This document shows positions 1 through 64,000 of a DNA stretch of 64,000 nt, in pieces. The translations under genes were made by a program, and so were the position numbers. Under the pieces are notes generated by a model, which was given only the letters and a program-made list of their open reading frames with translations, was not told the DNA's origin and did not search any database. Origin of the DNA: Beroe forskalii. Lineage: Eukaryota; Ctenophora; Nuda; Beroida; Beroidae. The stretch is taken from positions 53,887-117,886 of the forward strand of contig WFMF01000515.1 of NCBI GenBank assembly GCA_011033025.1, in the 5' to 3' direction. The stretch's first letter is position 1. Every line of letters starts with the position of its first letter.

Positions 1-261
1 GAAACAAAAGTATTACGATAATGATAACCATAGCGATAATATTATGTCCAAAATTTGGGTATGAGGTGATCCTAGACAGTTTCAGCTTCATCTTGATATC
101 AACAGTATGTTTTCATTGGCTTGTGTTGATGTCTTGAAACCAACTCGAAGCTCCCTGCAAATTCAAGTGGGAGAAAAACAGTTGTTTTTGGCTGGTAGAC
201 CTTAGAAGATACAGCACCGCACTGTAATTAAAATACGATCAAATTTTATTAAGCTGGAAAC

Positions 262-3200
262 CTTGTTATCCTGAGTCAACACGAGAAGGATCTTGACAAA
301 CTCGTTATCTTCAGCTGAAGATAGCTGGACCTGCGCCAACTTGCTCGAGTAGTCAGTCCGGTACTGGATGCTGCCGTCAATAGGGTTGAGAACTGCCAGC
401 TTCGTCTGCTCTCCGCTGTGGGAAGCACCGATAACAGCGAGCAGGTAGGAATTATAGTTTAGAAATAGGGTCATTTAGAAATTGGGTTAAGATGGTTAAG
501 GAGGTAGGAGGATAATAAGTGGTTTTTGAACTGTTTATTTACAATACGGTCCAACTCATTTCCGCACAAATGCAGCGCGAACTCACGTGGGAAGCACCGA
601 TAACAGCGAGCAGAGCGGGTAGCGGGTAGTGAGATGATGTCCGTACCAGGTGTACAGAGTACTTGCCGTTAGAGAGAGGTGCCATGAAACTCAGGTACCT
701 AAGAAGTACTTGGAGTTAGAGAGAGGCCATGAAACTCAGGTACCTAAGAAGTACTTGGAGTTAGAGAGGGGCCATGAAACTAAGGTACCTAAGGAGTACT
801 TGCCGTTAGAGAGAGGGGCCATGAAACTCAGATACCTAAGGCGTACGTGGAGTTAGAGAGAGGTGTCATGAAACTCAGGTACCTAAGGGGGAGCGCTCTT
901 AGTTGTAGGTAGGTCCCATCTGGATCTCATATTTATCCCCCTTATAAAGTTACAATTATACTCTCCAAGAGTTACACCGTGGTTAAGATCTGATCTAATA
1001 CCCTGGAACTCTCAACCAAATTTCTGGGCTCCCTCGGTCCGATGTAAAATGGAACCACCACAATCCGTCGATTGATACCTTATCACTTTTCGAGCAGTGC
1101 AACAGCCTTAACTGAGTCTTGACGGCATCGACACTGCTCTCAAATTGAGAAAGTATTAATTCATTATAGAAATACATGGTCAGGTATAGTACCTGCTCCA
1201 GATGATTCTTCCGTTGTTTGAGTGGAGGACGTGTGCTTTTCCCGACGCTGTCATCACGAAGATTAACTTGTTTAAGTTGAACGAGTCTCGTTCCATCTCA
1301 GGAGATATTTCACCAAACCCGGAACCGAAGTAGATGTTGATCATTTTCTGAAGGGTTGTTACAGAGATTTACTTCGTTTCGACATGGCTCTTCGGATTTC
1401 TTTTAAGGTTTGATATCATGCGAAATCTTATGATTGGGAATTAAAGTCGATGAAATATTCAAAATATGAGAAAAAATCAACACTTATTCATCCTAGTTTC
1501 ATTAGTTCCATAATAAATTCCAACCTGAAGATCGTTGAACTGGTTGTAAATCCTCTCTGTCCAGGTGGAGAGAGGGTTGGAATGTTTCTTGAGGTTTATT
1601 GGAGTGACAGAGCTCGCGGGTAGGTCAAGCATGGTGGCTGACACAACCGAAGCAAGGTGAATATTGATTACGTGATCCTGAAAAGCATGGTGGCTTACAC
1701 AACTGCGAATATTGATGACGTGATCACTTATCATCATCCCGTTTTAACTAATTTCTGCCGTCTGGTAAAGTATAATTTGTTGGGTATAAAACTCACAAAG
1801 ATTTCATGCATTGTTGGAATACTGGTATAAAAACATCTGTGACACACAACAGAAGCAAGGCTTTCCTCCCTGACCCAGCCACACTTATCCGTGCTCCCAA
1901 CTACCGTGATACTTCCATCATCCCAGGTCAACAACAGCCCAGGAATCTTCACTGACGTTACTGTTAAGGTTTACAACAATGTAACGAAAAATTGGACATC
2001 TTTCTCAAATTATACAGCAGATGCAAATAGCACGGAATTTGAATCAATTCACGAAATTCAAATCTCACCTAAACTACAGGGGTGGGAGGAGGGGAGGACG
2101 TTGAGTGACGTCACAAAACCTCGTCCCTCTGAAATCTCCTCCAACTCGTACGAGTGGTGCTCGAAACCGTTAGATAGTTGCACGAGGGAAACAGTGTTGT
2201 CAGAGGGCGATATCAGTGTGATGTGGTCTGATCCAGCCACCAGACCTATCACATCCTGAAAGATATGAGAGAAATGTGATCTTATCCAGTCACCAGTCCC
2301 ATCACATCCCTGAAAGGCATAGGTGTGAAAGATATGAGTGTGAAACTGAAAGATGTGAGTGTGAAACGCATTTTCTCTTCTTTGAACCAAGGAAATCTGA
2401 TACCGGTACCAAGCAGAGATAAAAGGAAAGAATAATATGATTACAGCACATTAATATCTCCGATACCAATTCAAACAGGTACACTGTACCTGGTACAGTT
2501 ACCCTCGAAAGGGTGCAAGGTTTTAATAATCTGTAGGTAACTGTTATCAGTGCTGGTACTTTGATGCGAAATTATTATTCTTGACTTCCTGTATCGAATA
2601 ACTTAGTCGTGAGCTGTTCAGTCTAACATGTATCACTAGTTTTAGTGTGTCATGATAGTTAGAATAGACTCTTATCTTGATTTACCAGAGCTGTCAGTGT
2701 AAACAGTAAATTTTCCCCTAGCATCATGAAATCTATGATACTTTTGGTTGTAATTACGGCACTGCTCTGCCAAGTTACAAGAGCTCGACGAACTCGACCC
2801 CGACCTCGTCTCCAATGGAACAACCTCACAATTGATGAACCCGTAATCTGGTGGGAAGGCTTCACTCCTTCAACGAGGCTTTTCCTGAAGTTTGTCCCTA
2901 CTGACAAGCAAATTGATAAAAGGCTGTACTACAGAACAACGCTGACTCTGTTCAGTCAGACTGGAATAGTCCCGTTGGGGATGACATGGCTAGACTATAA
3001 TTTCTACCCGGATGGAGTGGTAGAAGGAGCAGAATGGGTTTACCTGAATGATGTAGAATCTTGCAAGGAGCAGGAACTACTTCATCGACTGGAGGGGGTG
3101 TCGCATATCCTGAGAATTCGCCCTGGTGCTGACAAACTGCTCACGTTTACAGTTCCGGGGGATAGGAAGCCCAAGTTCGGTTCGTTTGGCGATTGTGAGC

Positions 3201-6200
3201 ATTATGGTAAGTGGAGAGAAGCGATAAAACCAGCGGATAGAGCTAGACTCCAGTCTTATTCGGCGATGGAAGGAGTTGAAGATTACTTCACGGTTCAGTA
3301 TGCGATAAGGAGCTAAACGATGCGATGAAATGTAACAGGGAAAACAGAGAGAACAGACATGATACATGTAAAAACTTTTTTGTATTTCAATCTATAAAAT
3401 AACTGATTTATAGAGTGATTTTCTGTGGGCTGAAAACGTACCTTGTTCATTGCTTTAACTGCTTTCAAAGCACCATCTTTCACAGCAAGAATAGCTGCCT
3501 TGTCCTTCCCAGACACAATGAAAGTGGATTTTCCCGCAGACTTCAGTTTGTTCACCGGCAAAGTAACACCTGCAAGACATTCTTTCAGAAAGAAGTATTT
3601 AATTAAGTTTAGGTTTGTTAGCCATCAAAATATCTAAAGACATTAGAGTTGTTCAGTTTTATTTTGTGCGAATAGCTCAAGCTATCGCTGAGCGCTTTGT
3701 GAAATCAAACTTCCAACACTTTGGTACCTAGGTAAGTTAATATCCAATCTTGGAATTCGATGATCAAAATGTCAGATAAATACCAGGGGAAAGCTCTAAA
3801 GCATGAATAAATAGCATAATATTCTTACCCATTTCTGATAGTAGGACCTGGCCGAAAGCAGTTTCCCCTATAAGTTTGAAGTAGACAGTGTTTCCATGGA
3901 GCGTTGCAATAGTGTTGTCCGAAACAGTAAACCTGAACACAGAGAACTCAAGTTAGTCGGTATATCAAGGTATATAATGACGAAAAACTGTCCCGTAAAA
4001 AGCAATTTATTGCATACTTTCAGAATATTGTAAGTAAATCTCGGAAATAGAGAAGTACATAAGTCGAAATTTTATAGTGGTAATTCTTGGGCAGAGCTCT
4101 TTAAGAAAATAGGAGAAAATTATTAAGAGTACAGAGGAAACAAACAATGGCCTCATCTAGTCATCTAATTTTGATTTCCACATCGAAAAGTTTTCGGAAA
4201 GGTTTTTTTTCCATGCAGGCCATGCATCAAATAAACCGCAGCGAGCCGCGCAAAAATCCCACGCCGCGCGAGCACTACGCTGAAATTCAGAAAATAAATC
4301 TCCGCGCAATCCAAATTCACTTCTTGCTAATTGTGACATTTTGTGACAAATGCTCGAACATCTTCTACAAGGAGCCATAGCAGTAGATGTTGCGGCCCAA
4401 AACTCTCATGAGCTGTACAGAAGACCAAGACAGAACACAGCTTGTAATTTAAGCGACATACATGTATCTTTTTAGTATTTTGATTAATGGATTCATTCGA
4501 TGAATTTTCCATTTTAGAGAGTTGGTATGCAAACGTAAAGCATGGCTCGCTAGCTTGAGTGGTGTCAACGTGATGTCATAGAGTTGGTATGTGCACGTAA
4601 CGCTATACGTCATGCTAAGTGGTGTCAACGTCATAGAGTTGGTATGTGGAATGTGCATACGTCGCGTTTCGTCATTGATGTCTGAGTGGTGTCAGCAAAC
4701 ATATATAAAGACATGTGTTGCAGTTCTCGTCATTAGTTCAATTAATTTTCTTGTCTAAGTTGCCTTGTTTTCTTGTGCACGCTTTTGCTTAATTTGTTGT
4801 TAATAAGGTTCCCACCGTTGTTAATAAGGTACTGTTGTTAATAAGGTACTGTTGCTAATAAAGTATCCAGCGTTGTAAATAAAGTGCCTTTGTTAATAAG
4901 GCACTGTTGTTAATGAGGTACCGTTGTAAATATGGTACCGTTGTTAAGAAGGTACCGTTGTTAAGAAGGTACCGTTGTAAATATGGTACCGTTGTTAACA
5001 AGGTACCGTTGTTAAGAAGGTACCGTTGTAAATATGGTACCGTTGTTAACAAGGTACCGTTGTTAAGAGATACCGTTGTAAATATGGTACCGTTGTTAAA
5101 GAGATACCATTGTAAATAAGGTACCAAGGTTGATAAGGTACCATTGGTAAGGAGGTACCGTTGTAAATAAGGTACCGCTGTCAATAAGGTACTCTTTGTT
5201 AATGAGGTACTATTTGTTAAATGTTAATTAGGTACCGTTGTTAAAGAGGTACCGTTGTTAAAGAGGTACCGTTGTTAAAGAGGTACCATGGTTGATAAAG
5301 TACTGTTGTTAAGGAGGTACCGTTGTAAATAAGGTACTCTTTGTTAATGAGGTACTATTTGTTAATTAGGTACCGTTGTTAAAAAGGTACCGTTGTTAAA
5401 GAGGTACCATGGTTGATAAGGTACTGTTGTTAAGGAGGTACCGTTGTTAATAAGGTACCGTTGTAAATAAGGTACTGTTTGTTGAAACGGTACCATTGTT
5501 AAAGAGGTACCATTGTTAATAAGGTACTGTTGTTAATAATGTACCATGGTTAATAAGGTACCGTTGTTAATAAGGTACCGTTGTTAATAAGGTACCGTTG
5601 TTAATAAGGTACCGTTGTTCATAAGGTACCGGTGTTAATAAGGTTCCGTTGTAAATAATGTCCGTGATAATTATGTCCGATCAGGTATTGTGTTCGATCT
5701 TGATGTAATATAAGCTAGTCTTCCTGTGAAAGAAGTGAGAACAATCAATGTTCATGTTCCATCGTGTCAAAAATGCAAATGAGGTCACTGTTTCTCACCT
5801 CACTTCATCCTTCATCCACTGCAGATCAACTGGATAAGATTGAACTGCGTTATCTTTGCCATCATACGAAACAACAATTCCCTTGTTTGTTGTTGTGCTG
5901 TACATCAACACTTCAATCTGTGTTCCAGATCTCAGTAGGCCAGCGAATTTCATGTCAGCTCTGGCAGTAAAATGTAGATCTTTAAATAGGTAGTGGTACA
6001 ACCATTGTCCATAGTAAGACATGGTAATCATATTTCTTACAAACATGTACAAAATTTGAATTTTGAAATAAGAAATAATGATATTGCAACTTATGAATGT
6101 GCTTATAATCTGGTTGAGTACATTAATATGGCCGATGGGCAACAATCCAATGGGTTTTGGGACAGTTTCATTAAAAAATCAAAAACCCAACTCACGGAAT

Positions 6201-6966
6201 GTGCACAGCTTTAGAACCACCAGCATTGCCCCAGTGGACCTCTTCTCTTGTAAACTTTACAATGTTATCAGGACTAACTGATGCAAAGCAAAGATGTTCC
6301 CCAGCTTTTTCATTCAGTTTAGTATCCAGCACCAATTGACCTATAGGTTGATTAACTTCAGGTGTTATTATAGGCGGGCAGTGTTATGAAACTTTGAATG
6401 ATCCATTGGTAACCTACATTGCTTGTACCCAATTGACCTGTTCCTAAATCCCAATGTCTGAAATGCCCTGTTTCATGGTACGTCACGACAATGTCACCAC
6501 TCAGCACAGGTTCACCAATCACATCATCGTCAGCAGTGAAGCTGTACTTCCATAGAATGGACCCAGTTTTGGGGCAGAGTGCTGCTAGCATATGCTTCTC
6601 TGTGGTCAGGATTATTGCTCGTTTGTCGACCACATGGTGAATAGCTTTACCAATGTATGTTTTGTGCCTGGGATAAGTAAATCATATAAAGAAGCAACTT
6701 AGACAATATACAACCATATTTGCATCATGTTTTGTTAAGAGAGAAGGCCACGGATTGAATGACTCTTCTATGAATTCATTGAATGATGATTCATTCTTTA
6801 ATGTGTGACGTGTGTAAATATCTTCATTGAATATTGTAGTTGAATAATTGAGTTTCTATAAGAAATATTACCTACAAAAACTCACCAATCATAAAGTCCA
6901 ATTTGATCTTCATAAATTGAGAGGACAGGAAAGACAAATGATAACAGAACCAAACCACTTATCATT
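262..6966 (-). CDS. EMC1: EMC1, ER membrane complex subunit 1 (5' part, about 12 exons, 3' end outside window)
   Basis: EMC1 is the large lumenal beta-propeller subunit of the ER membrane complex, which inserts transmembrane segments into the ER membrane. Exons read on the minus strand, high to low: 6966-6886 (signal peptide, then a YEDQ..GLYDW motif), 6667-6418, about 6353-6195, 5960-5799, 3932-3829, 3569-3442, 2255-2069, 1951-1844, 1637-1525, 1347-1193, 1136-1079 and about 446-262. Junctions from 6195 down to 1193 keep phase with GT-AG sites. Recognisable family blocks are TTEKHMLAALCPKTGSILWK in exon 2, WVREESLASVV in exon 8, FNLNKLIFVMTASGK in exon 10 and LAVLNPIDGS in exon 12. The acceptors of exons 3, 11 and 12 are uncertain. 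Exon 1 carries an apparent 1-base frameshift. The C-terminal third and its membrane anchor lie beyond position 1. Family assignment comes from remembered EMC1 sequence and is strong; exact exon edges are inference. Confidence 0.9.
650..895. repeat. Minisatellite, about 45-bp unit, 5 copies, in an EMC1 intron
   Basis: The unit contains a tract like GAAACTCAGGTACCTAAG followed by GGAGTTAGAGAG, repeated about five times with minor changes. Short plus-strand ORFs across it are by-products of the repeat. It lies between EMC1 exons 12 and 11. Confidence 0.85.
2726..3316 (+). CDS. Intronless gene for a small secreted protein, nested in an EMC1 intron
   Basis: This is an intact 196-codon ORF opening with MKSMILLVVITALLCQVTRA, a typical cleavable signal peptide, followed by a basic RRTRPRPR stretch and then a compact, Trp- and Tyr-containing domain (for example EPVIWWEGF and WLDYNFYPDG). 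There are only two cysteines in the mature part (in ESCKEQ and GDCEHYGKW), which could form one disulfide. The N-terminus of this ORF is the only good signal peptide in frame, which supports the ATG at 2726. It sits on the opposite strand inside the EMC1 intron between exons 3442-3569 and 2069-2255. I do not recognise the family. A processed retrocopy or a lineage-specific secreted protein are both possible. No polyadenylation signal was assigned. Confidence 0.7.
   Translation: MKSMILLVVITALLCQVTRARRTRPRPRLQWNNLTIDEPVIWWEGFTPSTRLFLKFVPTDKQIDKRLYYRTTLTLFSQTGIVPLGMTWLDYNFYPDGVVEGAEWVYLNDVESCKEQELLHRLEGVSHILRIRPGADKLLTFTVPGDRKPKFGSFGDCEHYGKWREAIKPADRARLQSYSAMEGVEDYFTVQYAIRS
4500..4690. repeat. 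Tandem repeat, about 60-bp unit, 3 partial copies
   Basis: Copies share AGAGTTGGTATG and GAGTGGTGTCA/AAGTGGTGTCAACGT tracts. It lies in the EMC1 intron 3933-5798, just before a longer GGTACC array. Confidence 0.7.
4800..5660. repeat. Minisatellite, about 16-18-bp unit with GGTACC core
   Basis: Roughly fifty imperfect copies of a unit like GTTGTTAATAAGGTACC, with variants such as AAGAAGGTACC and AAATATGGTACC. Both strands stay open for about 70-110 codons, but the peptides are purely repetitive and are not genes. The array sits wholly inside one EMC1 intron. Confidence 0.95.
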
Positions 6967-7064
6967 TCTATCCTCAAATAGATGTAGTTTATCATTACAA
7001 TTTACTTTCAAAAGTTCAAGAGTTAAATGTCACATGTAACTGCTGTCAATAGAGGCTGGTATTA

Positions 7065-7430
7065 AGTGGATACATGTCGAAGTGGTGACCATATACCGCA
7101 ACTTACATGGTCGAGGGAACAGCCGAGACTGTGTAAGTTGGATAATGGACGAGGCGTGCCGAGTTCATTATCGTAGGTATACGGTCACAGCTGAGATCAT
7201 GGAACCAGATTATACCCCGACCGGAAACAGCTGGGACTGACTATTCTACGGCCAAACAACAGTATTTCTTCCCACTCGGGTCTCACGACCCTTGTCCGGA
7301 TTCATCGCTTAAGTAGATTTTTGAATGCTCAAATTTCATTTTAAGCTTTTTTGTACTGTTATTCAGTGGAGACCGTATAACCAAACATACACGACCTCGC
7401 TAAAACAAGCTTGGGAGGGGAATAATAACA
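7065..7430 (+). repeat. Dispersed repeat, copy 1 (inverted partner at 59685-60050)
   Basis: About 365 bp nearly identical, in reverse complement, to 59685-60050. Each copy carries a similar direct motif near both ends (GACC.TATACC..AACTTACA and GACCGTATAACCAAAC). No coding content and no target duplication were seen. It may be a short non-autonomous element. Confidence 0.8.
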
Positions 7431-9940
7431 GTTACAAAAACTAAAAATAATCTGATGTCTCATGTTAGAGAAAAATGTTATCAATGTAAATTCAAAGCTG
7501 AAGTCAGGTAACCTTGCCACCAGCTTTGAATTTACTTTCAAAAACCAGTTCTTTCAGGCTCAGGGTGAATACCTAGGTAGTGTCATGACATAAATTAAGT
7601 AAATTGCTGTCAGGTGAATAAGCCTCATGGTCATCTGGCATATGATTACACTGATACTATGTTAAACTATACTATGTAAAATTGATACATATGTTAAAAA
7701 AAGCCTTGATGATTAAATCACAAGTAAAAAACTGCCTCGTCCAAAAGTCTGTCTAGTCAAGAAAGAATAAGCATATGTAAGATACTTAAACTTATTAATT
7801 CAAACAAAGAAAAACTGAAAACTTGTGACACAAGCCCTCTACTTGCAGGGAAAACTGAGCAATTCAGAGATAGAAAAAGCAATGATCAAATGATCAACAA
7901 GACAATATATTAGAACTAATAAAAAATGAAATATGACAATTTTTTAATCCAATTCTTATCTATAAAGGTGCATGGGTATATCGCAAACATAAGATGAATA
8001 CTGAATATAGATTTTCTAATCCAAAGATCAGAGTGGAGAGAGAAAAGACTAAACTGTAAATTGACTTTAAATTTGAATATCATTTTACAGCACAATTACA
8101 ATATCAGTGGTTCAAGGAAAAAGCAATTTTAAGGAAAAAGCAATTTGTATTTCATTTCTTTATTACACACACAAATCAAAAATAACTATATTAGTATAAA
8201 TTACTATAATATTAGGTCAATGATTGGAAGGATCTGAATAACATTTTATTTCTTAAGTTCTTAGGCATATATTGGTAGAAATATTTTCCTAATTTCATTT
8301 TTAAGTCATTATGTGCCTTCAAATAGGATAACAACATCAGCATCACTGTCCACCAGCTTAGAGAGTGGCATTCCTTTAGGGTTATTAGGCAGGCCATCTC
8401 ACTTGTGTGCAGAAACGGGGACAAGGATGCTTGGTGCTATCTTACCACTTAAGATCACACAGAAGACAATTTTGGACTTTTTGGGTAAGGTTTTTAGCAG
8501 GTGGACACTTCAAACTTTCATAAAATGAAAGTTAGGAAAATGTTTTTCATAATAAGGAAGCCATTATATTTTACAATATCCCTAGAGTAAGCATATTGGG
8601 GGTAATGAGCTTCTCAGAGAGATTTAACCAGCACAGGAAAGTGTCACATTTGATAGAATACTTCAGAAATTTTTTGTATGATAGCTGTTCATTGACATTT
8701 GGCAAAGTAAGGGAGACCCCCTCAAGTGGGAGCCAAGTGACATACCAGATTACGAAAATTTTGTGATCTAGTTATAGGAGACAAAGTTGTGTTCAATCCA
8801 GTTTTCATCATCTCCTAACTTCTGCTTTTCTAACAGCATTTTCTTAATTCTTGCCTTAACAAAGGATACTGGTTATCTAGCAGAAGTAAGGTCCTCCCTT
8901 GTCAAATGTCAACTGCAATTAGGTTTTTCCATCAGCAGGTGACAAAAGAGAATGGAGAGGTTTCATTGCTGAGCTGGAAGGAGACCCGCATGACGCAGAT
9001 GTCCTGAGCACGCCCAGTCAAACTCACCAAAATTTACGTACCCTCCTGAACAACTCTGAAGATGGAACAGGGCCTATTGCATGCATGCATAAGTCTGGGT
9101 GTGCAACCTATGCTGTGTAGATGCTGATCATCTATCAGTACTACAAGAAGCCAGGACACTCCCATAATTCATGGTGCTTCCCACTTTATCCACTTCATTG
9201 AGATATGATTCTACCGGGCAAGGAAGGCATCTTATCCCTTGATATGATGGCTGCAACAGGAAAACTTTAACTCGTTGGTGCTGCCTGCCCCAAATGGCAG
9301 CCTCATCACATCAACACACAACACCTCCCTACACCATCCCACCCACCCATCAATCATCATCTGAAGGTAAATGGCAGGAAATTCTACCCATTCACTCTAA
9401 CCCTAGGAATTTTGCATTTCAATGGCATAGAATTTATCATTTTTCATTAATCTGTATGTAAGCATTATACTTTTACTAAATTAGTTGCAATAAATATTAA
9501 AATATTCAGTAGTTATTTCATTTTAATCTTACACTATGTTGGACTTGAATCTTGTTGATTGCTTATAGCATTGACTGAAGGGACACTAAAAATGCAATAA
9601 TAGTTCAAATCAAAATCACACATATATAGGAAAGTGAGGGAAGATGATAGTTGATCTCATAAAACATGTTTAAGTCACCAATGCACAATCTTAAGTTTGT
9701 GAACCTCAATCAATGGCCATTTACTTGTTATACCTTTTAAACAAATGATTATGCAGCATAATTATAGCAATCGCCAAATTCATTACTACAAATAAATCAA
9801 CTTGAATGGTAGGTGACAGATTTTTTGAATTAGTACTAAATCTTACATGCTTTTATGGGTCAGTCTCCCATATAAACGGGAGCCTTCATTATCTATGACA
9901 ATGACGTCACTCAGAAAAATATAATTAAGCGCACCTAGCG
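7431..9940. other. Gene-poor spacer with pieces of a dispersed repeat family
   Basis: No convincing exon was found. Blocks around 8000-8060 (TTTTCTAATCCAAAGATCAG) and 8930-8980 (CAGGTGACAAAAGAGAA) recur at 60400-60511 and 61537-62060, so this stretch holds diverged copies of one interspersed repeat. A second family at 9620-9720 recurs at 33330-33425 and partly near 16880-16915. Confidence 0.6.
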
Positions 9941-9944
9941 CTTT

Positions 9945-10030
9945 GAGGACTAGGGTTAGGGTCAGGATTAGGGTCAAGATTTGTTAGGGTTAGGGTTAGG
10001 ATTAAGGTTAGGGTTTTGGTTAGGGCTATG
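9945..10030 (+). repeat. Degenerate interstitial telomere-like TTAGGG tract
   Basis: A run of TTAGGG-related units (GGGTTAGGGTTAGGATTA and similar) with many substitutions. TTAGGG is the usual metazoan telomere unit. This is an internal, decayed tract, not a chromosome end. Confidence 0.7.
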
Positions 10031-10309
10031 GATAGGTTTAGGATACAGAAAAATTGACGTTTGGATCTGTGATGTCACTCAGAACCGTTTATATGGGAGA
10101 CATACCCTTTTATGATTAAGAGAGAAAATAGAAATAGAATAAATTATGGTATTAAACCATCACATTAAAGACAAAAATTTATATTTGATTTGATACAGTT
10201 ACATAATATTGAATTAAATCAAAATTATGAAAGGTCAAGCTTAGCATAATATTTTACACAAAAAAACTTAGGAAAGAATTCACAATTATAATGATAAAAT
10301 GTTTAAAGT

Positions 10310-10495
10310 GATTGATCACTGATGCAGTGAAACACAAATCTCAAAAATGATATCAAACCCACACACTATGTATACCACTAATCGAGTAATCGACTGACAG
10401 TTTCGAAATTAAATATTTCTTCTTCAGGATCTCCACATAGTGTAACACAACATTCTCAGTTAGTTAATTTTAATGATAGTTTAGTTTAGTTTAAA
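10310..10495 (-). repeat. Structured short repeat, copy A (hammerhead-like core)
   Basis: Read on the minus strand, the core CTGAAGA (10427-10421) is followed by a hairpin and then GAAAC (10404-10400). An outer stem pairs 10443-10435 with 10371-10363. Copies B (16060-16215) and C (59140-59260) share the layout with compensating base changes in the stems. Confidence 0.6.
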
Positions 10496-10499
10496 ATTT

Positions 10500-12270
10500 T
10501 GTCATACAACAACACGATTGGATACATACCCCATTCCTGACTTTTCAAATTATATTGGAAGGAGGGTTAATGATAGCTTATTCTTTGAACCATGCTCAGT
10601 ATTGGAAATAGAAAACATAATAGATGAGTTGGAGAATGGCAAAGCAAGTGATATTCCTATAAGAGTTCTTAAAAGTTGCAATTCTATTATAAATCCATAC
10701 TTGAAAACATTCTATAACATTTACTGAATTAGGTGTATTTCCAAATATCTTGAAAATTAGTCCAAATTACTCTGTTTTAAGAAAGATAATAAACAAAATG
10801 TTTAAAAACTATAGACCTGTTTCAATGCTCCTCTGCTTTGGGAAAATATGAAAAGCTATATACTCGTTTATACAACTTTGTAGTATCAAAAATATTCTGT
10901 ATGAAAACCAATATGGTTTTCAGTCACCATTCTACCTCTCATGCTGTAAACTACTCAATTGATAAAATAACTTTTAACATCGAAAACAAAGAACCATGTA
11001 CTTGGTGTATTTATAGATTTGAGTAAAGCTTTTGACAATATGCTATGAGAAACTTCTAATAAATTAGAAAATTATGGAATTAGAGGTACACCTCTAAGTC
11101 TCCTAAAAGTTATTTAACCGATAGAAAACAACACTAGTATGATTATGTGGAATCTGATTTACTGTCAAATATGGTGTCCCACAGGGCTCTGTCCTTGGGC
11201 CATTGCTTTTCATTCTTATATCAATGATATAGTTAACTATTTCAACACTTGGGCACTTTGTTATGTTTGCAGATGACACTAATATATTTGTAACTGGTAA
11301 TACTGAGCAGGAGGCATATTCTAAAGCCAATGAGGTATAAGAGATGTTAAATTGTATATGTTAAGTAATCAAATGCACATTAATACTGAAAAATGTGTAT
11401 ACATACATTTTAGACCTAGACTCAACCACAATGACCAAAAACTTGTGCTAGAACTAGGTATCAGGTAAGACTTAAAGCTTTATTTGAATGGTGACAAAAT
11501 AAAGAAAACGAATATGGCAAGATATCTTGGGGATTATGGTGACGAAAATTTGAACTGGAGGGTCATCTAGAACACATCAAACAAAAAATTAAATAGCTCA
11601 ATTATCACAATCAAAAGATTAAAGAAATTCATCCCAGAAGAACACTTTAATAAAATCTATCACTTACTCTTCATCACACTTAACCTATGGTATTTCGTCA
11701 TGGGGGCTCTGTTTTAATAATAAATTGAAAACCAATATTTAATGTTCACTGAAGAGGTGTATACGTTTACTCTTTGGAAAAAACTGAATTTTGATCATGC
11801 TGAATATTATAAAACATGTGCCAGAGCTAGATCAATTGATGAACAATTAGCCCCTAAGGATTATGTACTAGAGCATACTAAGCCTTTGTTCACTGAATTA
11901 AAATTATTAACTGTTCATAATTTACATAAACTTTTTCTTACTTAATGAAATTTTCAAAATTAAGAAATATAGATACCCTATTCCCTGTACACACTACTGA
12001 AAAATTCCCCTGAATCAATAAGAAGTTGTCTAAGGAATAATATAGTTGTTCCCGGTTATAAACTTGAAACATCTAGACAACAATTTTTGTTTAGCGGCTC
12101 CACTGTATGGAATAACTTTAACTGCAAAATGGCTCAGCTGGGTTTACAATTTCTTTCAGACCTATCTACATCCTGCTGTGTTGTCAAAAATAAATTCAAA
12201 ATTTTCTTTTGGATGTTCCAGTCATCGGGACATCCTGAACTTTGGGAAGACCATAACCATAATTTTTAAC
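10500..12270 (+). pseudogene. Dead non-LTR retrotransposon (LINE) reverse transcriptase relic
   Basis: Fragments in several frames keep the RT order. ENIIDELENGKASDIPIRVL lies at about 10600-10680. NYRPVSMLLCFGKI lies at about 10805-10850, palm motif VPQGSVLGPLLFIL at about 11170-11215, and the catalytic-type box FADDTNIF at about 11265-11290. A C-terminal block TKPLFTELKLLTVHNLHKLF (about 11870-11935) and SGSTVWNNF (about 12090-12120) match the usual tail of such ORFs. Multiple stops and frameshifts mean it is not functional. The FADD box and PQGS motif are diagnostic of non-LTR RTs; the clade is not assigned. Confidence 0.9.
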
Positions 12271-12994
12271 TGTGGTAATGCTAACAAAACTCAAATGGGC
12301 AAGTGAACTAGTTATTAGTATCATTTGAAATGATTGATTTATAAGTATTACTACTTCTTCCTCAGCAGCTCTTACAAACAACAAACCAAAATACATTATG
12401 TCATTGTGTGTAATGGATGATGACTAACAGGCAGATATTAATTTTCATAAACTAGATGAGAGCTATAGGGACATAACTGGGCAACCTCATTCCAATGATC
12501 ACTCATACAATGATAACTCAGCTAGAATTGTTATTTTCTTCTGATAAATGATTAATAGGAGATAATGATGAGAAATTCTGGGTAATTTTCCATGTCATAG
12601 AAACCTTTAATACTATTTAATTGGTTTTTTTTATTCTGAAATTTAAATTTAAATTATTTATCTTAAATTATGATTTTAATTTTAATTATTCTATTTATTT
12701 CTGACAGCAAATGGTTAAACTTTATTGCAAACTGTACCTATTTCCTCAAATTGTTAATTTGATTTCCATATTATTGTTGTACCAAAGGTGGTACCCAAGT
12801 TACACAAGTATTTCCTGTAGCCGCAACACAACTCAGTTTTCAGTAGAAATTAAATTAATTATGTTATTATCTGCTGTCTTTTTCAGTTTATCTGTATATC
12901 TTTGCATTATTATGTTGACAGTTGTTTTATATTAACATTAGTTATAGGAAGGCAGTTTTCATCCACTCAGCACTATATTGGTAATTGTTTCATA
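12271..12994. other. AT-rich spacer, nothing recognised
   Basis: Low-complexity A/T tracts and one 74-codon hydrophobic ORF (12711-12935) without a recognisable domain or supporting splice sites. I see no gene or element edge here. Confidence 0.5.
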
Positions 12995-14125
12995 TAGGCG
13001 GAGGGGGGCCAACCCCCCAAAACCCCCCAAAATTAAGCCCCCTATTGGCAATTTGTTATATCCACTGGGGGGTTAAATTAAACCCCCCAAAATTAAACCC
13101 CCTATCGACAGCAAAAATGGGTCTGAAATCGGTCAAAATTAGGCAACAAAAAAGGTACCCTTTGAAAAAATCGCCAAAAATCGCAAACAAAAAAGGTACC
13201 ACTTCGAAAAGGTGCAAAAAATCGAACACAAATTTGGTACCATTTCAAAGGGTACGCCTGAAAACTCAGAATCGGAGAAGGTACCAATTGAAAATGATGC
13301 CAAAATCAAAAACAAAATTGGTACCATTTAATTAAAGGTCTGAAAACCTGAAACAAAAACGGTACCATTTTAAAAAGGTGCCTAAATCAGAAACGAAAAA
13401 TGATACCATTTGAAAAATGTGAAAATCACGAACAAAATGGTATCATTTCAAAAAAAAAAGTACCAAAAATCACAAACAAAAATGGTACCATTTCAAAAAG
13501 GTTCCAAAAATTATGAACAAAAATGGTACCATTTGGAAAATGTGTCAAAAACCGAAAGCTTAAATGGTACCATTTCAAGAAAGTACCAAAAATCACGAAC
13601 AAAAAAACCTGAAACAAAAACGGTACCATTTTAAAAAGGTGCCAAAATCAGAAACGAAAAATGGTACCATTAGGAAAATGTGTGAAAAATCACGAACAAA
13701 AATGGTACCATTTCAAAAAGTACCAAAAATCACGAACAAAAATGGTACCATTTCAAAAAAGTTCCAAAAATTATGAACAAAAATGGTGCCATTTAGAAAA
13801 TGTGTCAAAAACTGGAAACAAAAATGGTACCATTTCAAAATAGTACCAAAATCACGAACAAAAATGGTACTATTTGGAAAAAAGGGGGTCAATAATCAAA
13901 CACATAAATGGTACCATTTCGAAATGGTGCAAAAAATCAGAAACAAAAAAGGTACCATTTGAAAAAGATGCCAAAAATCAGAAACAAAAATGGTACCATT
14001 TGAAAAAAAGTGTCACTTTTTTCACAGTTGAGGTTGTTTTGACGCTGAAAATTAAGCCCCCCAAAACCCCCCAAAATTAAACCCCCTATTGGCGATTTTT
14101 TATATCCACCAAAATTGAGGGGGTT
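12995..14125. mobile_element. GC-ended non-autonomous element filled with a GGTACC minisatellite
   Basis: The ends are inverted: GGGGGGCCAACCCCC near 13004-13018 and its complement near 14122-14136. Just inside each end is a direct block (CCCCCCAAAACCCCCC then CCCCCTATTGGC.ATTT). The interior (about 13130-14010) is a 35-45-bp tandem repeat of the type AAAAATGGTACCATTTC with AAA-rich spacers, open in several frames but repetitive. No transposase is present. The target duplication is unclear. It looks like a MITE whose core has become a minisatellite. Confidence 0.65.
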
Positions 14126-14139
14126 GGCCCCCCCCCATA

Positions 14140-16050
14140 GGCTATAGGTACCTAGGTTTTTTTTTAAGTGTCCAGTTTGCTACATTCCTAGTACTATTCC
14201 ATAATCACTATAGCTGGCATGTTAATGTGCTATTAGATATCTTGACCTTATTAATATTTCTTTACTATTTAAGTTATTATGTTTGTATGTTAATTTAATC
14301 TTAATCACAATTGTCATATGACCAGAAAGAATTAAGCTGTTCAAATTATGGTGTAATGTGCTACTAAATGTAAACTTATTTGTTTTATTAAACTTATTTG
14401 TTTTATTAATTCCTCACCACACTTATTCACTCATCATGTACCCTAACAAGGTACTCGAAATACAACAATAAGTTAAAAACATAAGCATTGTACCACAAGC
14501 AGGTACCAATCATAAATAACATAAGGCAGGCTCATCTTTAATATAAAATGAATTCACACGTGAATAATGTTTGTGCCGCCGTATACAATTAAATTTGAAC
14601 TTGCCAAGAAAATATCAAGAGAAATGAATGCAAATGGGGATAAAGAGGCGCCGTTGCTATGGAAACCAATTTTTTTGCACGTGCAGATTATAATCAGTAC
14701 TATGAGAGTGCCTTCTATTACGCTACTAATGTTAAATGCTGTGCTGCAGTTTTTGAAAATTTGATGTTTTCTTTATACTTTGAAGTCAAGATCTCAAAAT
14801 GAAGAATGGACATAACTTGAATAACGGAGGATATTTTAGATGAATTGTTTTCTGTGGCAGAGTTTGGCAGATAATCAATGCTAATTCGGGGATAACAATA
14901 GTAACTATAGTTTCGAAATGAGCCGTTTAGATTACAAAAGTGAAAAGTGTACAATTCAATCGAGTCGAATATAGGTGTAAAAGATTACGACGATAGATCC
15001 TGGCCTGGATTAATGTAAACAAAACAAAACGGTCCAATGTTAGTATCAGTATGAAAATTAACATATACTTCTTGCAATCAAAACGGAACGCTGGAACAAA
15101 ACTCACGTGGTTTAGCATTACCAACACTAACCGACGCCGTTCTATTTTCCACTCTGCTCCTTCATAAAATTGAATAATGGTTTAATTGATTTCGTTACGA
15201 ATGAATTTTGATCTAATTGGAATTTTTGATGCGGTAAGAAGTATCCAATCAATTTGGGTGGTGGTTTTTAAAATTTGCGAACGAGGTGCTGCATAGCTGT
15301 GTAATCTGTGTATATGCAGGCCCAACGGGTATGCTAGTTTCTTCATAATATACATACAGGTGAATGCTTGCATTCTGCCACAAAATTTCCTATTCTGCTA
15401 TTATAAAGTCATAACATATCAATTTTAAAAATACAAGAAACATAAAATGTTGATGAATTAGTATAAATTTATAAAGATATATTAACGATCGAATTCTTCA
15501 ATCTTATGTACTAATTTTATACATGAACATGATCCATCTTCATTGAAATATTTTGTCGGGCGTTGTTTAAAACAAAGACGTGAGTTGCGAAACTGCTTGA
15601 AAATCAGTGTGTCAGCGCCGCGCGCGGCGTTTCTCTAACCTGGTTGTCATGTTGAACACGTATAATATAATTTTATTCGCATTGAGCGGCACACTTCCCC
15701 GTAAGGAAGCATGCGGCGCGTACACAAACCTATGCGCGCTTAGTGCGATTACGAAAAACGCGCCGCGCAACGCAAACATTAACAGGGATATTCGTGTTTA
15801 GCAACGCGCGCGTGTGCACACACGCGGGCTTAGGAACATGCACAATAAAATGAATTCTTGACTTTTATTCCTCAACAGTAAACAGTGAGCCTGTATAAAT
15901 ATGCATAACGCGATTACGGTGCGGCGCGGGGGGGGGTCGCGTTTCCCACACATGGATATACATTATTTTTTATAAGTATACGCGTTTGCCGTTTAGTAAG
16001 AATTCTTATAGCTTCGAGATGTGATATTAATATCAAATTTCAACTTGCAA
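14140..16050. other. Spacer without recognisable genes; CpG-rich palindromic block near its end
   Basis: Mostly AT-rich sequence with short unconvincing ORFs. At 15690-15840 is a CpG-rich, partly self-complementary block (CGCGCGCGTGTGCACACACG) related to the hairpin element at 62815-63000. Confidence 0.5.
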
Positions 16051-16059
16051 CACAACACA

Positions 16060-16215
16060 TACTAAATTAACTAACTGAGAATGTTGTGTCACACTTTGTG
16101 TAGTTCCTGAAGAAGAGATATTTTATCTCAAAACTGACAGTTGAATAGCGGTGCAAAGTGTATGGGTTTGATTTCATATTTGAGAAGTTTTGTGTTTCAC
16201 TGAAATGGTCAATCA
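16060..16215 (+). repeat. Structured short repeat, copy B (hammerhead-like core)
   Basis: CTGAAGA at 16107-16113, inner stem GAGATA (16115-16120) with TATCTC (16124-16129), then AAAAC. The outer stem pairs ACACTTTG (16091-16098) with CAAAGTGT (16154-16161). The 3' block GGGTTTGAT..CAT is shared with copy A. Confidence 0.6.
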
Positions 16216-16307
16216 CTTCAAACAAAAATTTCAACTTTGTACTTGAATGTTGAACACCAACATGATCGTTTTTACCAATGGTAAAATACTTTATACTTTG
16301 TGTATTG

Positions 16308-16735
16308 AAGCAGGATCATCCAAAATCAAATTTACTTTTATAATATTTGACTCACTTCGGAGATTTTTAAAAAGAATCAAAATGAGCAGAGGGGATGAGT
16401 GGTGTGTAGGCATCATGAGTCCAATACCTACCTCAGCTTGTTATGTTCTATGTTTTCTGCCTTCCAGTTACTTTTCCTACCTCGGGCTCACTTATAAAAG
16501 GGATGCCTTAGATTGATAATTCGATAAATTTCTTTGTGGATAGCAGCAGGATCATCCAAAATCAAATTTACTTTTATAATATTTGACTCACTTCTGAGAT
16601 TTTTGAAAAGAATCAAAATAAGGAGACGAGTGGTGTGCAGGCATCATGAGTCCAATACCTACCTCAGCTTGTTATGTTCTATGTTTTTTGCCTTCCAGTT
16701 ACTTTTCCTACCTCCGGCTCACTATAAAGGGGTTA
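16308..16735. repeat. Tandem duplication of a 200-bp segment (about 235-bp period)
   Basis: 16308-16508 and 16542-16735 are about 90% identical, beginning GCAGGATCATCCAAAATC and ending near GCTCAC.TATAAA. The ORFs in both are the same repeat read twice. I infer no gene. Confidence 0.8.
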
Positions 16736-17233
16736 ATAATTTGATTAATTTCTTACCTTGTTATGGGTATTGAATTGATTCTTTATGCTGGACCTTCTTA
16801 GTATCCTTCAGTCATAATGAAGTAGTTTCAGCTCTGCTGTGCATATTGTTTTGCTACTATTATAATAAGTAAAAGGCTATTGATTGAGGTTCACAAACTT
16901 TAGATTGAATCACTATCAAGTTTGCATTATTCAAATCATTAAAAAATGCATTATAATTTTGCATTATCATCTTGAATTATCATTTTGAATTATCATTTAA
17001 GAATAATCATTTTGTATTATCATTTTATTATCAAGTTTGTAGATTGATGCCTTGAAGATTTCATTTATTATTGTGAATAAGTGTGGTCATTGATTTTCTT
17101 CATTTAATAACCTATAAAATGAATAGCTGACTGCATCATATATTTGTATCTCAAGATAATTGAATCATACAATGGTGTTAATATCTTATGTAAAAAAACT
17201 GATCATTAAACCCATCTGCAGCTATAAAAGAAT

Positions 17234-17406
17234 ATGACTAAGAGCTTAATGAAATATTTATACTTTATGGCATCAATATTTTCTGTGATGTCTAAAGTTT
17301 TGGAACTTGGCACAGAATTTGGGGATGCCAATGACTTAAATGATCCTCACTTGGTTATGTTCTATGCACCATGGTGTGGGCATTGTAAAGCTTTATACCC
17401 TGTTTG
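17234..17406 (+). CDS. First exon of a PDI / thioredoxin-domain protein
   Basis: ATG at 17234, nine bases after an in-frame TAA, opens a hydrophobic N-terminus ([13 protein letters not shown]) that could be a signal peptide. It is followed by KVLEL and the thioredoxin-fold core [20 protein letters not shown], ending at a consensus donor (TTTG|GTAAGT) in phase 2. CGHC is the classical oxidoreductase active site of ER protein disulfide isomerases. The closest remembered relatives are TMX3, TXNDC5 and PDIA-type a domains; I cannot choose between them. A second start at 17249 is possible. No downstream exon follows: 75 bases later the sequence switches to the left arm of the giant inverted repeat, probably at a misjoin. 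Confidence 0.8.
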
Positions 17407-17479
17407 GTAAGTGGATATTAATGTCTAATGTCATATTTATATTAGTATATCATATATACTTTGATTTTGACTATTTACA

Positions 17480-17835
17480 AGGGCTGACTCCGAGTGATAT
17501 AAAAGAAGGGGAATTTTTCACATTTAAACCCCCAAAAACTGTGTTGCCATAAAATGGAATTTGGGGGCTTTTGGGGGGGTTGGGGGCCCGCAGGGATAAT
17601 TTTCCCCAAAAATTTTAAAAACCCTTTTGTTGACCGGAACGGGCCTGGCAGCCCTACACCTCCCCGGGGTGTTGCACGGTTTTCCCAAAGGGTTGGGTTC
17701 GACTGGGGTTTTTTGTGGTACCAGACCTTGGGGGGTTGTGTTCCCTTTCACCTCACTCCAAAACCGGGGGTTTTTGGGTTTTGCCCGTTGGTTTCGGGGA
17801 GGTTTAAAGGCATATTTTTTAAAGCGTTTCGCATA
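17480..17835. other. Apparent low-quality sequence: corrupted copy of 53215-53615
   Basis: This stretch is full of inflated G, T and C homopolymers, yet it aligns throughout with the reverse complement of 53215-53615. Shared islands include TTGCCATAAAATGGA, GACCGGAAC and GGCAGCC. The pattern fits unreliable base calls at the end of a read better than evolution. ORFs here (for example 17554-17907) should be ignored. Confidence 0.75.
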
Positions 17836-18136
17836 ATATTGGTATTCCTCAAATTTCCTTTTTACAGACTCGTAGACTTGCCTTTTGCCCAGCAGTCAGT
17901 TGGTTAGTGTTTGTGCATTTTGCCCTTCCTTCCCCTTCGACGCACAAGTGCGTTGGTAACGGCTTTATTTCTTGCTATCCGCTAGTGGTGTTTTGCTAGC
18001 CTTGGAGTTTGCTACCAGCCCAGTTCCTCCTTGGTGGCCTATTATCTCCGGATCATGAAGCTCGAAATAGTGCTGAACTTCATGCCAGGTGTGTTTTGCT
18101 CTTTGCTTGGGTCTGAACATTCTAATCAGCAGTATA

Positions 18137-18330
18137 CCTTAGGAGGTTTATTTAAAATTTGTAATTTGGGGATTTTTCAGAAAAATCCCCATTTTTCACC
18201 CACCATGAAATTTCAAAATGACGTCATGATCATATGTTAACAAGAGTAATGACTTGAAAAATCCCATATTTTCAACTTACCAAAATTTGAAACACCGAAA
18301 TTTTATCTCACATAAATACACCTCCTAAGG
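18137..18330. mobile_element. 194-bp MITE with TA target duplication
   Basis: Terminal inverted repeats CCTTAGGAGGT / ACCTCCTAAGG, flanked by TA on both sides (18135-18136, 18331-18332). The right arm at about 52880 lacks it, giving an empty site. TA duplication suggests mobilisation by a Tc1/mariner-type transposase; no coding capacity. Confidence 0.85.
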
Positions 18331-18806
18331 TATTTTTCAAGGGAGGGAATCTGGAACTTCGATCGGCTATCTGAATAGACTTTCTCACAATATCGTCTAC
18401 ACTACTCATTAACATTTCACACTGAAGACTTGTATTTCAGCTCATTGTGCTACATAAATTGTAAATTGACTGTCTGTAAAACTCTCATCGGTTTTGTGTT
18501 CGTATGTCTATACGTACTGAGCACTGTGACAGTGCTCTTCTGATTATCTATTCTTATCTCAATTCTCATTATTGCTAGGATATTAATTATCAATTAATCG
18601 TTTAATATACCACAACCGTGTAAATTGTGGTGTACGGTCACTGCTAAAGTTCTTTCATAATTTGTTTTGAACCAGGTAAACCGTAATGTCGACCAGCACT
18701 GTTCAAACACACCGAGTTAATTTACTGCTAATCGATCACCCTCCAACTTTACCACTAAAATTTCATAAATTTATCTTATTTCACGTCTAATTAATGTTTG
18801 TTTCAG

Positions 18807-18866
18807 GGAAGAGCAAGATAAAGTCTATCATGTGTGCGGTTGGAGCTAACAACACCCACTCACTAG
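18807..18866 (+). CDS. RA-domain gene exon 6, left-arm copy
   Basis: A 60-bp exon between TTTCAG and GTAAGA, reading KSKIKSIMCAVGANNTHSL with two leading bases and one trailing base. It is identical in layout to the right-arm copy (51150-51209, minus). Its phase-1 donor joins in frame to the central exon at 36218, on the same strand. Nothing upstream of the left arm provides exons 1-5 on this strand. Confidence 0.7.
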
Positions 18867-19969
18867 GTAAGATGTGTTCAGCTACCGCTGGGCTGCATTT
18901 ACTGCTGTAACACAGAGATATTATGATCAAAGCACAGTACTTATGTACTGTGGTTTTATTTGTAGATTATTTGTAGACTATCTACGTGGATTGAAATATT
19001 CTTTTAAGTGATAAAGGTATTGGACAAGGTAGCCGTGGTTTTGCAACTATATTGTTGGCAGTTGAATATCACCTGCACTCTGCAGTTATGGCGACAGACA
19101 GCCTGTAATTTGGGTTTGGAAGTAGGATGGAACGATATCATATCCTATAGAATTATGTACGACTGTACAGTTTACATCTTACGACCTGCTCTACGTTATG
19201 ACAACTTTCTGGACGGAAATATGGCATCATAATATCATGGAACTCAACTGAACATAAATATGGCATCATGGCACCCAACAACAGTACCTTCAGATAATCC
19301 TAATACGTATCATATTCATCTGTCAAGATTATTCCTTACCAAACAATCATATAATACTAAGTAGGTCTTCTCGAATAGTACACTTATCGGTTAGCACTCG
19401 TATAAAGAACCCTTCTACTCTTCTTATTAGTGCTCGGCAGTTCTGTAAACTCTACATCCGTTTGTTTGTACGCGCTCATAGCGGCCTTGCAGCTCTAATC
19501 CGGCCAGTGAGCTAACGGATTCTTCCTTCTCCAATTTCCATGCGCCAACTTGAAAAAAGTTTTCTCTACAATTTTCATTGAGTTTCCATTGTACAGGGCT
19601 TTTAAGATCTCACTAGTTATAAACATAAAACTGTTTGTTTGACAAAAAGGGGAGATCGAGTGTTTTTTTCTTTTTTCTGTTTTATAATTATCCCAGCATA
19701 TTGCTGAGTGTGAGATTGTGTATGGCATTAAGATGATACCTTAGTAGCTGGCCCTAACTACATAATATGAGAGAATCAGCCTCGAAATATTGAGTATATT
19801 AATTCATTTTTAATGCTGCACTACTTGAATATTATTTCGTGTACCTACCTATATTATGCAAGTATACAGTTGATGAGTAGGTGGTATAGAATGTTTAATA
19901 TACGTGAGAACGAGGTAGGTAGAAGTTTAACACTCGTAGGACAGTTGTGAAACCAAGTTTCTAGTGTGC

Positions 19970-20095
19970 TGCAAAATAGTGAAGTGTGCTTCGAAAGAGA
20001 GAAGTGTGCTTCAAAAGAGTGAAGTCTGGTTCAGAAGAGGAAAATGTGCTTCAAAAGAGAGAAGTGTGCTTCGAAAGAGAGAAGTGTGCTGTGAG
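19970..20095. repeat. Short tandem repeat, about 19-bp unit (left arm)
   Basis: Units like AAAGAGAGAAGTGTGCTTC, six copies. The matching right-arm array at 49855-50075 is longer and more varied. Translations on either strand are repetitive. Confidence 0.8.
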
Positions 20096-20707
20096 AACTT
20101 CTGCAAAACAACAAAATACATTATTATTTCAGTATTTCGATTGGATTTTCCAGTTTGCGGAAGATCACATGAGGGTAGTGTCGCCTTAATAAGGATTTAA
20201 GTGGGAACAGTTTTGGTAGTTAGGGAGTTGGTCGGTGGGGAATGAGGCGATGAGTAGAAGAAAGATAAGATCACTTTCATTCGCACTCGGAAATCGAAAT
20301 CGACCAGTTGATGGTATTGCCTTGACTCAAATGAGCAAATGATAGATAGTTTTGTATGGATATTAGGGCAAATAGAATTATGGTATCATAAATGGTTATA
20401 TAAATGTTACAGGTCGTTATCAATGATGTAAGTTAATGCAGTTAGTTAATGACGTTAATTGAGTAGGTTAATACAGTTGTCAGTTAATTGAGTAAGTTAA
20501 TGAGTAAATGCGGAAAAGCTCTGTAGATTTATGTGACACTTGCTCTGAAAAGAGCCAGCATTTTGTTAATTATTAATAGTGCGATTCCGAGAAAAAGCGA
20601 CCCGGCCGAGATCGAGAGTTGTGTTATTGGTAATGCTAATGCTCTAAAGCTCTAAGGTAAGTCATAGCTTGCTCCTGGTAAAGGTTGCCTGGCGCTTGCA
20701 AGTGTAT

Positions 20708-23328
20708 ATATACATATACCCGCAGCCTCTAGGGCTGAATTTCATATCGCACGCGCATGCGCGTGCGATATGAAAATATATCCCTCGAGGGCGCTAGCCC
20801 GAGTGGGATATATATCGTATAGCACGCAGGGCTCGAAGAGCCCGAGTGCTATATGAAATTCAGCCCATGAGGCGAGGAGTATATAGTATATACTATATAT
20901 CCACTCGCGTGAGCTTTTTGGGAGAATGGCATATCTAAGATGAAAAAAGTTGAATGTTCAAGTAAATCCTCGAAGATTTGAACACACAGGAAGGTTTTGC
21001 AACAATAATATTGAGTTTTTTTTCTCTAATTAACAAAAATTTAATTTTTTCACAAATGCAATACAAACACGATTAAGCACCGTAAGTATTTGATCGAAGG
21101 GGTTGGTAAAGCTTATGTAGAGTTATGAGCCCGAGGGCTGAAGGGCCTGAGGGCGAAAAAATTCTTAAAGGCGAATCGAATCAAAGCATGGATCAATCTC
21201 AAAGGTCTTGCAATCGAAGGATTATTGGCTAAAAATGTGGTTAGATGCTGTTAATTAAACTTAAAACACTAGCAATCGTGGAAAAACAAACAATGATTGG
21301 AAAAACAAACAAAGGGGAAAATGGTAGCATGTCACTTTTGTGAAACGCATCAGTTACAGCAGAACTTGAAAAGATACAAAACGATGAAAAATGGGTTAAA
21401 ATGAGCGTATTTACATTTGGTGAAACTCTGCAGCACTGTTATAATAGACAAATGAGAATGACGCAATTACCATGGTTGAATATGGTAAGTCATTAGAATA
21501 AAGTGTCCCTCAAAATTTTTCTCATGAGAAGTTGCACAATGTATCATTGTATCAGAGTGTCGCGGTAATTAGGCGGCATTTATTTTACATCGTATCCGCT
21601 GTGTGTGAGAAAAAATAATGCACCATTGTTACTAATGATAATGACGTATTGCTCTCACTCACCTCTTGCTATTTCCGAAGAATGTGTAACCATGACAACA
21701 TGGCAATGCAATTAATGATCAACACAAATGCAAATTCCTAACTTTATTTCATGATATTCTATTTCATTCTCTCGTTTTTGATTTTGTATCTTTTTACTTC
21801 TCTTTCTCGGAATGATTGCTTTCACAGAATTGCTGCTATCACTGCTATCACTGCTATCACTGCTATCACTACAATTCACTGTTTTCTCTGCTATTTGACT
21901 CGACTTTTGTCTACTGTTGGCCACATATTTTGCTGAATATTTATTAATTATCGATACCTATGTTGTTTTGCTGTCGATTTTAATCCAATTCTATTTCGAA
22001 GTTGAACTACTTCTCATAATTTCATGATTCAGTAAGCTGCTGAACAATGATGAATATCAGTTTCAGTGTTTTGACTCTTAACTTTCCATCGCCTCGATGT
22101 TTTTGTCGATAATGAACTCCACAAAAATCCTTCTATTTGCCAGTTTTTTGCCTCATGATCGATATTTCGCTGCTAAAATTGTTGTTGTGACACTTTCAAT
22201 GATCTCAGCCAGTTTAGCACCAAAAAAATATTTTCTTCCAAGAGGCGGGCTATATTCAACCAGCGTAGAACTGCTCTCGCGGGCCGGGCTATATCCGGTG
22301 GGTATATCAAATTTAGCGTGCAGATATTTTACCGGGCCGCGCGCGCCCGCTACCTAAAATGTCTTCAAAAAGCGCACGCGAGTGGATATAAAATACATAG
22401 ACACGGTGCGCGAAGGGATCTATTTCAGATAGAACCCGCGTAGCGGGTTCTATCTGATAGAATGATACGAGTGCGCGCAGCGCACGAGTTTTCATTCTTT
22501 GTGTAATCCCGAGACGAAGTCGAGGGGTTACACTTAAATAGACTCTGAGAGCACCGTGTCTGTATTATAGATGAGTCCGGTTATTGCATGAGAGTCTAAA
22601 AACACAACTAATGGAAATAACTGGTAACACAATTGGCAGAACAAGCATTTCAGCTTTTTAAGAGATTCAGTGCTTTGATTGGTTGATTTGAAACTTTGCA
22701 GAATTGACTTGAGGATGGCAGAAGGATGGGGTTCATGAACAGAAATAAGTCTATGAATTAAACAGGAGTATGTTTCAAAGAGGACTATTGTACGATAACA
22801 AATGCAACAACAAAAACAATATCAATCAAAGAATCAAAACAACAAACACAATATCGACGAATATTAGGGCATTACGATAATCTGCAGGAGCATGCAAAAG
22901 AGGTAATTGACCTCTTCTCGCCGTGCTAACAAGTAAAGCAGAGCCAGAACGGCGAAACGAAACAGAAATTAAGCAAAAAACTGTGTGTGAGAGAATGAGA
23001 AACCGTTTTGCTGAAGGATATTGCCCGAAACCAAGTGGCACGTGCGCGCGCAACACGTGACCTTGATTTGGTACAGTAACAGTGGCACGTATACGAGTCA
23101 CGTGGGACGGTAATTACATGTTTAGAGAGTTTCTCGCGGGAACGAAACATTTGGTATACATGTTGCAAGTAAGAGTGTGTGTTGTTTGAAAGAAGTAAAA
23201 TACACTGAAACTATGTGATAGACACAGTGAATGTATTTGATAGAGGGATTCTGCCAGCGTGTCTATCGCTCTATTTTTTATCCCCTCCCGCTGGCTAAAT
23301 CCTCACGCAATAACCCGGACGAATCTAT
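20708..23328. mobile_element. Composite 2.6-kb insertion present only in the left arm
   Basis: The right arm reads straight from GCAAGTGTATA into ATCACCAATAACAG (about 49120-49140), whereas here 2.6 kb intervenes between GTGTATA and CTATAAACACCAATAACAG. At 20731-20866 there is a long nested palindrome (GGGCTGAATTTCATAT ... ATATGAAATTCAGCCC enclosing two smaller hairpins). Further GC-rich hairpins lie at 22260-22500. The segment 22573-23328 has its own inverted ends (TATAGAT.AGTCCGG.TTATTGC), suggesting one element next to or inside another. No transposase was seen. Confidence 0.65.
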
Positions 23329-24219
23329 AAACACCAATAACAGTAGTAATCTGCCTAGTAAGGACGAGTAACATACTTTGGTAGTCAGACATTGTCTTTT
23401 AATTATACTAAGTACGGTAGTATAGCGCACTATTTTATTACAACAGGGAGTTAGAATGATTCTATCTTGGTGAGGCCGTCTAAAAGTGGTTTATGTGTTT
23501 TAAGCCCTAAAAGCGACAAAACAATGAAATGTGTACATTAAAACCTCCACTTGATAAGCACTTGGGACCATCTATATCTGTACGAATCACTTGCTCTGCT
23601 CGCTCCTCGTATTTACGAATCACTATTAATCAGCCGCATGTCGTGGGTTATATCTGCAATATTCCTATCTGAATAAAAAGCAACAGAGAAGCAGTTTAAT
23701 TTGCACTCATTAGCTCAGAGAGTGTTCTGACATTCTCTTAAAAGACACCTAGTCGAACTTGATTGGGAGTGCGTGCTATTTTAGGAAAATTAGATACTTC
23801 AACCTATTCCACTAAACCTTGTCACAGCATGCTTCACCACTAGATCAATCTCCTGAAATACAGAGTGTTTCTCGTGGCATTATCGATTAGGATAGTACAT
23901 CCTTCCTGTATTATCACGAAGCTGATAGATGAGGCCAGTTAGAAGAATTGTTAATTGACACGATTAATGCATTAACTTTGGTCGATAGATAATATTTAAT
24001 AACCATGAGCCAAACGCTTAGATGGACCGAAACCAGAAGATTTTGTCGTCGTGTATTTCTGGGGAATGGTTGAATATGTATTTAACCCTCCTCACCGTCA
24101 CAATGTACTAAACACACGCCAGTGTGTGCTGAGTGTAAAGTCCTACTAAGTTTTGATGTGGTCAATTAACGATGACCTCACGCAGTATGACCTCACGCAT
24201 ACTTCTCTAGCTTTCTGAC

Positions 24220-24430
24220 ATGGTGACTTCGTGGCACATGGTGACTTTGTGGCATGGTGACTGGGTGACTTAGTGACATGGTGACTTTGTAACATGGTGA
24301 CTTTGTGACATGGCGACTTTGTGACATGGTGACTTTGTGACATGGTGACTTAGTGACATGGTGACTTAGTGACATGGTGACTTTGTGACATGGTGACTTT
24401 GTGACATGGTGACTTTGTGACATGGTGGCG
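24220..24430 (-). repeat. Minisatellite, 16-bp unit, short allele (left arm)
   Basis: About 13 copies of CATGGTGACTTTGTGA. It corresponds to the expanded array at 47110-48270 in the right arm. Confidence 0.9.
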
Positions 24431-24802
24431 TCAGATGATTTTGTGACTAGCATTACCTGTTCCTTGTCACCCAGGGTAGTTCGCGACTCGCGTCCGTTAC
24501 ATTGCAACATTCCGTAGAAAATACCACCGAGCATTGCATAATACTCCGTGTTATGATGTATACAGGAAAAATAGTCTGTTTGACCTCGTTAACGCACCAT
24601 TGTGAGACCTGATAATGACGTTAAGCTGGGACCTCCGGAGCTCAAGTCACAGGCCACACAGCATTAGCAGCTGTAATAAAGTAGCTGTAAACGCTGTAAC
24701 GTTTAACACACATATATTATACAGTTACTAGTAGAGTTACAAGTAGGTTCACGACATGTCTTGTAGCATCATAAGGACCTGCCAGCTTTCTTAGTACTAT
24801 AA

Positions 24803-25535
24803 AATTATCAGATAACAAGAATTGCACCTGCCGGCACATTTCTTGTCCATTGTTCCCGTATGCAGGCGCTTAATTTCCCTCCCCCAGCTAGAGGTATATG
24901 ATCACGATCGACGAAAATGCATAACGCGAACGAGTGATTGTATCACTGAGAGCAGTGTGAGTGTTTGGTTCAGAGCTCAGTAGTTCATGGGAAAGCCGCT
25001 TAATTTTCTCGGAGCTACAAGCTGGAGTGCGCGGCGCAAACGCTGGGCCCTCTGCTGAAACAGAATAGTTAGAGGGAAACTATTTTTGTGGAAAACTTTT
25101 CAATATTTATCATGATCTTTGCTTCGATTCTCAATTAACATTTCTTGGACGCTCTACATAATTATTTCAACTGAAATCGTTATTCGTGTGGCTTGTTTGA
25201 CTTAAACAGCGCCGCGCACGAACTTACACCAACAATCTCACACCTGCGCAAGCGTTTGCGCGCGCAAATGTAAGAGTTGCTAGGAGACTCGACTGCATGA
25301 CGAATTTACACCAGTTTTATGACGAATTTACGCCACTTTTATGACGAATTTACGCCAGTTTTATGACGAATTTACGCCACTTCCATTTTCCGGGCACTTT
25401 CCAGAAATTACAGTAGTTGTATTGCAAATCTGAACCTGCTATGCACATATCCTATTTCTCATCTTCCAAACCACGATCTCTGCCAACCCTCTCATTTGCC
25501 TTTTTGTATACACAAAAAGGCCAATGGGGAGGGAA
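24803..25535. other. About 730-bp segment found only in the left arm, with a 22-bp tandem repeat
   Basis: The right arm goes directly from CTTAGTACT to AATACCGTTTGTTTACATT (about 46770 to 46750). Inside the left-arm insertion, 25297-25382 holds four units of the type TATGACGAATTTACGCCACT. No clear terminal repeats or target duplication, so it may equally be a deletion in the right arm. Confidence 0.6.
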
Positions 25536-26797
25536 AAATACCGTTTGTTTACATTATACAGGTTTATATGTTCAGCCGAAATGCTGAATTAAACAAGATA
25601 TACGTGGTATTTGTCCTTACATGTTTTTTTAAGTGGTGTTCAAGGGAAAGCATACAGCGAAATGTAACATCAAATATTTCTCAAATAATGAAGTTTTGCT
25701 GGATTAAACGTGATAAACAAATGGTCGGGCGCATAATATTATTAAGATCGTATTAGTATTATTAATTATCATAAATTCCATTATCTCACAGGACTGCAAT
25801 GCATTACTTTCTCATCTTATAAAGAACTAAAGATGTAACACCGTGAATCTCTCATTAAACTTCACCACATACCGTTGAATCCTGTACAAATGGTTATGCT
25901 AAATCACAAAAAGATGCGTTCCAAGCCCCAAAGTCATCAATTCACCATTGCAATCCTTCATAATGACATCACCCTTTCATTTGTGAGAATGTGAGCGGCC
26001 TTCAGAACAATCAGAACTAAAATTGCCTCGGGTGTTTTCTCAGATGAGTTTTGGTGACTAGTAGAATTCGGATTTTCAGCGAGAGGAGCCATGAAATCTC
26101 CCGAAGGGTTTCAGAAGCTCCTTGACGTAGCCCGGAAGAAGTTTATTTATCATCTTCACTTATATTGAGAGATATCTAGAGCCAAAAACCTGTCGTTTAA
26201 TTATGGAAGTATCCTAATTTCCTATGCTGAATGCACTTTAAAAAACAAAACAAAAATAGTTTTTACACATTTCCGAGGTGTTGAGGCTTTAACAAACGCA
26301 CTGCTCAGCGTTATGATAAACGTCTCACAAATCATAGGCTATTGAGAATGACGTAATTTCCATGCTTTAGAATCACAAGTTGATGACGTCACACGGCCAA
26401 CAAGCCAATGTTGAGACGTGTAGAACATAGAATATACGGTACATTCTGCTCTGACTTGGTCATCTAGTGCTGAAGTCGTACAACTGTCTAAACGTCTTTC
26501 TCAAATAATTAATGAGTATGCAATTACAACACAGATGTCAACTGACTATTATTTTGTCTAACGCAACTCGGTTTTATACTACTTTTTCATAGGGTACAGT
26601 TTATACTTGTCAGATTTGTCGATTCAAAAAAATAGAAAATAGAGAAAATTTTCTAGTCTATGATCAAATGTGATAGCGTGGCGTATCATTAATATTTAAA
26701 TATATTCCAACAACCATTGGATGATAGCAAAATGATGCCAAGTTAATTTAGTTGCAGTAAATGTAGTTAGTGTAAGTAACGACAAAGCACCCAGATC

Positions 26798-27908
26798 ATA
26801 GGTTCATATAAGTTGAAAATCACCACCCTTATCCTCCCTAAATTGAAAGTTTATCTTCGGTTTTTCATCTTTGTTATTTCAATTTTGTGGTAAAACTTGC
26901 TCAACAAGGTATCTGATTATTTGACTTAAAATGTGACCAATAAATTTCCAGCAAAAAGATCAAACTTCAAAGGTTTTTCATCTTTGCCCTTTCAAGCCAG
27001 TCGTTGAATTGCTGCCTCAGGATTTTGATCATTATGGTCTTTTAAGTCTAGTTTAAGATATATATTTTGGTCACATAAAAAGTTCCAAAAAAAAAGGGCA
27101 AGATATATTTTGACTATAAATTTGGGGGGGGTCTGGAGCGGCAGCCCCCAGAGGGCAAACATTTGGAACAAATTATCTTAATAAGACTTTTTACTGTCAT
27201 TCAGTCATTCATGTCTAATTTTGATATATAAGCATATCAGTTCTTTGGTATGAGAAATGTTTACAGAAGCGAAAGTAAAACTTATTTATTATTTAAGCAA
27301 GGGCCTGGAATGCGTTAGATCTCAGGAGCCAGACGTTTGGAGCAAATCGAAATTGGAATTGCTGTCCCAGTAGGATATTTGCCCTCATTTCAGCCTTATT
27401 TTATCACAGTATCACAATTAGAATTTGCACTTAATCTTCGCTTGTCCAAGACATTAGACAATCAATTTATCAAATTTAGATGATTAGATGAGAAGAAATA
27501 TGTATTGTCTTGCCCTTTAGACTTTTGTTGATAGATAAAAATCCTACGCATGCTGCTTATTAATCCTCGTTTTCATTTAATATCAAAATAATAGTTATCA
27601 CCACAGCAATGACAATCTGCGGCTTTTATCAAAGGCATTCCCTTTTAGCTATCCTTTTCTGCTCTTGGAAACCGAAGATGATCCCGGAAAAGCGAATAGA
27701 ATCCTTAGTTTTCCTAGTTTGGTTTGTTGGTTTCACATAGCACATCTCAAAAAGAGATGACAATTTCACAATTGTTCCACTACTTATCACCAAATTTTGT
27801 TTGTTTTTTTTTCAAATTTGAAAATTTTTGCTGGTAGAAAAATTTTTATCCTCGCTCTTGGCCTTATCCTCCCTATGGGAAATGGATTTCAACTTTTGTG
27901 AAGGGGTG
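26798..27908. mobile_element. 1.1-kb hAT-like non-autonomous element (left arm only)
   Basis: Flanked by the duplication ACCCAGATC (26789-26797 and 27909-27917), while the right arm has a single ACCCATATC at about 45478-45486. Inner ends are weakly inverted (TTCA.A.AAGTTGAAA.TC on both sides). An 8-9-bp duplication fits hAT-type insertion. No transposase coding remains. Confidence 0.65.
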
Positions 27909-28009
27909 ACCCAGATCCTGGTACTCTGACTAACTTTCGTACAATCAATTCACTCGCAATAAGAAGCAAGGTCTAGAAACTTCATGCTTCATCACTTAGC
28001 ATAGCAACC

Positions 28010-28175
28010 AAAAATATCACCAAGCAGCACTTAAAAACACGTATCACATAACAACGAGTAGCAACCAAAAATATCATCTAGCAACACTAAGCAACGCCTA
28101 GTAACCAAAAATATCACCTAGCAACACTTAGCAACGCCTAGCAACCAAAAATATCACCTAGCAACTCTTAGAGTC
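28010..28175. repeat. Tandem repeat, about 29-bp unit (left arm)
   Basis: Units like AGCAACCAAAAATATCACCT. The inverted counterpart lies at 45110-45410 and is longer and more diverged. Confidence 0.8.
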
Positions 28176-29024
28176 TCAGCAACACTGAAAGCCAAACAAA
28201 TTACCTAGCCACTCTGCCCAGGTAACTCATCGACAGGAACTCTCTGCTCACAATGTAAGCTACTGACTGCTTATACACGGTGTACATCGTACATTATACA
28301 TTGTGTACATTGTACCGTATACTAGCGCTACACTGAGTGTATATTTTGTAAATTTTGAGTTTGCATGGTACCCTGCATGAATCAGAAGGGGGGACTAATT
28401 TCAGTGCTTCAATGGCTAATGTAATTGAAGCTGTGAAAGGATATTGAAATGAGCTACCAACCTTTTAAAATTTATTTGCGTTTGGCTTCCATTCATTTTA
28501 CATTGTTGCAATGGTACTTCGTAAATGAACCCTAGAAGCTTCTAGAGCTGGTTAATGGAATGGGAAAAGGGAAGGGCCAATTTCACTGAGCTTGATTGGC
28601 TCACTGCTTTGGCAGCTATAGTTCTCACTTTAAGTGTACTTATATTAGGAGACACATCAGAAGTAAGTTTACTAATTTGTGTTGATGTAGTTGGCTAATT
28701 AGTTGCTGATAGGACGCCTTGTTATTTACTGAAATTCTCACGAAAACTTTCTGATATGAACCGGCAATTTGCTTCCGCTGACAAGTTTAGTTAGGTTCGT
28801 ACAGCTGGTAACGTTTCCTTGGAAGCGCTATCCGCTTTCCTTGGTTTTATTATGATGTGATAAGTTAGTTGTAATTTATGTTTTATTTCATTGAGAATCT
28901 TTCTCCTTGAATTTGAGTGGATTTTATTCATTATTTGAAACTTTTCACGATTTTTATCTAATTCAATTAGAATTTAGAAAATAGTTAATTTGGCTAATTC
29001 CAATGTTTTGTTGAGAAAACAGTA

Positions 29025-29083
29025 TCTAAATATTTACTTCAGTATCTAAATATTTACTTCAGTATCTAAATATTTACTTCAGA
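29025..29083. repeat. Triplicated 20-mer
   Basis: AGTATCTAAATATTTACTTC occurs three times back to back. The right arm (about 44240) has a single diverged copy, so the repeat expanded in this arm only. Confidence 0.85.
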
Positions 29084-31265
29084 ATTGAAAAATGTTTCTT
29101 CTGTAGTATTTACATGAAGCTAAAGTCGTGATCGCTTTTTAAACAAAGAGAGTGCAGTTTTGAACTGTGTTAGAGAAAATATTTGATAATTATTCCGAGA
29201 TTCTCCTAATTCTTACATAACTGAATATGGTTGTCTCGAAAAGAAAAACGTCCCAGTAAAACATCTGTTTCTAAGTAACAAATGATCTTAGAGGTGTAAC
29301 GAATGAGCTGTTTGAAAGAACTCCTTCACAGCTCCGTGCAATGCCATGTGTGAGTAACTATAGTCGTAATACTCGGTTATGTGTGAGTAACTACTAACTA
29401 TAGTCGTAATACTCGGTTTGGTGCCCGGCGAATTCAGTGGATGTCCTTGCTGTACGGCAAGCTGGGGGGTTCCGTACCAACCGTACTATTGCGACAGATG
29501 TGAAAATAACCTATATAGAAAGATTGTTGTTAACTTTGATGAATCAGAAAATATTCAAGTTTTGGAAATAGAACTACAATTTAATGGTGCATGGTAAGAC
29601 AATAGTTTCCTGTTCAGATGAATCATTATGACGCAAACCTTTTTGAGTCGATTTCTCAACGTACGTTGTATTAAAACATCCGTCTAACTAAATTCTATTA
29701 GTAACCAGAACACTAAGTGGAATGTTGCTACTCTAGACTGGAATCCCTTCAAGGCCACTTGGATTTCCTCTGAAACATTAGAATTCCAAGAAAATACTGC
29801 AGACCTGGCTCTGAATAAAATGTAGAAATTACTCAAAATTTGGGAGGATAACGCAAATATTAGACTTTGAAAGCTCAGATTTCCCTTGCATATAATACTA
29901 CTGAGGATCGCTCCTCAAGATCAATAACCCGTTCCCTGTTGGCTGTCTACTACCCCAGAGCAAACAAATTACAGCATTAAGTGTGCATTAGCGAGATCTT
30001 TATCTTTACCTGGGGTCAGTACACATACCATCTAGTGTGCCAAGTAATCTTAGACTGAATTAGATTCCACCAATCTCCTCCAGCATTCTAGAGATGCTGA
30101 GAGCGGTGTCAACCAATGAAAGGACCCTACTTCCAGCTACAGGGTTATATGTGGAGCGCACTTATTAGGGGTAATTACACACAGGGTAATTATGTGGTCC
30201 TTGACGGTGTACACGAGCTGTATTGTATATCCGTGTACCCGAGCTGTAGTGTATATCCGTGTACCCGAGCTGTAGTGTATATCCGTGTATACAGGATGAT
30301 ACAACCTGTGCTACACACGCCATGTTGTACAATGTACAATGTATATTGTGAACATCGTGTGAAATGTATAGTGTACATTGTTAAGTGTGGACTTTGTGCT
30401 GTGTATACTTTGTAATGTGAGCAGAGCAGAACTGTGTGCTGAGTGTATAGGTACTTAGTATAAATGTGGGCAGTAAGATGGTACCTTGTACATGGTACCT
30501 TGTATGATATTAGCGTACAAACCCCCATCATTTCGTGTGCCGTTTGTTCAAAAAAATTGTATACAACACCGTAATGTCCGGTGTTAGTTAAAACAGTGTA
30601 TACCTTGTACAATAAGTCAGTGTATCCTGTATAATGTACATTTTACGCTGTACCTTGTACAGTTCTGAATAAGTTGAGTAGTAATCTCTTTCACACTCAA
30701 ATTAGGAGTTAGAAATCAACCTTCAGCCTTGCTTTCCTCTATAGTAAATCTTGTGGAGTAATCACCATTATATTCACATTACTCTCAAGAAGCCGTGAGA
30801 AGTCTACAAGGATATGATCTGTCGATGAAGATCACCACGGATCTCCATTAGAGCATTAGGGTACTCCAAAGAGCTTTTATTAGGGACACTGTACGATTGT
30901 CACTCAGTCTTCATCATTCTAAGTTCTAAGAATCAAGATCTATGTATAGGTAACGAACTTTCATCTTGAAATAAATAACACCAAGCCAACCCGATATCGA
31001 TGATCATGTATTTTCTCTCGTCGTATTATCCACTGCTTCAATTATTGTATTAAGATCTGAACTAGTGAAGCCACGTTCAGTGAATTTATTCACTGTACTC
31101 ATTCACAGTATGAATCACGTGAACCACATCTTGATATTATCATTTTGATACGCTAAACACAGAGGGGAGTTGACGGTGTTATCATGATTTGAAGTTTTCA
31201 ACTGTTCGCGTACAAAGCACCTTCTTCAATCTTCAATACAGCTCATTCGCATTTTGTGTTATAAT

Positions 31266-33890
31266 GTAGTAAGATAGAGATTACACATATGTGAGCATCA
31301 TCCCTCCTTCGCGTTACCACGGTCACATGACTGTCACGTGACTGTAAAATCACGTGACCTCTTAGTCACGTGACATCTTCCCTGTGGGGTCTTGCGGACT
31401 CTTCATTAATCTGGAGAGTTGAGTCTGTGCGGTCTCACGGGTTATTACATGCTGTCAGTGGTTTTAATCACGAATGATGGGCTTCTCACAGTAACTCTAG
31501 TATCATGGTTTGGAATGACATACTCATGAAAGCAAATACTCGGTTTTTCATCCACTTTTTTAATATGTCAATCACTGAATGCCCAGTAAATATGTACTAC
31601 AGTGGCTGCGTGAACCACTGCTTTATAAGACTGACTCAGCATTGTACACACTATCATACAAGCATATCAATGGTATATCCATTATCCAATGATGCTCTGA
31701 AGAGAAAAAGATATATTTGAAATAGAATATCATGTTCTAAAGATAGCTTTTGTCATATAGAGAAAGCTTTAGGCCGTTAGACTTTAGGCTTATTGCTGAC
31801 ATGTATCTTCGTTGCTTAATCGAAGACTTCATGTCTCAAACTGTTTGAAATTACTCTTGTCAACACAGTATTCTAACGTTCAATGACTTCAGTAATATAA
31901 CACAATATGTAATTGAATATTTGCTCTGAAATGTACTGGGAAGTGTCTAACTTGTGAGGACTGTGGAACTGTTGGTGAGTAAGTAAATAACTGGCCTCAT
32001 GTTTAGCAGTGCACAGCCATCATACTAACTTGTTCCACCCATGTTCCATCTGATTATTCTCCACCTGATCAGGGAATAGGAATCTTTCTAGATCTTTCTA
32101 GAAATATCTTTCTAGAAAGGTCTTTCTAGGGATCTTTTTAGAAATCAGAAATGTTATTTAGTGTCACGAAAAAAACCCAATTCCTCAAATTAACTACTTA
32201 GCTAAATAGTTATTCATAATTCATATAGATGTGTTGTTTTTTAAAATATCTTTGCGTACGTTGGTGTAACCCAACGTACAAGTGTTTTTGCCCACTGTTC
32301 GTGTGGTTTTTAACAACGGGTGGTGTGTTTGTGTGTCTGTGTGTGCTATGTTTGTAAAGTTTAAACATTGGACTGCTGCCAGAGAAGTAGCATGTGGGAA
32401 TTCGCACGATTCTCCAATTGTTATGTTTATATTACCGTGTTCGCGTATACCGGAGTGTTAAAATGAGGCATGTTAAAAGTCTACTGGGACGGGTCTTTGT
32501 TGATTACATACTCAATATCATGGCCTTTTAACTCTTCTCTAGCAATCTCACGCATGTTTTACGTTATGAAATGGGTGTCAAAACACCGTAATTTTCTGAC
32601 GCCAAACTACAAGTTTGGGTGGCAAAAGTGACCTACCTTTTGAATTGAATCAGTTATAAACTGCTGAGAATGTGTAAAAAGCCCGTGTTCACCACGCTAC
32701 AGTTACCGTGTACAATGGAATGAGTACATTGTAATAAACTAAAGGTTTACAGTATGATAAACTACGGTATGTTGTGTTGCACGTTTCTAATGTGATACCA
32801 GGTCACAAATGAATTGCTGATCAATGTGTCTTGTAATGAACCGGTACAAGTAAAATATCCTACGTTGGAATGCATGTGTACTATACGGTAGGTAAGTAGT
32901 GGTACGATGTGTTGTGGTGCAGTGAGTCCTGTATGGAGAATTGGTGATTTTCGTCTTCAAAGCAATGTTTATGATGGTGTGTTTTCTGTCGTGTACAGTT
33001 TCCAAACACTTTGAAGCGATAAGAGCTGTATACACGAATATACACGATACACTGCGTTCACAGTATCTTACAGTTCAGAACTGATACTGTTGCCTGTACT
33101 TCAAGCAACGAGGGCGACGTCATATCCTGATGACAAAACAAAAGAACAGTTCCTACGGTTCTTATTACTTTTCTACTCATTTGCAATATTCACTCAGATG
33201 CACCTGTACTCTGTAAGTAGCTACTACTCAGTACTCAAACCTGTTTGAGTGTATGGTAGTAAGCATTCAAAACTGTTCAGTAGGTAATTTTATTTAATAT
33301 TCATTACAATATTTAGTATTTATTACAATACATAGGAAAAGTGAGGGGAGATGATAGTTGAGCTCATAAAACATGTTTCAGTCACCGATGCACAATCTTA
33401 AGTTTGTGAACCTCAATAAATAGCTTTTTACATCCCAGATACCCACTATAATACTGAGCGTAAGGTAGTTACATTCATCATCACAGCTACGCAATAGAGT
33501 CTATTGTCCGGTTGTTATGATGTAATGATCGCTACGTCACTAACCAGTGTATTAGCTCACCACATACCACCGTTTGTGGCTTGATAGTAAGAGTATGTGC
33601 CAGGTGTAACACGTCACTGTCAGACATCAGAGTGGTGTCTTGGTGACCTTATTCTGTTATTGTGTGATGTGAGAAGCTAATAACCAGGCGCATTCTTCAT
33701 CGTAATGGCAAATAACTTTGTTTATTAACATTCTAACGTTTCTAAAAATAAACAAGTTTTTGTTTTACGCCGAAGAAAATAACGCTTCCTTGCTATATAG
33801 AGGGCGTTACAGTTGGTGATTTTAAGACAATGTAATTTGAAACATGTAAACGGATTACACTGCTACCGTAGACCCGCAAAGGGAGACTAG
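31266..33890. other. Unique centre of the inverted repeat, first part
   Basis: No reverse-complement partner elsewhere in the window. Holds a cluster of CACGTG E-box palindromes at 31325-31372 and a dispersed repeat copy at 33330-33425 (also at 9620-9720). No convincing exon was seen. Confidence 0.55.
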
Positions 33891-33895
33891 GTGGC

Positions 33896-35215
33896 TCGCA
33901 TTCCCTGTTACCAGGGCCCCCTTGTGGAATGCTGTACAGTACATTGCGTACACTCTGTGTAGAGTGTACACACTGTATTCCTTGTTACCAGGGCCCCCTT
34001 GTGGAATGCTGTACACTGCGTACACTGTGTATAGAGTGTACACAGTGTATTCCCTGTTACCAGGGCCCCCTTGTGGAATGCTGTACAGTACATTGCGTAC
34101 ACTGTGTATAGAGTGTACACAGTGTATTCCCTGTTACCAGGGCCCCCTTGTGGAATGCTGTACAGTACACTGCGTACACTGTGTATAAAGTGTACACAGT
34201 GTATTCATTGTTACCAGGGCCCCCTTGTGGAATGCTGTACATTGCGTACACTGTGTATAGAGTGTACACAGTGTGTTCCCTGTTACCAGGGCCCCCCTGG
34301 AATGCTGTACAGTACATTGCGTACACTGTGTATAGAGTGTACACAGTGTATTCCCTGTTACCAGGGCCCCCTTGTGGAATGCTGTACATTGCGTACACTG
34401 TGTATAGAGTGTACACAGTGTATTCCCTGTTACCAGGGCCCCCTTGTGGAATGTTGTACAGTACATTGCATACACTGTGTATAGAGTGTACACAGAGTAT
34501 TCCCTGTTACCAGGGCCCCCTTGTGGAATGCTGTACACTGCGTACACTGTGTATAGAGTGTACACAGTGTATTCCCTGTTACCAGGGCCCCCCTGGAATG
34601 CTGTACAGTACATTGCGTACACTGTGTATAGAGTGTACACAGTGTATTCCCTGTTACCAGGGCCCCCTTGTGGGATGCTGTACAGTACACTGTGTATAGA
34701 GTATTAGAGTGTACACAGTGTATTCCCTGTTACCACGGCCCCCTTGTGGAATGCTGTACAGTACATTGCGTACACTGTGTATAGAGTGTACACAGTGTAT
34801 TCCCTGTTACCAGGGCCCCCTTGTGGAATGCTGTACAGTACATTGCGTACACTGTGTATAGAGTGTACACAGTGTATTCCCTGTTACCAGGGCCCCTTGT
34901 GGAATGCTGTACAGTACATTGCGTACACTGTGTATAGAGTGTACACAGTGTATTCCCTGTTACCAGGGCCCCCTTGTGGAATGCTGTACAGTACATTGCG
35001 TACACTGTGTATAGAGTGTACACAGTGTATTCCCTGTTACCAGGGCCCCTTGTGGAATGCTGTACAGTACACTGCGTACACTGTGTATAGAGTGTACACA
35101 GTGTATTCCCTGTTACCAGGGCCCCCTAGTGGAATGCTGTACAGTACATTGCGTACACTGTGTATAGAGTGTACACAGTGTATTCCCTGTTACCAGGGCC
35201 CGTGGAATGTTGGTT
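33896..35215. repeat. Minisatellite, 74-77-bp unit, about 18 copies
   Basis: Each unit holds TTCCCTGTTACCAGGGCCCC, TGTGGAATGCTGTACAGTAC and GTGTATAGAGTGTACACAGT. Parts are self-complementary (GTGTACAC, GTACAGTAC, CAGGGCCC). All frames stay open, giving long ORFs on both strands (up to 183 codons), which are repeat artefacts. Copies differ by small deletions (for example loss of TTGTG). Confidence 0.97.
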
Positions 35216-35384
35216 ATACATTCAGTACACACTAAACAGTGTACAGTGTACACAGGCCCCAGTATTGTACCAACCTCTTTTATACCTTACATCTTGTATA
35301 TAACCGCTACACAGTTCACAAACCAGGTCCCCTGTCTAATTGTTTTTCTACATGGAGTGCACACTTTGTACCCTTCCCCGTGTG

Positions 35385-35740
35385 TAAAATGTACAGTGTA
35401 TTGTTAGTACAATGTACAGTGTATTGTTAGTTAAATGTACAGTGTATTGTTAGTAAAATGTACAGTGTATTGTTAGTAAAATGTACAGTGTATTGTTAGT
35501 AAAATGTACAGTGTATTGTTAGTAAAATGTACAGTGTATTGTTAGTAAAATGTACAGTGTATTGTTAGTAAAATGTACACTGTATTGTTAGTAAAATGTA
35601 CAGTGTATTGTTAGTAAAATGTACACTGTATTGTTAGTAAAATGTATTGTGTATTGTTAGTAAAATGTACAGTGTATTGTTAGTAAAATGTACACTGTAT
35701 TGTTAGTAAAATGTACACTGTCTTGTAAGTAAAATGTTCA
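35385..35740. repeat. Minisatellite, 23-bp unit, about 15 copies
   Basis: Unit AAAATGTACAGTGTATTGTT followed by AGT, highly homogeneous. It lies 480 bp upstream of central RA-gene exon 7. Confidence 0.95.
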
Positions 35741-36217
35741 ATGTATTGTTGCCTCTGTGTCCTTGAGAAACCAGGTTACCCTGAGATCAGTGTGAGTGTG
35801 AGTGTGAGTTAATTCAGTTAACTGGTACCTTTCAATTATTCTCAGAAACTCTATCCTTGAATGCTCGGCATACTTTCACAGTGTCGCATTTAATGAAACA
35901 GTAAATAAAATTAAGGGTGTATTATGCAATTTTATGAAGATAAATATGTTCAAAACAAAGTTACCATGATTTTTGGCTGGGTTCCAGATTGATTCAAGTG
36001 TTTTGCGAGACAGTGCTACATTTGCACATGTGCTTTTATTAACAATTTGACTGCTGAGACTTGAGAATGGTATCGAATATCAAACATGCTGATATAAGAG
36101 GGAGGCCCCTCTAAACCCCCTCTGAGCCCCCTCTAAACCTCCGTTGCTCCATACCCCTCTCGGCCTCTCCGCCTCTAAAACCCCTTTAACATCCTCTAGC
36201 CCATTTCTCTGTTTCAG

Positions 36218-36706
36218 CGGGTAAGGAGACGCGGCCCCTTTTCCCCCACCAGTACCCCCTGCAAGAGCTGGGAGACTCCCCTAAGGTTGAGTACCACAAC
36301 TCAGAGGGCATTCCAAGGGTCACCTCCTGCTACCTCTACGTCAGTCCCAGAGGCACAATAGTCACGGGGTTGTTTAACATTCTACCAGATATCTCTTGTT
36401 AAACTCCACCGGAAATATCATCAGAATGTTCTTATTCCGCTAGTCTGAGGTTCATTATACCAGCGTTTTTAGGATATTTACTGTTACGAAATACCATGAT
36501 TGTTTTGCTGGATATCTGCCAGAATTAGAAGGTTCCTTGTTTCTGTAGACAGCACACTCCACGGGAAGATGGTGAGACGGAAGAGGAAACCCTATCTCTG
36601 CGCCCCAGCGCCACTGCATCAGAGATCATAGAGGAGGCCATCTCGCATCTCGGGCTGCAGAACGACCCTCTCGCTTACCGACTCATTATGAAGGCTTACG
36701 CTTTCG
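36218..36706 (+). CDS. RA-domain gene exons 7 and 8 (second RA-like domain), opposite in strand to exons 1-5
   Basis: Exon 7 (36218-36368) follows CTGTTTCAG and reads GKETRPLFPHQYPLQELG then IPRVTSCYLYVSPRGTIVTG, with a weak donor (GG|GTTGTT). Exon 8 (36549-36706) follows TTCTGTAG and reads ETEEETLSLRPSATASEIIE then EAISHLGLQNDPLAYRLIMK, ending at G|GTAGGT. The pattern T.SEIIEEAI..LGL..DP..YRL matches the beta-alpha core of Ras-association domains, which bind GTP-loaded Ras/Rap. Exon 6 (phase 1) to 7 (two leading bases) and 7 (phase 2) to 8 (one leading base) are both in frame. The GC-richer codon use contrasts with the surrounding introns. The exact family is not recognised. Confidence 0.7.
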
Positions 36707-38078
36707 GTAGGTCACTGTTTTCGCTTTTTCCGACGTTTACAGCAGAAAATCTAAGGTTATTTATCACGGCGCGCGCACATTGTGGTTATAGTAAACGCTA
36801 ACAACTGTTTCCTTTTGGTTTTACACAGTGAAAAGTTTTTATCCTTAGCATTCAAAAACACGCGCTGAGCCGCGCCGGCCGATCGAGCCGCGCAATCTAG
36901 TTGGTAATTTATTGGGGTCACTATATAATTTACATTTTACTGCTGGACCATTGAATCGGCACTATGTGGACGAAAATGAGACCTTTTTAAGAAAAAAAAT
37001 TATGTGATTGATCTGGTAGTAGTGATTTGATAGTATCATATCTGATCGTTTTGAAATTTAAAGCATAGAACTTGAGATTTTTTAGAACGGCATAAAATAA
37101 AATGATAAAATGAAAAGCAATATCACAATTAAAACAAAATGCGAATGAGCTGTATTGAAGATTGAAGAAAGGTGCTTTGTACGCGAACAGTTGAAAACTT
37201 CAAACCATGATAACACCGTCAACTCCCTCTGTGTTTAGCGCGTATCAAATGATAATATCAAGATGTGGTTCACGTGATTCATACTGTGAATGAGTACAGT
37301 GAATAAATTCACTGAACGTGGCTTCATTAGTTCATCATAATACAATAATTGGAGCATTGGATAATACGAAGAGAGTGAATATGATCATCGATATCGGGTT
37401 GGCTTGGTGTTATTTATTTCAAGATGAAAGTTCGTTACCTATACATAGATCTTTATTCTTAGAACTTAGAATGATGAAGACTGAGTGACAATCGTACAGT
37501 GTCCCTAATAAAAGCTCTTTGAGTACCCTAATGCTCTAATGGAGATCCGTGGTGATCTTCATCGACAGATCATATCCTTGTAGACTTCTCACGGCTTCTT
37601 GAGAGTAATGTGAATATAATGGTGATTACTCCACAAGATTTACTATAGAGGAAAGCAAGGCTGAAGGTTGATTTCTAACTCCTAATTTGAGTGTGAAAGA
37701 GATTACTACTCAACTTATTCAGAACTGTACAAGGTACAGCGTAAAATGTACATTATACAGGATACACTGACTTATTGTACAAGGTATACACTGTTTTAAC
37801 TACCACCGGACATTACGGTGTTGTATACAATTTTTTTGAACAAACGGCACACGAAATGATGGGGGTTTGTACGCTAATATCATACAAGGTACTATGTACA
37901 TGGTACCATCTCACTGCCCACATTACTAGGTACCTATACACTCAGTACACAGTTCTGCTCTGCTCACATTACAAAGTATACACAGCACTCAGTTCACACT
38001 TCACAATGTACACTATACATTTTACACGGTGTTCACAGTATACATTGTACAACAATGTACATTGTACACCAGTGCTTG

Positions 38079-41000
38079 ATACTAGAGTAGCCCAGCCAAA
38101 GTCAGTATGCAACATTCGAGTGGACAAAGTTGCTCAACGGTTTTTAGTAGTTCCAACTATGCTCAATCGAAAAAAGTTGCTGCCCTTCGATGAATCGACG
38201 TCATGGGGGGTGCTAGGGCCACGCCCATTTTTCCACCCAGGCGCATAAGGGCCCGCACCCATAACTTTGCTTCTGAAGGTCGTAGAGACTTCGTTTTGGA
38301 GGCTCAAACGAAACACAATTGCCATGTTTATACACAATTGTCAACAAAAACAAGGCCTTAGATGCTTAAAATCCGAGTTATGGGCGAAAAACTGATTTTT
38401 GGGCGTCACGTACGAGGGCCAAAAGCCGAGGCACTGTAACTCAGTCCAGGAAGGTCTCAGCGAGTTCGTTCATGGCTCAAAAAAGAAGTGCAATGATTAT
38501 GTTTATATACAACTTGTGAACAAACTTATGTCTCTAAATGCTCACAAAACGAGTTATGTGCGAAAAACTGATTTTTAACCTTCTTCGCTTGCTTATACTT
38601 GGTCAAAGATGCATCCGTCATTCAAATTTCCTTGTCGAATTTGATGCCAATCATTGTTAGGGACCTAACAGTAACATATCTTGGCCGAAGATGCATCTGC
38701 ATCAGATTTTGACCTCGAAATAATGAAGTATGTGCCGATCAGCACTGATCAGCACCAATTTATTGCCGATAGGCATTAGGCATAATGGACTGATCAGCAC
38801 TGATCAGGCCGATTGCAAGGCCAACATCTGCCCATCTGTCATTCAAATTTCCCTATTAAATCTGATGCCAATCATTGTTAGGGACCTAACAGCAACACAT
38901 TTGTGTTGCAAGAAATGGTCTGTTTGCTAGGAGCATCCCTCAAATCTGGTAAAATATGTCTTTCTTAAGATTTTAGCCATATTCCTTTCCGGTTGAGGCA
39001 CGTAACATGAACAGTAGCCATAGATATCAGCATAGATATTTGAGATTCAGTGTACACTTAATGATCGTGGACTGGTTAATGCTATGAAGAGCAGGGTACA
39101 GTTTAAAAGATCTTTCTCAAATTTCTCAACCTAGTTCTGATACAATTCCAAATGAAGGAACGTTTTGACTGCCCAGTACTCGATGCCCATACATCAACTC
39201 CAAAAAAAGATTCAAGGTAGAAAATGAGTAATTCTACCCTTTACTGCTTGAGAATGAGGATAGTTTACACCTGCCATTGCACAGCTTTAGTCATTATCAA
39301 AATCAGGTTAGCCTAATATCCAACAGGTCACCATTGATCAGCGAGTTCACCTAGCATTGCAGGGACATCTTGCAACCCAGGAAGCTAACATGGTGAGTAG
39401 TAAAACAATGTCCACTTACAAGGTTACAACGAATACAAATTGAATTGCTGAATACAAATTGAATAATGATGGATATTACATGTCTACACTTGGACATTTT
39501 ATAATGTCCCTAATTGACATATTTATAAGTTTATATGATGGACTCTACAAGTGTCCTTAATAATGCTTAAAGTTAAAACACAATTGATGGTACAACTGAT
39601 GGCCCAGTATAGGTTGAGTTTATACAGTACCTACTTATCTTCTTTCTCAACCTAATTTTAACATAATCCCAAATATACCTCATCTTTTTGGCTGCCAGTG
39701 CATTAAATGAGATTCAGAACAAACATTAAAATATTAAAATTTAAAAGATGAATCGCAGGCCCCTATATTACAAGTAGATGATTAAATCAACCCTTTTATA
39801 ATACGCCATAAGAGCTTGACAATGAAGCCAGTTGACCCTCTCATTACTTCATTAGGCTGTTCCATCAAAGATCATTACTCATTAACCTCGCCAGACAATC
39901 ATATCACTATCTTCCATTGCATAGTGATTTCACCAAACCCTGCAAGTAGGTACTACTCTCTGGCTGATACACACAGCAAGGAAGTCAACTGCTCGTTTTG
40001 GCATGAGATATGCCATTGATGGAAGCCCGAAGCACTGTCCTCATCAGGTATCCTGAAAACAGTACAACACTTACCTCCTCAGTTTTGGGTGGTTATTTTG
40101 CCTGCTTATAATGCTTCTGGCTGGATAGGTTAAGGACAAGTTTTGGATCTTGGGCACTGGACATACAAAGCACTAAGTACATTTGCTCATGAAAAGATTG
40201 TATACTGCCACTGTCTCAAGAGTCTAGATAGCTACATTTCACTTGTACAGAGGCTTGGTGAATTCACCGAGCATTGGTGGTCTGACCGAAGCTGTCCAAT
40301 AGGAAGATTAAACTTTAACTAGCTTCATTCTCAAACAATCAAGAATAACTCTTCTTCTTCATCTGAATACTTTAATAATAGTTTGAAATTTACACGTCAT
40401 ACTGAATCTTATTCGGATTTGATGCAATTATAAAATGCAAATATGCAAGGACACTGGACAGTCAAAAATATTCCTACTTTTGTACATTTTGGATTATATC
40501 AGAACTTCATAGACATAAACCAGTCATTAAGGGCACATTGAATCTCAAATAGATGCTGATATCTATGGCTACTGTTCATGTTACATGCCCCAACCAGAAA
40601 GGGGTATACAGTCTAAAATGGACATATTCCACCAGATTGAGAGATGCTCCTAATCCTAGCAAACACAAATGTGTTGCTGGTAGGTCGGGCTCACAATGAT
40701 TGGCCTCAGATTTAACAAGGAAATTTGAATGACAGATGGGCAGATATTGGCCTTGCAATCGGCCTGATCAGTAGTGATCAGTGCATTATGCCTAATGCCT
40801 ATCAGCATTAAATCATTCACTGCTGATCAGCGCTGATTGGAACCTATTTCAAGCTTTCAAGGTCAAAATCTGATGCAGATGCATCTTAGGCCAAGATATG
40901 CTACTGTTAGGTCCCTAACAATGATTGGCAGCAGATTTAACAAGGAAATTTGAATGACAGATGGGCAGATGTTGGCCTTGCAATCAGTCATTAAGGGTAC

Positions 41001-43100
41001 ACTGAATCTCAAATATCTATGCTGATATCTATGGCTATTGTTCATGTTACATGTCCCAACCAGAAAGGCCAAGGGGTATGTCTAAAATGGACATATTTTA
41101 CCAGATTGAGAGATGCTCCTAATCCTAGCAAACACAAATGTGTTGCTTGTAGGTCGGGCTCACAATGATTGGCCTCAGATTTAATAAGGAAATTTGAATG
41201 ACAGATGGGCAGATATTGGCCTTGCAATCGGCCTGATCAGTAGTGATAAGTGCATTATGCCTAATGCCAATCGGCAATAAATCGGTGCTGATCAGTGCTG
41301 ATCGGCACATATTTCATTATTTCAAGGTCAAAATCTGACGCAGATGCATCTTTGGCCAAGATATGTTACTGTTAGGTCCCTAACAATGATTGGCATCAAA
41401 TTCAACAAGGAAATCCGAATGACGGATGCATCCTTGACCAAGTATAAGCAAGCGAAGAAGGTTAAAAATCACTTTTTTCGCACATAACTCGTTTTGTGAG
41501 CATTTTAGAGCATATGTTTGTTCACAAGTTGTATATAAACATGATCATTGCGCTTCTTTTGAGCTATGAACGAACTCGCTGAGACCTTCCTGGACTGAGT
41601 TACGGAAAATTGTCTCGGCTTTGGCCTGCGTATGCCATGCCACGAAAAAACTTAATCCTGGCCATCCTAGATACATGCAAAATCCTTTTCAAAATATGCA
41701 GTTTTGAGATTTTTCCAACTCCCAAGACAAAAATGCATAAAATTACTTGGGTTCTGTCTTTATTTTAGAAACGAATGTGCATTTTTAAAAATAAAATTGT
41801 GCCTTTTTTGTGTTTATCGATTTTCCATATCAAGGGATTCTTGTTTCTTGTCAGTAGCTGTGAAAATGAAAGTGCATGTTTTAAGCACTGAAATGAAAAT
41901 TATGCATGTTTCAATTATGCATGTTTCAAATCTCATTTGTATTAAAAAATAGTAATTGTATTCATAGAAATTGTACGTTGAACAAAATTACGATTTTAAG
42001 CATAATATTAAATTGCCCCCAAATCCCAATCTTCTGGATTTAATATTCATCTCTGTAGAAATTGTAACTACATTTCATTTACTAAGGTACCTTGATCTGA
42101 AATTACGCTGAAATAAAGAAATAAGAGTTATATAATCCTATTGAGGCGACAATTTTATTTATAGAAAACGTCTGGCTTCTGGGGGCTGCCGCCCCCAGAC
42201 CCCTGCTTCACATTTTATCAATCGACTCAACTTACAGGACAGAATTAAGAGTTAAAATCCTATTGAGGCGACAATTTTATTCATAGAAAACATCTGGCTT
42301 CTGGGGGCTGTCGCCCCCAGACCCCTGCTTCACATGTTATCAATCGACTCAAGTTAAAGGACAGAAAGAGTTAAAATCCTATTTAGGCGACAATTTTATT
42401 TATAGAAAACGTCTGGCTTCTGGGGGCTGCCGCCCCCAGACCCCTGCTTCACATGTTATCAATGGACTCAACTAACAGGACAGAATTAAGAGTTAAAATC
42501 CTATTGAGGCGGCAAATTTATTTATAGAAAACGTCTGGCTTCTGGGGGCTGCCGCCCCCAGGCCCCTGCTCCACTTATTAGAAAACAGCCCAACATGCAG
42601 GGAGCTTTTAGGATGCTACTGAGAGGAAATTTTGAAATTTGATGTCGTGAAACTGTGAATAATTTAATTTGTTGTAGGTATATGAAATCAGAAATTGCCT
42701 CGGCAAAAAATATGCAGTTTTGTGATTTCAAACTCAGGATACATGCAAAAAAAAATTTTTTCGAGGTATGGCGTATGCCCAAAAATCAGTTTTTCGCCCA
42801 TAACTCGGATTTTAAGCATCTAAGGCCTTGTTTTTGTTGACAATTGTGTATAAACATGGCAATTGTGTTTCGTTTGAGCCCAAAACGAAGTCTCTACGAC
42901 CTTCAGAAGCAAAGTTATGGGTGCGGGCCCTTATGCGCCTGGGTGGAAAAATGGGCGTGGCCCTAGCACCCCCCATGACGTCGATTCATCAAAGGGCAGC
43001 AACTTTTTTCGATTGAGCATAGTTGGAACTACTAAAAACCGTTGAGCAACTTTGTCCACTCGAATGTTGCATACTGACTTTGGCTGGGCTACTGGAGTAT
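38079..43100. mobile_element. 5-kb foldback-type element with long inverted ends (right arm only)
   Basis: Outer inverted ends 38079-38405 and 42770-43100 (ATACT..AGTAGCCCAGCC inward) are about 95% identical. A second inverted tier pairs 38410-38940 with 41090-41640, and a third pairs 38960-39070 with 40980-41080. The left arm reads through the insertion point (about 30320) without it. The interior carries a direct duplication (40520-40930 and 40980-41400) and the array at 42140-42570. No transposase is visible; the target duplication is not clear. Confidence 0.75.
42140..42570. repeat. Tandem repeat, about 120-bp unit, 4 copies, with GC-rich hairpin
   Basis: Each unit has AAAACGTCTGGCTTCTGGGGGCTG, shown here in part as TGGCTTCTGGGGGCTGCCGC, followed by CCCCAGACCCCTGC, forming a strong hairpin. 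A related hairpin is at about 27125-27165 in the left arm. Confidence 0.85.
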
Positions 43101-45109
43101 GATACATGGCGTGTGTAGCACAGGTTGTATCCTGTATACACGGATATACAATACAGCTCGGGTACTACACTGTCAGGGATCACATAATTACCCTGTGTGT
43201 AATTACCCCTAATAAGTGCGCACCACACATAACCCTGTAGTAGTGGGGACCTTTCATTGGTTGACACACAGCATCTCTAGGATGCTGGGGGAGATTGGCG
43301 GAATCTAATTCAGTCTAAGATTACTTGACTGCACTAGATGTTATGTGTACTGACCCCAGGTAAAGATAAAGATCTCGCTAATGCTGTAATTTGTTTGCTC
43401 TGGGGTAGTAGACAGCCAACAAGAATAGGGTTATTGATCTTGAGAAGCGATCCTCAGTAGTATTATATGCAAGGGAAATCTGAGCTTTCAAAGTCTAATA
43501 TTTGCGTTATCCTCCCAAATTTTGAGTAATTTCTACATTTTATTCAGAGCCAGGTCTGCAGTATTTTCTTGGAATTCTAATGTTTCAGAGGAAATCCAAG
43601 TGGCCTTGAAGGGATTCCAGTCTAGAGTAGCAACATTCCACTTAGTGTTCTGGTTACTATAATAGAATTTAGTTAGACGGATGTTTTAATACAACGTACG
43701 TTGAGAAATCGACACAAAAAGGTTTGCGTCATAATGATTCATCTGAACAGGAAACTATTGTCTTACCATGCACCATTAAATTGTAGTTCTATTTCCAAAA
43801 CTTGAATATTTTCTGATTCATCAAAGTTAACAACAATCTTTCTATATAGGTTATTTTCACATCTGTCGCAATAGTACGGTTGGTACGGAACCCCCCAGCT
43901 TGCCGTACAGCAAGGACATCCACTGAATTCGCCGGGCACCAAACCGAGTATTACGACTATAGTTAGTAGTTACTCACACATCGCATTGCACGGAGCTGTG
44001 AAGGAGTTCTTTCAAATAATTCCGATCAACAAACAGCTCATTCGTTACACCTAGATCATTCGTTACTTAGAAACAGTTGTTTTTCTTTTCGAGAAAACCA
44101 TATTCAGTTATGTAAGAATTAGGAGAATCTCGGGATAATTATCAAATATTTTCTCTTACACAGTTCAAAACTACACTCTTTGTTTAAAAAGCGATCACGT
44201 GAATACTACATCAGAAGATATATTTTTCAATTCCACGGTAAATATTTAGATACAACCATTGTTTTCTTAACAAAACATTGGTATTAGCCAAATAAACTAT
44301 TTTCTGATTGAATCTGAGTAAAATCGTTGAAAATTTCAAACAATAAAGCAAATTCACTCAAATTCAAGGATAAAACTGTCCAATGAAAGAAAACATCAAT
44401 TATTACTAACTTATTAAATCATAATAAAACCAAGGAAAGCGGATAGCGCTTCCAAGGAAACGTTACCAGCTGTACAAACCTAACTAAACTTGTCAGCGGA
44501 AGCAAATTGCCGGTTCATATCAGAAAGTTTTCGTGAGAATTTCAGTAAATAACAAGGCGTCCTATCAGCGACTAATTAGCCAACTACAACAACACAAATT
44601 AGTAAACTTACTTCTGATGGGTCTCCTAATATTTGTACACTTAAACTGAGAACTATAGCTGCCATAGCAGTGAGCCAATCAAGCTCAGTGAAATTGGCCC
44701 TTCCCTTTTCCCATTCCATTAACCAGCTCTAAACTTTAAGAGATTATTTACAAAGTACCATTACAACAATGTAAAATGAATGGAAGTAAAACGCATATAT
44801 ATTTTTTAAAATATGGTAGCTCATTTCAATATCCTGTCACAGCTTCAATCACACTAGCCATTGAAGCACTGAAATTATTCCCCCGTTCTGTTTCATGCAG
44901 GGTACCATGCAAACTCAAAATTTACAAAATACACTCAGTGTAGCGCAAGTATATGGTACAATGCACACAATGTACAAAATACACAATGTACAATGTACAC
45001 CGTGTATAAGCAGTCAGTGGCTTACATTGTGAGCAGAGAGTTCCTGTCGATGAGTTACCTGGGCAGAGTGGCTAGGTAATTTGTTTGGCTTTCAGTGTTG
45101 CTGAGACTC

Positions 45110-45410
45110 TAAGAGTTGCTAGGTGATATTTTTAGTTGCTAGGCGTTGCATAGTGTTGCTAGGTGATAGTTTTGGTTACTAGGCGTTGCTTAGTCTTGCT
45201 AGATGATATTTTTGGTTGTTACCCGTTGTTATGTGATATTGCTACGTGTTGCTACGTGTTGCTACGTGTTGCTAACTGCTGCCTGGTGATATTTTTCTTT
45301 GTAACGTGTTGCTAAGTGCTGCTTGTTTTATTTGGTTGCTACGCGTTGCTTAGTAATAGTGTTGCTTAGTGCTGCTTGGTGATGTGTTTGGTTGCTACGC
45401 TAAGTGATGA
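45110..45410. repeat. Tandem repeat, about 29-bp unit (right arm)
   Basis: Units like AGGTGATATTTTTGGTTGCT with variants. Inverted partner of 28010-28175, expanded and diverged. Confidence 0.8.
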
Positions 45411-47109
45411 AGCATGAAGTTTCTAGACCTTGCTTCTTGAGAGTGATGTTATTGTACAATAGTTAGTCGGAGTACCAGGATATGGGTCCTTTTACTTAAC
45501 TTACACTAACTACATCTACTGCAACTACATTAACTTTACATCATTCTGCTATCATCCAATGGTTGTAAGAATATATTATATAAATTAATGATACGCTTCA
45601 CAATCAAATTTAATCATAAACTTGAAAATTTTCTCTATTTTCTATTTTTTGAATTGACAAATCTGACAAGTATAAACTGTACCCTATGAAAAAGTAGTAT
45701 AAAACCAAGTTGCGTTAGACAAAATAATAGTCAGTTGACATCTGTGTTGTAATTGCATACTCATTAATTATTTGAGAAAGACGTTTAGAGAGTTGTACGA
45801 CTTCAGCACTAGATGACTAAGGCAGAGCAGAATGTACCGTATTCTTATATTCTACACGCCTCAGCATTGCCTTGTTCGCTGTGTGACTTCATCAACTTGT
45901 CATTCTAAAGCATGGTAATTACGTCATTCTCAATAGCCTATGATTTATGAGACGTTTATCATAACACTGAGCAGTGCGTTTGTTAAAGCCTCAACACCTT
46001 GGAAATGTGTAAAAACTATTCTTGTTTTGTTTTTTAAAGTGCATTCAGCATAGGAAATTAGGATACTTCTATAATTAAACGACATGTTTTTGGCTCTTGA
46101 TATCTCTCAATATAAGTGAAGATGATAAATAAACTTCTTCCGGGCTGCGCGAAGGAGCCTTTGAAACTCAGTGGAGATCTCGTTGGCTCCTTTCGCTGAA
46201 AATCCGAATTCTACTAGTCACCAAAACTCATCTGAGAAAACGCCAGAGGCAATAGTTCTGATTGTTCTGAAGACCGCTCATATTCCCACAAATGAAAGAG
46301 TGATGTCATAATGAAGGATTGCAGTGGTGAATTGATTACCTTGGGGCTTGGAACGCGTCTTTTTGTGATTTAGCATTACCATTTGTGCAGGAATCAACAT
46401 TATGTGATGATGTTAAATCTGAGAATCACGGTGTTTTCTTTAATTCTTTTCAAGTTTATATGATGCGAATGTTGTTATACATTGCAGTTCTGTGAAATAC
46501 TGAAAGGTATGATTATTAATAATGCTAATACGATCATAATATTATGCGCTCGACTATTCGTTTATCCAGCAAAAACTACATTATTTTAGGAATATTTGAT
46601 GTAACATTTCGCTGTATGGGAAGGGAGAAATGATTTCCTTTAAAAGTTTAAACACCACTTAAAAAATGTCAAGACAAGTACCACGTATATCTTGTTTATT
46701 CAGCATTTCGGCTGAACTTTATGATAAAACGTCCTGTATAATGTAAACAAACGGTATTCTTGTTTTAGTACTAAGAAACCTGGCAGGTCCTTATGATGGT
46801 ACAAGACATGTCGTGAACCTACTTGTAACTCTACTAGTGACTGTATAATATATGTGTGTTAAACGTTACAGCGTTTACAGCTACTTTATTACAGCTGCTA
46901 ATGCTGTGTGACCTGTGACTTGAGCTCCAGAGGTCCCAGCATGACGTCATTATCAGAGCTCACAATGGTGCATTAACGAGGTGAAGCTGACTATTTGTCC
47001 TGTATACATCGTAACACGGAGTATTATGCAATGCTCGGTGGTATTTTCTGCGGAATGTTGCAATGTTAGGAACGCGAGCTCCCCTCTAGGTGACAAGGCA
47101 CAGGTTATG

Positions 47110-48270
47110 CTAGTTACAAAATCACCATGTTGCAAAGTCACCATGTCACAAAGTCACCATTTCATCAAGTCACAAAGTCACTAAGTCACCATGTCACTAA
47201 GTCACAAAGTCACAAAGTCACCATGTCACAAAGTCACCATGTCACAAAGTCACCATGTCACAAAGTCACCATGTCACAAAGTCACCATGTCACAAAGTCA
47301 CCATGTTACAAAGTCGCCATGTCACAAAGTCACCATGTTACAAAGTCACTAGTGACAAAGTCACCATGTCACTAAGTCACCATGCCACACAGTCACCATG
47401 TCACAAAGTCACCATGTCACCAAGCCACAAAGTCACCATGTCACCAAGCCACAAAGTCACCATTTCACCATGCCACAAAGTCACCATGTCACCATGCCAC
47501 AAAGCCACCATGTAACAGAGCCACCATGTCAGAAAGTCACCATGTCACTAAGTCACCATGTCACTAAGTCACCATGTCACAAAGTCACCATGTCGCAAAG
47601 TCACCATGTCACACAGTCACCATGTCACAAAGTCACCATGTCACCAAGCCACAAAGTCACCATGTCACCAAGCCACAAAGTCACCATGCCACAAAGTCAC
47701 CATGTCACCATGCCACAAAGCCACCATGTAACAGAGCCACCATGTCAGAAAGTCACCATGTCGCAAAGTCACCATGTCACAAAGTCACCATGTCACTAAG
47801 TCACCATGTCACAAAGTCACCATGTCACTAAGTCACCATGTCACAAAGTCACCATGTCACTAAGTCACCATGTCACACAGTCACCATGTCACCATGCCAC
47901 AAAGCCACCATGTAACAGAGCCACCATGTCAGAAAGTCACCATGTCGCAAAGTCACCATGTCACAAAGTCACCATGTCACTAAGTCACCATGTCACACAG
48001 TCACCATGTCGCAAAGTCACCATGTCGCAAAGTCACCATGTCACAAAGTCACCATGTCACTAAGTCACCTTTTCACAAAGTCACCATGTCACAAAGTCAC
48101 AAAGTCACCATGTCACTAAGTCACCAAGTCACTAAGTCATCATTTCATCAAGTCAACATATTGTCACCATGTCACAAAGTCACCATGTCACTAAGTCACC
48201 ATGTCACTGAGTTACCTTTTCACAAAGTTACCATGTCACAAAGTCACCATGTGTACCATGTTACCATTTC
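47110..48270 (+). repeat. Minisatellite, 16-bp unit, long allele (right arm)
   Basis: About 70 copies of GTCACCATGTCACAAA with CTAA, GCAA and CCACAAAG variants, arranged partly in higher-order blocks (for example 47400-47560 resembles 47640-47790). All frames are open and give MSQSHHV-type peptides with no coding meaning. Confidence 0.97.
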
Positions 48271-49854
48271 AGAAAGCTAGAGAAGTATGCGTGAGGTCAT
48301 ACTGTGTGAGGTCATCGTTAATTGACCACATCAAAACTTAGTAAGTTAGTAGGACTTTACACTCAGCACACACTGGCGTGTGTTTAGTACATTGTGACGG
48401 TGAGGAGGGTTAAATACATATTCAACCATTCCCCAGAAATACGAAACGACAAAATCTTGTGGTTTTGGTCCATCTAAGCGTCTATCGACCGAAGTTATTG
48501 CATTAATCGTGTCAATTAACAATTCATCTTCTGACCTCATCTATCAGCTTCATGATAATGCACGAAGGATGTATCATGATAATCGATAATGCCGCGAGAA
48601 ACACTGTATTTCAGGACATCGATCTAGTGGCGAAGTAAGCTGTGACAAGGTTTAGTGGAATAGGTTGAAGTATCTAATTTTCCTAAAATAGCATGCACTT
48701 CAAATCAAGTGCGACTATGTGTCTTGTAACAGAATGTCAGAACACTCTCAGAGCTAATGAGTGCAAATTAACTGCTTCTCTGTTGCTTTTTATTAAGATA
48801 GGAACGATACGGAGTACAGATATAACCATACCAACGACATGCGGCTGATTTAGTGATTCGTACAGATATAGCTGATGGTCCCAATTGCTTATCAAGTGCA
48901 GGTTGTAAATTTATATACTTAGTTGCTTTGTCGCTTTAAGTGCTAAAACACACAAACCACTTTTGCACGGCCTCATCAAGATAGAATCATTCTAACTCCC
49001 TGTTGTAATAAAATAGTGCGCTATACTACCGTACTTAGTATAATTAAAAGACAATGTCTGACTACCAAAGTATGTTACTCGTCCTTACTAGGCAGGTTAC
49101 TACTGTTATTGGTGATTATACACTTGCTAGCGCCAGGCAACCCTTACCAGGAGCAAGCAATGACTTACCTTAGAGCTTTGGGGCATTAGCATTACCAATA
49201 ACACAACTCTCGATCTCAGCATTAGCATTACCAATAAAACAACTCTCGATCGATCTCTTCCGGTCGCTTTTTCTCGGAATCGCACCATTAATTAACAAAA
49301 TGCTGGCTCTTTTTAGAGCAAGTGTCACATAAATCTACAGAGCTTTTCCGCAATTATCCATTAACTTACTCAATTAACTGCAGTTACCTACTCAAGTAAC
49401 ATCATTTACTTACAGCATTAACTTACTTCATTGATAACGACCTGTAACATTTATATAACCATTTATGACACCATAATTCTATTTGCCCTAATATCATAAC
49501 ATTATGGTTCATAATTTATTTGCAATTTGTAACCAAAAGATATGGATGGATCGGACTACAGCACTTCTGTACTGTAATTCGTAGATTAAAATACACTACT
49601 ATCTACCGTTTGCTCATTTGAGTCAAGGCAATACCACCTACTGGTCGATTCCGATTTCCGAGTGCGGATGAAAATGATCTTATCTTTCTTCTACTCATCG
49701 GCTCATTACATTTCCCACCGACCAACTCCCTAACTACCAAAACTGTTCCCACCTAAATCCTCATTAGGGCGACACTACCTTCATTACATCTTCCGCAAAC
49801 TGGGAATCCAATCGAAATACTGAAATAATAATGTATACGCCTCTTGTTGTTTTG

Positions 49855-50075
49855 CAGAAGTTCTCACAGCCTACTTCTCTCTTTTGAAGCACACTTCTCT
49901 CTTTTGAAGCACACTTCCCTCTCTCGAAGCATATTTCTCTCTTTTGAAGCATACTTCTCTTTTTTAAAGCATATCTCTCTTTTCAAGCACACTCGCTCTT
50001 TTGAAGCAAACTTCTCTCTTTCGAAGCACATTTGTCATTTCCCTCTTTTGAAGCACACTTCTCTCCTTTGCAGCA
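49855..50075. repeat. Short tandem repeat, about 19-bp unit (right arm)
   Basis: Units like TCTCTCTTTTGAAGCACACT. Inverted partner of 19970-20095, expanded here. Confidence 0.8.
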
Positions 50076-51149
50076 CACTAGAAACTTAGTTCTACAACTC
50101 TACTACGACTGTTAAACTGCTACCTACCACTTATTAAACATTTTATACCACCTACAGCATACTTGCATAATATAGGACCTAGGTACACGAAATAATATTC
50201 AAGTAGTGAAGCTTTAAACATGAATTAATATAAGTACTCAATATTTCGAAGCTGATTCTACTGTATGTAGTTCGGGCCAGCTACTAAGGCATCATCTTAT
50301 GCCATACACAATCTCACACTCAGCAATATGCTTAGATAATTATAGTAATTAACAAAAATTTAATTGTTTGAATTATAAATAAACACTTGATCTCCCCTTT
50401 CTTTCAAGCAAATGGTTACATAGCAAGTGAGATCTTAAAAGTCATGTACAATGGTAATTCAATGAAAATTGTAGAGAAAACTTTTTAAATTGACGCATGG
50501 ATATTGGAGAAGGAAGAATCCCTAAGCACACAGGCCGGAAAAGAGCTGCAGGGCCGCTATAAGCGCGTACAAACAAACGGATATGGAGTTTAATGAACTG
50601 CCGAGCACTAACAAGAAGAGAAGAAGGGTTCTTTATACGAGTGCTAACCGATAAGTGTACTATTCGAGAAGACCTACTTAGTATTATATGATTGTTTAGT
50701 AAGGAATAATCTTGACAGATGAATATGATACGTATTAGGATTATCTGAAGGTACTGTTGTTGGGTGCCATGATGCCATATTTATGTACAGTTAAGTTTCA
50801 TGATGTTATGATGCCATATTTATGTTCAGAAAGTTGTCATAACGTACAGCAAGCCGTAAGATGTAAACTGTACAGTCGGACATAGTTCGATAGGATATGG
50901 TTTATTGGTTTTGTTCCATCCTACTTCCAAACACAAATTACAGGCTGTCTTTCGACATAACTGCAGGAGAAATTCGACGACCTACTAAGTTGTTGCAAAA
51001 CGACGGCTACCTTGGCCAATACCACTAAAAAATATTTTAATCTACAAACAATCTACAAATAAAACCACAGTACAGAAGTACTGTGCTTTGATCTGTATCT
51101 CTGAGTTACAGCAGTAAATGCAGCCCAGCGGTAGCTGAACACATCTTAC

Positions 51150-51209
51150 CTAGTGAGTGGGTGTTGTTAGCTCCAACCGCACACATGATAGACTTTATCT
51201 TGCTCTTCC
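51150..51209 (-). CDS. RA-domain gene exon 6, right-arm copy
   Basis: 60-bp exon between CAG (51212-51210) and GTAAGA (51149-51144), same strand as exons 1-5. Exon 5 ends in phase 1 (G) and this exon starts with GG, giving an in-frame join across PFKG-KSKIK. The downstream partner exons 7-8 are not found on this strand anywhere in the window. Confidence 0.75.
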
Positions 51210-51492
51210 CTGAAACACACATTAGGATCAGAGATCAGACTCGAGAAATAAGATAGATTTAGTGAAATCTTAGTGGTAAAGTACGAGGGTGATCAATTAG
51301 CGATAAATTTAACTCGGTGCGTTTGAATAGTGCTGGTCGACTTTACGGTTTACCTGGTCAAAACAGATTATGAGAGAACTTCAGCAGTGACCGTACACCA
51401 CAATTTACACGGTTGTGGTATATTAAACGATTAATTGATAATTACTTAATTAATATCTTAGCAATTATGAGAATTGAGATAAGAATAGATAA

Positions 51493-52671
51493 GGGATCGT
51501 TCACATATTACGTAATCAGCCGAGGGGGGGAGGGGGTTTCCAAATGATTACGTTTGATTACGAGGGGGGAGGGGGGGTTTGGCCAATGATTACGTAATCA
51601 AAATATCTAAATTTTCATGAAAATTTCAAGGATTTTTATGAAAATTTCACGAATTTTCATGAAAATTTCAAGAATTTTCATCAAAATTTAAAGAATTTTC
51701 ATGAAAATTTGAAAAATTTTTTTATGAAAATTTAAAGGATTTCCGAATTTTTATTACCAAAAATGAACCATTTGCAGAAAAAAAATTGTCAAAATTTCAT
51801 AATTATGATTAAAACATGATCTACTCTAACTCAATATGGTTCAGAATGTATAGTTCCTTTAGTGCTGCCCATATAGGAGGGATGTACTCCATTCCTTGAA
51901 CTCTTCCAAACCACTTCAGCGCCTCTTTGTATATAAGGTTTGCTGCTCTGTGCTTGATCAGAGGTTCGGTGGCCTTTCTTGCCCTAGAGCTCTAGAGTTG
52001 ATGCCAGAGCAGGTCTTGGTGTACATCCGCAGCTCCATTATCCAGGAATCAATCTTTTTGATGAAGGTGTAGGAAGCTGCAGTTGTCTGTGAAGTTGCCA
52101 GACTCTGATCTGGCACTTAGGAGCTAGGGCTGATCTGGATCTAGGGTTCTGTCGGCAGATGAGCAGGACACCGCGGATACTGAACTTTGGTTCCTACGGT
52201 TTTGAAGGAGGTTGAGGTGGGACCAAGACGTTGATTTCTGGCTCTTTAGTGGAACTGGGGGCCTCAGGTGTAGAGGAGGAGGAGGATGATCTGTTGGAGG
52301 TAAAGGAGGATGATGAGCAGATGAGGATGCCTTGGAGGAAGAGAAAGAGGAGGAGGTGTCCATCTCATTGTCAGAGGAGTTGTCGTAGGCGAGATTTCCA
52401 TGGGAAAAACTAAAAGAAGCTTTGAATGTCATCTTCAGCTCGATGATGTTGATGATTGAATTGAAACACATGATCCTTTTCTAATTTTTTGTCAGTTAAT
52501 ACAGTTTTTTGGTGACGTCAAAAAAACTGAAAGAGGGGGTTGGGCCATGATTACGTAATATTTTCCGAAAAAGAGGGGGGGTTTGGCCATGATTACGTTT
52601 GATTACGGAGGGGGGGGGAGGGGGGGGTAAAAAATGCCCAAAAGTTGATTACGTAATATGTGAACGATCCC
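51493..52671. mobile_element. Harbinger-like DNA transposon relic, 1179 bp, TAA target duplication
   Basis: Terminal inverted repeats of about 26 bp begin GGGATCGTTCACATATTACG and are flanked by TAA (51490-51492, 52672-52674). The left arm (18550-18565) preserves the empty site with a single TAA. Three-base TAA/TTA duplications are typical of PIF/Harbinger elements. Inside, an AT-rich 22-25-bp repeat (51605-51740) and G-rich blocks flank a decayed minus-strand coding segment (about 52470-51830). This has acidic, Ser-rich and Pro-rich parts and a C-terminal piece with RAANLIYKEALKWFGRVQG, possibly a remnant of an accessory protein. No DDE transposase was found. Confidence 0.85.
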
Positions 52672-52793
52672 TAATCAGAAGAACACTGTCACAGTGCTCA
52701 GTACGTGCAGACATACGAACACAATACCGATGAGAGACAGTCAATTACAATTTATGTAGCACAATAAGCTGAAATACAATTCGTCAGTGTGAA

Positions 52794-53018
52794 ATGTTAA
52801 TGAGTCGTGTAGATGATATTGTGAGAAAGTCTATTCAGATAGCCGATCGGAATTCCAGATTCCCACCCTTGAGAAATAAACTTCTGCTTAGAATGTTCAG
52901 ATCCAAGCAACGAGCAAAACACACCTGGCATGAAGTTCAGCACTATTTCGAGCTTCATGATCCGGAGATAAAGGCAACCAAGGAGGAACTGCGCAAAGGA
53001 AAGCAAAAACACCACTAG
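52794..53018 (+). CDS. Small ORF of unknown function in the right arm (74 aa), disrupted in the left arm
   Basis: The ORF is charged and helix-rich (for example HTWHEVQHYFELHDPEIKAT), with no signal peptide or known domain. The left-arm counterpart is interrupted by the MITE at 18137-18330 and by a further indel. The ORF lies antisense to the RA gene, within its intron between exons 5 and 6. Chance conservation is the simplest reading; a small nested gene is possible. Confidence 0.25.
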   Translation: MLMSRVDDIVRKSIQIADRNSRFPPLRNKLLLRMFRSKQRAKHTWHEVQHYFELHDPEIKATKEELRKGKQKHH

Positions 53019-53615
53019 CGGATAGCAAGAAATAAAGCCGTTACCAACGCACTTGTGCGTCGAAGGAAGGAAGGCAAGGTGGCAAATGCACAAACACTAA
53101 CTAACTGACTAAGCAAGTAAAAAGGCAAGCCTACGAGTCTGTAAAACGTAGTTTGAGCGACACACGCAATATTATGCGAACGCTAATAATATATTATACA
53201 ACACTTAACACTCCCCGGAGGACTTACCAGCGGACAAAACCAAACACTCCCGAGTCTCCGGAATAGGGAGTGAGATGTGAGTCACATACACACACTTCTA
53301 CATACTGGGTACCTACATACAAACCCACACTTAGTCAGACAAACGGTGTAAATTTGCTGAACACTCTCGTGTGGCTACATCTACTGCGTGAGCGTGTGTG
53401 TAGGCTGCCGAGTGCTGTTCCGGTCGACTGGCGAGTGTTTGTAATATTATGTTGGAAAGTTAGTCACCTGCTGACAGCTCCTGGAATCCCACCAAACGAC
53501 ACACTCTCCATTTTATGGCAAATACGAAGTGTTTTGGGGGGGTTCAGGGAGTGTGCAGTGTACCCATTCTTTAGCCTACATATCAAGTGCTTTTGGAGTA
53601 GGAATGTGAAGTTGT

Positions 53616-55786
53616 TCCATAACTGGGAATTCCAATGACACGCATAACCCATCGAATATTTTATAACATGAAAATATTTCCTGTACATGAACTTCATTAA
53701 GTTGCCTCTCGAAGTTAGGGAATATTCTAGAAAACCAGAAACATTTGACGGACTCCTGGGCATCGCGCTGAAGACACCCAATACTTACAGTTTACACTGT
53801 GCAGCCAGCTCATGCCTTGAAGCTGGAGGCCACGTAAAGACGTAGTAACGATATGTTCTATAACAAGTCACACATTAATGAATTCAATATAAAATAGTAA
53901 AATACAATAAATGCAGCAGTATGACGACGGCCGGTGCAATAGCCTGATATTATGCCCCGTAAGAGGAGACATTTCAATTAGTACTGTCATTGGACTACTG
54001 TAGTACTGTGGTAGTACACCGTGTCAGTGTGTGTAAGCAAATATAGTAAACATTAATAAGAGTGTGATACCAAACACGGATCATGAGAATCAGTAGTAGA
54101 ATCGGTAGAATCCGAACTAGTAGAATTATCACTAAGTGGCTGAGTCAGTAGAATGAGTCAGTAGAATGAGTAACATAGCGTTTTGCAGGGTGGATGTCGA
54201 GAGATCATGAGTTGTAAGGCAGCCACTTCAACACGTCCTAAAAGCGCAGCTGCAATGTCAGCTTTAAAACCTATCACCACTATCGGCTAAATATAGCTAA
54301 TGTAATATTAATACATAATATACTTATCAATATGCAGGCCGGTAATCAGCGGTATTTGGGTGGGTTTTGAGTACTAAAAATTTGTGTAGTATTTTGATTA
54401 CTGAAGCCATCGCTGTTCTAGACTGCATCTCAGCCAAACCCTCAGAACGGCAGTTTTAATGGTGCTACTAGTATTTCAGGGGCATAGCTAATGCAGTCTG
54501 AGTGCTTTGAAGACTGGATTTATGTAATCGCAGGCAGCGTTTAGATAACTGTAAACAATGCTAGTCAGGGTGCACTGTTCATGGTGTCCGTTTGACTACA
54601 TTCTTTTAGTGACTCTATTCTCGACCTCTTCAATCAAGCTCATTTCATTAATTTTATACTCTCTACTTCTCTAATATGTTACGTAAGCCTTAAAGACCAC
54701 CTGGACCAGGCCTCATTAATCTGTTTGCAAAAAGGCCCTGGACTCCTTGAAACACGCCCAGTATATGAAGTCACTATTAGATGTCATCATAATAGCATAA
54801 TATTATGATTAAAACATCACTTAATATGCTGCTGTACAGTCTAATGAGATTTTGAAGCTATTCGGAGTATTTGGCAAGGATACAACTCAAAGAATCGTCA
54901 AGCAATGACAACAAAGACGTTTAAAGTCTTCATTGTCTGCAATCGAGCAAGGAAAATGATTGCTATTTTGTAACACTTTTCTATGCAATGATACGAAATG
55001 TTTTCCGATCTGCTGGTTACAGAGTACATATTTTGGAAACCCACAGTCCAGGAATAATAGTAATACGTTCCTGCCATCATACCACCACATTCATGTATCT
55101 AGACTCTGGATACATAGATTGCGGTGGTACGAAAGAGAAGGATGCTAGAGTTAAGCAAACCACTCAGCAGGAAACATTCATGTATCTCAGGTAGTGTTGT
55201 AAAGTTTAAAAACTTTACAACACTTTAGACAATCAAATTTGAGACGTTGAAGATTCGACGAAATTAATTGAATTTCAGAAAAAGTTCGTTTCACTTCGCT
55301 GAGCTAAGAAGAGAATAAAGAAAATTATTCATTATATTATGCTAGAGTTATTAATTCTCTTCCATGTAATTAGTAGTCGTGACCTCACTTTCACCTCACT
55401 TTCTGGCAATGATCTTATTAAGGGAAGGAGCGTGTGAGACACACTGTACTAAGCAGTGTTAACGCTAGTGACACTGGTACAATGACAAGGCCATTAAGGA
55501 TGGTCACAACATCTACAACACTATGTGCAATATACACCGACCTCTGCAATGAACACAAGTCATAGGATGTAAACAGAGCTACTGATCAAAGTGAAAGGAG
55601 AAGATCGGGGTGGATGATTGTTACCATTGGTCACCAAAAAAGGGACACAATCCACGAAAGAGAGGCACACACTTCTCTCGTGTGGTCTCATGAAATGAGG
55701 AAAGAGCAAAATATTCTAAGGTTTGTGAAATGTTAGGATTGTGTGAAATGTGAGGATGGTGTGGATGAGAGAGGTGTTGGACCGAC
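53616..55786. other. Intron 5 of the RA-domain gene outside the right arm
   Basis: Single-copy AT-rich sequence between the outer edge of the right arm and exon 5. No element edges recognised. Short ORFs here lack domains. Confidence 0.5.
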
Positions 55787-58700
55787 CTTTGAAGGGCGTT
55801 TTCACGACAGCCAGTTGGTAGTCCATGGCCGAGTCAGTGACACCCCTGTCCTTCAAAACGTAACTAATGAGGTCCTCTGCAGTGGTGTAGTATCGAACAG
55901 GAAACCTGGGGAAAAGTTACTCCAATTATTCCTTACGCAATGGGTGAAGTGGTGGAGAGTTTGAAAACTTACAGCACTGAATTGAGAAATCTGAAAACTG
56001 AATGTGATGTTTATCTTTGAAGTAAAGTAAAATAAACATAACTTTGTTGACTGAATTCACATCAATATTATAATTTGAATAATTTTCCGATTGTCAGTAA
56101 ATTAACGCTTCCAAGTACCTATATTATGACGATACTTTTAACTTTCGGAGTTCAAAATAAAAATTGCTGAACATAATAATCTGTAGCACAGTTAATCATG
56201 TTAATACTAATGTTGTCTAAATTTCTCTACTTATGTTCCGACTTTCTCAGCAGGGCCAGCACACAGTCGGAATTACATGATATAATAGCAGTTATTCGGA
56301 CAGAATCCAAAGAAATTCAATACTCTCTCTCACCTTACATAATTTTACAAGAGGAAATAGCTGTCAACTTGTGTAATGAACAGGACGTTCGGTATAAAGT
56401 TTACACTGAACATGTTGCATATATATGCATCACAAGAAAATATTTGCTATGTTACAAGCAACTTTCGCCCTTGGTGATATTTCGCAGTAAAAATAGCGCT
56501 GGTTGAAAAGTGGTCACTTCATTACAGTCGGGAAGGCAAGGATGCATTTTTGGCTGATGAGAATTATAATGGGAGATTAGGTCATGTCAAAAGTATGTGA
56601 ATCTTTCTTTGACCCGTGCCTCCGATTACTATGAGGAAAAGGAGTTAGATTTGCTGACAGGTTGTGATTAGAGCTTCATGCTACTTGGAGCTAATGTAAC
56701 ATTGAGGAATTTACAAAGTGCTTCCCACCTGAAAGGCACCTAATATCACATCGTGAGGAATACGAATTTCAACCCATGACATGCCCAATAATTCTCACCA
56801 TTCATTGCAAATGTTACCTTGTCAGACAAGCTTCGCCCTCGCTGAGCTCCACATAGACGTCCACCTTGAGTTCCTGAGTTGAGTTCCTGATCAACTTGTC
56901 CACATCACGGCGTGATATGGAGAGGAGGACTGCCAGCAACTCCTTCGTGCCAAGAGTAGCTGCGCCGTCCAACAGATCCGGACTCATGTCGTTAGCTGAG
57001 ACATGTGCAGTGTGGGTGTGCTGTACTTGCCACATGGTACTTTAGTGTTTAAAAAGTATAGGCTCTGTGTGGTGTGATGTGTACATTGTACATTGTACAT
57101 TGTATTATGGTAACATAGCAGGTTAGGAATATAGTTTTCCTACAGCATAATTGTATGGCAATTGGCACAGTAAGTGCAGTGAAACTATTGGGAAATGTTG
57201 GTACTGTAGTAAACGAGTAAATAATTGCTTATTAACTTGGTTATAATGGCTCACTGTTTCTTCTCCTATGTAACAGATAGCATATTTAAGAGTAAAACTT
57301 ATATAGCTATCACCGAATTATTCGACTGATGAACCACCAGCTAGAATTGTGAAAATAGTGATAAATCCGGGGGGGGCCGAGAGCTAATTGGTTGGACCAC
57401 ATGCCAGTTAAGGGGTGGGTGACCCAGCAGGCTCAACCAGTTAGGGTCTGGACCCTAACTGGTAAAATTTTCTGCCAAAAGGGTCCACCAAACCATCTGA
57501 CCAGTTAGATTTTGCTACCTAAGTGGCTATTTTCAGACCTCTAATTATTATTGAAATTACCATTTCAATCGAAATTGAAACCAAATTGATTCATTCTACC
57601 AGAAAACGCAAGATAAAAGAAAGTGAGTATGCTAAATTGCCAATTTTGTGCTTATTTTTCATCGTATATTCTTAATTCTATATATACTGTATTATGCACA
57701 TATTTATCACTCACACATAACTCAATAATCAACATCATATGACCTTATCAATCTCGCAATAACGTTGATGGCATAGGCGCTCGAAATGATAGTGAAATAA
57801 ATTAATAGGTACCGTTCATTCTTAATAATGATTCTGTGTCATTTTCGTTGTATATTTAACAGAAAGTTGTTTTTTGGAGCTTTAAAATATGATGTGCAAT
57901 GATAATTATGAGATCGGAGAAAAATGCACATATTTAGCCATAGGAAATTAAGTCTCGATAATTTATGGGATTCAATTGAGATATTACATTATTATATAAC
58001 ATTATGGAAATCAACATTAATTGGGTGGGTGGTTATCGTCGATTTTGCCCAACCACTTAGGGTAAGAACCTAACTGGTGGGTGGGTGGGTCAAAATTTTG
58101 GCTAACCAGTTAGGTACCAAAATAGGCATGTGGTCCAGCCATTTAGCTCCCGGCCCTCCCCCGATAAATCATTAGTTTTTGCAGTAACTTGTCACAATAC
58201 ATACTACAGACAATCTCATTATCATATGGCCACTACATTTCCCAAAGGAAGCACAGGGCCATGAATCACATCATTGGATGTCAGCAGTCAGTTCTTAGCA
58301 TTTCTCAAGTTCCAAGAAGAAACAGTCAGTATGTGATTGTTAAAGCTGTTGTTACTACATAACTCATATATAAACAGGGTTTGTGTTGTGAAATACAGTT
58401 TGTATGAACCAACATCGGACATGTTTCAAAATGGTATGTTGATCATATTGAAATGATGCTCTGAATATTACTGTCACTATTTTCTCGATGAAATTTGCCC
58501 CCAAATTTTTGACTTTTCTTAGTTGTTTTCTTGATTCTCAAACTTGCTAAGAATGCTTTATTTGAGGCCCCTGAAACAATTAAACTCAATAAAACAAAAA
58601 TATAATGATATTTAAATGGATACCTGAAACGTCTTGTTCAGTGGAAAGTAGGATTTCAGATAGGTATAATTGTTAGATAAGATCGATAGGTACCTAAAGT

Positions 58701-60246
58701 AATAATGGCAATATCTAATAAGATCAACAAGTTTACAAGAATTTCAGTCAATTGTTCATAAAGCAGTACTTACCCATGGACATCCTGGCACTAGATTGTA
58801 AATGCTTATAAACAGTGCAGTAAATTCCTTCTCGTTTTCCAGGCTCGATCATTTCCTCATCTGAAAAGGTTGACTATCATATATTATCATATTATGATCT
58901 GTTTTTAACCAGAGATGAGCTTTCTTTATTTTTTTAAATTTAAAACAATTTTTTATTAAACATGTGCAAATTTTAATAACTTTATGATAAAGCTTAAAAC
59001 ATATTGTTTTGATATTGCTTTTGGTTCTCTTAAACTTTTTCTAAAATTAGGTTTGGTAACAGCTATAAATTAGGATCTGTAATAGCTTCAGTGATGAATA
59101 CATTTGAATTATTTATTTATCTATTTAGTTTTAAACTTACAACACAACACATATTAAATTAACTAACTGAGGATGATTAACATTCACACGGAGATCCTGA
59201 AGATGGAATATTAAATTCCGAAACTGTCAGTAGATTTGTGTGGTTGTGTGAAATTGTTAGATTCATTCCATTCATTATCATCATTGAGTTTCACTCGTAT
59301 CTCATTCACTGGATATCATGAAGGATCACATTAAAGATCTATTTAGTTACTTTAATCAATTGCTACTAATGGCTTTATCTTATCAGTAAATGAAAATTAC
59401 TACCCACTCATCAATAAGCTTAACAATGGCATCATAAATTTGTTCACCACTTTTGAAACCTGTGGAGGAAACCCAGATTTAAAATACTCAAAACTAAACA
59501 TTCCATACTGTCACATTGGCAGTTGAAGCTATAGTTTTGTGTGTGCAGTGTAAGATTGTGTAGCATACAGACATGTTATCTATATGTCTTAACTCCACAC
59601 AAACTTATGCTCAGCACACAAAACTGTGTGCTGAGCATATCATGGCATATAATGATATAGGGTCTAATGACTAATAGAGACTATTATACCCCTCCCAAGC
59701 TTGTTTTAGCGACCGTGTAAGTTTGGTTATACGGTCTCCTCTGAATAACAGTGCAAAAAAGCTAAAAATGAAATTTGATTTTATAAAGGAGCACTCAAAA
59801 ATCTACTTAAGCAATGAATCCGGACGAGGGTCGTCAGACCCAAGTGGGAAGAAATACTGTTGTTTGGCCGTAGAATAGTCAGTCCCAGCTGTTTCCGGTC
59901 AGGGTATAATCCGGTTCCATGATCTCAGCTGTGACCGTATACCTTCGATAATGAACTCGGCACGCCTCGTCCATTATCCAACTTACACAGTCTCGGCTGT
60001 CGCCTCGACCATGTAAGTTGCGGTATACGGTCACCACTTCGACATGTAACCGCTTAATAATTAGGGCACCCAAGTGTCATTATGGTGCAATGTGGGAAAT
60101 GATTTCAAACTTCATATGTTTATATGCATTTAGCACTCACCTTTAAAATCATTTCTAGAATATGTTTCTCTTTTTATGACACGAGTTTTTCTGGTTTTAG
60201 CTCCTCTTCCCTTGATTTTGCCAGGGCTTGCATCAGGGTTAGTCAT
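55787..60246 (-). CDS. RA-domain gene exons 1-5 (first Ras-association domain)
   Basis: Exon 1: 60246-60141 (ATG, basic MTNPDASPGKIKGRGAKTRK). Exon 2: 59459-59404 (FKSGEQIYDAIVKLIDEW). Exon 3: 58855-58774 (EMIEPGKREGIYCTVYKHLQ). Exon 4: 56995-56818 (MSPDLLDGAATLGTKELLAV, then QELKVDVYVELSEGEACLT). Exon 5: 55905-55787 (FPVRYYTTAEDLISYVLKDR, then DYQLAVVKTPFKG). All junctions are in phase with consensus GT-AG sites, most donors being GTGAGT, GTAAGT or GTAACA. The ELKVDVY strand plus TTAEDLISYVL and YQLAVV fit an RA-type ubiquitin fold, so the product probably binds a Ras-family GTPase. The alternative acceptor for exon 3 at 58860 would break phase. No TATA box was assigned. The family name is unknown to me. 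Confidence 0.75.
57368..58162. mobile_element. 795-bp hAT-like MITE with 8-bp target duplication, in an RA-gene intron
   Basis: Perfect duplication GATAAATC at 57360-57367 and 58163-58170. Inverted ends read GGGGGGGCCGAGAGCTAA and GGGGGAGGGCCGGGAGCTAA, followed on both sides by TGG.TGGACCACATGCC. Subterminal motifs of the type CTAACTGG recur. No coding capacity. Located between exons 3 and 4. Confidence 0.88.
59140..59260 (+). repeat. Structured short repeat, copy C (hammerhead-like core)
   Basis: CTGAAGA (59197-59203), inner stem GGAAT (59205-59209) with ATTCC (59215-59219), GAAAC (59220-59224), and outer stem TTCACAC (59183-59189) with GTGTGAA (59246-59252). Same 5' lead AATTAACTAACTGAG as copies A and B. 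Lies in an RA-gene intron. Confidence 0.6.
59685..60050 (-). repeat. Dispersed repeat, copy 2 (partner of 7065-7430)
   Basis: Reverse complement of 7065-7430 with only scattered differences. Lies in RA-gene intron 1. The 64-codon ORF over it is not a gene. Confidence 0.8.
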
Positions 60247-60511
60247 TGAATTTGTGATGTAGAGGTTCACTGACTAGTCTTTTTGATTTGCAAGGTCATT
60301 TGACATCAACTTTGTTAACTCAATTCGATTATGTTTTATTAACATGATGTTCAATTAATTGATTAATTTATCTAAGGGACCATCCATAAAGGACATCCAT
60401 AATGAGTGCTCTGGCCAATCCAAAGTCTCATCTATTTGGTGTATGGGTATATGACAAACATGAAACAAACACTGATTATCTATTTTATAATCCAAGGATT
60501 AGAATGGAGAG

Positions 60512-61536
60512 CAGGGCCGTAATTCTCAATTTCGAGTTGGGGGGGCTGGGCGAGCGAAGCGAGCCCAGGGAATGGGTCCAGGGGCGGAGCCCCTGGCGGC
60601 AGGGGTCTGGGGCGCAGCCCCAGGGGTCCAGGGGCAGAGCCATGTTGGGGAATAGGCGGAGCCCCCGAAAATCCCAGGGTTTTCAATGTCTGAGAATGAA
60701 TTTTTGGCCTACAGAAATGGGCAAGAATCGTGAAAAATTATGAGTCGTATACAATGGTACTTTAACAAGTCTTGAGCAATTTTTCATGTTAAAAAACCGT
60801 GTGCAGACATATTGTGCCTCATAATCACCCTTACCCAACTGATGACCCATTGTTAGCCCAGAGCACTTGCTTGTTTTAAGGCGTTAAATTATTATGAACA
60901 TCATTGAATCTTTTTGACTTCCCCAAGATATCCCTGAGGCTGAAGGAGTTCTTGATCATTGAGAGCGAGCTCCAGATGGTGGACAGAGCGTCTCCCAACC
61001 ATTGGGCTAAACGGTCTGCCCAAAGAACACAAGCAAGGCACCCCACTCCGCCCCATCATTAGCATGACCGGTGCACTCAATTACCGTTTTCCCAATGGTC
61101 AGAAGACACTCCATTCTCCATCCGGGAGCTCGCCCTCAATCATTGAATCTTTTTTTTATTCATTCGAGTTTGTCACTTGCATAAATCTATGATCATGTTA
61201 TGAGCATGATATGAGCACGATATTTAGTTATTTCTTTCCTTATTATTATTATTTTTGCCTACTTACTATGGAGACATGGATTTATTACAGCACTTCTGTA
61301 CTGTGGTTTGTAGATAAAAATACCATGATGAACCTACAAACTAGCATACATGAAGAGTTGATATGATGTTGAAACCTTCGCAATTGCGAATGATGCATCA
61401 ATATCATTCCCCATTCAATGAGTAAACTGTAAAGATCAGTAAAGTTGGAAATTTTAATAGGGAGAATTTTTTGAGTCAGTTCAAAAATCTTGGGGGGGCT
61501 TCAGCCCCCCTAGCCCCCCCGGGAATTACGGCCCTG
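60512..61536. mobile_element. 1025-bp hAT-like transposon with perfect 8-bp target duplication
   Basis: Ends CAGGGCCGTAATTC and GAATTACGGCCCTG are flanked by ATGGAGAG on both sides (60504-60511, 61537-61544). Two related repeat copies in the window show the uninterrupted target. GC-rich hairpins lie inside the left end (60540-60650). No hAT transposase is visible, so it is non-autonomous, and it carries a foreign reverse transcriptase fragment. Confidence 0.92.
60950..61140 (+). pseudogene. Penelope-like reverse transcriptase fragment inside the hAT element
   Basis: The frame from 60959 reads GLNGLPKEHKQGTPLRPIIS and MTGALNY. The PK.HK..PLRPI.S motif is characteristic of the RT of Penelope-like elements. 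Only about 40 codons are recognisable and no FADD-type box follows. Its presence between the hAT ends suggests capture or nested insertion followed by decay. Confidence 0.65.
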
Positions 61537-62059
61537 ATGGAGAGGGAAGAGACAAAACTATGAATCATCAGATGCAAGGTCCCCCCCTTGTCAACTGCAA
61601 TGAGATTTTCCATCAGCATGAGAGAGAACGGAGAGGTTTCAGCCCACTGTACCCCTCACAGCTTACATTTCGAAGCTTGAGCACCCAGAACTCCAGAATT
61701 GTGAGCATCACAGTTTAGAGAGAATGGGGGATTGGACATAGAGATCAATGGAAGTGGAAGTGACGAATGGTGATGAAATTGATAGGAATGAAACAACGTT
61801 ATTGGTAGATGACACATATTGTGGACATAGGCCTTCTGAATATCAATTTTCTAATCCGAAGATCAGAGTGGGGAGGGAAGATACTAAACTTCGAATCATC
61901 AGTGGTTAGTGGTTACCCTGCAGCAGGTGACAAGAGAGAACCGAGTGGTTTCAACCCTGTACCCCTCACAGCTTACAACTGCAAGGCTAGGCCACCCAGA
62001 AGTCCGGAAACTCTGAGCATTGCATTTGAGAGAAAGGGGGTTTGTACATAGAGATCAAT

Positions 62060-64000
62060 GGAAGTGGAAGAGATGAGTGATGATAAAATCAATAGTAATG
62101 ATTTGGTAGGTGACATATTTTTGTCCATTAGTAAAATATTCGGGTTTAAGACAGTATATACAGATAACAGAATATACTTAGGATGTAATAAAATTATACA
62201 ACAAATGAGGTTAAAATGGAGAAGAAATTAGGAGGCATCTGCTGTTGGTATATCACCACATTCTACCCTAACTAATATGACGAGATAGCAAGGGACATCA
62301 GGACGAGATGTCAACTCAATGCCAAGCGACTATAGATAAAAATTAAGTAATTATTTTGATGAAATACATCAACACTCTTGTCCACAAAATATCAATGTTT
62401 CAGTAAAACAGTACGCTGGATCTTCCAGCACATGTCATCTAAACATGTAATGTAATCTCACACCCAATTGATCAATATCAAATGTTAACAATTATTTAGC
62501 ACCATTTCACTCCGGTGCCCATTCCATAGTAACATCAATAAAAAGCAATTTTACAATTAACAAATCACTTCAAACAAATCACTTCAAACAAATAAGAAGT
62601 TATTCAATGTGATAAAAATTAAAATTAATTTTAACTTCCACAATGACAAAATATCAAACTTGATAAAAACACTGAAAAGCCAGTAAAAATAAATAACAAT
62701 AACATAATTTTGTTTGTCAGACCCCTTAGCCTTCTGCGGGCGCGCCCGAAGGTCGGACAACGTCTGACAAAATTTTGTAGGGTTAATAAATCAATAAATT
62801 AATACTTTTGATAGCAATTAACTTCCTAAGCCCGCATAGGTGTGCGTACGCGCGCCGCGCAACGCAGACAGGGATATACGTGTTTAGCAAGCAATTAACA
62901 GCAGCAATTAATTTAAAATTTTGCTTAACACGTATATCCCTGTGACCCTGTGTGGGCTCGCGCGGCGCGTACACACACATATAGCTATGCGGGCGCGGCT
63001 GAGGAAACAATTACTGTAAACTTGATATTACGAGGGGGATCGTGGGAGGGGGTTGAAATTGGCTCGTAGGATGTTACCCTACCCTCGCGCGCGCGGCGCA
63101 ACGTTCCACATTTGGACGTCACTTTGCGCCTTCCGCGAGGGTAGGGGGAAATACAACATCGTGTGCAGCAGAAAGTGCTGCACAATCTGATTGGTCGAGC
63201 GCGTACTACGTCATTATCATAAGCTAACGTATTGCGCTACGAAACGACGCGCGCACCAATATTGCAAAAATTGTCTGGTTGGGCAAATTGAGTGAAATTT
63301 ATTGAAAAAACTTTTGTCAAATGTTACATCATTGGAAAGATCTCATTCTCAGCTATAAATTTAACAAAGAATTGTGGAAAAAGATGCTTTGGATCGGGAG
63401 TTATGGGCGTTTTACTGAAATTTTGTAGCTGTCCTCCGCGAACATCGAAGCTTTTCTCGCTCAAAAAATCGAGCGCTCTTGTTCCAGAACATTCTCACCT
63501 CGTGTTTGCTAAATGTTCAATGCTTGCTTACGGTGTGTGGGTGTTGCCGGTCATGAGCTTTTGATTAATTCTAAGTTATTATCAGTCACGATTTTAATCT
63601 TTCTTCTGGACTTTTGCTTGTGAGGGCTAGTGGAGACGCTTAGGGACATAAAAAGCAAAATGTAAATTTTTTTCTAAAATCGACAATTTTGGTACCAAAA
63701 GAAAGCTCTTGTTGAGTAGATTACGAGATCGACTAGACGCAAGCGTGATTCCCTTTCTACGAGTCACAATACCCTCCGAAAGGTTTTCACACTTTTGCCC
63801 ATAACTCGTGATGCTTTCGGCCAATCGTAAAACTTTGATACCTACGGAAGCAGAATTTTAAGCGGAATCCGATGCAATTCTCAAATTTATGATTAGACGC
63901 TAATTTGTTATCGTTATCGCCGATTTTAAAATCGACGCGTTCATACAATGACAAAATGTGAAGACCCTTTAGGCTCGTCGTTTTGGGGCGCGCGTTCGGC
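62060..64000. other. Gene-poor end of window, with CpG-rich hairpins
   Basis: 62815-63000 is a long palindrome: the left side CCGCATAGGTGTGCGTACGC..AGGGATATACGTG returns in inverted order on the right (CACGTATATCCCT..GTACACACACATA). 63085-63145 is another hairpin (CTACCCTCGCG ... CGCGAGGGTAG). Sequence from 63170 on is CpG-richer, but no exon is convincing. Confidence 0.55.

Follow-up and report, generated by a model that had tools for sequence, protein, structure and literature searches.

The RA-domain gene whose exons lie on both strands of a giant inverted repeat in Beroe forskalii probably owes this arrangement to a misassembly in which two diverged copies of one locus, most likely haplotypes, were joined head to head. 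The window analysed here is a stretch of 64,000 nucleotides at the right-hand end of contig C598 (117,886 bases), in a genome of 216 Mb in 1134 contigs. Positions are those of the window, and negative positions lie to the left of it on the same contig. The window contains two inverted arms, exons of the gene on either strand and a degraded stretch at the outer edge of the left arm. A preliminary description had offered either a gene that is switched by recombination between the arms or two haplotypes joined head to head. Homopolymer stutter at the left edge, the degraded homology there and a parallel structure on contig C802 best support the second option, and these are the signs from which we infer the misjoin; the switch found no such support.

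We propose that an ordinary RA-domain gene would lie on one strand, with the exon order (3)-4-5-(6)-7-8. Copy A (17.8-37.1 kb) would carry exons 6, 7 and 8 on the plus strand and copy B (37.1-64 kb) exons 3-6 on the minus strand. The two copies, presumed to be alleles, would overlap only in the arm region and would have been set head to head instead of being merged, so that the gene appears to change strand. The outer end of copy A would also have been mis-joined, via the low-quality sequence at 17470-17822, to a PDI/EMC1 stretch that does not belong there.

The Inverted Repeat

The giant inverted repeat is confirmed, and its two arms are inverted and collinear. They enclose a centre of 5.9 kb, and each arm has an insertion of its own:

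17823-31265, plus strand: left arm, read here as copy A of the RA locus; holds exon 6 on the plus strand
31266-37127, plus strand: centre between the arms, taken to continue copy A; contains exons 7 and 8
37128-53184, minus strand: right arm, read here as copy B of the RA locus; holds exon 6 on the minus strand
20709-23325, no strand assigned: insertion of 2.6 kb in the left arm only, composed of dispersed repeats
38079-43100, no strand assigned: insertion in the right arm only, a 5-kb element with inverted termini of 326 bp that are 98.5% identical

Over the ten blocks compared, 522 of 7747 alignment columns are substituted (6.7%; transition/transversion ratio 0.98) and there are 102 gaps. 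Substitutions at this level, together with the arm-specific insertions, indicate two real genomic copies and not read errors. Read-error noise was rejected as the cause of divergence in every block except the outermost one (324 alignment columns), where the differences are error-like, with a transition/transversion ratio of 0.41 and single-base gaps in six of ten cases. An extension of the arms via 7060-7427 and 59682-60059 was rejected as well, since the matching stretch is a dispersed repeat. Large tandem arrays occupy 33900-35230 and 47113-48276; the latter, in the right arm, is far longer than its left-arm counterpart at 24211-24448.

Genome searches with the inner arm (28050-30237) gave long matches only at its two copies on C598 (12 of 12 candidates scored). 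For DNA searches with long, repeat-rich pieces the best 39-40 candidates were scored in each case, and absence from these is not counted as evidence; two such searches, with the left-arm insertion and with the left flank, did not recover the query's own place.

The divergence of the arms is unevenly distributed, with 6.3-9.1% substitutions in the eight outer blocks versus 2.5-2.6% in the two inner ones, and the inner stretches include near-identical runs of 281 and 267 bp. Gene conversion in a palindrome would produce such a rise in identity towards the middle, and plain haplotypes would not. In addition, the central junction between the copies (37.127/37.128) is clean and free of stutter, and C598 contains zero N. 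Together, these three observations leave room for a real inverted duplication in which only the left join is false. In such a foldback of the chromosome, the original gene would be faced head to head by a partial second copy (exons 6-8), its own exons 7-8 would be lost or lie outside the assembly, and the join at 17.47 kb would be the only false one. It would be in line with exons 7-8 being found once, but it requires that these exons were lost from one copy, and the same head-to-head form on C802 has 100 N between its arms. We regard a real foldback as rather unlikely. A polymorphic version, in which the 5.9-kb centre flips, the gene is intact or cut depending on the individual or cell, and gene conversion keeps the inner arms alike, is very unlikely.

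Exons and Reading Frame of the RA Gene

The following exons of the gene were delimited:

58774-58860, minus strand: candidate exon 3, phase-compatible with exon 4 and not with candidate exon 2
56818-56995, minus strand: exon 4, encodes the beginning of the first RA domain (reading frame and RA match)
55787-55905, minus strand: exon 5, encodes the central part of the first RA domain (reading frame and RA match)
51150-51209, minus strand: exon 6, right-arm copy of 60 bp, with AG/GT splice sites
18807-18866, plus strand: exon 6, left-arm copy, identical to the right-arm copy at 60 of 60 bp, with AG/GT sites
36218-36368, plus strand: exon 7, encodes a later portion of the first RA domain (reading frame and RA match)
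36549-36706, plus strand: exon 8, first half of the second RA domain (open frame)

Exons 4, 5, 6, 7 and 8 are bordered by AG and GT throughout; the donor of exon 7 (GGG/GTTGTT) is weak. The claim that exons 7-8, on the plus strand of the centre, are phase-compatible with exons on the minus strand proved correct, as translation together with exons 3-5 gives a single open frame. This frame runs through exons 3-4-5-(6)-7-8 with exon 6 in or out, and skipping of the 60-bp exon thus keeps the frame. Exon 6 is indeed present in both arms as the same 60 bp with AG and GT at its borders, as had been described. Its identity between the arms is unexceptional: it falls inside an identical run of 113 bp, and the outer arms hold runs of 119 and 114 bp elsewhere. 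Eight exons with consistent phases, however, were not confirmed. Exons 1-2 are in phase and exons 3-8 are open, but with the splice sites found here the frame of exon 2 meets a stop codon in exon 3. Exons 1-3 are also without homology support.

In a protein search of the genome (three of three candidates scored), exons 4, 5, 7 and 8 were each found in one place, all of them on C598. A second copy of exons 4-5, which would be expected for copy A, was not found in the genome protein search. The exon 7-8 region (36000-37127) matched only itself and short sequences when searched against the genome, with no long match on other contigs.

These searches bear on the proposal that the locus is prone to inversion and that recombination between the arms makes the gene alternate between being continuous and being cut. 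Inverted arms with the near-identical inner runs described above would suit such a switch, and if real it would be an unusual nuclear gene controlled by inversion. We found no positive evidence for it: no alternative orientation was found in the assembly, exons 4, 5, 7 and 8 were each recovered from it once, the arm edge carries signs of a misjoin, and a structure of the same type, with 100 N between the arms, occurs on C802. A recombination switch thus seems extremely improbable.

The RA Domains

The Pfam RA model has 93 positions and a cut-off of 21 bits. Exons 4 and 5 alone score 18.9 bits, which is sub-threshold. When exon 7 is joined directly to them the score rises above the cut-off, to 23.9 bits, with a match to model positions 6-74 of 93. 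With shuffled versions of exon 7, all five controls stayed at 18.0-18.6 bits and the match ended at position 56-57. Placing exon 6 between exons 5 and 7 gives 20.8 bits, slightly under the cut-off of 21. Based on the open frame and the gain in the RA match, exon 7 is placed after exon 5 or 6, and it probably follows one of them in the real transcript.

A gene with two RA domains, as originally suggested, is thus borne out for the first domain, which exceeds the Pfam cut-off with exons 4, 5 and 7, while the second is present only by half. For exon 9 and the second half of the second RA domain, a motif scan of 36.7-64 kb on the plus strand and of -20 to 31.3 kb on the minus strand gave only two chance-like matches. 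A sequence search of solved structures in the PDB with both RA pieces returned no match at E 10, and domains other than RA were absent from the few pieces of the gene that were scanned. A resemblance to diacylglycerol kinase theta was considered as a guide to the identity and gained no support: the search of the genome gave five places with DAGK_cat, all on contigs other than C598.

Besides two N-terminal RA domains, Canoe/afadin carries FHA, DIL and PDZ domains. The tandem arrangement of RA domains in the C598 gene resembles that in Canoe/afadin and PLC epsilon, which are described as having two RA domains in tandem (PMC11698047). Unlike in these proteins, the second RA domain of the C598 gene is incomplete, and no sequence of the gene downstream of it could be located.

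The Left Edge of the Repeat

Two features meet just outside the left arm:

17297-17407, plus strand: thioredoxin/PDI exon a short way to the left of where the join is suspected, in a region 98% identical to C403
17470-17822, no strand assigned: homopolymer-stuttered zone and suspected join, a degraded homologue of the right flank at 53187-53607

In a stutter scan of the 117.9-kb contig, the top two of 2355 scan windows start at 17515 and 17565, and all seven of those starting at 17465-17765 rank within the top 40. High stutter was also seen in C/A-rich repeats (13015, 14015) and in other places on the contig. Signs of sequence error or discordance are seen at the outer join, and the central junction is clean.

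The zone 17470-17822 aligns over its full length to 53187-53607, directly beyond the right arm, with a local score of 215. Controls scored far lower, with 49.5 +/- 7.8 (maximum 87) for 200 shuffles and 43.8 +/- 7.9 (maximum 84) for 200 positions drawn from elsewhere in the window, clear of both aligned places. On the PDI side, 17150-17469 has no homology to the right flank (84 versus 80.2 +/- 8.0), so that the right-flank homology stops where the thioredoxin/PDI exon region starts. The zone has the appearance of right-flank sequence that was read badly.

The sequence to the left of the zone leads to another contig. Positions 16780-17470 are repeated with 98% identity at C403:812386-813103, and two pieces from 8.87-10.3 kb of the window correspond to C403:809827-810984 with their order kept; the comparison reaches 813103 on C403, as the query ended at 17470. 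The left flank 8081-17470 is about 6 kb longer than the collinear 3.3-kb stretch C403:809800-813103 and seems to carry insertions. The protein search (three of three candidates scored) placed neither exons 4 and 5 nor exons 7 and 8 on C403, and the inner-arm search (12 of 12 candidates scored) gave a single short match there. These observations are most simply read as a join between the left arm and the PDI region via a poor-quality contig end.

Further to the left, the window contains an EMC1-like gene (202-6681, minus strand), of which the piece 6358-6681 matches Pfam Beta-prop_EMC1_N with 46.3 bits. Two pieces of this gene were found nowhere else in the assembly.

The structure of this edge also bears on a real inversion in which staggered breaks would have turned the centre around, leaving inverted duplications at both ends and cutting the gene (PMC7584159). 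The geometry fits: exons 3-5 lie outside, both arms carry exon 6, and the centre contains exons 7-8 in inverted orientation. As in the staggered-break inversions treated in that paper, the centre on C598 is single-copy and is flanked by a segment present in inverted copies. C598 differs from them, however, at the left outer edge, where the sequence is degraded and abuts a stretch with a second copy elsewhere. Instead of a clean breakpoint, the left outer boundary runs on into degraded sequence homologous to the right flank, and the 98% copy of the left flank is on C403, a contig on which the protein search did not find exons 7-8. An inversion of this kind can be given hardly any weight.

Other Duplicate RA Loci in the Assembly

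A genome search for the RA family gave 15 matches on 10 contigs, and duplicates were compared at the places on C802, C560, C847 and C172/C394, which is not a genome-wide count. On C802 (150001-170000; 20 kb compared), two RA copies are found in a head-to-head inverted repeat. Its arms are about 1 kb apart, and the spacer includes exactly 100 N, likely a scaffold gap, with stuttered sequence directly beside them. The C802 arms diverge by 4.4-6.4% (three blocks), similar to the 6.7% of the C598 arms. C560 has two RA copies about 105 kb apart that lie in inverted orientation and share 96.8% identity over 1445 bp, and C847 has two in direct order (96.9% over 2.16 kb). Near-identical RA exons are found on separate contigs in the case of C172 and C394 (97.7% over 213 bp). 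Diverged duplicate copies appear to recur around the RA family, and true paralogues may be among them.

Comparison With False Heterotype Duplications

False heterotype duplications in assemblies of heterozygous genomes are placed on the same scaffold in 7-24% in older assemblies, and gaps between the copies are described as a hallmark (PMC9516828). C598 would resemble them in keeping two diverged copies of one locus in a haploid assembly, and C802 has N between its copies. C598 itself differs in that it is without N. The missing gap between its copies lowers the claim of a haplotype duplication but is no reason to drop it, because gaps are a common sign and not a requirement. The words "orientation" and "opposite" have no occurrences in the main text of PMC9516828, and the literature matches listed on haplotigs, inverted misassembly or two RA domains contained no description of this locus.

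If the head-to-head joining of haplotypes holds as an explanation, the gene is ordinary and the value of the locus is that of a warning for this assembly. Gene models and inversions that rest on diverged copies placed head to head would then need to be checked in it. Homopolymer stutter and degraded homology could help to find such joins where N are lacking. Further zones of high stutter lie to the left of the window, at -39885 to -39635 and at -11685 to -11435, and these may mark other poor joins.
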